A stretch of 64,000 bases of DNA, from the NCBI GenBank assembly GCA_031213475.1, contig JARUPZ010000025.1, forward strand, positions 5,281,676-5,345,675, read 5' to 3'. Positions within the stretch are counted from its first letter, which is position 1. The number at the start of each line of letters is the position of its first letter. The notes beneath the pieces were generated by a model. The model was not told where the DNA came from and did not search any database. It saw only the letters and a list, made by a program, of their open reading frames with translations. The DNA comes from Nereocystis luetkeana (lineage: Eukaryota > Sar > Phaeophyceae > Laminariales > Laminariaceae). The translations under genes and the position numbers were made by a program. Positions 1-64,000 of the stretch are shown piece by piece.

Positions 1-3000
1 TGCCAGCGCGCTGACCCAGCGGACTGAATGGGCGGAAACCGAGTTTGCAGCATCGGTAGGCACGCTCCACGAAAACAATGGAGACCTGTCATCCGCCGCC
101 ACGTTCCACAAGTCGCTGCCGTACGACAGCCTCGGACAGGTGCAACAGAAAGAGAAGATTATTGATTTACCACTTTCGACTCGAACGCTTCATGCTGTTT
201 TTTTTTGTTTTTTTTGTTCTCACATTAACTCACAATTCAATGCAGTCCGTGGTCGCAGGACAGGCTCCAATAACTCTGGAGTGGAAGAAATACCTCAAGT
301 AAAAACAGAGGCAAAAAAAAAAACAAAAAACAGGCATACGCACTCCACCACTGCGGACACCAGGGAAGCAAAAAGGAGACTATTAATAGCAGACAAAAAC
401 CTAAAAAAAGAAGAGGAAGCTAAGCAAAACAAAAACAAAAACAAAACTAAAACAGACGCAGATAGCAAAACGCGAAAAAAAGGCAAGGCAAAACGGACCA
501 TACTAACAAAGACACAAAGAGGTACAAACGGGAATGAAAGAAAAATGAAAACAAAGAAGGGACAAAAAAGCGATAATCACGGGCGGGGGGGAAAGAAAAT
601 ACCAAAGGCAGGCACTGGAGCATACAGACACGCAAAGTTGCCCAGATGGCACCATGCTAGTTACTTGGGTCCCAAAGAAAGGAGTGCCTCATGACGATGA
701 TGGCCATAACCAGGCTTCAGTCTGTTGGGCAGACCGCCTCCCCTCCCCCCCCCCGCCATTCCCCCTCGTCCCCCTTTCGCCCCCCCCCTCTTCCCTGTCA
801 TTCTGCACACTCGCGTTGGCGTCAACGGCTGTGGTCGTGGTCGCAGCTATTCTATGCCGTTCTGCCGATGCCTCCTTCTCATCTGTATGCCATTTCCGCA
901 TGAAGGCCTCCGCCCCTTCCTCGACCCGTTGGAACCATCTGCCGGCTTTCTGTGCTGTCTCGCGCCACCCTTCGAGCTTGATGCCGAACTCCTTGAGGTC
1001 CTCCTCAAGGTACCTCATCCAGTCCCACTCCTGTCCTCCGGAGTAACCCTTTCCCCCAACCATCTCCCCAAACATCACCCTCCTCGGCAGACGCTCCTCT
1101 CCCATTCGTGTCACTAAGCCCGCAAACAAGAGCCTACGTCTGCGTACCGTCGTCTCAACGCTTTCAGATGTTGTCCTGAGAAGCGCGCTAGCATAGGATA
1201 GAATGTGGTCTTCGCGCTTTCGTTTTCGCCACCCGATGCATCGGAGGAGCATCTTGTGGTGGACCTCCCGTAGCCTACCGTAATCAGTCTTGCTCGGGCT
1301 CCAAGTAACGCAACCGTAGAGCAACGTTTCGATCACCTCGGCTCTCAGCATTCGCACCTTCAGGCGTAGGCGCACACCCGGGCGGTCATAAATTTCCATC
1401 TTATACCGTCCGAAGCATGCCCATGCCCTCTGGAGTCGACGCGTTACCTCGACACTTCTGCCCGTCCAATCTGCGCTGATAGCCCCGCCCAGATACACAA
1501 ACTCGGTCGTTTGTTTGTACACTTGGCCGGCGGCGGTGATGGTGAACGGCACGTTCCCCCCATCTTTCGTTCGCAGACACATTATCTCCGTCTTGGCCTC
1601 CGAGACCGTCAGGCCGAAAACGGCACATGCAGACACGATCACCGTCATCATCCTCTCCAGGCCGTTGGGTGATCTCGATACTATGCCTGCATCGTCGGCA
1701 TAGAGCATAGCCCACAGTGTCTGGGCCTCTTTATCATTCCCCTGTCCGTCGGCGTGCCCGACCCGTGCCTTCCCCCTCTTCTTTTTCTTCTTCTCCTGCT
1801 TTTGTTGGAGTTGCACCAAGCTGTCCGTGATGGCTTTATCAGCAGCGAAACGTTTCTCCGCCACACGCAGCACCGCTGTAAAAAACATGTTGAACAACAA
1901 TGGCGCGAGCACACACCCTTGCCGTAGGCCCTGTTTCACGTCGAACATATCTGAGCACTCGCCGTCATCCAGCCGCACGCATGCTCGCATGCCGTCGTGG
2001 AATTGGCGGATAACGGTGAGCATTCTAGGTGGCACCCCAAAGCGAGCCAAGACAGCCCACAGGAGGGTTCGGTCGACGGAGTCGTAGGCTTTGGTGAGGT
2101 CGACAAAGCACATGAAGAGCGGAGTGTCCTTCTTCCTTGCCAATTCCTGCAAGCGTCGCACCACGAACATCATGTCGACCGTCGATCGTTCGGGCCTAAA
2201 GCCACACTGCTCCTCCGGCAGGATGCCTTCACGTTCGCAATAGTCGCTGAGTCGGCGCGCGATGACTTTGAGGAGCACTTTGCCGGCATGCGCGACTAGG
2301 GAAATGCCACGATAGTTACCACACTCCGTCCTGTCTTTCTTCTTGTGCAGCACCTTAATCGTTGCATCCTTCCATTGCTGCGGCACGACCCCTCCCCTCC
2401 ACACAGCGACGATAATCTCGTAGAAGCTTCCCAAGGTGTCCGAGTCTCCCTCGTCGGCCAGGACCTTCAGAAGTTCAGCTGGGAGACCATCAGGCCCAAC
2501 CGCCTTGCGGTTCGCCATCGCCCTGATCGCGTCTTCCACCTCGTATCTAGACGGGACGTCGTCCAGCGGACTGCACGAGGGCCAGACCTTGAGCTCATCG
2601 ACGATAGTCGGATCGAGGGTCGATGACCTTGTGTTTAGCAGCTTATGGAACCACCTTACCCATCGTTCCCGGATGAGGCCTACGTCTCGTAGTAATCTAC
2701 CTTCCTCGTCCCTGATGTACTGCGAATGGAAAGTCCTCTTTCCTTCCACATTCATCCCCTTAAGGTGCTTGTAGAACCCAAACTGATCACCTTCTTGGAT
2801 ACGCCTTTCGAGTTGACGGACGTATTCCTCGAAGAACTTCTGCACTCCGTCCGTCCTCGCACGTTTGAGCTGTTTAGTGGCAATCTTCACAGCTTTTCGC
2901 AGATTTTTGTCTTCCGGGTTAGCACGTAGTTGCGTCCTCGCATTTTCCTTCTCCTGCCATCGTGAGTGCACCTCTGCTTTTACCTCTTCGGGCGTACACC

Positions 3001-6000
3001 AGCCCAGCGGCCCTTGTTTTCGACTGGTATGAGGTGCTAGTTTAGCAGCAGTCGACAGCACGGTCTCCACTAGAGCAGTTGCCTTATCATCGACACTCCC
3101 AATTGTACCAGGCGGTGGGGGGGTAAGTTTGGTTATCTCCCTATTGAGGTCCGCTCGGAGACCGGGGTCTGCCATCAACCGTTGTAGATTAATAGCTCGT
3201 TTTCCGCTGCCTGCTTTTACCCTCCGATTCGGCGCGAACCGACCCAAGAGGTGAATATTGCAGACCACGAGGTTGTGGTCAGATTCATGCCGATCCTCTG
3301 GGGGTTTCCGTACTGTCATGTTGCGGACCAGGCGTCGATCAACTTGCCGAGTAAGGATGTAGTCTAGCCTACACTGACCCTTCCCGGAGTTTGGAGACTG
3401 GAAAGTGTACGACACTCCGCGAGTAGGTGTGGCAAAGAACGTGTTGAGGAGCGCAAGCCTGTTGTCATCTGCAAGGAGGAGTAGTCGCTCTCCGTTGTTG
3501 TTCAATTCATCGCGCCCGTATTTACCCATCACCTTACTGCCGGCACATCCGCTCTCTCGCTTGCCGGTGCGAGCATTTGCATCCAAGAGTACAAGTAGGT
3601 GATCCCCACTTGGGACCCCCGAGACGACTTTGTTCAGTTCGTTCCAGATTTGATCTTTCTCGCGAACGGGTGCATCCAGTATCGGCGCATAGCCGACAAC
3701 AAAAGAAACAGCATTTGATTTGCCCTCAAGTTGAATGCGAACTTTCATCAGTCTGGCACTAACGCACTCCACCTCGAGACCATCCTTGCCCACACCTGCC
3801 ACAATAGACTCCCTGACAGCTAGTCCTACACCATGGGTGCCCTTCCTCTCGTATTTGCTGCCGTCTGCTCCCGAGCAAAAAATCGTGTATCCAGCTGCTG
3901 TGAACGTGCTATGCCCGTCTCGCCTAGTCTCTTGGAGACCTACGACATCGCATCCTAGTTCCTGGCATACCTTCATGATGACCTCGCTGTGGCCGATGCC
4001 ATTTTTGCCGTTGAAGGCGAGTGTGCGAACATTGAACGTACCCACGACGAGTTTCCCAGCTCTGTACCTAGCCCTAGCATCTGAGCGTAACCTTCGAGCT
4101 TCTCTGCGACCTTTCCGACCTTGCCTCCTCTTCTTCCGTGCAGCGTGTTTTTTCTCCTCTACCCTCCGCTTTTCCCAGGCGGTGGGTTTCTTCCGTTCCG
4201 TGTTTTTTCGCCCGGCCCGGTTCGTGCCGAGGTTCCGACGTGCTGGGGGCAGCAATCCCAACGCGCCTCGACGACCATCATCTCCTAGATGACGTCGAAT
4301 GGGGTGCTTACTCACGTGGATCCTAGCCTCTCTTCTCCGTTCGCTACGAGTTCCACGCTTTCCGCGACGGTGATACGACACGGCTACCGCAGGCAATACT
4401 GCCGCGTGGAAAAAATCCGCGAGAAAATTTTCCGCCATATCGCTGGCCATCACCGCCGGCTCGACCATGCTCGAACGCTAGTTAGACGCGCAAGCAAGGT
4501 CAAGGCCGCGCTCCACTGGGAGCTCTAGCACGTGTTGGGGAAGCCGCAGGCCGGAGCTCCACCCCGGCTGGGGAGCAGCCGAGGGAGGAATCTAGTATGT
4601 CAGAGAGTCGTTGCCGTTGTTTATACTGTTTTAGAGTAAGGAAAGCACGCCAGTTTGTTCGGGTGGCACCCTCGACAGAGTAATGGTGCATGCTGGTTAC
4701 TACTGCTGTATAAGAGGTATTCTCCAAAGGCCAAGGGAAGGGCCAAGGGAAGAGGGAACAGCGGAATACTACAATATGAGGGGGTCATAAGTTCGGCCAG
4801 AAGCATGTTGACTGACGGGCCCACTCGAGCGATGGAATTACGGACAGTTCGTTCGATCATATCTGTGTTTTACTATTCAATACGCCGCCGAACCCTACAA
4901 TAGTCATTAACAATGTTCATTGTGCTGCCTGCGAATTTATGATGGGGTACAGAGTTGTAAAGTGTGTTTGTCCTAGACTATGTAGGTGACGTGGTTTTTA
5001 CACTGACAGTTAATTTTTTCCTTGGAAACGGCATCCACCCGCATGAAACGGTGTAAGCGTATACCCCACTCGACGACATAGTAGCGATTTCCAATATCTA
5101 ACGTCGCCAGTGACCCACTCTAGGCTGAACACAACAACCACCTTTCTGAAATGTCGTATAGTATATGGCCAATAGCAACCTTGGCAATCAAGACTTTGCG
5201 TTCGGATGGCCCAACGATTTACCCAGATGTTTCGTGCCAAAGGTAATGTGTGCACCAGTTTATGGCTATTTTTCTCTGGCATTTGTATGATACCTACTAA
5301 CCCTTGTGTTCGGTTCCTCACGCGTGGTGTGCCATTTGAATGCTGCTTCGTTCATCCTTGCGATATTCCAGGTCGACAGCGAGGCCTTTGACGCTCTTAT
5401 CGAGTGCGTCGCCGAAGGAGATTTTGACACGTGCGAGCAGGTGCCGGCCGGAGACGACGACGGCTTCCTAGTCAACCCCCTCGGGGGTATCGCAGTAGAC
5501 ATGGCAGGAGCTTCCGGGTACGTAAATGCTCTGCAACTTGGAGTATTTTGACCATCGTCCATCATTCTAAAGGCGTTGTTGGCAAGCTTTTTGCCGATCT
5601 GTGAATCAAGACACGGCTGAAAGATGAGGAAAATCGCTGACGCTGTGCTCAGCAGTATCAAACTCGGTCAGGACGCCATAAGCAAACACGTATAGACGCC
5701 AACAATTTAAAATGTCGAGAGTGACTATACCGATCGCAAGATCCGACCACGGTCGACCACGAGTGTAGTATTTCAGCGACAGCAATCCTTGTTCCGATAG
5801 CCAACGTTCGGCATGAAATATATGACGCACACTGTATCGATCCCAGCGGGTTTGCCGTTGATCGAGTGGCCCATGGATGTATACAACTCGGCCCCTAGAT
5901 GTATTGTCAGCGGCATAGTATTATATGACGACAATGCTCAACATATACCGGCTACCACACCGTTCGACCGTCTTACTGACACCCTGGTTCGCGTCATTCC

Positions 6001-9000
6001 CCCTCGTCTGTCGTCCGTCCCGCACCCCGCTGGCCCCTTCGCTGGTATTTCCCCGGGTCCATTACACCCGTCCGTATGTCAAACAATATACCGTGGACAA
6101 CTCTCACCCTCGCCATCGGCTCCACCCCGTGCTCAACGGTGACTGCGATGTTCGTGTCGGCACCCTACGGTTGTATGCTATATCATATTTGCTTCGGTTT
6201 CGTCATCGGCACTGCGTTCATCGCTGTTCGGGAACTGCGGGTGTTCCCCACAGCCCCGCCTTAACCATACCAAGCGCTTCACTGCTCAACTCTGAGGACC
6301 TGGTAAGCCGCGGTCGTTCCTGGAGTTAGAGGGCGTTGCTGTTTGATGAAGAGGTCATGTAGCGAAACGTTGCGTTTGGCACCCGAACAGGAGTCCGCCG
6401 TTGATTTACCTTGTCGATACTGTTGTTGGTCGACATAAAGCCTTGCCAACTTTGTTTCGTCCGTCCCGCACGAGAGTGTTCCACGTGCGTTCGGTCCGAT
6501 GACATCTAAGACGCTCCTCAACCGGATCGAACGCGTTGTATCCATAACACGTCAGGCTGCTCAAATGGCTGAACTGTACTGGATGGCCCTGACGAGGGAC
6601 GTACCCTTCTCCCAATACGGTGAAGACCGCGCAACTGTGGAGGCAGCAGGTAATACGCATCTATTCATCTATTTAGGTTGCAGCTTGTAGCAGAATACTA
6701 CGTCCGTGTATGTAGACATGACGTTACCTGCAGGGAGAGTTCACTTCATTCTCTTTGCTATGAGAGATGGCATCGCAGATGCAGTGTGCTCGATAATGGG
6801 CTGAGACCAAAAGATGCCTCGATATTTCCAAGGCGATGCTTATTGTGAGTGGGTTGTACTTTATTGTACAAATATAATAAGTTACATTTAGTTTCACAAA
6901 AGTACCATTTTCAGCATATATATCCCATTTGGAACAGATTCGTATCCCAGCCATTGCTGCACTGCGCGGGTGTGAAATCTATATATATCGGCACGCATAG
7001 AAGGAATCTGTATAGTGTGTGTTTGTTGTGGGGGGTGCTATTGGCAATGCCACATTCCCTCGTGAGTGTGGGTAGGCGCAATATACACTAAGCTACATAA
7101 TCCTAACTTACTGTTCTCATGATGTCCGCTGCTGCCCGTTCGTTCTGAACGTTGGATAATTGACAGACAACTTGGCCACCATGCCGGGTTTCGCCGACAT
7201 GAATATGGTGGCCGTCGGGCCGGATGGCAGAGCCGACCCACAGACACAGCTCTTCCGGTCGTCAGCGCTCGGAGTCGAGACAGGACCCTTCGTTTCCCAG
7301 GTGCTGTATGCCATCGGACTTGGAGTCTGCAATTGTTCAAGCCTCCGTTACCGAGTTCGCCTGCTGTCGTTGATTTGCCTTTCTATGCCTTGTTAATATT
7401 TTGTATCAAGACATCGGTTCGCCGTTGGAGAGTATTTGACGTTAATGATGGCAGCGTGAAAAAAAGCAAAGCTTACTTCCATGCCCACATGTATGCCGGT
7501 ACACCGTTGGTTGCGTTTTCAGTGATTTCGGCTTGGCGATGCGGTAGAATATTTACTGTTCGCCTGGGATGAATCGTTTCAAATTTGACGTACAATTTTA
7601 AGGATGTCTTTGACACGTAGAGGGTGTACCCTACTAATCTACCCCGTTCCTCGATGCTATGGTCGCTTCCCGCCGATTGGCCTCAACCAGCTTCTGGTGA
7701 AGGACTTCACCATCGACTCCATCACGGTCAAAGCTCAGCTGACGACATTCGCACCTGGAGTAGACTACATGGCCGATTACGACGAATGGCTCTTCATACA
7801 GGTTAGCCTATCCGTCAAATTACGTCGACCGTGAAACGACGCGTTCGCCACGAACCACGCGCGTGAGAGCTGGTGAACGCTAGCCGTTTCATAGATTATT
7901 CTGGTCAGCTCTTTGTACAGTACTCCATCGCTGGTACATAGATTTTCCAACAATGACGTCGTGCACCCCGTGGGATGGTACTTGATAGAGCCCATACATT
8001 TATCTCTAGAACGGATTTTTATTGCTGTTCGGATCCTATGACACTACAACAGCAAGAACGAAAAGGCGCGCAACCGCAATGCGATCTTCGATATTCTTGT
8101 TGTCTGAAAAGCAGGGAAAATTGAACAACTGCTTACTCAACCGCACTGCAAGCACGAACATGCCCACTGAAGTACCGATCGAACGCTGAGAGCTTTAATT
8201 TCACACGATCATGGCAATTGAAATGGCAGGTTCTATACCGCTCACGTGCTTGTTTGAACCACTCAATGCAGCGGGGCGATGATCATATGCGAAGTCACAC
8301 GATGCCTTTTTTCGTCATAACCTCCAACTCATGCTCGATTCGTTTGCAGAACGGTGGCAAACCTGACTCGCCGGAGGAGGTAGACCCCGTGAAGCGGTAC
8401 ATCAGAAGCGCCCGCGACCTTGCGACCACGTCAGCTACCGATACCATCAACACGTGAGAATACCGTACTTTGTTCGCGCGGCATGTCCTACTAGTAAATT
8501 TGAAGCCTTAAGATTCACTACCTGGCAACCGCTATTTTATCCGCCGCGAGAGTCTGAAACGTCAACCCTTGATTGCACCTGCCCACCGACGATGATATGA
8601 AATCATGCCAACGCCCGCAAGCTATTTTGTGTCACCAAGGTGCACGTGATCTCATATATAATAGAGCACATATTTCAAAGCAGACGAAATGCATCTGTGT
8701 TGAGTCAGTATTCACGTTCAACCATCTGACGACCAACCGTTACTGTGTGCAGGGAGGCTTACCGAGCTGCACTGATTCTTATCGAAGAAGGAGCCATCAG
8801 CCGTCCTGGTTTCAACGGTCCGTACACAGAAAACGGCCGCCAGGTCGGTTTCGTCAACTACGGCACCTCCCACATTATGAGGCTTGTCGGAACCGGCGAA
8901 CTGGCTCAGAGGGCCTCGTGGTACCAGAAGTGGAACGTGCACTTGTTTGCCCGTCCGGAGGTGAGGCGTCATTGCGTCGGCAATAGTCGCTGAAAAACAC

Positions 9001-11946
9001 GATCGGCGTTGGGAGGAACACAAATATATAATTGGTGGGGGTCTTGTATAGCCTCATCTAGAACGTGAAGCTTAGATACATTGTACAGTACTCCTCACGA
9101 ACCATCCCCCAGCCGAGGTATATCTTGAGGACGAGATGTAACTATGTCTTGCTATCTCAACAGGGTTGGGTAAACCCCCAGTCGACGACCACGCCGGTCT
9201 GACTAGAGTGGCCAGGATATGCTTTTCGTTGTTATAGCGCGCCTAACGACGCTCGAAACAAGATCCATCATCATTCCGTTGCCGACCAAAACAAAATGAT
9301 GTCCTAATCCGCGCTGTCTTCCAGGCACAACGGCCTCTTGACGATATGATTGAAAATTAAAAGCCGTCTGTCCGAGTGTGATGTATGCTGTCGCAAAGAT
9401 TGCATGGTGGCTAACTCCACCATCGAAAACACCTGCCCCCTTTCACCTCGTCAAATCGTATCTGTTGGGTTGTGGGACATGACAGGCCGTCGGTGGAACG
9501 CTCCACAATGTCCTAAACGGCGACCTCGATGTAGAATTCCCCGACTCGCTTCTCAACAACAGGCGGTTGCTGAGGCGCGTGGCGCGACGCAACAGGCAAA
9601 CCACCGGGCAGCGACGCAGGCGCCCGCGCACTTTTCTTCTCCCCCAGGTGAACTTCATATACGACTTGCATAGGTTGTAACAAAACAAACTTAATTCTGA
9701 ACCGTAAGACGCGATAGTTTATCCACTGGAAAAGCGATCTCTAGGTCCCAGACGATTATGCAATCTACCGAGGTTTAATGCGATTGAAACTTCATCTGAT
9801 ATTGCTTGGGTCGACATCGCATTTCAGGCGTATTGCCTGTCTTTCTTGGCATCTCAAACTTCATGCGACAAGGGCTTGACTCATGTCTCAACATTTCAAG
9901 ATATCAACGATATATTACCTGCACAATATACACGATCCGTCACGTATCCGCAGGGTTCAACCGGGCTCGAACCCTGCTTAAAAAATTACGTTTGCGAGGG
10001 CAAAGATGAATTCTGCGTTAAACAATTGCAATCTGTCGATTTTTTGTCTTCGACGAGACAATAGACGACGTCAAACGTGCACATTTATACGTCGATTGAG
10101 CAGACCATTAGACGGGAAGCTAGCGCAGTCTCCGTTAGTTAATGTGTTCCACTCTGGATAACACTGCCGTGGGTTCGCTTCGTTTTCACAGGCTGTTAAC
10201 GAGGGGTCGCCAACTCACCCTTCTTACCCCTCTGGGCACGCTGTCCAGAACGGCGCCTTCGCCACTGTGCTCAAGGTGAGTCACTGCTGTCCCGTCTACC
10301 ACACGTGTTCCGATAACAGCGAAACAGCGATGGTTGTATGTGAATCACTGTTGGGAAAGGACGAAGCAGCAGGGATAACAGGTCCAAATAACCCACGGAA
10401 CTGGAGTCAACGTATGGTTTTAGTTGCTGGCTTTCTGTCGCATACTCCGATATTGTTTCAAGTCTGGGCGCCCGGTCATTTTATTCACGCCATGAATTGC
10501 CTCTCATCGCTGATTTGTTGTTTCAAATTATCGTTAGTCATGTAACTGATCTACCGTCTCCCTTAGGCAGAGCCGTCGAGAAACACTCAATGATCACATT
10601 GGTCGCATCGGAAACGTCGTACGAACAGTAGCGTCATAATATCACTGCCTGACCGAATGCTAACCAGCCAGCAGTTAGTTGATGTCGGTATCACATCTCG
10701 GTCGTCGGCTGAAAAATGTTTGATAGCGCACTAACAAACGAAATGCATTCATCGTTGTCCGCACACCAGTGTTTAATATGGCACATGCATACTAAATAGT
10801 ATGTGTTGTGGTTGAGATCGCGGCGGACCTGTAATCACAGTGCGACGTCAAACGTTCGAGATTTTCACGTGGTGTCCTGTTTACGTCGTCATTAAAACAC
10901 CGCGGAATCGTCCCAAACCTGCAAATGTTTGCTCGTTGTGATTCCAAATCATACCCTCGTGCCTTCTCTGTTTCTCCGGTCGGGGTTAAGCAAGGCATAG
11001 TGATGCGAAAGAGAAACCAGCACTGCTGATCCACTCAGCGCCATTGGAAGACTGCAGAACGTTTTCATTTTGAAGATTATGTTTGTTACATCTGCCTCAA
11101 CCCGTCACCTTGTACCACAGGCACTTGTCGGACTGGAGCGTGGCGCTTCGTGCTTCAGCAACCCCGTTGTCCCGGACGATGAAGGGTTGACCCTTCTGCC
11201 CTACACTGGCGACGAATGCCTGACGTACGAGGGAGAGATCAACAAATTGGCCGTCAACGTCGCATTCGGCAGGTAAATAGAGAGTAAGGGACTTTGTTGG
11301 GAGCGATTGGAACCACCGATCATACCCGCCCGTACTACCACGTCTATTTGGCGTCTTTCTCTAGTCAAATATTTCGTATTTCGTGCGTGGCATAGTGCCC
11401 AATGAATCGAACCAACCGTAACGAGCGTTGCCCTTGTTCTGCTTGCTGTGCTGGGGAATGAAGGCAGATGATGGGTATTCACTGGAGGATGGACGGTCAA
11501 GAAGGATTACTCCTCGGCGAGATGGCCGGTGTCCGTATCCTGCAGCAGGTGAGAGACCGCACGCACCTAAGACGCCTACTTACGAATAAAAGGTTACATT
11601 TTACCTTACATAGGTACAGCGAAGGGCATGAACAAAAGTGCTACTGCGCTGGCGTACATTGCCGCTGCTGCTGCTAGCTTCTGCTCCTCCTGGACTGTGT
11701 TACCGTTGCTCTTGTTGGGCATGCTGCTCATGTACTACTTTTGATTGGTAAGTGTGATCAACTGATCATTGTTCCTTGCGTATCCCGTATTATCGATTGC
11801 AGGAGGCCGTGGCATTCCCAGAGAACGAGCCCTACGAGTTCCGCCTGATGTCCGGCCAGACGATCCGACTAGAAACCGACGGGTCTTTCTTCGTCGACAA
11901 CCAGAGGTGCAGCGGTGACGCGTTCATGGGCGCTGACCTGTGCTAA
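1..11946 (+). CDS. Vanadium-dependent haloperoxidase (bromoperoxidase type), gene A, 5'-partial, 13 exons visible
   Basis: Secreted enzyme family that uses vanadate and H2O2 to oxidise bromide or iodide. Exons by GT-AG sites and by agreement with two paralogues here: <1-139, 5372-5517, 6254-6302, 6556-6649, 7167-7300, 7691-7801, 8350-8453, 8753-8960, 9486-9647, 10192-10275, 11121-11272, 11464-11548, 11803-11946 (TAA). Together they give about 536 residues; exon 1 lies left of the window. Seen in order: FHKSLPYDSLGQ (exon 2), the vanadate motif KWNVHLFARP (exon 9), SPTHPSYPSGHAVQNGAF with the PSGH catalytic histidine (exon 11), and AFGRQMMGIHWRMDG with the vanadate-binding Arg and the His ligand (exons 12-13). 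Cysteines in exons 3, 12 and 14 fit the disulphide pattern of secreted algal enzymes. Intron 2 carries an antisense LINE. No stops occur within the visible exons. The Br or I preference cannot be told from sequence. Confidence 0.93.
199..4621 (-). mobile_element. Full-length LINE (non-LTR retrotransposon) inserted antisense in intron 2 of gene A
   Basis: Intron 2 of gene A reads like intron 2 of gene B up to position 198 and resumes at about 4622; the material between is absent from B and C. On the minus strand it has a short 5' leader (4469-4621), one long open reading frame, and a roughly 490-base 3' UTR that is T-rich on that strand. It ends in an A-rich tail (the T-run at 199-216 on the plus strand), as expected for target-primed reverse transcription. 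No clear target-site duplication was found. The single APE-RT reading frame resembles RTE-like elements, but the clade is not certain. The uninterrupted frame suggests a recent insertion, after A and B split. Confidence 0.93.
689..4468 (-). CDS. LINE endonuclease-reverse transcriptase polyprotein (1259 aa, intact)
   Basis: Protein that nicks target DNA and copies the element RNA into the site. Residues 1-139 are strongly basic (many Arg and Lys) and may bind nucleic acid. Residues 140-410 are an APE-type endonuclease: GTFNVRTL, the LQETR glutamate near 180, LLDAN near 297, RLDYI near 369 and SDH at 396-398. Residues 640-1000 are the reverse transcriptase: GPDGLPAELL, GNYRGISL, CGFRPERST, the FVDLTKAYDSVDR aspartate near 790, KQGLRQGCVLAPLLFN and the YADD box at 923-926. 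A lysine-rich insert (about 889-902) sits just before YADD. The C-terminal part carries a LLYGCVTW-type segment and an RLLFAGLVTRMG-type segment usual in this group. The start is the first in-frame ATG after the 5' boundary. All visible catalytic residues are present. No separate ORF1 is seen. Confidence 0.95.
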   Translation of the reverse strand: MVEPAVMASDMAENFLADFFHAAVLPAVAVSYHRRGKRGTRSERRREARIHVSKHPIRRHLGDDGRRGALGLLPPARRNLGTNRAGRKNTERKKPTAWEKRRVEEKKHAARKKRRQGRKGRREARRLRSDARARYRAGKLVVGTFNVRTLAFNGKNGIGHSEVIMKVCQELGCDVVGLQETRRDGHSTFTAAGYTIFCSGADGSKYERKGTHGVGLAVRESIVAGVGKDGLEVECVSARLMKVRIQLEGKSNAVSFVVGYAPILDAPVREKDQIWNELNKVVSGVPSGDHLLVLLDANARTGKRESGCAGSKVMGKYGRDELNNNGERLLLLADDNRLALLNTFFATPTRGVSYTFQSPNSGKGQCRLDYILTRQVDRRLVRNMTVRKPPEDRHESDHNLVVCNIHLLGRFAPNRRVKAGSGKRAINLQRLMADPGLRADLNREITKLTPPPPGTIGSVDDKATALVETVLSTAAKLAPHTSRKQGPLGWCTPEEVKAEVHSRWQEKENARTQLRANPEDKNLRKAVKIATKQLKRARTDGVQKFFEEYVRQLERRIQEGDQFGFYKHLKGMNVEGKRTFHSQYIRDEEGRLLRDVGLIRERWVRWFHKLLNTRSSTLDPTIVDELKVWPSCSPLDDVPSRYEVEDAIRAMANRKAVGPDGLPAELLKVLADEGDSDTLGSFYEIIVAVWRGGVVPQQWKDATIKVLHKKKDRTECGNYRGISLVAHAGKVLLKVIARRLSDYCEREGILPEEQCGFRPERSTVDMMFVVRRLQELARKKDTPLFMCFVDLTKAYDSVDRTLLWAVLARFGVPPRMLTVIRQFHDGMRACVRLDDGECSDMFDVKQGLRQGCVLAPLLFNMFFTAVLRVAEKRFAADKAITDSLVQLQQKQEKKKKKRGKARVGHADGQGNDKEAQTLWAMLYADDAGIVSRSPNGLERMMTVIVSACAVFGLTVSEAKTEIMCLRTKDGGNVPFTITAAGQVYKQTTEFVYLGGAISADWTGRSVEVTRRLQRAWACFGRYKMEIYDRPGVRLRLKVRMLRAEVIETLLYGCVTWSPSKTDYGRLREVHHKMLLRCIGWRKRKREDHILSYASALLRTTSESVETTVRRRRLLFAGLVTRMGEERLPRRVMFGEMVGGKGYSGGQEWDWMRYLEEDLKEFGIKLEGWRETAQKAGRWFQRVEEGAEAFMRKWHTDEKEASAERHRIAATTTTAVDANASVQNDREEGGGERGTRGNGGGGEGRRSAQQTEAWLWPSSS

Positions 11947-14795
11947 CATGTCCAACAAGGCCAACCGTATACTGTACCACTCCCGATGACGGTGCCGGAC
12001 CCCGGTTGTGGCCTCACTGTACCGGCGGTATCATTGGTGCATCCGCACGAGTGCTCTGGCCGGAACTTAGTCAACCATAGGCGATTAATTGGCTTTCGTA
12101 TCCAGTTGAGTAGCGTTCGGTGACCTACTGGAAACCCGAGGTGTGAGAACTTCAACTTTCATGTCTCGGCAATGGTATAGGAGATGTAATCTAGTCTGTA
12201 AGCGATATTCACCATACCTTGATACTGCGAAGACAGACGCCGTACTTGATTAGCAGGCGGATGAATCACCCCCTGCCTCTAACACGAAGTTGGTGTCCAA
12301 GGCGGGTAGTTTGCAACGGATTTGTTTGCTTCTGGTTGAACAAATGTTCATGTATACCTCCACCCATATTCTGTGCCACGAGGAAGGTCACAAGTGTTGT
12401 TTTGAAAATGTGTAACATGTCGGTTTGTACTTTTCGTTGCTGCTGTTTTTTTCTTCACATGGTTGACAAGAGGGTGAGGTTCATGAACGATTGTTCGATG
12501 CTAGAAGGCGATGGCCTTCCGTATGTTCGACGAGTATGCTTGGGTCAACTTCCAATTTCGATAGAGCGCATGCGTTCGTACCGAAGTTCCTGTTGGGACT
12601 CCAGGGGTAGTTCGTACGGTAAAAACTGTTTTAGGTAGGCCTGCCCTGCCCCCCCCCCAGAACGAAGGGCGTCCTCATGGCTCTATCCGCGTCGGGAAAG
12701 CATGACTATCTAGTTCAGTGAATATATCGGTGGGCAAACACCCTGGTGTTTAATTCGGTCTGTGTGTTCCAGTCCTCGAAGCAGCAGTAGTCACAACGGT
12801 GTTGGCTCGTAGTTTTGTTGTCTTTCAATTATATCTTTGTGGTGATGGGAACACGTATGCTTGCCAATGTACACTTAGTCTAGTAATTGTTTGTTCTTCA
12901 TCAAGTACCAGAGAAGCGTAGTGTCCAATATGTTCAGTTATGTACACATGGCATAGGCAGTCTCACGATTGGCAGAAAGGAGACCACCAAACTGGCCCGC
13001 CGTCCCTCCTACTACTGCCACAGAAAGGGAAGGTTCACATTGTCCCCCCTACGCAATCACAGTGTTAATGCCGCCCATCTATGTCTGTGTAACCACACAA
13101 AGTTTTTAATGTAAAGCCGGGTGGGTCACCCAAGTACATGTAATCATTACGCTTAATTGCGTGCATTGAACGCGTGATATAGCCGGTTGATAACACCCGC
13201 TACACGCAGCTGCTCTCGGAGAGATCTTCCCTCGACGTTGGAGGCGTGGAGGGGGGGGGTCGCACCTATGACGGATCTAACTGGTTCTGATCAAATCGAC
13301 CACGCCGTCATTTGGGTGAAAGCGAATATCTTGGTCACGGTTCGTACAATCTTAACGGAGGTTGATAGTCATCCTCTCTCGTGGTTGTGCCAGCACCTAT
13401 ATACATACTCTGTATTGGTGGTGTGTCTGTTTGTACTGTTGTAGTGTCTGACCCGAGTGTCGAGGAGGCGAGGTGTTCCAAGGGTATTACATTGGCGTTA
13501 GTTTTCCCCTTTTGCCGAGAACCCGGTTAAAATCATTGACCGGGAAACTGTAAAGTTTGATCTAAGGTACTTTGCCGCACTGGTATACAACAGACATTAG
13601 GCACCTTGCCCTCGTTATCATCAAGAGGGAATTATATACATATATTCAAACATGCTTCGAATTCATGTATTACCGGTCGCGATACTACCAATTTGTTTTT
13701 TTTGCCACCGAAGGGTTAGACGGTACACCCGCGTAAACAGATTTTTCTGTCGATATTCTTGATTTTGGAAACGATGGATTGAATGTTGGCTGTTGTAGCA
13801 GATACACACAAGGTTCTCCGTTTTGTTAATTGAGCAATATAGCTGGTTTTGCGTACCATAGGGGTTGTTTGTTCCTTCTTGCACAATAAAACTATATATT
13901 ATGCAAGCCGACGGCAATGTATGGACGATGCCGTCGTTGGTCCAGCGCTCAGGGCTCGAATACATATGCTCCGATCAAGTCCCGACCCAGAATGTATGCC
14001 ACCGATCCGATGCAGACAGGCAATGGGGTACGTTTCAAGCTCCACCCCGGGCTATCGCACAACGTGGTCCTATGCTCGCATCCCCACTGCAAACGCATAC
14101 CATCACAGGAGTAGCCTTTTTCAGTTGAAGGACACCTGACTGCTGCGGCTCATCCACTACTACACTACAGCGAAATTTAACCCAATATCCTCGGAACACT
14201 ATTTGGGCTTGAGTGTTATTCAACATGTGCCTCGGCTATCGAATTGCACCCTTGTAGCACGTATCATGCGAGGCTGCGAATCGTCGCTTGCCACACATTT
14301 TGCTTTTTTTGCTACTTCCCGATATATACCGCACAAACTCGGCATTTCAAACTCACATTTTTATTTTCAATGGATACACCCCCAAAGTCGCCGGACTCCT
14401 GGGAAACCGAATGTATGGCCGACTCACCATGTCATAACCGTCGACAGCATCATCGTCGACTACCTCTGTGATGCATCCACGCTTTTCAAGACGACTCGAT
14501 CGCCTGCGATCCATGCCGTTTTCCGATGGCGAACTCGAACTATCCACACCAACAGACTGCAGGTACCCCGATGTTGGTGGGAATTTCCCTCGACGAGTTG
14601 GCCGTCGGTTCTGGGATCCCCGCCTCATGGGCAAATACGGATACACCACCACCAGAAGAAACGGTGGAATCTCGCATTGTGCGAATTGAGACTATTGACC
14701 TTGGTAGACACCTTCAATAGCGGTATTGATTCATGAGTGGTAGCTGATACGCTGGGAGGTATATGCGGGTCAGCGTGTCGCGAGGATTTCCAAGG
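11947..14795 (+). repeat. Downstream spacer of gene A, duplicated after gene B (29442-32265)
   Basis: No gene is supported here. The sequence can be followed base by base against the stretch after gene B, including blocks at 12466-12640, 13600-13740, 13905-14120 and 14735-14790. Parts recur after gene C (about 60200-60900) and in the relic unit (about 36900-37900). Open frames such as 14203-14736 are not kept among the copies, which argues against coding. The match to B stops near 14795, so this is a duplication breakpoint or the left edge of inserted DNA. Confidence 0.75.
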
Positions 14796-14806
14796 GTAAA
14801 GCATAC

Positions 14807-14902
14807 CTGATATTTTGTTTTTTTCAAAGAGGGTTTTACGGGCCAAGAGTAGGCCCGCCAGCGCGACGATGACGCCGACAACCAAATGCTTTGGCCACGA
14901 AC
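14807..14902 (-). other. Possible exon encoding a membrane-spanning segment
   Basis: On the minus strand an AG acceptor context (ttatcacag) precedes a 96-base stretch that ends at a GT donor (tcag|gtatgc). One frame reads HLVVGVIVALAGLLLARK, a good single transmembrane helix with a positive end. I could not link it convincingly to a preceding exon, and no paralogous copy exists in the window. It may be chance. Confidence 0.2.
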
Positions 14903-15629
14903 CTGTGATAAATCAAATATCGACCACTCAACTCGCCCCTCGCGCAGCTGACGCATTATACTCACGCCCTGCCAGGCGGCCACCGGGGTACGGCGCAAGC
15001 ACGCTCGAGGCCGCCCCCGACAAAATCGAGCTCGGGATTCACGATGGGGCAGTTGCGTTCCGTGAGGTAAACTTCATCTGGCGCTAGCTTCAACAAAGAA
15101 AATTGTTCACGTCTAGGAACGCTGAGCAACACTGAGAGCACATAGGCAACAATACCGCAAACATATATAACACTCTCCCAAGATTCAACTTTAACCTTAC
15201 AACGGCATACTATGTACGCGTGTCGTGCCCCACACTTGATGTGATCTTTTGTGAAGCGGGGAGTTTATCAATTTCTCCGAACCCACTATGTCTATGACGC
15301 CGGGGGACTGGCGGGCTCTTACATTAATTCGGTGCGCTGTCCGTCGACATTGAATCATCAAGGGTCACTCGATCAGAATCACACAAATGAGCCATAGAGC
15401 AGCAGATGAAGGTCTGGTATATGATTTGCCTCAGCAATATAAATGTAAAGAATTCAACTTGTATCGGGTTTATACGGTCAGAGTAGTATCTGAAGAATCT
15501 CCTGACTTGTGCCCATCGATCGATTCTTTTTGGGTGCATGTGTCCGCTCGTGCCGCGGTTGGCTATCATATAGTCTATATACTATCGTGGGTGATATCTG
15601 CCGAGCGCGAGGTGTGGGCGCTTATCGCT

Positions 15630-16286
15630 TCAAGGGTAGGAAATAAGTGCGTGTCCAGCACATTCACAAGTATATATGGGGATACTAGACAATAGCACAG
15701 TGAAAACAACAACTAACTGACCAAAAGATCGTCTTGTACGAGCACCACAAAACACGATAAGTAGCAAATACGTAAAACAGTTTACCTCAATCAAGGGGAT
15801 TGGACGATACACCACAGGTTGGCCCTCTGTCCCCAACACTCCCGAAACAGCTGCACCTCTTCGGCAGTAATGCCGTTTTATTGTGTAAGAATAAATTCTA
15901 CTCATTCTACAGCAGGATGGTTGTGTGGCTTTGTCTGACGCTGTCATTAAGAGACGGTAGTGTATCGCTCCGTGTATCCAAGCAGCGACAGCACAACAAG
16001 GTTCTATGTACGGTAGATGATTCGGGTTTATCGATAGTCTCCACGGCCAGGTCTCCCCGTCCCAAGAAGCGTGCGCGCGCCACCACAAGTATTCCCGCCT
16101 TGCTTGGCCTACGAGTGATTTTTCGACATTCACTCGCATGTTTATCCAATAGACAGCGGATCTACGTTTTACCGTGCTGCCATGGTGCTCGTTCCGAGCA
16201 AGGTGCACTCCGTACGCTGCCAAGTTGTCGCAGTGGTCAGCTCCCGACCTAACATTTTCTATTGCAAGATCAGCCGTTAGCTGCAA
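15630..16286 (-). CDS. Hypothetical open reading frame, 218 aa
   Basis: An uninterrupted frame with no family that I recognise. A hydrophobic stretch lies near the C-terminus (NCFTYLLLIVFCG). An overlapping 150-codon frame runs on the opposite strand, so the direction of any coding is unclear. There is no paralogue in the window to test conservation. It may be a chance frame. Confidence 0.15.
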   Translation of the reverse strand: MQLTADLAIENVRSGADHCDNLAAYGVHLARNEHHGSTVKRRSAVYWINMRVNVEKSLVGQARREYLWWRAHASWDGETWPWRLSINPNHLPYIEPCCAVAAWIHGAIHYRLLMTASDKATQPSCCRMSRIYSYTIKRHYCRRGAAVSGVLGTEGQPVVYRPIPLIEVNCFTYLLLIVFCGARTRRSFGQLVVVFTVLLSSIPIYTCECAGHALISYP

Positions 16287-16329
16287 TGCCTACTAGTTAG
16301 TTTCTTCCGTCTGCCCGAATCATGTGCTA

Positions 16330-16610
16330 GTAAGGTAAAACTTTGCCGAGACGATTGAGCTACACGTTGCCTTCGTCTCAACACGAAAGAACACACGGTG
16401 GGCCTCGAATGCTATACTAGCATTGGTACCCGAGTTGGAATCCCACCGCGTCGAGTTCGGTATTTTTCTCTACGATAGGGAGGACCCAATCATTTGCTGA
16501 GAGCGCCTTCGAAGCGTGAGTTTATTATTGGGCAAAACTCGATGCAAGTGACGAGCGGGAAGAACTGGCTGCAGCCTTCTCGCGAGTTTTTTCAGGGCAT
16601 GAACCGTAAG
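16330..16610 (+). repeat. Degenerate SINE copy
   Basis: The segment follows the plus-strand SINE at 42893-43236 in order: a B-box-like gagttggaatccc near 16434, then tgagagcgcct near 16498, then ctcgatgcaagtgacgag near 16538, then the ttctcgcgag block. It is much more diverged than the other copies and probably old. Confidence 0.5.
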
Positions 16611-16772
16611 TAGTTGTCAAAAGGGAGAAGAGACCCCGCATTTGATGTTGGTGTTGAAACTGGATGAAAAAGGAGTTCGAACATCATAAATGAGGTGGGA
16701 AACACACAAACAAACGAACAAACAAGAGACAGACAAGGGCACATGATAAACCTACAGCATGCAATATTTTCT

Positions 16773-17150
16773 TCATTCTGCCATACTCTGTACTTCACGT
16801 TCTTCTATGTAAACCACGTGCACATCCGTTTCAAAATCGACCAACTTTGTTGATCCTTGGTCAGCCATAGAAGTTCGTGACAGGAACAACGTCGCGCGTA
16901 TGAACGCCTCGAGGGCTGTACTCTCAGGTAGGTCAAAACCGATAACACAAGCTCGGGGCTCGAAGGTCGCAAAGAGGACACCTCGGTCTAATCTGCATAT
17001 ATTATGTATACGAATACTTTTCATTTTTGTGTCAATGCCGAACCGCATTGGTGAGGGTACTAACGTATCACGGTACGCCATCGCGTATCTGGCACACCAT
17101 ACGTATTCGTAGGCCGATAAAATGCTTGACAGCAGGATGTGCGTGTGTGG
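16773..17150 (-). CDS. Candidate terminal coding exon of an unidentified minus-strand gene
   Basis: The minus strand is open from the TA repeat near 17195 to a TGA at 16773. Its last 70 codons read like real protein, with a balanced composition and runs such as FEPRACVIGFDLPESTALE and KLVDFETDVHVVYIEERE. A possible acceptor (tatgcag) lies before this part, near 17000. I do not recognise the family and see no upstream exons. Alternatives are a relic exon or a chance frame. Confidence 0.28.
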   Translation of the reverse strand, partial: PHTHILLSSILSAYEYVWCARYAMAYRDTLVPSPMRFGIDTKMKSIRIHNICRLDRGVLFATFEPRACVIGFDLPESTALEAFIRATLFLSRTSMADQGSTKLVDFETDVHVVYIEEREVQSMAE

Positions 17151-17194
17151 TAGATTGAAACATGCGATATGATTTTTCTTCATTTCGCATTCAA

Positions 17195-17218
17195 ATATAT
17201 ATATATATATATATATAT
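17195..17218. repeat. TA microsatellite
   Basis: A run of alternating A and T of about 24 bases. Confidence 0.9.
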
Positions 17219-17562
17219 TTTTTTTCTTTGCTGAGGTGGTGCGATCGAGGGACCACGGATAAAGCAGGGAAAACCTCCACTTTGCAGTTTCGTACCATTC
17301 TGGCAATATTCCCGAAATGAAACGAGGTGGGAAAAATCATACTCCGCTTGCCACCCCGCTCCCGTTTAGTACTTTGAACCTGCAGTGGGCCTTTCCTATT
17401 CACCGCGCTACTACTGCTATTCAGAAGGAGGAAACAAATAGTCAGCCCTCCGATGGAGCGGCCGGCGATCCTATGCACCCAACTGGCGAGACACAACAAG
17501 CAACGACAGAGCATTAACCAAATTTGAGTGTACTTGATGGAGTATGTTTTGGCTACACACAT

Positions 17563-17591
17563 TATATATATACATATATATATATATATAT
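17563..17591. repeat. TA microsatellite
   Basis: Imperfect alternating TA run with one C interruption. Confidence 0.9.
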
Positions 17592-18155
17592 TCCTGGTAT
17601 GCCTTCCCGTCGGAACCAACCTATTTTCTGCAATATATGTAAGTTGGTTCCGACAATTTTTCTGCATTATTTAAAAGTCAACATAATAAATGTGAACTGC
17701 CCTACAGATGGAGGATATTACAAAACTTGGACTCAACTTTGGCTTCTGGAGCACAAGCAGGTACCGTTTAGGTGGCGCAGGGGAAACGAAGTTGTATTTA
17801 TGTACCTACGAACTCATGTGTTTCTCTTGCGAAGATGTAATCTCTTTTACGTTTGTGATACACGGTAGTGTTTTAGTTAGTTGTCTTGTTACTACGTTCT
17901 ACGTCCAGAAGATGCCCAAGAGGGTACATACGTCACTCACATAGTATTAAGAGTAGACGAGAACGCAAACACACGTGAACATACCAGATAGATGTCACGT
18001 TCGTCCTCCACCATCGATAAAGTCGTGCGCAGCTGCGAGCGCGACTTCAAGAAAACACATAGAGAGTAGCTCAAGGTTACTGAAGGATGATATCACAGTA
18101 AATTTGTAACACCTGCTCAGGATAGCTGTTTCTCGTTAGCTAGCCCAAGATGTCC

Positions 18156-18509
18156 ATTTTTGTTAATTTTATTTTTTGCTCATCCCATTTATTATCTTCG
18201 CACATCTTTTTCTCTCTCTCCTTCCAACTCGTAACTCAGATCCGGGGTCACATAGCAGGTTCTTCTCCCCCCTTCCCGCCACGGTACGTGCCTTCAGTTT
18301 TATCGCGAGAAGATTTCAGCCTTTTCTTCCTTCGTCGACTCGCATTGAATTGTTTGTGCCTACCCACGCTGCAAGGCGCTCTCAACAATTGAATCTTTTA
18401 AAATTATATTTTGAAAATAAAAACAAAATCCGGACCCACCTGGGGCTCGAGCCCAGGACTCAAACATAAGTAGAAATCGAGGTTAACCACTTGAACCACC
18501 GGGGCGACC
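18156..18509 (-). mobile_element. tRNA-derived SINE, full-length copy
   Basis: Read on the minus strand, the head begins ggtcgccccggtggttcaag. It holds an A-box-like tggttcaagtgg and a B box close to ggttcgagccc (here gggctcgagccc), followed by a unique body and an AT-rich tail. The same order of blocks is seen at 39951-40320 and 42893-43236, with partial copies at 44573-44695 and 44955-45077. The A-box/B-box pair at the head is the RNA polymerase III promoter typical of tRNA-derived SINEs. The element has no coding capacity. Confidence 0.82.
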
Positions 18510-19029
18510 GGCTATATATCTGTACTGCTGCTCAGCAATCGCACATGTATGTGCACAAGTCTGCGCCGGCAAACATGATACAAGCCAAGGTGAGGGGGGC
18601 TAAGATTTGAGAGGTTTGACTTCACCGAAGTCGTCCCTAAAGGACTGTGCTGTCGTTGTGGGCGTTCAGAGCGGAATATTGTGACAAACATACGATAGCG
18701 AACGGCACACACCCCCACCCACTCTTTTGCTCCCCATGTTTTGTATCGTGTTGATCGCAATAAACAGCGGACGAAACAGGTTGTTTAGGTTAGGTCCTAC
18801 GGTATAGTAGGCCCGCGGTACGTACATACATTGCGACGGTGGGCCGAAAGAAGACCAGCAACAACACAAGCGAACACCATTGAAGTTATACTCTAGTTTC
18901 TGAACCGCTTGCTCCCATGTACTTCTAGGCAAACAATATAAAAATATATATATGTATGTATATATACATTTAGTTCGGAGACCTAACCGGCGCATGTTCA
19001 TTGTCAGGGGAAGCATTGCCGTCTGAATC

Positions 19030-21072
19030 TTCAGCTAGTTGACCACGCAGCTACATACCAAGCCGACGACGTAAGTGACACATTTTTGCGAAAAAACGCC
19101 CAACCGAACAGATATCCACCCCGTCGTCGACCACAGTAGTAGTAGATATACGCGTGTTCTTCTTGTCTTTTCCGAGGACCGCCCCCCGACGTTTTGCTCA
19201 TAATAATATGTTTTGCTTGCTGAAACTATTTGGTTTACGTAGGGGGCTTCGAACTTATCCGGCAAAAAGAACGACCGAAACTAGAACAAGGCACATACAT
19301 TTGCGACTCTGGTTGGGTACAGAGTTCGCTATGACTCACAAAAACTCGCGGAAAATTATACGGTACTCCTTGAAACAACGACCGTCAACTTTCCCTCGAT
19401 CGACCCCAACCAGCCTGTACACATTATTAACAGTAAACAACCCAAAGTACAGTTAAATGGCTAATTTTGTAAAATGAAAACAAAACGATTCCCAACTAAG
19501 CAACACTACGCGTTTACCTCTCTCTCTGCGCCTTACCGTTGTATTGCCGAGCAGCACTAAATGTATAGAGTAGTATCGTTATACCAATTTTGAGCACTTG
19601 GAGTTGTTGACAAAAAACATACTGGTTGTTAATTTTACTGCTGCTGTGGGCAGCCATTTCAAGTATATACATTATGTAAACATTGTAGCATGGCTGGGCC
19701 TTACTTGCTTTATATATCACTCATTCCCAGTAATTCCTATCGTTTAGTTTAACGTCACAAATATTCCAACAAGTCATGCTCCGCGTGGTCAGAAACACAT
19801 ATGTTGATACGTAATGCATAGCTGCATGATCCGCGTTGTCACATAACTTTATGTTGGTGCGTGGTCAATATCTCAAACACCACCACAATTTCCAGAGCTG
19901 TTATTGACGCGGCAACATTTAGCTGCAAATTGTGAACATCGCATCTCTCTTTTGATACGCCATACACCCATGGCTTCGTGCCTCCTCAAATATGTGCAAG
20001 AAACAATTGTTATCTTATCAATTCGCCCGCGTGTCCTCTTGGAGTTTACTCTAGATTTCCCCACGCCTGGGGTGTGGGTATGGTCTGTCGAAAAAACTAG
20101 TGCAATATCTAGCGTCAGGAAGAATGCGGTCAGGCAGAAACTACAATCTAAGTATCCGTTTACATAATTTGAACCGAATAGACCGAACTGTCGTCCTTCC
20201 TTTTTCGAGAAGGAGATACTGTCGGTTATGGCTTATGAGTAGACACAGGGCGTCGTGTGATATACACTACTGCGATGCGGTACGCGGGACCACCCTACCT
20301 CGCACTGCTGAGGCAAAAGTGAGGAACAACCAGGTTGCTCACATACAACTATTATTGCGTACGTAGTTTACAGAATCATGCCTTCTACTATATTATCTGA
20401 ACGTTTAAATATTTAATGCGGAATCACAAACCCGATCGTGGCCTCAGAGACCACCATCAGCCCCACCTCTGGAAGCATCAAATAATACGCTCTTCGCCCA
20501 CACCTGGATACGGAAGATGGCATTAACACAAGATGCGCTTCACGGATCCGCGTGGTGTCTTGGCTCACCCTTCCTTGTCATTCCGCCATCTCTCCCTCCC
20601 AACTTCCTACTACACTCAGAAGACACCCCTGCTGCCACTCGAGAATTGGACGCTGACGCATCTGCTACGCACTCTTCTATTTATCGATACGACCAAGAGT
20701 GAGTACCACCCAGTATGTCAAACATGAATGGAAAACAAATACCAGTACTAGCCACTGGGAATAATGTAGAACGATGTCGTTTGTGCCTTGCGCGCGGGCC
20801 GCGAAGACTGTCGGTGGCAGGCCATGGATTTCCAACAAGTTTGTCGAGCAGAGATCTCGTGGCCGAGTGTTATGAAGAGCAGAATAATCGGCTGACGGTG
20901 CTATCCACGAAACAAAAAAAAGCACCGTTGGTATTCCTCTCGCCCCCTCTAGCGACCTCACCGCCCTCTCAATCGACGAAACTTACAACTGCGTTCTACT
21001 TCGTATGATTGCCTTGAATCAATGAATAACAGCGGAAACGTGAGCTCATCAAGGACGACATCCACACGCAGC
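19030..21072 (+). repeat. Upstream region of gene B, paralogous to that of gene C
   Basis: No other gene is seen. Blocks align in order with 46010-49524: the gacgttttgctc block (19190 and 46085), the paired 49-base repeats (19775 and 46719), the tgcctggggtgtg block (20066 and 47020), the gcggaatcacaaac block (20418 and 47419) and the block before exon 1 (20905-21020). This marks it as part of the duplicated unit. It probably contains the promoter, but I cannot place a TATA box or transcription start. Confidence 0.7.
19775..19866 (+). promoter_or_regulatory. Two imperfect direct repeats, period 49 bp, upstream of gene B
   Basis: Two copies, 19775-19818 and 19824-19866, each begin catg-tccgcg and run to a tacgtaatgca-like or gtgcgtggtca end. 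The same pair is kept upstream of gene C (46719-46761 and 46772-46814) although the DNA around it has diverged. Retention in both units suggests a possible cis-regulatory role; a simple old tandem duplication is the alternative. Confidence 0.35.
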
Positions 21073-21320
21073 ATGAAGGGGCTTGCGGGATCCGCCGGCG
21101 CTGTGGCCGTCATCGCCTTCGGTGTTTTCTCTGGAGCAAGCGCAGACTCGTCGGTGCAAGAAGTCGCTGAATACGGGTCAACTGGCAGTGTAGATGATGC
21201 AGCATCGCCACCGACGCCTTGAACGAGAGCCTTTCAGGACGTCTTCAAGCGAGTGGACGCCGCGGACGCCCCCGTCCTCGTCCCCCCGTGACCGATGACG
21301 CTCTTGACCCCACTGGAACC
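21073..21320 (+). other. Exon 1 of gene B: signal peptide region with a frameshift
   Basis: ATG at 21073 is chosen because it matches the start of gene C; an in-frame ATG at 21022 would add 17 residues. A hydrophobic core ending GASA predicts secretion, with cleavage after residue 24. The frame then stops at 21220. The remainder (GRLQASGRRGRPRP, DDALDPTGT, donor gtgagt at 21321) continues in another frame and matches gene C, so one indel has occurred in the low-complexity proline/arginine stretch. Confidence 0.75.
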
Positions 21321-24300
21321 GTGAGTGCCGACAATCACGTAGTGTGCAGCGGTCTCCGAAAGAAGCCGGGTGCAGGGTGGGGGGAAGGAATGAGCGCTCC
21401 TATAAAACAATGAGCTTTTACTGCAATCCCAGTGAGCTTTTCGATTTTTTGTCTGCATTGACATAATACTGCCTGTACCGTCTCGATGAGTGAACCAAAC
21501 GCTGGGAACAATATCCAAGCTTGGTTCGCAGTGGTGTAAATACCGTCAAGCTGTGCGCATATACCCGTCGACCGTCGGCGACGATACCATTTGTTTAGCA
21601 GTATTTTCGAGTCATATTTCACAGCAGGTCGCCAATTTGAATGGAGACATTATGGACACTGAACATCACTGCTCACAACACGGTTTGACCCTCAGGGATA
21701 GTTACACTGACCTTGCTCGATAAGGCAGTCCAAAGCGACCCTTTGGTGGCTGACTAAAAACATTGATGCTGGTGTGGACCGTCTAACCATGACTTTTACC
21801 GTTTCGGTTCGTATCTCGTCCGTTGCCATGCCACGTGACGTACAGCCCGCAGAAAGAGCTGCCAGCGCGCTGACCCAGCGGACTGAATGGGCGGAAACCG
21901 AGTTTGCAGCATCGGTAGGCACGCTCCACGAGAACAATGGCGACCTGTCATCCGCCGCCACGTTCCACAAGTCGCTGCCGCACGACAGCCTCGGACAGGT
22001 GCAACAGAAAGAGAAGATTACTGATTTACCACTTTCGACTCGAACGCTTCATGCTGTATACTGTTTTGGAGTGAGGAAAGCACGCCAGTTTGTTCGGGTG
22101 GCACCCTCCACAGAGTAATGGTGCATGCTGGCTACTACTGCTGTATAGGAGGTATTCTCCATAGGCCAAGGGAAGGGCCAAGGAAAGAGGGAACAGCGGA
22201 ATACTACAATTTGAGGGGGTCATAAGTTCGGCCAGAAGCATGTTGACTGACGGGCCCACTCGAGCGATGAAATTACGGACAGGTTGTTCGATCATATCTG
22301 TGTTTTACTATTCAATACGCCACCGAACCCTACAATAGTCATTAACAATGTTCATTGTGCTGCCTGCGAATTTATGATGGGGTACAGAGTTGTAAAGTGT
22401 GTTTGTCCTAGACTATGTAGGTGACGTGGTTTTTACACTGACAGTAAAATTTATCCTTGGAAACGGCATCCACCCGCATGAAACGGTGTAAGCGTATACC
22501 CCACTCGACGACATAGTAGCGATTTCCAATATCTAACGTCGCCAGTGACCCACTCTAGGCTGAACACAACAACTACCTTTCTGAAATGTCGTATAGTATA
22601 TCGCAACACAATAGCAACCCTGGCAACCAAGATTCTGCGTTCGGATGGCACAAAGAGTTACCCAGCCGTTTCGTGCCAAAAATATAATGTGTGCACCAGT
22701 TTGTGGCTATTTTTCTCTGGCATTGGTATGATACCTACTAAGCCTTGTGTTCGGTTCCTCACGCGTGGTTTACTATTTGAAAAATGCTTCGTTGATCCTT
22801 GCGATATTTCAGGTCGACAGCGAGGCCTTTGACGCTCTTATCGAGTGCGTCGCCGAAGGAGATTTTGACACGTGCGAGCAGGTGCCGGCCGGAGACAACG
22901 ACGGCTTCCTAGTCAACCCCCTCGGGGGTATCGCAGTAGACATGGCAGGAGCTTCCGGGTACGTAAATGCTCTGCAACTTGGAGTACTTTGACCATCGTC
23001 TATGATTCTAAAGGCGATATTGGCAAGCTTTTTGCCGATCTGTGAATCATTACACGGCTGAAAGTTTACGAAAATCGCTGACGCTGTGCTCAGCAGTAGC
23101 AAACTCGGTCAGGACGCCATAACAAACACGTATAGACGCCAACAATAAACGAATGTCGAGAGTGACTATACCGATCGCAAGATCCGACCACGGTCGACCA
23201 CGAGTGTAGTATTTCAGCGGCAGCAATCCTTGTTCCGATAGCCAACGGTCGGCATGAAATTTATGTCGTACACTTTATCGACCCCAGCGGGTTTGCCGTT
23301 GATCGAGTGGCCCACGGATGTAAACAAATCGCCCCCTAGATGCATTGTGAGCGGCATAGTATTTCAAGACGAAATTGCTCAACACATACCGGTTACCACA
23401 CCGCTCGACCGTCTAACCGACACCCTCGTTCGCGTCATGCTCCCTCGTATGTCGTCCGTCCCGCACCTCGCTCGAATCCTCGCGGATATCTCCCTGGGTC
23501 CATTCCACCCGTCCGTGTGTCAAATAATATACCGCGGACAACTCTCACCCGCGCTATTGGCTCCACGCCGTGCTCAACGTTGACTGCGATGTTCGTGTCG
23601 GCACCCTACGGCTGTATACTATCTCATATTGCTTCGGTTTCGTCCTCGGCACTGCGTTCATCGCTGTTCGTGAACTGCGGGTGTTCTCCACAGCCCCGCC
23701 TTGACCATCCCCAGCGCTTCACTGCTCAACTCTGAGGACCTGGTAAGCCGCGGTCGTTTCTGCAATGAGACGGCGTTGCTGTTTGATGAAGAGGTCATGT
23801 AGCAAAACGTTGCGTTTGGCACCCGAACAGGAGTCCGCTGTTGAATTACCTTGTCGATGATGTTGTTCGTCAAACTAAAGCCTTGTCAACTCCGTTATGT
23901 CCGTCTCGCCTGAGCGTGTTCCACGTGCGTTCGGTTCGACGACACCTAAGACGCTCCTGCACCGGACCGAACGCGTTGTATTCATGACACCTCAGGCTGC
24001 TCAAATGGCTGAACTGTACTGGATGGCCCTGACGAGGGACGTACCCTTCTCCCAATACGGTGACGACCGCGCAACTGTGGAGGCAGCAGGTAATACGCAT
24101 CTATTCACCTATTTATGTTGAAGCTTGTGGCAGAATGCTACGTCCGTGTATGTAGAGATGACGTTCCCTGCAGGAAGAGTTCACCTCATTATCTTTGCCA
24201 TGAGAGATAGCATCGCAGATGCAGTGTGCTCGATAATGGGCTGAGACAAAAAGATGCCTCGATATTTCCAAGGCGATGCTTATGGCGAGTGGGTTGTACT

Positions 24301-27300
24301 TTATTGTACAAATATAATAGGTTACATTTAGCCCAACAAAAGTACCATTTTCAGCATATCCCATTTGGAAAAGATTTGTATCCCAGCCATTGCTGTCCCA
24401 GCCATTGCTGCACTGCGCGGGTGTGAAATCTATATATATCGGCACGCATAGAAGGAATCTGTATAGTGTGTGTTTGTTGTGGGGGGTGCTATTGGCAATG
24501 CCACATTCCCTCGTGAGTGTGGGTAGGCGCAATATACACTAAGCTACATAATCCTAACTTACTGTTCTCATGATGTCCGCTGCTGCCCGTTCGTTCTGAA
24601 CGTTGGATAATTGACAGACAACTTGGCCACCATGCCGGGGTTCGCCGACATGAATATGGTGGCCGTCGGGCCGGATGGCAGAGCCGACCCACAGACACAG
24701 CTCTTCCGGTCGTCAGCGCTCGGAGTCGAGACAGGACCCTTCGTTTCCCAGGTGCTGTATGCCATCGGACTTGGAGTCTGCAATTGTTCAAGCCTCCGTC
24801 ACCGAGTTCGCCTGCTGTCGTTGATTGGCCTTTCTATGCCTTGTTAATATTTTGTATCAAGACATCGGTTCGCTGTTGGAGAGTAATTATTGACGTTAAT
24901 GATGGCAGCGTGAAAAAAAGCAAAGCTTACTTCCATGCCCACATGTATGCCGGTACACCGTTGGTTGCGTTTTCAGTGCTTTCGGCTTGGCGATGCGGTA
25001 GAATATTTACGGTTCGCCTGGGATGAATCGTTTCAAATTTGACGTAAAATTATAAGGATGTCTTTGACACGTAGAGGGTGTACCCTACTAATCTACCCCG
25101 TTCCTCGATGCTATGGTCGCTTCCCGCCGATTGGCTTAAACCAGCTACTGGTGAAGGACTTCACCATCGACTCCATCACGGTCAAAGCTCAGCTGACGAC
25201 ATTCGCACCTGGAGTAGACTACATGGCCGATTACGACGAATGGCTCTTCATACAGGTTAGCCTATCCATCAAATTACGTCGACCGTGACACGACGCGTTC
25301 GCCACGAACCACGCGCGTGAGAGCTGGTGAACGCTCGCCGTTTCATAGATTATTCTGGTCAGCTCTTTGTACAGTACTCCATCGCTGGTACATAGATTTT
25401 CCAACAATGACGTCGTGCACCCCGTGGGATGGTACTTGATAGAGCCCATACATTTATCTCTAGAAGGGATTTCTATTGCTGTTCGGGTCGTATGACACTA
25501 CAGCAAGAACGAAAAGGCGCGCAACCGCAATGCGATCTTCGATATTCTTGTTGTCTGAAAAGCAGGGATAATTTTACAACTGCTTACCCAACCGCACTCC
25601 AAGCACGAACATGCCCACTGAAGTACCGATCGAACACTGAGAGCTTTCAGTTCACACGATCATGGCAATTGGAATGGCAGGTTCTATACCGCTCACGTGC
25701 TTGTTTGAACCGCTCAATGCAGCTGGGCGATGATCATATTAGAAGTCACACGATGCCTTTTTTCGTCATAACCTCCAACTCATGCTCGATCCGTTTGCAG
25801 AACGGTGGCAAACCTGACTCGCCGGAGGAGGTAGACCCTGTGAAGCGGTACATCAGAAGCGCCCGCGACCTTGCGACCACGTCAGCTACCGATACCATCA
25901 ACACGTGAGTATGCCGTACTTTGTTCCCGCGGCATGTCCTACTACTAAATATGAAGCCTTAAGATAAACTACCTGGCAATCGCCTTTTTAGCCGCCGCGA
26001 GAGTCTGAAACGTCAACCTTTGATTGCACCTGCCCACCGACGATGATATGAAATCATGCCAACGCCCGCAGGCTTTTTCGTGTCGCCAAGGTTCACGTGA
26101 TCTCACATATACTAGAGCACATATTTCAAAGCAGACGAAATGCATCTGTGTTGAGTCAGTATTCACGTCCAACCATCTGACGACCAACCGTCACTGTGTG
26201 CAGGGAGGCTTACCGGGCTGCACTGATTCTTATCGAAGAAGGAGCCATCAGCCGTCCTGGTTTCAACGGTCCGTACACAGGAAATGGCCGCCAGGTCGGT
26301 TTCGTCAACTACGGCACCTCCCACATTATGAGGCTTGTCGGAACCGGCGAACTGGCTCAGAGGGCCTCATGGTACCAGAAATGGAACGTGCACTTGTTTG
26401 CGCGTCCGGAGGTGAGGCGTCATTGCGTAGGCAATAGTGGCTGAAAAACACGATTGGCATTGGGAGGAACGCAAATATATAATTGGTGGGGGTCCTGTAT
26501 AGCCTCATCTAGAACGTGAAGCTTAGATAAGCTGAAATATACTCCTCACGAACCATCGCCCAGCCGAGGTATATCTCGAGGACGAGATGTAATTATGTCT
26601 TGCTATTTCAACAGGGTTGGGTAGACCCCCAGTCGACGACCACGCCGGTCTGACTTGAGTGGCCAGGATATGCTACCTGTTGTTATAGCGCTCCTAACGA
26701 CGCTCGAAACAAGATCCATCACCATTCCGTTGCCGACCAAAACAATATGATGTCCTAATCCGCGTTGTATTCCAGGCACAACGGCCTCTTGACGATATGA
26801 TTGAAATGTTTAAGCCGTCTGTCCGAGTGTGATGTATGCTGTCGCAAAGATTTCATGGTGGCTAACTCCACCATCGAAAACACCTGCCCCCTTTCACCTC
26901 GTCAAATCGTATCTGTTGGGTTGTGGGACATGACAGGCCGTCGGTGGAACGCTCCACAACGTCCTAAACGGCGACCTCGATGTAGAATTCCCCGACTCGC
27001 TTCTCAACAACAGGCGGTTGCTGAGGCGCGTGGCGCGACGCAACAGGCAAATCACCGGGCAGCGACGCAGGCGCCTGCGCACTTTCCTTCTCCCCCAGGT
27101 GAACTTCATATACGACTTGCATAGGTTGTCACAAAACTAACTCAATTCTGAACCGTAAGACGCGATAGTTTATCCTCTGAAAAAGCGATCTCTAGGTCTG
27201 AGACGATTATGCAATCTACCGAGGTTTAATGCGATTGAAACTTCATCTGAGATTGTTTGGGTCGACATCGCATTTCAGGCGTATTGCCTGTCTTTCTTGG

Positions 27301-29441
27301 CATCTCAAACTTCATGCGACAAGGGCTTGACTCATGTCTCAACATTTCAAGATATCAACGATATATTACCTGCACAATATACACGATCCGTCACGTTCCC
27401 GCAGGGTTCAACCGGGCTCGAACCCTGCTTTGAAAATTACGTTTGCGAGGGCAAAGATGAATTCTGCGTTAAACAATAGCAATCTGTCGATTTTTTGTCT
27501 TCGACGAGACAATAGACGACGTCAAACGTGCACATTTTAACGTCGATTGAGCAGACCATTAGACGGGAAGCTAGCGCAGTCTCCGTTAGTTGATGTGTTC
27601 CACTCTGCATAACACTGCCGTGGGTTCGCTTCGTTTTCACAGGCTGTTAACGAGGGGTCGCCAACTCACCCTTCTTACCCCTCTGGGCACGCTGTCCAGA
27701 ACGGCGCCTTCGCCACTGTGCTCAAGGTGAGTCACTGCTGTCCCGTCTACCACACGGGTTCCGATAACAGCGAAACAGCGATGGTTGTATGTGTATCACT
27801 GTTGGGAGACGACGAAGCAGCAGGGATAACAGCTCCAAATAACCCACGGAACTGGAGTCAACGTTTGGTTTTAGTTCCTGGCTTTCTGTCGCATACTCTG
27901 ATATTGTTTCAAGTCTGGGCGATCGGTCATTTTATTCACGCCATGAATTGCCTCTCATCGCTGATTTGTTGTTTCAAATTATCGTTTGTCATGTAACTGA
28001 TCTACAGTCTCCCTTAGGCAGAGCCATCGAGAAACACTCAATGATCACATTGGTCGCATCGGAAACGTCGTACGACCAGTAGGGTCATAATATCACTGCT
28101 TGACCGAATGCTAACCGGCCAGCAGTTAGTTGATGTCAGTATCTCATCTCGGTCGTTGGCTGATAGCGCGTTAACCAACGAAATACATTCATCGTTGTCA
28201 GCACACCAGTATATAATATAGCACGTGCGTACTAAACGGTATGTGTTGTGGTTGAGATCACGGCGGACCTGTAATCACAGTGCGACGTCAAACGTTCGAG
28301 ACACTCACGTAATCAGCTAATTACGTCGACATTAAGGCACCGCGAACTCTTCGCAAATCTGCAACCGTTCGCTTGTTTCGATGCCCAACGACACCTTGGA
28401 GACCAACATTCGTTAAAATATTCCGACATCATTCCAATTCATACCCTCGTGGCTTCACGGTTCCTCCGGTCGGGGATCAAGCCGGACACCATGATGCGAG
28501 AGGGAAACTAGCACTGCTGATCCACTCAGCGCCATTGGAAGACTGCAGAACGTTTTCATTTTGAAGTAGTCTTTATTACATCAGATCTGCCTCGACTCGT
28601 CACCGTGTACCACAGGCCCTTGTCGGACTGGAGCGTGGCGCTTCGTGCTTCAGCAACCCCGTTGTCCCGGACGATGAAGGGTTGACCCTTCTGCCCTACA
28701 CTGGCGACGAATGCCTGACGTACGAGGGAGAGATCAACAAATTGGCCGTCAACGTCGCATTCGGCAGGTAAATAGAGAGTAAGGGACTTTGTTGGGAGCG
28801 ATTGGAACCACCGATCATACCCGTCCGTACTACCACGTCTATTTGGCGTTGTGCTCTAGTAAAATATTTCGTATTTCGTGCGTGGCATAGTGCCCAATGA
28901 ATCGAACCGACCGTAACGAGCGTTGCCCTTGTTCTGCTTGCTGTGCTGGGGACTGAAGGCAGATGATGGGTATCCACTGGAGGATGGACGGTCAAGAAGG
29001 ATTACTCCTCGGCGAGATGGCCGGTGTCCGTATCCTGCAGCAGGTGAGAGACAGCACGCACCTAAGACGTCTACTTACGAGGAAAAGGTTACATTTTACA
29101 TTACATAGGTACAGCGAAGGTCATGAACAAAATTGCTACTGCGCTGGCGTACACTGCGGCTGCTGCTGCTAGCTTGTGCTCCCCCAGGACTGTCTTACCG
29201 TTGCTCTTGTTGCGCATGCTGCGCATGGGTTACTTTTGATTGGTAAGTGTTATTAACTGATTATTGTTCCTTGCGTATCTCCTATTTTCGATTGCAGGAG
29301 GCAGTGGCATTCCCAGAGAACGAGCCCTACGAGTTCCGCCTGATGTCAGGCCAGACGATCCGACTAGAAACGGACGGGTCTTTCTTCGTCGACAACCGGA
29401 GGTGCAGCGGTGACGCGTTCATGGGCGCTGACCTGTGCTAA
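21073..29441 (+). CDS. Vanadium-dependent haloperoxidase (bromoperoxidase type), gene B, 14 exons, exon 1 frameshifted
   Basis: Paralogue of genes A and C. Exons: 21073-21320, 21846-21998, 22813-22958, 23694-23742, 23996-24089, 24618-24751, 25145-25255, 25801-25904, 26204-26411, 26937-27098, 27643-27726, 28616-28767, 28959-29043, 29298-29441 (TAA). Exons 2-14 give 541 open residues with KWNVHLFARP, PSYPSGHAVQNG and FGRQMMGIHWRMDG all intact. Exon 1 encodes a signal peptide (MKGLAGSAGAVAVIAFGVFS...ASA), but relative to gene C the frame shifts and meets TGA at 21220; its length, 248, is not a multiple of three. So B may be a leaderless or dying copy, may use another first exon, or may reflect a sequence error. 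Exons and introns are nearly the same as in A, pointing to recent duplication. Confidence 0.88.
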
Positions 29442-32400
29442 CATGTCCAACAAGGCCCACCGTATACTGTACCACTCCCGAGGACGGTGCCGAACCCCGG
29501 TTGTGGCCTTACTGTACCGGCGGTATCATCGGTTCATCCGCACTAGTGTTCTCGCCGGGACTTAGTCAATTAAATGCGATTGATTGGCCTTTGTATCCAG
29601 TTGAGTAGCCTTCGGCGACCTACTGGAAACCCGAGGTGTGAGAACTTCCAACTTTTATGTCTCGGCAATGGTATAGGAGATGTAATCTAGCCTGTAAGCG
29701 ATATTCACCATACCTTGATCCTGCGAAGACAGACGCCGTACTTGATTAGCAGGCGGATGAATCACCCCCTGCCTGTAACAGGAAGTTGATGCCCAAGGCG
29801 GGTAGTTTGCAACGAATTTGTTTGCATCTGGTTCAACAAATGTTCATGTATACCTCCACCTATATTCTGTGCCACGACGAAGGTAACAAGTGTTTTTTTC
29901 AAAATTTGTAACATTTCGGTTTGTACTTTTTGTTGCTGCTGTTTTTTGCTTAACATGGTTCATGTGAGGGTGAGGTTCATGAACGATTGTTCGACGCTAG
30001 GAGGCGACGGCCTTCCGTATGTTCGACGAGTATGCTTGGGGCAAAATCCAATTTCAAACGAGCGCATGCGTTCGAACCGAAGTGCCTGTTGGAACTCTCG
30101 GAGTAGTTCGTACGATTTGAACTGTTTAGGGTAGACCTACCCTGCCCACCCCCCTGGACGAAGGGCGTCCTCATGGCTCTTTTCGCGCCTGTAAAGCATG
30201 AGTGTGTGGTTCAGTAAACAAATTGGTGGGAAAATACACTGGTGTTTGATTCGGTCTGAGTGTTCCAGTACCCGTAGCAGCAGTAGTCACAACGGTGTTG
30301 GCTTGTAGGTGTGTCATCTTCCCAATTAAATATTTGTGGCGATGGGAACACGTATGCTTGCCTATGTACACTAGTAATTGTTTGTTCTTCATCAAGTACC
30401 AGAGAAGCGTAGTGCCCATATATGTTCAGTTCTGTACACATACATGACGTAGGCAGTCTTAAGATTGCCACAAAGCAGGCCACCTAACAGGCCCGCCGAG
30501 CCTCCTTCCGGCACAAGCAGGGAAGTTTTCACATTTTCCCCCCTGGGGCATTCACAGTGTTACTGCCGCCCATCTATGTCTGTGTAACCTCACGAGCTTT
30601 TCATGTAAAGCCGGGTGGGTCACCCAATTACATGTAATACTTACGTTTTTTGGCGTGCATTGAACGCGTGATGTAGCCGGCTAATAACACCGATTAACAC
30701 GCAGGTGCTCTCGCAGAGGTCATCATTAGAGGTTGGAGGGAGGGGGTGTCGAACTTATTACCGATGTAACAGGTTTTGATCAAATCGACCACGCCGTCAT
30801 TTATTGGGTGAAAAGTGAATACCTTGGTAACGGTTCACAAGCTTCACGGGGGTTGAGTTACATCCACGCTCGTGGTTGTGCCACAGCACAGGTATACACG
30901 GTTTGGTGGTGTGGGCTGTTGTAGTGTCCGATCCAAGTGTCTAGCAGGCGATATGTTCCAAGGATTATACATTGGCGTTAGTTTTCCCTTTCTGCCGAGA
31001 ACCCGGTTGAAGTCATTGGCCATGAAATTATGACGTTTCATCTAATGTAGGTTGCTGAACTGCTATTTAACAGACATCAAGTACCTTGCCCACCTCGTTG
31101 TCAACAACGGAGAATTTATATATATATATATATATATATGTGTATCAAAATTCAAACATACTTCCAAGTCATTTATTACCGGTCGCGATACTACCAATTT
31201 ATTCGCTTTGCCGACGATGGGTCAGACCGTACACCGGCGTAAGAAGATTTTTCGGTGGATGTTTCCTATCTGGAAAGGATGGCTTGAATGTTGGCTGTAG
31301 CAGATAAGCACCAGGTTCTCTGTTTCGTTCATTGTGCTATATAGTGCTTGTTTGTTCCTATTTGCACATTAAACCATACATTATGTAAGCCGACGGCAAT
31401 TCCTAGGACATGACGTCGTTGGTCCAGCGATCAGGGCTCGAGTTTATATACATATGATCCGACCAGGTCACGGCCCAGAATGTATGCCACCGATCCGATG
31501 CAAACATCCAATGATGTACGTTTCAAGCTCCACCCCCGGCAATCGCAATTGTCCTAACGTTGCATCCCCACTGCAAACGCATGCTATCATAGGAGTAGCA
31601 TTTTTCTGTCATGGGATATCTGACCGCCGTGGCTCATCCACGACAGCGAAATACAACCCAATATCGTCGGAACACTATTTGTATTTGAGTGGTATTCGAT
31701 ATGTTGTGCATCGGCTATCGAATCGCACCTGTGTAGCACGTACCAAGCGAGGCTGCGAATCATCGCTTGACACTCGTCTTGCTTTGGTGAATTCCCGCGA
31801 TATACCGCACAAACTCGGCATTTCAAACCAACACATTTCTATGGATACCCCCCAAGGTGGTCGGGCTCCTGGAAACATGAATGTATGGCCGACCCTCACC
31901 ATGCCATTGTCGTCGATAGCATTATTGTCGACTACCTCGGTGCGGCACCCACGGTTTTGCATCCATTATTGGATCGCCTGTGGTCCATGTCCTTTATAGA
32001 TGGTGAAGCTGTGCTACCCACAACAACAGACTGCAGGCGCCCCGATGTCGGTGGTAATTCCCCTCGACGAGACTCCCAGTGGTTCTGGAAACCCCCACCC
32101 AAGGGCAGATACGAACACAGCACAAGAGGAACCGGTTTAATCTCTCACGGTGCGAGCTGAGACCAATGTCTTTGAAAGGCACATTCGCGAGCGGTTTCGT
32201 TTATGAGTGGTAGAAGACACGCTGGGTGGTTTGTGCGGGTCAGCGTGTCGCGAGGATTGCCAATGGAAAAATTTAGGAAGAAGTGGATTCAGTCGTGTTC
32301 ACACGGCCGCCCTACTGTGCCTAGGTGTAATGGTGTACTCCATTTCAAATCTGATTTGAGCGAGACTTGGCGAAGAAAACCCATCCCAGCCACCCCTCTG

Positions 32401-33010
32401 TCAGTTGTCGAGGATTGCAAACTATCCGTGGGTAACCTGCATTGGACGTTCGGCACGATGCGCTCCATGCACTGTGAATACCACTCGGACACAACCGGTA
32501 AAGCTACAAAGAGCCCTTCCGTAATAATTGTGAAATATCGTGCCTCCAGACGTGAACAGCGTGCGGTACTCTATTTGTGTCTGCCAGTCCTCAGTCAAAA
32601 TTGTTTTTCAATGTGGAACAAAACGGGCGATTTTTGATGTGGCTTAATGAACTCTCGACGCACAGACGCAGGAATTCTTGGCTGGCAGACAGGAACTAGT
32701 AGTGTAAAGATTTGAGAAAGCTGTAAAAAGATAATGACAGCAAGTGGACTACTGACGGTTGCCGCAGCAACTGTTTGAACTGAGGACACCACGAGATAGA
32801 TGTGAATACCTACGGAAAAACACATCTTATCGAATGACAAACACCTGGTGCAACTAGTCGAACGGGTAAACTTGTATGCCTTCCCTGATTTCAGAACATG
32901 GTATTCATACGTACATGATGTACCGCAGTGAAAGCCCTGCACGCAGTCTAAAATTGCTGTTTGGTTGTTACTTCCACGAAAGATGCTTTGAATTATATGA
33001 AAAAATAGCC
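29442..33010 (+). repeat. Downstream spacer of gene B, first part
   Basis: Matches the gene A spacer up to about 32265, and then the relic unit (37880-38640) up to about 33000: the catcccagc and ctctgt-agttgtcg blocks at 32383-32410 recur at 38078-38106. No open frame keeps its sequence among copies. I see no gene here. Confidence 0.7.
31118..31139. repeat. TA microsatellite in the gene B spacer
   Basis: Alternating TA run; the gene A spacer has only a short version at the same place (13632-13644). Confidence 0.85.
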
Positions 33011-33013
33011 GAT

Positions 33014-33054
33014 GGGGGGGGGGGAAAGGTCTGCTCTGCTCCTTTCCCCCCCCC
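33014..33054. repeat. G-run/C-run perfect hairpin
   Basis: Eleven G followed by AAAGG, then an 11-base loop, then CCTTT and nine C: a 14-bp perfect stem. The G-run could also form quadruplex structures. I see no promoter or coding context that gives it a role. Confidence 0.7.
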
Positions 33055-33699
33055 GCGTGCATACGCAAAGCACCGATAACCAACAACGATGCCTGACGGT
33101 CCTCTGCCGCTCCCTACTCGGCGCCTGGCTCTCCCCTGCTCGTGCTGGGACCCCGAATAGTATTGACTCTGGTATCTCGCTGCTTCCCATGCTCTACTCG
33201 CTTTCTTATTTCAAGTGCGACTGTTCCTACTCGTTCCTTTCGTGCCGCAACATAACTTCCTTCTACTATTACCCCGTAATAAACATCCCGTTGTTTCTGT
33301 ATGAAACCCCCCGTTCGTCATTCAACACACTGGTTTATCTTTCTACCCGTTGCCCTCCAAACAACAGGTTGTCTCTAAGACAACCTTCCTCATGTATTAC
33401 AACGACCAATTCACACTTTGCTGAGTTGCGGTTTTCTCACGCTGTGGAGTATCAGCAACAATCAGAGCTCCCGGTGAATTGATTTTCTTCCCTCGCGTAC
33501 CATCAAAACGTTTGTTGTCTTTTTGTCGCTCAACGGGGGCCTCTACATGAGGTTGATGGAACATTCCATCGTACGTCAAATCATATATATGGTATACTTT
33601 GGAAGTGATGAGGCGTCCTGCAGCTGACCAACCGCAGACTCCCACCAAGGGTTGATTTCCCTGTCTGTGTTAAGTATCTGGCAATCAACGCATTACCTA

Positions 33700-35280
33700 C
33701 CTCGTCGCAAAGTCGAGAGTTTTTAAAATACAAAACGCAAAATATAATTTCGCGTCCTCTCGCTCTGTGAGGTATCAGTAACGATCAGATGTATGTCCTG
33801 GCGATGAACGGATGGTTGTCTGTGTCGCTTGATGGTGGCATCATCTGCGGAAGGACTACGGCGTAGTGGACTCGAGAGCGGGAGGGTTTATATTCCTCCA
33901 CGGTGACTGCCGTCCGCTGTTACCCAGTAAATAGGATCCTTGTAAGGCGAAAAATCTCAACCCCGTGTAAAGCAACAACAACCCGGTTAATAACGGTGTT
34001 AGCCACGAACTAGACATCGTTTTGAGAGGAATTGCCGTAGGCCAGCCTCAACCGTGCGTTGCATGTTGTATCCGTCTTTTCAACAAAAAATGTATTCCAA
34101 AAGAGAGTGCTGTATTATACATAGAGTTGGGCATATTATATAGAGGCCAAAGCGAAACAAAAAAACCCAATAATATATATATATATCTGTCGACTGGAAT
34201 AACACCTACTACATGACGCAACAAATGCCTCGTCCATGTCTGCACAGACCCCCCAACATGTATGTGTTGGTCACACATTTTCTACCCTGTACACCGCATT
34301 AGTCCTGCCCCAAAAAAATGGGTCGGGAGGCGACGAGGCAAGTTTAACTGCGTTCCGGGGTTGCGCGTCACGCGGGATAGTGTTGAAAGGGGAGCAGTAG
34401 CGTCGTACCATCGCCAGCAGACCCCACACAGCTAAATAAAAAAGTCGATAATGTGCACATCGGGTGTTGTTGTTGCTGCTGGACATGTTTCTGTTTTATT
34501 GCCACATGTACGGCACAGACAGGCGTGTCCTTTGTGCAGCCGTTCAGCTGCATCCGTGTACCATTTTTTTTAATACATTCATGGATGATCATACAGCAGT
34601 AGTATGATGCCAGGTATGATCGCAGAAAGATCCGGGAGTCGAGGCGCAAAGTGGACACTGCTGTGGTCTCGATTTTGTGCTTGGGGGAGTCGAGATTTAT
34701 GAGGTGAACATTCCTAAAAATGTGATGGATTGCGCATTGTACCCGTGCTTCCAGGTATTGCACCGTGCTTAATCCATTTCAGCAACGCTAACTGGAAGCA
34801 GGTACGCTCTATCCAGTTGTATAAAAAGAAAGAGTGATTACAAGGTACGAGGGCGAGGATTCCGTCCACACTCGTTTTTACACGATGCGTGTAATATATC
34901 GATCGCGCGCATTTTCACGGGGGACCACACTAAATAGGACCAAATAGTTCGAGCAAAAATAGGAAAATATTAAGGCTTTTGTCTATACCGAAGGTCCTAT
35001 TTACTTTGGTCCACCGTGGTACGGATTTTGCGCGGCCTCGCACAGCGTATACGCCCCGTATATTATGAATAAGACATGTGTGTTCTGCTGCAGAGTACAA
35101 GGAGCCTCTGTATTTCTGCTGAGTCACGTTTTGCAAAAGTACATACCTGGTACATACATTATTTCCGATAATAAAATTGTCGCAGGTGGACACGCCCGAG
35201 AGGAGAAAGAAAAAGTCGGGTGTGTATATCATACCTGGTACTACTAGGTTCACGTTCGGGATGTAAGTAGCGTTAAACCC
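33700..35280 (+). repeat. Spacer block S, copy 1 (after gene B)
   Basis: A block seen again at 39030-41070 and 61310-62890, with a shorter piece at 35465-36390. Shared landmarks are tccacggtgactgccg (33898 and 39189), ctcaaccgtgc (34048), gcgcgtca plus tgttgaaag (34354), and cttccaggta/cagcaacg (34749). These define the 3' part of the tandem unit. A MITE lies inside (34917-35017). There is no supported gene; the 141-codon minus frame at 34930-35355 crosses the MITE and is not kept in other copies. Confidence 0.65.
34917..35017. mobile_element. MITE, about 100 bp, with long terminal inverted repeats (copy 1)
   Basis: Begins ACGGGGGACCACACTAAAT and ends with its near reverse complement (ATTTACTTTGGTCCACCGT); the arms contain AATAGGACC/GGTCCTATTT. 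Further copies lie at 44431-44540, 44823-44922, 52625-52726 and 60029-60129. There is no coding capacity. Flanks of several copies suggest a TA target duplication. Confidence 0.8.
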
Positions 35281-35464
35281 GGGGGTGTCGAAAAGCGAAA
35301 AGCGAGTCACAGGTATCACACGTGTAACTGTCCCTGGCGGAAACGGTAGCAGCAATAAGTTAGCGTATTAGTAGCAGGCCGGAACTGATGAATACCTCTC
35401 GTGCTGTGGTTGATGCCACACTGCTACATACATGCATGCGGTACCATGTGTTGACTACTACTGT

Positions 35465-36390
35465 TAAAAACGTCACTTTACACCACTAGACATCGTTTTG
35501 ATAGGAATAATTGTTGAACGCCAGCCTCAACCGTGCGATGCATACGTCAATTTTATCAAAGGCTTTTCGAAAGTAAGTAGTGGGTACTTTTTTTTCGGTT
35601 TTATCATCACTTTAACTCCCCAGGTAAACTCGTAGGAGGTTTTACCCTCCGCGATCTGCGTTTGGAAGCCGTCGCCACGAAATTCGAATGTCGTCCCTAG
35701 CCCCCTCCGGCACGTGGCGTCATTTTTATCTTGCATAGGGTTCAGCAATAATTCCCTGACTGATTGGTGTGTCATCGAAATTTGAAAACTCACGCTTTCG
35801 CGCTTTCCGCAAATATTTTTTTATGTACAAGAAATACTCTTCACGAACGAGCATGCAGTCGGTAAGAAGACTTGAACCCATAAAATTGATATTGGCAGGC
35901 ACGAGGAGAACTGACCAAGTCACCTGGGACGCCGGCGCTACTGCCCATATACATATACACAACGACGGGCTCGATTCATACAGATTGATTAGGTCGAGGC
36001 CAATGCGGAAAGCAAAACATATGTAAAAGAAGAATATACTGTCAACCAGATTTTAACCCGCCGGACGCAACACATGCTTATCTCAAGGCTTCACAGACCC
36101 CTGTCCTTAACCCCAATATATATGCATGGATGTGTTCAGAATGTTTCGTCACACATTCCCTACCCCGTACACCCCTCTAATCCCAGCCGCAAAAAAGTGG
36201 GTTTGGAAGTTGGCAAGGAAAGTCAAACTACGTTCGGGAGTGGCGCGTCACGGGAAAGATTGTTGAAAGAGGATTAGCCTGGTGCCCTAAGCAGGGCATC
36301 CCACTCAGCTCAAAAAAACGCCGATAGTGTGCACATCGTGTGTTGATGCTCGCCCTGGTTTTGTTTTACTGCCGTATATATATATCAAGC
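35465..36390 (+). repeat. Spacer block S, truncated copy 2
   Basis: Starts at the gacatcgttttga block and runs through ctcaaccgtgcgatgcat, the ccctaccccgtacacc block and the gtgtgcacatcgtgtgttg block. It then joins directly to vBPO intron/exon relic sequence at about 36390. It appears to be the downstream spacer of a vBPO copy that has been lost. Confidence 0.6.
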
Positions 36391-36660
36391 TTGACCTTCG
36401 TTCGTCATGACATGTCGACGGCCAAACAGTGAAGGTCACAACGAAGAAGTTGATCTCGCGGTGCTCTTACATCTTTCTTGCACGAGATGTGTTGCTCCTC
36501 GCGAAATCTCTTCAATTTCACCAAGGATCGATCGGCCTTCAAACCATTAAAATACTGCAGCAATGCTGTGAGAATCACTATATTTCCGCGTGCTCTTCGT
36601 ATATACGTTGGCAGGAGGCCGTGGCATTCCCACCGTACCCGAAAACTGACTTCAGGAAAT
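36390..36660 (+). pseudogene. Relic of the last intron and start of the last exon of a vBPO copy
   Basis: 36408-36614 follows intron 13 of gene C (58090-58299) block by block: acagtgaaggtcac-acg, gttgatc, gcacgagatgtg, caaaccat and the final gcag. After the acceptor come the exon 14 bases gaggccgtggcattccca (36615-36632), and the match then decays. The rest of exon 14 and about 1.9 kb of spacer are missing, because sequence from about 36900 matches spacer far downstream of genes A, B and C. The match is closer to the C-type intron than to A/B. It cannot make an enzyme. Confidence 0.72.
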
Positions 36661-36899
36661 ATCGAAATGCATCGCGGCGAATAATCCCATCGGTCGGTCG
36701 GTTTATCGGTCAACCTCGAAGTAGTTGCAAAATAATATCCAAAGAGAGACAAAAAAAGCATTATATTCTGCTAATCGTAGGCAGCACGACGGCCCTCAGC
36801 CTGGTTTCCGCCAGGTGCAAGTATGTATGTGTAAGGCACTGCATCGATCGCGTTGTGATGAACTGCTTTGAAAATATATATCCCTCGGCACGATGCTGC

Positions 36900-39030
36900 A
36901 AACTTGTGCATAGTTGCCAACAAAGGGTCAAAATGTACACCCGTGCAAACAAATTTGCCTTCCGATATTATTGTCGACGAGTCACCCCACGGTAGGGGTT
37001 GCACATTTTGTGCCACACGTTTCTGACCAATTGAGTCCCTCAAGTAGTAAGGAACTACCAGTTAGGATGAACTTTTTACTCGTGTGTTCGTTTTAGGACT
37101 AGCGCATAAAAGTTCATGTCGGGTGACACGAACAAATTTCTTCCAAGTATTGTATCGGGTGAGACATTAAGCTCCTAATAATGTGAGGGGCTCAGGAACG
37201 TCTGGTGCACCCCTACTGTGGGATGGCTCCGATTGTTAACAGTTGTAAGTAGCAGATATGCACCGTATTCTCCGTATTGTTATTGTGCGGCATAATAACT
37301 GGTTTTCCATACGGTAGTGCTCGTTATTGCCCTACTTCTACAGTAAGACCCTTAATTCTGTAAGCCGACGGGAATTTCTGGGACATGCCGTCGTTGGTCT
37401 AGCACTCAGGGCTCAACCGCCTACCCACCGAGCAGGCCGTGTCCAAGCATTTATGCGACCGAAGAGCTGAACGTCTCAGATGGTGTTCGTTTCAAACTCC
37501 CTCTCAGGGTAACGCGAACGTTTGTCCTATGTTCTTATTCCATCTTCAACGCTTGCCACAATAGGAGGAGCAGAATATTTCGGCCAACAAATCGAGGACT
37601 GCTGTGACTCGTGAACTACTGAATAATACTACCCTATATCGTCCGAACAGTATCTGTGCTTTAATGTTGTACGCTGCTATCGGGACGCACTTAGGCAGCA
37701 GGTACATATCGAGCCTGCACCTTATCGCCCGCCACACATCGAGATGTATTGCTTTGGTTACTTCCCGGGATATAACCTACAAACCCGGTATATATATATC
37801 AACCAAACACGTTTTCATGCATACACCCCCAAATTCGTCGGACGCCAGAAAAACGAAGGTATTGCCGCTGGGAGCCGTGATTGGCTTGACGTACTGGGAG
37901 GATTGCCGATGGCAAAGATAGAAAAAAAAACTCCTGCAGATCCGAGAGCTCTGAATGTTATCCGCAAAAATCAGAAGTGTGTTCGATCGCCTTTATGTGC
38001 CCATCCTAGCTGCTCAAGTGGTAGTCCCGTGCTCCATCTCGAAATTTGACGAGCGCGAGACTCGGCTAAGTTAACGCATCCCAGCCCCCCCTCTGTAGGT
38101 TGTCGGTGATTGCAAATCAACCCTGCGTTAGCTGCAGTGGAAGATCGGCATGACGATTAAATCTAAATACCACTAGAACACAATGTGCATCTGGTAGGGA
38201 TGAACAAAGTGCTCCCTACTTTTCAAACTCCCGTGTCCCCCGACGTGAACAAGCATACCGCTTTATATTTGTACCTGGCAATCCGTAGTCAATAGACCAT
38301 CTTCATGTGAAAAACATGCGAGCAAGGTATGGGGTGGCTGAAGGTACTCCCGACTAACACAGGCAGAAGTTGTTAACTCGGAAACCAGTTAGTTGCTAGA
38401 AAATAGAGTTGCGGCAACAACTAACTGTAGAAATATCATTGCCGCACGTAGATACCGGACTCTTGTCGCAGCAACTGTTTGAACTAATGAAACCACGAGG
38501 TGTATATACCTACGCCGTAACACCCGGCATGACATGACACACATTTAACACCCGGAGCTTTTTGTATCGAACAGGAAAATTTGTAAGCCTTCCCTCATTT
38601 CCAGACAGGACATCCATTCACACATCATGTACAGTATTTTCCCTACAAACATTTTGAACCTGCTGGTATATATATGGGACCGACCGCTATACACTACGGA
38701 GGGCTAAACCCAGACATATCTTTCGTCCCCCTCACTCAGTGGGCATCGGTCACAATTAGAGGCCCCGATGTATCGACTTTCTTTCCTCGTGTAGAAGTGA
38801 AACGAGTGTTGTCTTTGTGTCGTTGCACGGGGGCAGTTAGATATTATTGCTGTTGGAACATTGCGTCGTGGGTTAAATCGTATACCTGGCACACGTTAGA
38901 ATCAAATAGGCTTCCTGTAGATGTCCAGCTGAAGACCCTCCCTTGAAGTGGCAACCACCGCGATAACTTCCTGGCAATCGACGCAGCACCTAGCCGCAGA
39001 GATCAGGTGCCCTGTTAAAAAACAGCGCAA
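36900..39030 (+). repeat. Spacer of the lost vBPO unit
   Basis: Blocks match other spacers: the tgtacacccgtgcaaac block (also 13723, 31229, 60270), the ccgacgggaattt/ccgtcgttggtc block (37364; also 13908, 31388, 60453), the cgcccgccacacatcgag block (37727; also 60818) and the catcccagccccccctctg block (38078; also 32383). I see no gene. This confirms that a fourth unit once stood here. Confidence 0.65.
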
Positions 39031-39392
39031 ACGAAAGCACTTCGGGTCCTCTCACTCTGTGGGGTACCCTTGACAAACAGAGGCCCCGGCGATCACCGGG
39101 CGGTTGTCTTTATGTCGCTAAATGGCTGCTTTTCGGACGGACTATGCTATGGTCAGCTCGAAACCAGCAGGGTCTCGATGCGTCCACGGTGACTGCCGAA
39201 CGCTCTCCGTATCTAGGCTCCTCGTCCGGGCTAAACTCTCAACACCGTGTAAAACAACAACCCGTAATGAGCGATGTTTTCAATAGCGACGAACTCCATC
39301 ACACCTTGAACGGCATTGTTGTATAACAGCCTCAACCGTCAGTTGCATCCGTCAATTTCTCAAACGGTTTCTTATAACGGATACAGCTGTGT

Positions 39393-39401
39393 GTATATAT
39401 A

Positions 39402-39442
<41 letters not shown>
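39393..39442. repeat. TA microsatellite
   Basis: Long TA run of about 40 bases preceded by an imperfect part. Confidence 0.92.
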
Positions 39443-39446
<4 letters not shown>

Positions 39447-39950
39447 TTTTTAAATGTAAGCATCACGACACGGGCTGGATGCATAGTGACGGGTGGGTGG
39501 AGGCCAAGGGGCAAAACAGAAATCAGAAATTCAATAAACTATTAACCGGATTAGAAGCCGCTGGACGCATTATTACATGATTTGGCCAAGCTTCCACACA
39601 CCTACCTCTCTGTCCTTAACCCTAACTACTGTGTGTCATGGTCACACGTTCTCTACCCCACACGACCTTGCATTGCTAGACGCACACAGTGCCTTGGAAG
39701 GCGACAATGAAATATACGGCGTTCACCGCGTTCGAGAGTGTGGCGCCTCACGCCGAATAGCGTCGAAAGAGGAAGGAGTAGCTTCGTGTAGATGATGTGA
39801 ACGCATCCACAACAGCTACACACAATTTGATGATATGCACCCCGGGGGTTATTGCTCGCCTATGTTCTGTTTTATTGCTACAAATTTTATACGCACCGCA
39901 CACTCGGCGCCTTCTCGCGTCCGTCCTTGTACCAATATTAGAAGGATTGT

Positions 39951-40320
39951 TTTCATATTTTTTAATTGAATTTAATATGATTTTTTTATCATCACATTTA
40001 TTTAGTATCTTCGCACAACGTCTTTTCTCTCTCCTTCCAACTCGCAACTCAGATCTTGGGTCACATAGCAGGCTCTTCTACCCCCTTTCCGCTACGGTAC
40101 GTGCATTCATTTTTATCGCGAGAAGATGTCAGCCTTTTCTTCCCTCGTCGACTCGCATCGAAGTGTGCATACCTACGCTGCAAGGGGCTCTCAACAATTG
40201 AATCCTTTTTCTTTTAAATTTTGCAAACAAAAGTCAAATGTCCGATCCACCTGGGGCTCGAACCCAGGACTCAAACACAAGTAGATTTCGAGGTTAACCA
40301 CTTGAACCACCGGGGCGACC
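39951..40320 (-). mobile_element. tRNA-derived SINE, full-length copy
   Basis: Same family as 18156-18509, same orientation. Head ggtcgccccggtggttcaag on the minus strand ends at 40320; the B box reads gggttcgagccc. The AT-rich tail lies at 39951-39990. It is inserted in spacer block S. Confidence 0.83.
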
Positions 40321-41140
40321 ATATGTCATACGATGACACCATGCATTTACTTAGAATGTTTCGGGCGTCTAGCCGCTAAGAAGACACTGGGGTTTCCGTT
40401 GTGCGCTCCTGGGCGTCGATATTGTAGACGGGAGCATTCGTGGAAAAAGTGATGCGTTGTGCATTGTTTCCGTGCTGCCAGGTACTTTATGGTACTTACG
40501 TTACTTCAGCAACGTAAACCAGTGGAGTAAATAAATACTGGTAGAATCGATGCACAGAAAGAGATAGGTCGAGGTTTCCGTCGAAACTGCTGTTTGCGAG
40601 CTGTGTGTGATACGTCGATTGCGCGTACTACCAGTGTACATGTTTTGTGCACAGCCTCCTGCAGGATATATTCACACCCCGTACATGAAAAAGACTACAC
40701 CTGAAGCTTCAGAATCCAAGAAGGGTTTTGTGTCTGTCCATCTACGTGTCGTAAGAGTAAATACATACCAAAACATTTTCGGAGATTGCACACAGGTTGA
40801 CACGAGTGATGGGAGGTACGTTTCGTAGTGCATCTCGTAGAATAACGTGGTATCTGATATTATTGCTGTATTATAACCACAGAATTGTCTTCATATTTTT
40901 AGTATCATCAGTTACACAGCAGTAGACCCGCTGGCTGCGTGTTCGATCAAGTAGGCGGAAGATTGGATTTTTTTGTTGACTAAATATCAGGTACCTGGTA
41001 TATAATAATTCGATTATTCGATAGCTGAGAGCGAATAGCGCTCGTTCCAACAGCGTCATCCACATCTACACAGGGATCCAGAATTGAAACAGCAGTGCGT
41101 AGAAGGGCTGGCGCATGTAAATGACATAAATATATACCAG

Positions 41141-41141
41141 G

Positions 41142-41175
<34 letters not shown>
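41141..41175. repeat. TA microsatellite
   Basis: Alternating TA run with one G interruption, directly after a TACCAGGTA palindrome. Confidence 0.9.
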
Positions 41176-42123
41176 CTTCGAAGTATCTGTTTGTATTTAT
41201 GTATCTTTAAATCGGTGGATGCTTGTGGTTGTGTTGTTGTTGCTGTTGTTGTTGTTGTTGTCTCCACATTAAATCATCCTTTCTCCCCAGCTTCATCAGT
41301 AGACCCAGTGCCCGTCCTGATTCCTTATCCTAGAGAGATACTGATTATGTGGTCACAGACTTTGAGACAGAGGAAGACCGAGAAATATAACAATCGCAAA
41401 TTGAAGTGTCATGCAGCAAGTGAAGTGTCAGCGTACCGGGTACGAGAACACAACAACACAAGCAGGACCGGAAAGATAGGAAGAAGAGCAAAAAGGCAAT
41501 AAAATATTTTACTCCTATACCTGGTATTCGTTTTAGAACTAGCGCATACAGGTAGGTGCCGGTCGAGTGGCACAAACGATTTTTTCCCAAGTACTTTATC
41601 GCGTGAGATATCGATGAGCTCCTAATGTTAGGGACTCAGGAACTTCCCTTGTCTTCTCTTTTAGTTTAGTTTTTTTTTTTTGCGCTGATTCTCCGTGTGA
41701 TTTTCCATTTACATATTTCTCTTCCTTTTCCGGTTGATGAGCCGTACTGATGGAGTCGTGGGGCGTGGTTGGATGGCCAACCTGCTCTGCTCGTTTCGTA
41801 TTGCCTGACGCCAAGGGGCTGGGCATAGTTGACGAACGCAGGGCGTAGACCGCAGTCTGGGTAGCAAGGTACCAGCCGGATTAGCAGGGGGAACCTGGCT
41901 ATACTACTCGTACCATAAACTAACTGCTGCCGCCACCTGGAAGGTGCTTTGGTCTTTGGTCATTCATCGACCCTTCATGTTGCAGCTCACATTTCATACA
42001 TACGCTATGGCAGTACGATACCTCGTTTGCCCTTGTTGTGGGAGGCAAGGGTTGACACGATTATATAATATGTGACAAACCACACGCCAAATGTATATAC
42101 CACCCAAATACTCGCTATTATAA

Positions 42124-42205
42124 CCCTTTGAGGACCGCAGTCGCGCCTTGGGGACGAACTACTCAAACTTTGGGAGGTTTGTCCTGAAAACGAGACCGCA
42201 GTTTT
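42124..42205. mobile_element. Decayed MITE related to 43373-43462
   Basis: Starts CCCTTTGAGGACCGCAGTC and holds the ttggggacga and gtcctgaaaacgagaccgcag blocks, the same internal order as the better copy. The right end is worn and no clean TTAA is seen. Confidence 0.5.
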
Positions 42206-42892
42206 GAAGATTCCTACAATCTAATAAAAGTTTCACCTACAGACAGCAGGTAGAGTGGTTTTGTGTGAACGTCTACTACAGCACTACTAGTTATAGTTAT
42301 CATCACCTACCTACCTCTGTACAAGTCTTAAAGAGGAGGGGTGACATTTTACCGGGCGCACTAGGTCCTGATATTTTTTCGGTTAGTAGCTCCTTGAGGA
42401 GAGTGCAGTCGAATGGCGTACGGACACAAGGATAGGATAATAAACAAACCTCTGTGAGTAAACTCGATTGATGCGCGTCGGGAACAGGCCTTTTGTTGGT
42501 GACTCCCAGAAAAGAAGGAAGACCACCATCGCGTGAATAAATGAAACATATACCATGTACGTATGTATAAAATATACCATGGTATACTATTAATAAGTAT
42601 ATCCCTTTCTTCACGTCGTGGTGCAATTTTTTTATTTTAAATGTTGGTAGGTATTTGTTCGGCCCGTGGTCGACGTATGACATACATACCAGGTATACAT
42701 ACGTACAACAAGACTACTACTTACCGGGAAACAACCCCGCCGTACGAGTATCACCTTCTTCCGCTGCTTGACGCGATCAAGGCGAGTAGATACATGATTG
42801 ATGTTGCGGGCTCTCACGTGGGGAGAATATCCATTCCGTTGTTTACCTTGAACAAGAGCAAGTAATCCAAACGCGTTATTACGTTTCGAATC

Positions 42893-43236
42893 GGTCGCCC
42901 CGGTGGTTCAAGTGGTTAACCTCGAATTCTACTTGTTTGAGTCCTGGGTTCGAGCCCTAGGTGGGTCGGACTTTGACTTTATTTGCAAAAATAAAAAAAA
43001 TGATTCAATTGTTGAGAGCGCCTTGCAGCGTGGGTAGGCACAATTCGATGCCAGTCGACGAGGGAATAAAAAGCTGAAATCTTCTAGCGATAAACATGAA
43101 GGCACGTACCGTAGCGGGAAGGGGGTCGAAGAGCCTGCTATGTGACCGACCCCGGATCTGAGTTACGAGTTGGAAGGAGTGAGAGAAGAAGATGTGCGAA
43201 GATGGTAAATGGGATGAGAAATAAAACAAAAAAAAT
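42893..43236 (+). mobile_element. tRNA-derived SINE, full-length copy in the plus orientation
   Basis: Head ggtcgccccggtggttcaag at 42893, A-box-like tggttcaagtgg and B box gggttcgagccct. The body contains ttgagagcgccttgcagcg, cgacgaggga and gtagcgggaagggggtcg, and the tail aaataaaacaaaaaaaat. This is the clearest reference copy of the family here. A pol III promoter is expected from the boxes. Confidence 0.85.
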
Positions 43237-43372
43237 CGTGCTCGCGAACCAGCTTCGATTGAGATTGATTTGGCCTTGCCGCGTAATGGATGCATTTCTG
43301 GTTTTTGTCTCGATGCATGTCAGATTTGATGGAAAAAACTATGGTATTCGTCAATAGTATATTTGAGTTTAA

Positions 43373-43462
43373 CCCATTTAGAACCGCAGTCCCGTTTTGG
43401 GGACAAAAAAACTTAAATTCCAAGTAAAATGTCCCTAAAACGTGACCCTGCGGTTCTACAAG
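43373..43462. mobile_element. MITE of piggyBac type, flanked by TTAA
   Basis: A 90-bp element beginning CCCATTTAGAACCGCAG and ending CTGCGGTTCTACAAG, so the ends are inverted repeats. It is flanked on both sides by TTAA (43369-43372 and 43463-43466). A CCC start plus a TTAA duplication is the signature of piggyBac-mobilised elements. It has no coding capacity. Confidence 0.72.
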
Positions 43463-43466
43463 TTAA

Positions 43467-44054
43467 ACACAATGTATGTGGCGGTATATCGCAGTACGTA
43501 CGAAATAAATGCCATGTCGTAGATGATGTTGCGTAGGGTGCTACATGATGTCACAACGCACACCGCTCATGGATCCTTCATGTTTCTCCCATGTGCTCCG
43601 TGTCCATCTCATCGTATCGTACCACCAACCACATGTCTACTCCGTGCGCTGTTCGAATATTCCATAAAGTACGCACCTGCTGTGAGGTTTCAAGCTGCTT
43701 GTTGTTCGAGATGGTTGTAAACGCCAAAGCTCGAATCCAGCAAAAGGTATAGTGTGCCATGCAGATTTGCAAACGTTACCTGGTATGTGCGCATCACACT
43801 TTTCTGCGGCGTTGCTGTTTAACATGATTCCTGGAATACAATGCGGTAGCGAGAGTACCGTATCTACACCAGGATTTGTCTTTACAGTATGCCAGCCGGC
43901 CGCGAGTGGAACAGAATGGGATGAAAGTTGGCACGGAAGGGAGGTAGACTTTGTGCATGGGTTTCCTTTTCTTTCCAAGGTTTTCTTCTTTCGGGAAAGT
44001 TATTAGTGATCCATGTTAAAGATCATGCTGCACATTATTGTCGGATGGCAAGAG
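43467..44054. other. Intergenic stretch, no gene seen
   Basis: Open frames at 43752-44006 (plus) and 43637-43978 (minus) overlap and show no recognisable motif. One TACCTGGTA palindrome is at 43777. Confidence 0.4.
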
Positions 44055-44288
<234 letters not shown>

Positions 44289-44430
44289 GGGTTGACCGTC
44301 CGATTTGCTTCCTTCAACATAAATATCTACGAGTACGTAATACGTACCTATTAAGAGGGGTCATATTAAATAAATAGGACCTATGGTACACAAAAAAAAA
44401 AGTATATACCTGGTATGTGTGTTTACTATT

Positions 44431-44540
44431 ACGGGGGATCATAGTTGATAGGAACAAAATGTTCTTGGTATAGTTTGGTAAGTATACCTGGTACGTTTTT
44501 GTGAATTATACCGAACGTCCTATTAACTATGGTTCCCCGT
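44431..44540. mobile_element. MITE copy 2, inserted in an older copy of the same family
   Basis: ACGGGGGATCATAGTTGATA at the left, ATTAACTATGGTTCCCCGT at the right. Pieces of another copy flank it: aaataggacctatggtac (44369) on the left and aggtcctatttactgtg (44552) on the right. Its centre holds a TACCTGGTA palindrome. Confidence 0.75.
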
Positions 44541-44572
44541 AGTAACTATATTAGGTCCTATTTACTGTGTAT

Positions 44573-44695
44573 ATTTTTATTTTATTTTTTCTCATCCCAT
44601 TCATTATCTTCGCACATCTTCTTCTCTCTCTCCTTCCAACTCGTAACTCAGATCCGGGGTAACATAGCAGGCTCTTCTCCCCCCTTCCCGCTACG
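44573..44695 (-). mobile_element. SINE tail fragment (minus)
   Basis: Only the last third of the SINE is present, from the AT-rich tail to the ccgctacg point. It is truncated at the same place as the plus-strand fragment at 44955-45077. Confidence 0.7.
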
Positions 44696-44822
44696 TGTAT
44701 GGTCCCTCGTGATAATAGTTTTGTCCGAAATTGTGGCCACCTTGTCACTCTCATCATGCCACAACCAGTTACCTTCCACACAAGAAAAACAAGTACAATC
44801 GCACGGTCGTACGAGTAATACT

Positions 44823-44922
44823 ACGGGGGACCATGGCAAATAGGACCTACGGTAAAAACAAAAGCCTATACACTTACCGTTTTTACTCACAACAGTTGGT
44901 CCTATTTACTATTGTCCCCCGT
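44823..44922. mobile_element. MITE copy 3, best-preserved
   Basis: ACGGGGGACCATGGCAAATA at the left and the near reverse complement at the right (TTTACTATTGTCCCCCGT), with TA on both outer flanks. Inner arms are TAGGACCTACGGTAAAAAC and the matching complement. It folds into an almost complete hairpin. Confidence 0.82.
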
Positions 44923-44954
44923 AATAGTACGTGTTTGCAGCTTGAAACTGTGGC

Positions 44955-45077
44955 CGTAGCGGGAAGGGGGTAGAAGAACCTGCTATGTGACCCCGGATCT
45001 GAGTTACGAGTTGGAAGGAGAGAGATAAGAAGATGTATGACATTGTGCGAAGATGATGAATGGGATGAGCAAAAGAT
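44955..45077 (+). mobile_element. SINE tail fragment (plus)
   Basis: Begins cgtagcgggaagggggtag and ends tgggatgagcaaaaga. With 44573-44695 it forms an inverted pair about 260 bp apart with MITE copy 3 between. Confidence 0.7.
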
Positions 45078-46009
45078 ACACCGGGGTTTTTGTTGTTTGT
45101 CCAGAGAAACACCAGTAGTAGTAACTTCCAACGGTTTCTGACTGATCACCAGTCGGGAAGGCCATGCGCACACTGCTGTTTTGGGTACGTTTACGGCTTC
45201 CAGGTCCTGGGTTCGTATTCTGAGGTCTACAATTGGAATACTTCGAAGTATACGTATAATACGCTGGTATGCACTTCTTCATCTTTTTTTAGGCTTTTCG
45301 ATTGTGCTTCAGGTGTTAGGATGTACTCTCTGTTGACCCACAACATGTTACACCGTGGACAGAGACACCGGTCAGTTTCTCGCCCCGCGTCGAGGTGGCC
45401 TCAGGTTCGGTGCGGTAATTAACTTCGTGCCGAGCAGGCGGTTCCTCGGGTATTTATTGTTGACTGGTGGAGGACGTGACAAGTATATCTGCGCAATTCA
45501 CTCTTCTTACTCTCGCCTATCGCGGCACAGCACTGCTGTACGCAGCAGTATCGTTAGAGCAACACCTCAGGCTTGACGGCGCTGTTCAGAGTGGTCCGAC
45601 GAATATTACTTCCTGCTGCGATATGGGAGGGTATTATTATGTATGCACTAGATTCAACTCTGGCTGAAGCACGTACAACGTTGTCAGAGCACAAAATACA
45701 CACGAATACAGAACGAATACGACTCTAGAGTAATGTGTACCTGCAACAAACATCCAGGTCGTGTTTCCGGTGGAGGACACCTCATTAATTTTTTAATTGA
45801 TCAAAGGGCCGGTTCCAAGATATAATAATATGCACATGTCTCTCTAGAAAAACTCTCGAAAGCCTGACCTGCAACTTCTACGCGGAAAAAATAAATACTG
45901 AGAAATTTGCCTCCGAAAAGCACCTTTCAGTGAGTAGATAGCTACTTACTACAGAAAACACACACTTTTCGCACGAAAGCCCCAACGGATGCCCACGTCG
46001 TCTTCGGCT
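45078..46009. other. Intergenic stretch with an unassigned open frame
   Basis: Overlapping frames at 45355-45576 and 45467-45667 read partly protein-like (DRDTGQFLAPRRGGLRFGAV; LAYRGTALLYAAVSLEQHL) but in different frames, so neither can be called a gene. There is no copy elsewhere in the window. Nothing else is seen. Confidence 0.35.
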
Positions 46010-46718
46010 ACGATAGGTACACCATGAATTTTGGCACAAAAGTAAGTGTTCGTCGTGTCCACTCCGAAGGCCGCCGACCCGCGACGTTTTGCTCTAAGAT
46101 TGTTATTTGCTTGCGGGAACCATTTGGTTTAGAGAGCTTAAAAACATTTATCAAAACTCTAAAACGACGGAGCTTCAAACAAGGCACATTCAACTGAAAC
46201 TTCAGAATCCGTTGAATACGGGGTTGGTTGTGATAACTCACAGAAAACTTGTTGGGAATCTCACGTTGCTACTCGAAACGAAGACGCTGACCTTGGCCGG
46301 GGAGGGATATTCCTCTTGTTTGCCATAAACCACCCTGTAGTAACAGCATACAGCACATTTAATATTTATATAATAGTACAGCAGTTTAGTACCTGACATC
46401 ATTGTACTTCCAATATAATTGAGAAAGCAAAGCGATTCACAAGGAATGAACACATTGTGGTGCATCAAACAAACCTCTCTCTAACTATGCTTCGCCGTTC
46501 TACCGCCGAGCGGTGTAGTATAATGGAGTAATCTCGTGTTGATGACACAGGCGTAGCAGGTTATTAATTATACTGCTGCTGTGGACATCCCCGATTTTAG
46601 GCAAACATACTTGATGTGAGCGTTACAATAACATGAGTCTTACTTACTTGCTGTAGGCTTGTAACACCTACCTCCTGTAATTTCTCTATCTTTCTACGTC
46701 ACGAATACGCCGACAAGA

Positions 46719-46814
46719 CATGCCCCGCGTAGTCGGATAACACATGTTAGTACGTAATGCATATATATCTACATGGTCCGCGTGATGACAGGAAAAAATG
46801 TAGGTAGGTACGTA
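46719..46814 (+). promoter_or_regulatory. Paired direct repeats upstream of gene C
   Basis: Copies at 46719-46761 and 46772-46814, each starting catg-yccgcg and ending near tacgta. They are the counterpart of 19775-19866 upstream of gene B. The function is inferred only from conservation. Confidence 0.33.
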
Positions 46815-47524
46815 GTTTATACCTGAAACACCACAACTACGAGGCCTGTTATCGACGCGCCAACACTTAGCTCCAACTAAACTCTAGAACTTTGCATATC
46901 TCTTTTTTTTTATAGTCCATACGTCCATGGCCTCCTGCCCCCTCGGCGATTTGCTGGAATTTCCGATTATCGTGTATATTCGCGGCGTGTCCTCCTGACG
47001 TTTGCTGTAGTTTTTTCAATGCCTGGGGCGTGTGTATGGTCTTTGTAAAAATATACCAGGTATATATCAAGAATGTTATGTTGTGCGTAGCCTCGTCGAG
47101 AATGCGGATTGGCAGACAAATAAGCGTGGAGCGTGGAACCTATCCGTTCACATCATCAGTTCACAAAATGGAACCCAACGGACCGAACTGTCGTTCATTA
47201 CCATTCGAGGAGAAAATCCTGTCCACTTTTCTAGCCCTGAGGATACATACTGGCCATGTTATACTGTTAAACGACGCGGGGCCTTCCTTCTCCGCACTGC
47301 GATGGCGAACCTGAGGACCAATCAAGTTGCTCGAGCTTACAAACGATGTTGTGTGTGTTGCCTATAAGATTATGCATCTATATATATATATTCTGAACGT
47401 TCAAATATCCAATCAATGCGGAATCACAAACCTATCGAGCCTTTAAAGACCTCCAGAGACCACCAGCAGCCCCACCTCCGGAAGCATCAGATAACCTGCT
47501 GGATACTCGTACCCGGATACGGCC

Positions 47525-48490
47525 ACACTACGGCACAGTCTATTGCGCCGGTAGGAGGCTGGATTCGACGACGAGGGAGGAGGGAGAATGAGCGTCGACG
47601 TGCGGGGAAGAGACGGATTGACCTCCCCCTGCGCGAGAATTTTTATTTCCCAGATCAGAACCGCAAGTGCGAGGAGCATTTTGTTTTTCAGGATGACGGA
47701 GAAAGGGAAACGACTGGAAGGGAATGGCAACGAGTGCACGCGCAAAGGAGCGGGTGGATTGGGCCAAGGCGATGATGCGGCCATGAAGAGCGGCAGGAAG
47801 ACGGTGCATGGAGACCCATGATTTGCGCGCACACTATCATCACGAGAGAAGCAGTCATAGTTTGTTTTTTCCTGGTTTTGTTTTTCACGAGGCAGAATAG
47901 TATCTACCGGTACTCGTCACTGGTTTTTGTAGTTTAACGAGTTGTATACCCTTCATGGGGAATAACCTACGCAATTATCAGGGACGTGGTATCATAACTG
48001 TGCTGCACCTTTTTGTGTCAGACAGTCCAGGAAGAGATGGCGATCGTTGATATTCGTGTGGTAGTAAGGTTCGATTGCTCCTTTTTTCACTGCATATCCG
48101 CGAGTCTTCACTCTGACAGCACTCCAGATAGCAGGCAGGTGTGTTCCTCTTTCGTTTTCACGACTACCGTGCGTTTCGTACGGTGCAGGCAGCACTTCAG
48201 ACAGCATCCGCTGTAGTCAGCAGCCACGAGTTGGTTAGTGGTGGGAACGGGGGTACTCTTCTATATTATAGTTGAGAGGATATACCCGCGGCCATGTTAG
48301 TTCAGTTTTGCACATTGGTTTTATCTTGTGTGCGCTTTTTCCGTCTCGTGTATTTTGAGGCAGCCGAATTTTCGTTTTTTTTTTGTTTTTCGGATCTTCC
48401 TAGGGCTCCAGCACCTTTGTGTGACCACGGACTCCTTCGTCAGAGAGTTAATGTGAGAACAACAACAACAACAAACAACGGCAAGTGGCA
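47525..48490. other. Copy-specific extra sequence in the gene C upstream region
   Basis: Absent at the matching point upstream of gene B (near 20515). It contains a purine-rich, Arg-rich open frame (within 47416-47775, for example RRGRRENERRRAGKRRIDLP) and its mirror on the other strand. It is not similar to the LINE in this window as far as I can see. Origin unknown. Confidence 0.4.
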
Positions 48491-49524
48491 TTCACCGAGG
48501 ATGTCCTCCAGAGTTCTCGCGTGGTATCCAGCCCACCCTTGTCATTCCACATTCACTTCCGCTCTTCTTCTGCCTACGACACTAAAAGTACCCCTACAGC
48601 AACGTGAGAGGAGGGCACCGGTTCATCTGCTACGCACTCTCCTACAGTAGTGCGCAGAGTGAGTGATACTCAGGGCCCCAACATATGAGCAAGATGAATA
48701 CGAGCCATTGTGAATTCTGTATGACGATGTAGTTCGTGCCTCACGTGCCGATGAACGTTTGATACACGCCATGGGACTCGAGCAGATTCGTCGAGCATAG
48801 AGATTGCGGTCGAGCGTTATGACGTGGAACGTATCGGCTGGAGGTGACATGGAATACTTGTTTTCAGCTGGAATTATTTGCGGACACGGGTCAACAGTGG
48901 GCAAAGACTTAGCGTCAAGTCGCTGGGTGATGTTGAATTTGTTTATCATGGGCACAAACAAGCTCTTCATCTACGTGCTGGCGCGCGAGTATTCGTCCAA
49001 TGGACAATGGATCCAGACATTGTCATGGCGCGCAGATTGAAATTCCTTAGTCTATTTTGTGTCTAGGCTAATCGAAATTGCGTGTATTTGCCAGCAAACG
49101 CGTTTTGTCATCTATACTTCTATGAAACCAAATTATTGTGTCCGTACAATTATTACTGTGTAGCGCGCCGAGTACATCATACCCCTGGCTTGGCCTAAAG
49201 CTTACACACCATGCCATGGTTTTAGGAAAATTTAAATGTGGCATTTTACATAATGTACACACCCCACCATATATATTTAGAGAAGTTTGCGTTACGGCGG
49301 TTTCATCGTGTCATGTCTCCCAAACAGTTTTCAGTATTGTGTACCTGGTACGTCCCCAAAGAACGTATAATCTACATAGTGATTCTCTTTGCCCTCTGAA
49401 GCGATCTCACCGCACTCTCAACCAGCTAAACGCCCCAATATATTCCACGTCGTGTCAGTTCCGGCATTCATCAAATAGCAGAGGACACGGCAACCTATCA
49501 AGGGCTATAATACCCACTTTCAGC

Positions 49525-49773
49525 ATGAAGGGGCTTGCAGGATCCGCCGGTGCTGTGGTCGTCATCGCCTTCGGCGTGTTCTCCGGAGCAAGCGCGGAAT
49601 ATTTGGGACAAGAGCCCGCTGATCACGGGTCAACTGTCGGTGTAGATGATGCAGGGTCTCCATCGATGAATGCTGTACACGACACTCCTTCGCGTCGTCT
49701 TCAAGCTAGTGGACGCCGCCGACGCCCACCCCCCCCGGTCGTGAACGATGATGCTCTTGATCCCACTGGCACC
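49525..49773 (+). other. Exon 1 of gene C: signal peptide and Arg/Pro-rich linker
   Basis: Encodes 83 residues in phase 0. MKGLAGSAGAVVVIAFGVFS is a typical secretory signal with cleavage expected after GASA (residue 24). Then comes an acidic stretch, then SRRLQASGRRRRPPPPVV, a dibasic/tetrabasic, proline-rich linker that may be cut during maturation, then DDALDPTGT and the donor gtgagt at 49774. Confidence 0.85.
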
Positions 49774-52700
49774 GTGAGTGCCGGCAATGGCTATGTGTGC
49801 GGCGTTTTCCAGTAACCTTCGGGTATAGGGTCGGGTGGAGAGACGACCGCTTATTCAGAACAATGGGCTTTTTCTGGAGTAGGAGTGCATTTTTAAATGG
49901 GATGTCTGTTATAGCATGATACTGCCGGTACCGTCTCGATGGGCGTACCAAGTACAGGTCACACAAAATTGGAGAGGCTAAGATGCAGTAGTAGTACGGA
50001 AGCTGCGCGCGAAGCCCTCTTGAACGTCAACGATATCACAAATTTCATCAGAGGATATCTTGTGTGCCATAGCCTACGGCTGATGAACAATGTGGACGCT
50101 GAGGCGTATGAGCTATACTGCTTGCAGCCCAGCTCGACTCCCAGTGATGGTCCGGTTGACTTTGCGCTTTGCGGCAGTCCAAAGTATCGTATTGTTGGTT
50201 GCAGGCAAAACATGTTGCTCTCTTGAAAGTTGTAACCGTGACCATTCGCGTTTCCGTTCGTATCACATGCCTTGTGACGAATAGCCTGCAGAACGAGCTT
50301 CCAGCGCGCTGACCCAGCGGACTGCATGGGCGGAAACCGAGTTTGCAGCATCGGTAGGCACGCTACACGAAAACAATGGGGACCTATCATCCGCCGCTAC
50401 GTTCCACAAGTCGCTGCCGCACGACAGCCTTGGACAGGTGAAACCGGCTTGAAAATATTTTTGGTTCGCCTCGTTCGACTCGAAAGGCTATCGCTGTAAT
50501 ATTGCGTGGATTGAAGAAAATACGCCAGTTTGCGCTGGTGGTGTTCTTCACAGAGTAAGCGGGCACCCCAGTTTGTTACATGCAGGAGGTACTCTCCAAA
50601 GAAATGAGTAGAAATAACAGCGAAACCATGCATTATGAAGGGGTTCGCGTTTGGCTCAAAGCGCGCTGATACAAGGGGCCACTTAGACGGTAACATGACA
50701 TACATGAAGAATTTTCGATAATACTTGTGTTTTCCTACTCGGCATCTTGCCGAACCCTACAGTAGTCCCAGGCAGTGTGCGTTGGGCTGCGACTCTTCGA
50801 TGAGTTAGGGTCACTCTTATCTAAGAGTTTTTTCCCCTCCAATTTCGAATAAGTTTTCATACATTCGATTTTTTCTTTTGCTTGATTTTTCAATCTTGCA
50901 AATGTTCCTGGTTGTGTTTTCCGATTCCGTGAAATCTACGAACTCGATAGTTTGCGTTTCAGAGAATTGAACGAATAGTGGCAGAACGCCTCCGTATATT
51001 GATACATATCTCCAACTCTTTCCAAACTTTGGAATTAATGATAAAAACGCTCTCATATAAGAATGAGGCTCGGCCACCGTAGTTTTTCCGTGATAATATA
51101 TCAGGCTACGTCTACTTGTCTTGCTATTGCACTGACAGTGAAGTCTTTCCTGTGAAACACATGCGCCCGAGTCAAGCGGTAAGCCTATACCCTACTCAAC
51201 GATAGGCGTTGTACCTATATATCCCCAATGATCACTTCAGCCCGTGACGCCTCCCATGCCCACATAGAAAACGAACTCCGATAGCTGTAGAACTGGGCGA
51301 GGCCGACACTGTGACTGCAAACGCTGTCCACTGCACATCGTCTGTGTACTCGTATATCATCGGTCTCTATTCGCTGAGGGTTGGTATTATGTCCATTTCA
51401 ACCTTGAAGAAGCCGCCGAGGGAAAATTCCCAATCTACCAAACCGGAAGGTCAAAAGGTACTTCCGACCTCAATTTTCTACTACATATGTCCCCCGAAAT
51501 GTTTATAGCGTATGGCAATAACATAGTGATCATGGCAACCAAGTTTCTGCTCGTGGATGGCCGGAAAATATTCCCCGGACGCATCCCGCCATATATATAT
51601 GCCGTGCATCAAAATATATCTACCTTTCCTTCAATGAGGAATGGGTTCCAGCCTACCTTGGTGCTAGCTTCCTTATGCGTGCTCCGCCGTTTCAATACTG
51701 CTCCATTGACCCCTGCTATATTCCCGGTGGACAGCGAGGCCTTTGACGCTCTTATCGAGTGCGTCGCCGAAGGAGATTTCGACACGTGCGAGCAGGTGCC
51801 GGCTGGAGACAACGACGGCTTCCTGGTCAACCCCCTCGGGGGTATCGCGATAGACATGGCGGGAGCTTCCGGGTATGTCAGTGTTAGGCAACATGCAGTA
51901 CTTTCAATTGATCTTTCACGCTGAACGAGGCGACGGAATACCTTTCGCATATCCGTGAAGCACGAAACGGCCCTCCTAGAATTGCGATTTACGACATTTT
52001 ATACTACAGTATCGTACTCGGTCTGGACGCCAAAAATGCACATTATAAGAGTGACTATAGTCATCGTTGGGTTTGACCACGGTCGCCCATCAGTTCAGTG
52101 ATTGTAACTCAAGCATACCTTGTCATGAATGCCGTACACTGTATCTACCCCAGCGACTTTGACGTTGACTGGGTTACCTGGATGCATTGCCAGCAGTATA
52201 GTATTCCAAGCCGGCACTAATCAACATTATTAACCGGCTACCATACCGCTTGACATTCTTAACCCCACCCTCGTTCACTTCATGCTCCCTCGTATTTTGT
52301 CCATCCTGCATCCCGTTGGAATCTTGGCTGCAAATTCACTGGGTCAATCCAACTCGTCGGCGCGTCAAAATATCTACCGTGGACAATTATCGCCCGCGCC
52401 ATCGGCTTTATACCGTGTTCAACGATGGCTACGACTACCATGTCGGCACTTCACCGATGTATAAATTCTGCAATTGCATCGGTTTCGTCCTTGGGCCTGC
52501 GTTCATCACTCTTCTTGAACTGCGGACGTTCACCACAGCCCCGCCCTAACTATCCCCAGCGCTTCACTGCTCAACTCTGAGGACCTGGTAAGCAGTGCTG
52601 GTTTCTTGTGTCAAAGGTCGTTCCACAGGGGACCACAGACAATAGGACAAAAACAAGTTTGTCAAAAAAATAAATAAATAGTTTTGTGGTGTACCGTAGG

Positions 52701-55700
52701 TCTAATAATTAACTATGGTCCCCCGTAAACGTAGCTTTACTAAGGGGTAATATAGCAAAGTGTTGCGGTTTTCGCCCGAGAAGGAGAGCTCCTGTGGTGT
52801 ACCCCGCTAATATTGTTGATGCTATTAGGTCGACGTAGCGCCTTGTCAAATTCCTTCCGTCGGTTTCGCACTACCGTGTTCCACGTGCGTTGAATTGGGC
52901 GACATCTGAGATGCTCATGAACCGGATCCCACGCGTTGTAACCATGCCACCCCAGGCAGCACAAATGGCTGAACTGTACTGGATGGCCTTGACGAGAGAC
53001 GTACCTTTCTCCCAATACGGTGTAGACGACGCAACGGTGGAGGCAGCAGGTAATACGCACATGTTCGCCGAATGGAGCTGCAGGTTGTGGCAAGGTGCCA
53101 CTTCCGCGTACGTAGAGACGACTCCCCGTGGGTAGATGTTGCGCCTAGATTGCTCTGCTCTGAGATATATCGTTAAAGGCGCGGTGTATTGGATAATGAG
53201 TTGAGACAAAGCGATCCCTCTGCATTTCCAAGGCCGCTGTGTTTGTGATCGGTGGGTTCTACTAAATATTACACACATATGCTCACATTCAACTTTACAC
53301 AAGTAAGTGGCTCATTCAGCCTATAACCGATTTTTGACAGCTTCGTATCCCAGCCAGTGCTGCACTGCACGGGTGTGAGATCTATTTGTCTGCACGCGTA
53401 GAAGGTGCAATGGGCACGACCACATTTTTTCACGAGCGTTGGTAGGCGCAATATTCACTAAACAACAGAATCTTATCACACTGTTCCCGTGATTTGCACT
53501 ACTGCCTCGACGATCTGACCGTTGGACCTATCGACAGACAACTTGGCCACCATGCCGGGTTTCGCCGATATGAATATGGTGGCCGTCGGGCCGGACGGCA
53601 GAGCCGACCCACAGACGCAGCTCTTCCGGTCGTCAGCGCTAGGAGTTGAGACAGGACCCTTCGTTTCCCAGGTGCCGTATGCCATCGGATATGGAGTCTG
53701 CCTTTGTTCAAGCCTCAGCCACCGAGTTCGCCTGCTTTCGTTGTTTGTACTTTCCATGCATTCTTAGTATTTGCTGTTTTTCACGCCGGTTCACCGTTGT
53801 AGAGCACTTGACGTGGATGACGGCAACAGCATTAGGGTAAATCATTAAAAAATGCCCACGTAGATGCCCGCACACCGCTGGTTGTGTTGGCATTGCCTTG
53901 TATTTGGCGATGTGATATCATAATTTGATGTCCGCTAGATGGGTCGTTTCTGTTCGACGTTTATTAGCAGGGGTGTCGTTGACGCGTGGAGAGTGCACCC
54001 TTCTGATCTACCCCGTTCATTGTTGTTATGGTCGTCTTCCGCTGTTTGGCCTAAACCAGCTACTTGTGAAAGACTTCACCATCGACTCCATCACCGCCAA
54101 AGCTCAGCTGACGACGTTCGCACCGGGCGTGGACTACATGGCCGATTACGACGAATGGCTCTTCATTCAGGTTAGCGAAATTATCACAATACGTCGACCG
54201 TAATTGTAAAGACGCGTGCGCCATTGACTACCGTGGAATCTGGTTAAGGAGTGAATATTCGTTTCTGCGGAGGGCCTGCTCGACGGACAATATTCCGGCC
54301 CTGGATTAAAACATACACCAAGAATGACTCCATGCACCTTGTTTGTTGATACTTTCTGTCAAGCACCGAGTTGTGCCGAAAGTGTTGTTTTTTACGTCTG
54401 CTTAGCCACCGGCGCTGCAAACATATTCATGCCCAATCGAGTACAGATTGAATGCCGACAGATAGCGAATAACAGAACCAATTAAATTGAGATTGAACAT
54501 TGTATTCCGCTCACGTGTTAATTGCATTTGATCGTCGCGAATGCTGTCCGGCGATGAAATGAATACTTAGGGTATACTTTCTCGACATAACATCCCGCGT
54601 TTTCTCTGCTTTTTACAATATTTCAGAATGGTGGCAAACCTGAATTGCCGGAGGAGGTCGACCCCGTGAAACGGTACATCCGAAGCGCCCGGGATCTTGC
54701 GACCACGTCAGCTACCGATACCATCAACACGTAAGTATGCCGTACTTGGTTCATGCGGCGCGTCCAACATTAGCAAATGTAGACCTACCGTCAACTGTGT
54801 CGCAACTGCCCTTTCAGATGTCGCGACACTCACAAATTTCAACCCCTGATTGCACCAGTCCGCCGACAATTTTTCGAACTTTGCTAACGCCCATTTGCGA
54901 TTGCGGTTCATAAATGTGCATGTGATCCCACGCTTTTTCCAGTAAGTAGACTAACGTTGCAAAGCTTTATGTGCCTTGAAACAGTGTTCACGTCTAACCA
55001 TTGGACGACTAAACGCTACCCTTTGCAGGGAGGCGTACCGTGCCGCTCTGATTCTCATCGAAGAAGGAGCCATCAGCCGTCCGGGTTTCAACGGTCCGTA
55101 CACAGAAAGCGGCCGCCAGGTCGGTTTCGTCAACTATGGCGTATCCCACATTATGAGGCTTGTCGGAACCGGGGAGCTGGCCCAGAGGGCCTCGTGGTAC
55201 CAGAAATGGAACGTGCACTTGTTTGCCCGTCCGGAGGTAAGGCTCCACTACGTAGGCAACAGTGGCTAAACATATCGATCGACGTAGGGGAAAAAACTGC
55301 TATGGGGTAGAACCGTAGTGTTTCAGGGGGTATTTTATTGACTCACCCGAAACGTGATTTTGAGGAAACATAAGAGCTTAACCTCACGAACCATCCGGTA
55401 GCAAAGGGGTATCTTGGAAACGAATGTAGATAAATATCAATATTTCAGCAGTACTGAGCAAATCCCAAGGAGACAAACCCCGTCGGTCTGACATTGTTCA
55501 GCCTGAATATGCTAGCTGTGTCGTCGCTCACGGGTAAATACCCGTCATGATCTTGTCGCCGACCAAACGAATATTTCGTCCGAATGCACACTGTCTTCCA
55601 GACACACGGTCTGTCGACAACATAATTGTACGCTTGAACATGTCTGTCCGAGTGTGATGTATCCTGGCGCGAAGAAATCGTGGTAGCTCACTCTGTTCTG

Positions 55701-58443
55701 CGAAAAACCTGCTCCTTCCCTTCCCGTCTTGTCGTATGTGTTGGGTTCTGGGACTTGACAGGCCGTTGGCGGAACCCTCCACAATGTCCTAAACGGCGAC
55801 CTCGACGTAGAATTCCCCGACTCGCTTCTCAACAACAGGCGATTGTTGAGGAGGGTGGCACGACGCAACAGGGAGATCACCGGACAGAGACGGAGGCGCC
55901 CGCGCACCTTCCTTCTCCCCCAGGTGATTTCCGATCACGATCTGCATAAGCCGCATTTAAACTCGGGCTGAAATGGCCCGAGTACACATCGTATTTCCGT
56001 GGAATTGTTCGTTGTTTGTAATATGTGGTAAACAATCGACACACGCTCGACTCATGTCTCAAATGGTCCGAGACCCAAACGTCCAGACTTGGTCGTATTA
56101 TCCAATCGGGCACTAACCTTGCCCGAAGAGTGCTACTTCGTGCAAGTGACCGACTCTTCGCAAATACCGTGAACTAAACTGCAGTATACTGAAATGTTAG
56201 CCTTCGATGAGATGATAGACGGCGTGAAACAAAAACATCCAAAAGTCGATTATGCAGACCTCTCGATTGAATAGTAGCACAGGTTGAGTTCGTTGATGTG
56301 CTCCACGTTGTTGACCATCACCGGCGGTTTTATTTGTTTTCACAGGCTGTTAACGAAGGGTCGCCAACTCACCCTTCTTACCCCTCCGGGCACGCTGTCC
56401 AGAACGGCGCTTTCGCAACTGTGCTCAAGGTCAGTCACTATTCCCCCGCCCACTGCAAGTTGTTCGTTCAAAGCAATGAGACAGTGGTGAATATATCTGT
56501 ATGCCTGATGGGAGTTGACGCAGCAGATGGTATAGAAGCTCCATCCGAACCGCAGAACGGGAATTACTATTGACATATTTGGCCCTAGGTTAGACTACGA
56601 TTTATCTATGGGCTATCGGCTGTAATAGTTTTGCCATGTATTGCCATTTATTGATGTTTAGTGTTTCCTTTTTCGTTTGGGATGGGACACCTTTATGGTT
56701 TCCTCCAGGAGGTTTGGGCCAAACCGTCGACATAAACGCAAATATCACATCGGCCGAATCGGTACACAACGCACGCATAGCCGCCTGATACCTTCATCAG
56801 TCAGTACTAACCAGCCACATGTTGCTAAAAAAATCTGATCTCGGTCAATCACTACCAACCAAATGGGTGTTGAAAAGTTTCAGCTAACGTAATGCATATA
56901 TCGTTTTCAGTTCAGGAGTATATAATATGGCGCATACACATGAACTACCTTGCGTTGTAGTCGAGATCGTATTGGAACTTCATTCTTTGTACGACGTAAG
57001 AAAGAACTGCGTGGCATTCAAGTGATCAGCCTGTGTAGTCGGCGAGTTACGTCGTCGTCGAGACACCGCGGCGTCGTCTAATGTCTACAACCGCTTGGGT
57101 GTTTCGATGCACCAACCCCTTCGAAGACAAGCAATGGTGTTGGTGTTTCTATACTAGTGCACCTCCTTCCCTCGCCTCTTCACTATTCAGCCCGAGGCTT
57201 AACAAGCAGGAAACGGTGAAGCGAGGGAGAGATTACCCCAGCTGCTCCGCTCAGCGCCCTTAGAAAAGAGTAGTATGTTTTCATTTCGACTTTGTTCTCG
57301 TGCTTTCTGCTATATATTGCCCCCATGTCCGGCAGGCTCTTGTTGGACTAGAGCGTGGCGCTTCGTGCTTCAGCAACCCCGTGGTCCCTGACGATGAAGG
57401 GTTGACCCTTCTGCCTTACACCGGCGACGAATGCCTGACGTACGAGGGAGAGATCAACAAATTGGCCGTCAACGTCGCATTCGGAAGGTACGGGGCGTGT
57501 GGGGGAGTTGAGTCCGAGCATTTCCAAAACACCGACCATACCCGTTCGAACTTCTGCGTTTTCTCCACGGTTTTCCATCGATAATTATTTCGTAGTTCGT
57601 TCGTGACTATAAATAATCGTACGGACGTTGCCTTTTGTCTGCTTGCTGTGCTCTAATATGCAGGCAGATGATGGGTATTCACTGGAGGATGGACGGTCAA
57701 GAAGGGTCACTGCTCGGAGAGGTGGCCGGTGTACGAATTCTGCAGCAGGTGAGAGACCGCACGCACCCAAGACGTCTACTTGTGGGGAAATAGAGACTAT
57801 ATACCTTACATATGTGCAGCGATTTGCACATATGTCATACTGTGCTGGTGTACGTTACCGCTGGTTTTGCTAGGTGCTGCAATTTCTAGACTACTGGACC
57901 GTTGCTGTCGTGGGTCATGCTCTGCGTAGGTTATCTTTTTATTATTATCCAAGAATCCGTTTGGCATCATTCGAACCCAAGTATATTCGGAGCTTTAGAT
58001 AATTGTTGACGAAAGCTGGTATTTACCATCAAACTGACAGGCGGCAAATTCACCGAGACATCACCCACTATGCCTTCGTACGCCATGGAATGGGGGACGA
58101 CTGTGAACGGTGACACAGTGAAGATCAGAACGTAGAGGTTGATCATGTTGTTCTCCTACGTCGTTATCGCACGATGTGTGCTGTTCCTAGGTAAATCTAT
58201 ACAAATTCATCAAAACGCGATCGACATTCAAACCATACAGATAGATGTTGGTGATATCATAATTGTCCTTTCTTGTGCGTTTCGTGCGTACGTTCGCAGG
58301 AGGCCGTGGCATTCCCAGAAAACGAGCCGTACGAGTTCCGTCTCATGTCAGGCCAGACGATCAGACTCGAAACCGATGGGTCTTTCTTCGTCGACAACCA
58401 GCGGTGCAGCGGGGAGGCGTTCATGGGGGCTGACCTGTGCTAA
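49525..58443 (+). CDS. Vanadium-dependent haloperoxidase (bromoperoxidase type), gene C, 14 exons
   Basis: Most complete copy; 624 residues with canonical exon limits. Exons: 49525-49773, 50285-50437, 51727-51872, 52539-52587, 52956-53049, 53538-53671, 54060-54170, 54627-54730, 55029-55236, 55762-55923, 56346-56429, 57336-57487, 57664-57748, 58300-58443 (TAA). Signal peptide 1-24; Arg/Pro-rich linker 54-75; catalytic domain from about 100. Vanadate site: K406 and R414 (KWNVHLFARP), S484-G485-H486 (PSGH), R549 and H555 (FGRQMMGIHWRMDG); H479 lies in PTHPSYPSGH. The length fits the Ascophyllum enzyme (about 557 mature residues) plus leader and linker. Odd: the exon 3 acceptor reads CG instead of AG; an in-frame AG at 51650-51651 would add 25 codons. 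Exons are close to A and B while introns differ, which argues for selection on the protein. Confidence 0.92.
50817..51077 (-). CDS. Hypothetical 86-aa frame in extra DNA inside intron 2 of gene C
   Basis: Genes A and B lack about 280 bases that gene C has here, and a single ATG-to-stop frame fills nearly all of it. The product reads like protein (IPKFGKSWRYVSIYGGVLP; FVQFSETQTIEFVDFTESE; a basic KSSKRKNRMYENLF tail) and its codons are more AT-rich than the haloperoxidase exons. No family is recognised. It could be a fragment of an inserted foreign or mobile gene, or a chance frame. Confidence 0.3.
   Translation of the reverse strand: MAEPHSYMRAFLSLIPKFGKSWRYVSIYGGVLPLFVQFSETQTIEFVDFTESENTTRNICKIEKSSKRKNRMYENLFEIGGEKTLR
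52625..52726. mobile_element. MITE copy 4 in intron 4 of gene C
   Basis: Left end acaggggaccacagacaata, right end taactatggtcccccgt. It starts 38 bases after the exon 4 donor; intron 4 of A and B is 253 bases and that of C is 368, so the MITE accounts for nearly all of the difference. Confidence 0.78.
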
Positions 58444-61309
58444 CCTGTCCAACGCGGGTCAACGTATACTGTACCACTCAGGAGGACGGTGCCAAACGTC
58501 TGGCCTGGCCCAACCCTACCGGCTGTGTCGACGGAATCTCCACGGTTTACAAGTAGGACATTTGTCAACTGTAGGGAGTCGATCTCTCTTCGTGATAAGT
58601 TGTGTAGTGTTCAGCGACAGACCTGTAACGCAAGGTGTGGGAGCGTTAGTCGTCGTGTCTCTATAACTTTGTCGGAACTGTAACGTTATGTGTGATATTA
58701 CTATACCCCCCTCGTGGGAAGACGAACGATATACGTGATTAGCTGGCGGCTGCATCACACGCTCTGCCTCTAACACGTGGTGGACGTCCACGGCGGGTCC
58801 GTCCTAAAAGAAATATTGTAGGTTTTGATTCGAAAACCACCCGCGTGAACCTTCATCTCTAAGGTATGTGACGAGGACGGTGGCACTTCGTGTTTTGATA
58901 AGTGTAACAGCCATTTGTACTAGTCATTGCGGTAGGTTTGCCTCAATTGTTTGATAAAACGACGCGAGGCTCAGGCACGCCTCTTCGACGTTTTGAATGT
59001 GCGGCCTTTCGTTCGATTGCCGCACTTGCATGGGGCAGTGTTACACTGCTGAAGCGCGCATGTGTTTCAAGTGAACGCCCTCTTTGAACCGTTGGAGTAG
59101 TTCGTTATAGATAAGTTGTTTTCCGTAGACCAAGCCCTGGGTGTATGACGTCCTTAATGCTCAATGTTTCTCTGAACATACAGGTTGTCTACTACGGGGA
59201 TCAGATTGCTGGACAAGTACACTGACGTTTGATTTGGTCTGTTTGTTCCAGCAACTCCAGCAGTACTCGCCAATGTCTCAACCATTGTATATTTGTCGGC
59301 GAAGCTATAGTGGGGGGATATACATATAGACTTCTCTATGCACACTACGAGTGGCTGCGTGGTTTGCCTCAAGTACAAGTTAAGTCTTGAATTCACATGT
59401 GTGTACAGTGCGCTGATCATGGCATACCCAAGCGTTTTCGAAAGAGTACGGCCGAACGGCCCCGGCGACCTTTTTATTGCCACGGACATGAACTTTCCTA
59501 GATGGTCACGCTTGAGGCGTGTGCAAATCGACATGCCGCGTCTGTGTAAACCCACGACCTCCTCATGTAAATACTGATGGGCCATCGAAGTTCCCATTCG
59601 CACTAGTCTAGTGGTATTGACGCTGCATTGAACATATTACATATCCGGCCGATAATACGTGCCACACAGGATTGCCCGCGCAGAGGTCTGCCTCAGAAAT
59701 TGCAGGAAAGTATGGGAGGTCGCACGTGTGACCGATGCAAGGGATATTGATCGAATTGACCACTCCGTCACTTGCGTGAAAAGTGAAAAACTTGGTCGCG
59801 TTCGGTACAAGCTACACACTGGTTGAGTTAGATTCACTCGCGTGATTGGGCCAACACGGATAAGCTTGGTTTGGCGGTGTGGACCGTTGTAGTGTCTGAC
59901 CAAAGTGTCTGGAACGTGAGTGGTTCCGAGAATTACATTGACGTTGGTTTTCTCCTCCTGCTTATCACGGTTAATATCATTGAAAAGGAAATTGACAAGG
60001 TATGGTGAGGGTCCTTTGCTGAATTATTACGGGGGGGCAGAGTAAATATGATCAAATATTGATAGTAAACCTAGCGAAATATACTGTGTTTAGTGTTTAA
60101 CGTAGGTTCTATTCAGTATGGCTACCCGTAAGAGTATACCCCATACGTTAGGCACTGTGTCCATATTGTTGTCAACAACTAGGTTCATATTTTCAAACAC
60201 ATCTCGAATTGAAGTAATACCAAGCACTATGTGGGCAATTGTTCCGCTTTTGTAAGGACAGGGTCAACTCGTACACCCGAGTACAGGAATTTGTGATCCG
60301 ATAGTATTGATTTGGAAACAAATAAACGCATGAAATGTTCGCCGGAGCAGGAAACTATTTTTTTTGTGTTTTTTAGTAATGCGCAACGTCACTGGTTTTC
60401 CATACCGCACAGGTCATGTATTCCTACTTGCACAAAAAAATCCTTCTGAAAGCCGACGGGAAATTCTGGCACATGCAGTCGTCGGTTGAGCGCTCAGAGA
60501 CCAAACACCTATCTTCCGTCCAGGTCCTGGCCTAAATTGCATGCAACCGACACGATGAAATTGTCGTGTTATATTCGTTTCAAAATCCATCCCAGAGGAG
60601 CGCGCAACTTTGTCCTATATTCGCATCGCCACCGCAACGCATGCTTCGTTAGAAGTAGCCGTTTTCGGACAAATAATTTAGGACTGCCGTGTCTCCACCA
60701 CTCCAGAAAAGTATTACCCAACATCGTCCAAACATTGCTTGCGATATAGTGTTCTTAGTTTTGTGCCTCGGCTTCAGGGATGAACCTTCGTGGTACGTTT
60801 ATTTTTAGCTTGCGCATCGTCGCCCGCCACACATCGAACTGCATCGATTTGGCTGCTTCCCACGGCCCATTCACGTATCCCTCGGATCTAGAGGTACTCG
60901 CCACTCCTACCCACGACAACGGCGACCGTGTTCCCGGCAACCGCCCCTCTACCCGCCAGCATCCGCTGATATCTGCGACAGCGACGGGATCGCTCACGGT
61001 GCCGTGCTCCAAGTACGCGTACTCACACGAAAAGAATCACCGAAAGACAAAACGAATGAAAGCGCCAACCGAAACGGAGAAAACAAAAAAAACGCTGGGA
61101 AGGTCCGGCAAGAAATAAAGGGAGGCGAGTTTCCAAGTGGGAGCTATGAGAGGTCAAGAATGTACCAAACGAGTACTTTCAGAGAGTGGAATATATGAAA
61201 GTTGTTATATTCCTATGGGCCCAACGTGCGAAGACGAACGCTGTACTTGGTTAACAGGCGGATGCATCGCCGTCGGCCTCGAACACGCCGTTGACGTCCA
61301 AGGCGGGTC
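58444..61309 (+). repeat. Downstream spacer of gene C, first part
   Basis: Ordered matches to the spacers of A and B: the gtccaac-cgggtc block after the stop, the cctctaacacg block (58769; also 12277), the gattttgtctg-type block (59235; also 30252), tacacccgagtaca (60271) and ccgacgggaaattctgg (60453). A MITE is inserted at 60029-60129. No gene is supported; frames here are not kept in the other copies. Confidence 0.65.
60029..60129. mobile_element. MITE copy 5
   Basis: Left end ACGGGGGGGCAGAGTAAATA, right end TATTCAGTATGGCTACCCGT; more diverged than copy 3. Flanked by TTA/TAA. Confidence 0.65.
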
Positions 61310-62890
61310 AGTGACTCTGTGGGGTATCAGTAACAACCATAAGTCCCGGCGATAAACAAATGACCGTCTCTGTGTCGCTTGATGGCGGCACTGGTGTACG
61401 GACTATTGAGGTACCGTGGGTTCGGAATCGGCATGGTCTTGACCCTTCCACGGTGATGGCCCCTAGCTCATACACTGTATATAGGCGTCTCGTAAGGTGC
61501 AACCTCTCTACACCGTGTAAAAACAAACATTCAAAGCTGTCTGAGAAACGAACTATACAGCGTTATGACAGGAATTGTTGCACGCCAGCCTAAACAGTGG
61601 GTTGCATGCGTCGACTTAACAAAATCATTTTCAAAGCGAGTACGGTATGTATATGTATACACCACGACGGGTTTGGTGTATAAGGACGGTTAGGTGGACG
61701 CCAATAAGCAAACCAATTTTTATCAGGAGGATACAGTATCGATCGGAATGGACCCGCGGGACGCAACACATGGTTTGGCCAAGCGTGTACAGATCTCTGT
61801 CCGTCTCCTAAATATGTGTTGGTCACACCTTTTTTCACCCTGCACACCCTGTCGATCCAAGCCTCAAAAAGTGCGCTTGAAATTGACAGGGCGAGTTAGA
61901 CTGCGTTCGTTTGGGTGTGGCGCGTCAAGCCGAAAAGCGTAGAAAGAGGACCAGCCTGGTTCTATCACAAACGCATCACGCACTGCTGCAGAACAGCCGA
62001 TAGTGTGAACGCCAGGTGCTCTCCTCTGCATGTTTCTATTTCATTTCAGCCGCGTTTACAGTACGCACCATACACACGGCCTGTGCTCGCTTCCGTCATT
62101 CGTCATTCAGTTGCCTCCGTGTATCATTAATGTGAATCCGAAAAATTAAATCAGAGTAGGATGTTTACTTTTTTATACCATGTTACCTGGTAGGTTTTTC
62201 CAGGGGTCGAGCCGCAAAGCGGACACTGGGGTCTCAGGTTTGTGCTTCCGGGCGTCGATATCGTACTGGTGAACATTCGTAGGAAAAGCAACATGTCAAT
62301 CATTGTTGCCGTACTGCCAGGTTTTTTACGATACTGACGTCATTTCAGGAAGACAAACTGGAATCAGGTACACTACCACAGTAGTTTTTGGTATGCATAT
62401 AAAAGACGTGAGATTGAGGATTCGTCCGAACTCGTCGAGCAAGCTGTGTATCGTGCTTCAGTCGCACGTACTGCGGGTGTGTTTGGACTCATCATGCAGG
62501 ATATACAGCCCGCATCAGAAGAAGACAAAATATGAACCTCCAGAACTCAGAGAGCATCTATCTGTGTCTGCGTGTTTTGAGTAAATATGTAGAAACTTGC
62601 GTATAACAATATATTTCCGAGATTTCAGATAGGTAGACAGGAGTGAGAGGGGAACTTTTCCTGTGTGTATTTCATACCTGGTATTACTACATGATATATA
62701 CATGTGACCATTTGCATTTTTTTTTTACCAATTACTGGTACACAGTAGTATATCCGCTGGTTGCGGGTTCGATCAGTTTTAGTGATCTAATATCGGTGTA
62801 TATATCCTCCTTGTGAACTGTATGTAAACATATGATTCGACATCATCTGGCAGTGAATAACGCTTGTTCCGAGTAGGGTGTGTGCCTCCT
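61310..62890 (+). repeat. Spacer block S, copy 4 (after gene C)
   Basis: Landmarks: actctgtggggtatcagtaac (61313), tccacggtgatggc, acaccgtgtaaaa, tgtgttggtcacacc (61815), gcgcgtca (61920), gtgaacattcgta (62269), and the ctggttgcgggttcgatc block (62756). It ends at about 62890, which I take as the right edge of the tandem unit. No gene. Confidence 0.65.
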
Positions 62891-64000
62891 ATGGTTAGAG
62901 TCAGGGTTAGTACGTGATTAGGCCTCATCTACGTGGCATTACATATAAACACACCTGATTTATGGTGCTCTTCTTGCTCACCTGGGGTTTCCCAAAGAAA
63001 CCCTTTTCTCGACGCGCAGCAATCGCAACATTTTCCCCCAGAGTCGTATTCGAGGATGCGTGCCACGTACGACCACACCCTACGGGACCAACTGAAGGAA
63101 GTCAGAGCGTGCGGAGTGGTGGTCCCAATATTCGGCGACTAGTGTACGGCAGAAATAATCACAAGATGCCGCAATCCACGAAGCACTACTGTTAACAGTT
63201 TATGTAGTACTGAAATAACCGGGGAGTCGTTTGGTACGTTTTGAGCTCCTTCCTGTCGACTGGCCTGCCACTGCTGGGGACAATAACGATATCCATAGTA
63301 TATAGTTCGAAAATATTTAAGATGTGTACAGTAAGTGTACGGGAAAAACCGGTTGACACAACTAGATTGGGAAAAAATGGGGGGCCAGAGATTACAGCAG
63401 ATATACCTTTGAGGGGGTGTACGTGTTTGGCTTACCTTCGAATAATATTCAGGTCTGATATTACGCCTCCACTCGTATGTCTATATGCTTCAGTCCTTCG
63501 GTTATGTATCCCCTTGCCAAGGTAGGTGTATGGCATGGTTGGAGTGAGCGCTTTCATCATAAAATATCGACGAAAAACAATCATGGATCCAAAAAAACTG
63601 TGAATTTCAGGATCACCCAATTTAATCGAACTCGCCGCCCGCGGATCAAGTATAAGTACAGTGTCAGTGACGCTTTCTGCAACAGATGTACACATTTCTT
63701 CTTTTGTTTTTCTGAAGGGCGGGCCTCCTTACCCCATAGTCGTCGGAACGTCAATCTTGTTTCGAAAAATTACGTTTTGCATACTTGGGCTATGGGATTT
63801 TTCATCGATAAGGAATTTCATTTTTGCTGAGGTCATTTTTCGGATGAGGTAAGGAGCTTTTCGAGTGAGGAGAAACCCTCCTGTACCAGTTTCCAAAATG
63901 ATCCTTTTATGTGGTGATCGTTGGTGTATTCCACAACAAACAGCACTGCTAAAAATTTAGACTACGTGTGGTAAATATCGGACGGTGCGTACGCACCACA
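62891..64000. other. Right flank, no gene recognised
   Basis: Open frames at 62933-63142, 63241-63525 and 63477-63830 show no motif, no splice framework and no paralogue in the window. This may be the start of DNA outside the tandem array. Confidence 0.4.

Follow-up and report, generated by a model that had tools for sequence, protein, structure and literature searches.

A tandem vanadium bromoperoxidase array in Nereocystis luetkeana with a probable history of patchy gene conversion

RESULTS

The array and its gene models

The window, by which we mean the whole 64,000-nucleotide stretch of DNA analyzed here, comes from Nereocystis luetkeana (GenBank assembly GCA_031213475.1, contig JARUPZ010000025.1, positions 5,281,676 to 5,345,675, forward strand). 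Comparison of the window with itself, combined with gene models anchored on splice sites, reveals three collinear 14-exon vanadium bromoperoxidase (VBPO) gene bodies, designated A, B, and C; the exon ends of A were carried over from B through the A/B alignment. The homologous units run head to tail and extend through the spacers, making the locus a tandem array with the spacer as part of the repeated unit, as a sequence-only reading of this DNA had proposed. Genes and flanks are laid out as follows.

2..11946, plus strand: VBPO copy A, exons 2 (partial) to 14, spliced model; exon 1 lies before the window start
11947..14800, plus strand: 3' spacer of A; its homologue in unit B is 29442-32270, with 11-24% divergence past 12243
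19154..21072, plus strand: 5' flank of B, 62-68% homologous, in pieces, to C 46046-49524
21073..29441, plus strand: VBPO copy B, 14 exons, 13 of 13 introns GT-AG
29442..34909, plus strand: 3' spacer of B; weak similarity to C runs on to 35246
49525..58443, plus strand: VBPO copy C, 14 exons, 12 of 13 introns GT-AG
58444..62775, plus strand: 3' spacer of C, from the self-comparison

The spliced model of copy A has one terminal stop, and its 12 visible introns are all GT-AG; the product of copy C is 624 amino acids long, provided that intron 2 is spliced at its ancestral place. Exons 3 to 14 have the same length in all three copies (12 of 12); B and C have an exon 2 of 153 nt, that of A being cut by the window edge. 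The common intron positions and phases that had been claimed are found for introns 2 to 13 in A, B, and C and for intron 1 in B and C. The same six introns that had been singled out as equal in length between A and B emerge from our models, namely, introns 4 (253 nt), 8 (299), 9 (525), 10 (544), 12 (191), and 13 (254), while the other six visible in both copies (2, 3, 5, 6, 7, and 11) are unequal.

A second gene within the unit was considered and rejected, as eight spacer or flank open reading frames (ORFs) of 157 to 219 codons, drawn from 58 ORFs, matched no Pfam family at an E value of ≤0.01. No three-base rhythm of mismatches is apparent by eye in seven alignments of spacer or 5' flank, whereas two exon controls show one. 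Searches for RNA genes gave no Rfam match at gathering score and, in a bacterial-code scan, no tRNA. Between units A and B, the segment 14801-19153 holds three minus-strand ORFs of 159 to 219 codons with no Pfam match, and all that recurs from it within the window is a SINE-like repeat, a TA run, and an inverted match (16971-17049 to 20123-20198, 72%). One stretch of the 3' spacer, short and unusually well kept (78-82%), lies at 12226-12307, 29722-29803, 58691-58802, and 61203-61312; it occurs twice in unit C.

Identity of the encoded enzyme

Residues 74 to 624 of the copy C protein match chain residues 6 to 555 of PDB entry 1qi9, which we take to be VBPO1 of Ascophyllum nodosum, at 682 bits (E = 5.4e-204), a full-length resemblance to an algal VBPO of known structure, with the first 73 residues of C outside the match. 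The 1qi9 match by itself would point to a brown alga as host. Next come 5aa6 (425 bits), presumably, with 1qi9, one of the two Ascophyllum enzymes, and then eight more distinct sequences (144-190 bits). All of these are named bromoperoxidase or haloperoxidase; 1qhb and 1up8 we take to be red-algal enzymes. The Pfam PAP2 match reaches 24.8 bits, under its cut-off of 27.2. Prokaryotic relatives at six loci, found in one scan with 33-38% identity, are too distant to bear on the array.

The vanadate ligands of 1qi9, K341, R349, S416, G417, H418, R480, and H486, have counterparts kept at seven of seven positions in A, B, and C, in keeping with the earlier claim that the three genes have these ligands in common. 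Likewise conserved in all copies are the counterparts of W338 and H411, two residues presumed to lie near the active site. The array differs from 1qi9 in having several tandem copies. By this homology, the array genes are vanadium-dependent bromoperoxidases of the algal type, with halide oxidation as the predicted activity. The product would be secreted, judging by eye from a signal-like N terminus, and the predicted enzyme would use bound vanadate and H2O2 to oxidize a halide, presumably bromide or iodide.

A LINE in copy A and other repeats

Intron 2 of copy A carries a long retrotransposon in antisense orientation.

199..4621, minus strand: LINE, 4.4 kb, absent from the B site

Right of this element, the offset from A to B is 17.4-17.5 kb; at exon 2, with the LINE included, it is 21.9 kb. 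An ORF of 1262 codons, stop to stop, occupies 689-4477; it matches LINE-1 ORF2 protein chains and contains both an endonuclease (3275-4039, Pfam Exo_endo_phos, 5.2e-09) and a reverse transcriptase (1487-2344, Pfam RVT_1, 7.7e-34). This joining of the two domains in one ORF, along with an A-rich 3' tail, is what the element has in common with LINE-1-type non-LTR retrotransposons. It differs from them in that just 144 bases precede the frame, with no first ORF seen, and in that comparison of the A and B sites reveals no clear target-site duplication. The long open frame and A-rich tail suggest that the LINE is possibly young. A T-rich stretch of 75 bases over its left junction (183-257) has an inverted copy at 48420-48493 (76%).

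A dispersed repeat of ~350 bases is present in three long copies (18163-18509, 39972-40320, and 42892-43236 [minus]) and two short ones (44576-44708 and 44954-45078 [minus]), which are 79-91% alike, and in a distant copy (16490-16731) at 63-67%. Its reverse-strand end is tRNA-like, with a GGTTCGAGCCC box; although no tRNA was called, the repeat is probably a tRNA-derived SINE. An AAT triplet array of 78 copies (96% matches) lies at 44056-44288.

Remnant of a lost copy

Between B and C lie the remains of a further unit, D.

35463..36372, plus strand: further tail fragment directly before the D remnant, matching 33986-34510 and C 61552-62041
36413..36632, plus strand: what is left of the gene in lost copy D, from the terminal part of intron 13 through nucleotide 18 of exon 14; homology then stops
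36864..40949, plus strand: 3' spacer of D, in pieces, collinear with the A, B, and C spacers, with a SINE-like repeat inside

The remnant matches C 58102-58317 at 70.5% and scores 125 bits; when 200 first-order Markov resamplings of 34901-46000 were compared with 49001-62900, the highest score was 34.0 bits, and the lost copy that had been proposed is thereby upheld. Over its 18 exon 14 bases, the remnant agrees fully with A and C and differs once from B; the intron 13 portion matches C, with no match to A or B at an E value of 1e-4. Because a tail segment is repeated at 35463-36372, a second deletion or crossover there is likely.

Lesions in copies B and C

None of the three copies is shown by this window to be a whole, spliceable gene: exon 1 of A falls outside it, exon 1 of B is frameshifted, and C has lost an acceptor. 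Exon 1 of B (21073-21320) has 248 nt compared to 249 in C, with one 4-base and a separate 3-base alignment gap. The frame from its start codon stops after 49 codons, and the frame leading into exon 2 has no ATG in its open stretch within exon 1. The lesion in C lies at the end of intron 2.

51721..51726, plus strand: end of copy C intron 2, reading TTCCCG (TTCCAG in A, TTTCAG in B)

Intron 2 of C thus ends in CCG and lacks the AG acceptor that A and B retain as CAG. The normal exon 2/3 junction is taken to be ancestral in C because the 1qi9 match runs straight through it (GQ|VD). Use of the next downstream AG would shift the frame; splicing at an AG that lies in frame 75 bases upstream would lengthen the protein by 25 residues. 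Copies B and C may be broken, or they may be wrongly assembled; the lesions rest on one assembly.

Selection on the coding sequence

Ka/Ks was computed by the Nei-Gojobori method over 1608 coding bases common to A, B, and C, with exon 1 and five exon 2 codons excluded. The ratio is 0.108 for A/B (Ks, 0.053); the two comparisons with C give 0.055 (A/C; Ks, 0.30) and 0.053 (B/C; Ks, 0.32). Purifying selection is strong in all three pairs, which bears out the suggestion of selection on the protein; the contrary outcome that the sequence-only reading had named, a ratio near 1 in all pairs, was looked for and not found, with values spanning 0.053-0.108. Over 537 positions from exon 2 on (the stop taken as one), A and B differ at 7, A and C at 17, and B and C at 17.

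When changes are polarized by C, 6 synonymous and 3 nonsynonymous ones fall on the A branch (P = 0.008 under neutrality) and 11 and 4, respectively, on the B branch (P = 8e-5 under neutrality), three being left unpolarized; the nonsynonymous share is below the neutral share on each. The result for the B branch implies that B was constrained until lately from exon 2 on, and the selection results as a whole indicate that breakage of B and C, if real, is recent. Loss of function would then be the predicted fate of both copies.

A mosaic of divergence between A and B

Across the full alignment of 10,080 positions, the divergence between A and B is 8.3%, and the differences are far from evenly spread. 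Across the gene body (4622-12242), 16 of 19 400-base windows show 1.0-7.0% divergence, and the other three, around introns 3 and 4 and in intron 11, reach 9.2-14.5%. Beyond 12243, seven windows, the last one short, range from 10.7 to 23.7%. The variance/mean of the differences is 9.9, a value that 0 of 500 site shuffles equaled (coding and noncoding sites shuffled together).

In three-way alignments without exons, A/B divergence is 6.6% in introns (5379 positions) versus 14.9% in the spacer (2211 positions; p = 2e-30), and A/C divergence is 36.9% in introns versus 37.5% in the spacer (p = 0.67), these p values taking sites as independent. The introns of C have drifted, at 37%, with the exons kept, and the older split between A/B and C is supported. 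A recent A/B duplication, read from equal introns, is not borne out in that form: the 3' spacer that A and B share is more than twice as diverged as the introns, and the two compartments are equal in A/C. The contrast is also graded, as the spacer block adjoining the gene (11947-12700) stands at 9.7% and two distal blocks at 17.2 and 17.8%. Divergence differs among the 12 introns (p = 1e-11, sites again treated as independent), with introns 4 (12.6%) and 11 (10.3%) both above the near spacer at 9.7%.

DISCUSSION

The account of the array that we consider probable is an older A/B duplication, later patchy ectopic gene conversion of the gene bodies, and loss of a copy by deletion. Tracts of A and B are more alike than their flanks, and constraint on introns does not explain it, because constraint would lower A/C divergence too, and A/C is not lowered; the graded edge and a possible chimera are counterpoints. 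Conversion would be the cause of the mosaic, with no donor or direction that could be assigned. The equal A/B intron lengths would likewise follow from the proposed homogenization of the gene bodies. We also looked for exchange between C and either A or B and saw no sign of it: across 12 intron blocks, A/C and B/C divergence are never more than 0.016 apart.

Against this account, the intron/spacer contrast is graded, with only the two distal spacer blocks reaching 17-18%, and a crossing-over chimera with an unseen unit could also yield a diverged spacer. Such a chimera, in which a recent copy of B supplied the gene body of A and that other unit its distal spacer, would account for the graded climb in divergence 3'-ward past ~12.2 kb and for the abrupt end of A/B homology at 14800/32270; we nevertheless find it rather unlikely, as diverged islands in the gene flanked by 1-7% stretches require more than one exchange. 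A simple recent duplication of A and B through unequal crossing-over, with a spacer that just evolves faster, is less likely again. It fits the six introns of equal length and an intron divergence (6.6%) near the Ks of 0.053, but spacer and intron are equally far from C (37.5 and 36.9%) yet more than twofold apart between A and B, and islands of 9-15% lie inside the gene. That A and B are alleles, or a duplication made in assembly, is very improbable given 8.3% overall divergence and up to 24% in the spacer, a 4.4-kb LINE in A only, and sequences that differ after 14800 and 32270.

Under the conversion account, the unit duplicated to give the copies would have measured ~17 kb, and the divergence of the spacer would place the A/B duplication some time ago. 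Their gene bodies would then have been homogenized in patches by ectopic gene conversion, and at least one further copy would have been deleted down to the start of its exon 14. Unequal crossing-over is a plausible engine of both gain and loss of copies. B, through the exon 1 frameshift, and perhaps C, through the lost acceptor, would lately have begun to decay, or they carry assembly errors.

Arrays of this kind are already known, as tandem clusters of vBPO and vIPO genes, with recent duplications and transposable elements around them, have been published for Saccharina japonica (PMC4421812, PMC11765636). The present locus resembles those clusters in being a brown-algal tandem vanadium haloperoxidase (vHPO) array accompanied by transposable elements. 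It differs in its mosaic of introns and spacers, its probable gene conversion, and its possibly broken copies, which are not among the features described in the available portions of those reports (PMC4421812, PMC11765636); the words "intron" and "pseudogene" are absent from the main text of the latter. A search of open-access literature returned no paper that treats bromoperoxidase and gene conversion together, and none that links vanadium haloperoxidase to concerted evolution. The contribution of this window is the intron/spacer mosaic, together with the lesions.

Expansion of vHPO genes is held to underlie the accumulation of iodine in kelps, according to the available text of PMC11765636. 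We offer, as a tentative possibility, that patchy conversion maintains the array, with gene bodies and introns repeatedly overwritten from neighbors as spacers drift, so that damage like that in B could be erased or spread and ages drawn from brown-algal vHPO gene trees would be too young. If conversion keeps copies alike, gene trees may overstate the number of "recent tandem duplications," and the tally of vHPO genes may include broken copies. The array offers a concrete test case for these ideas, with the less converted spacer serving as a clock.
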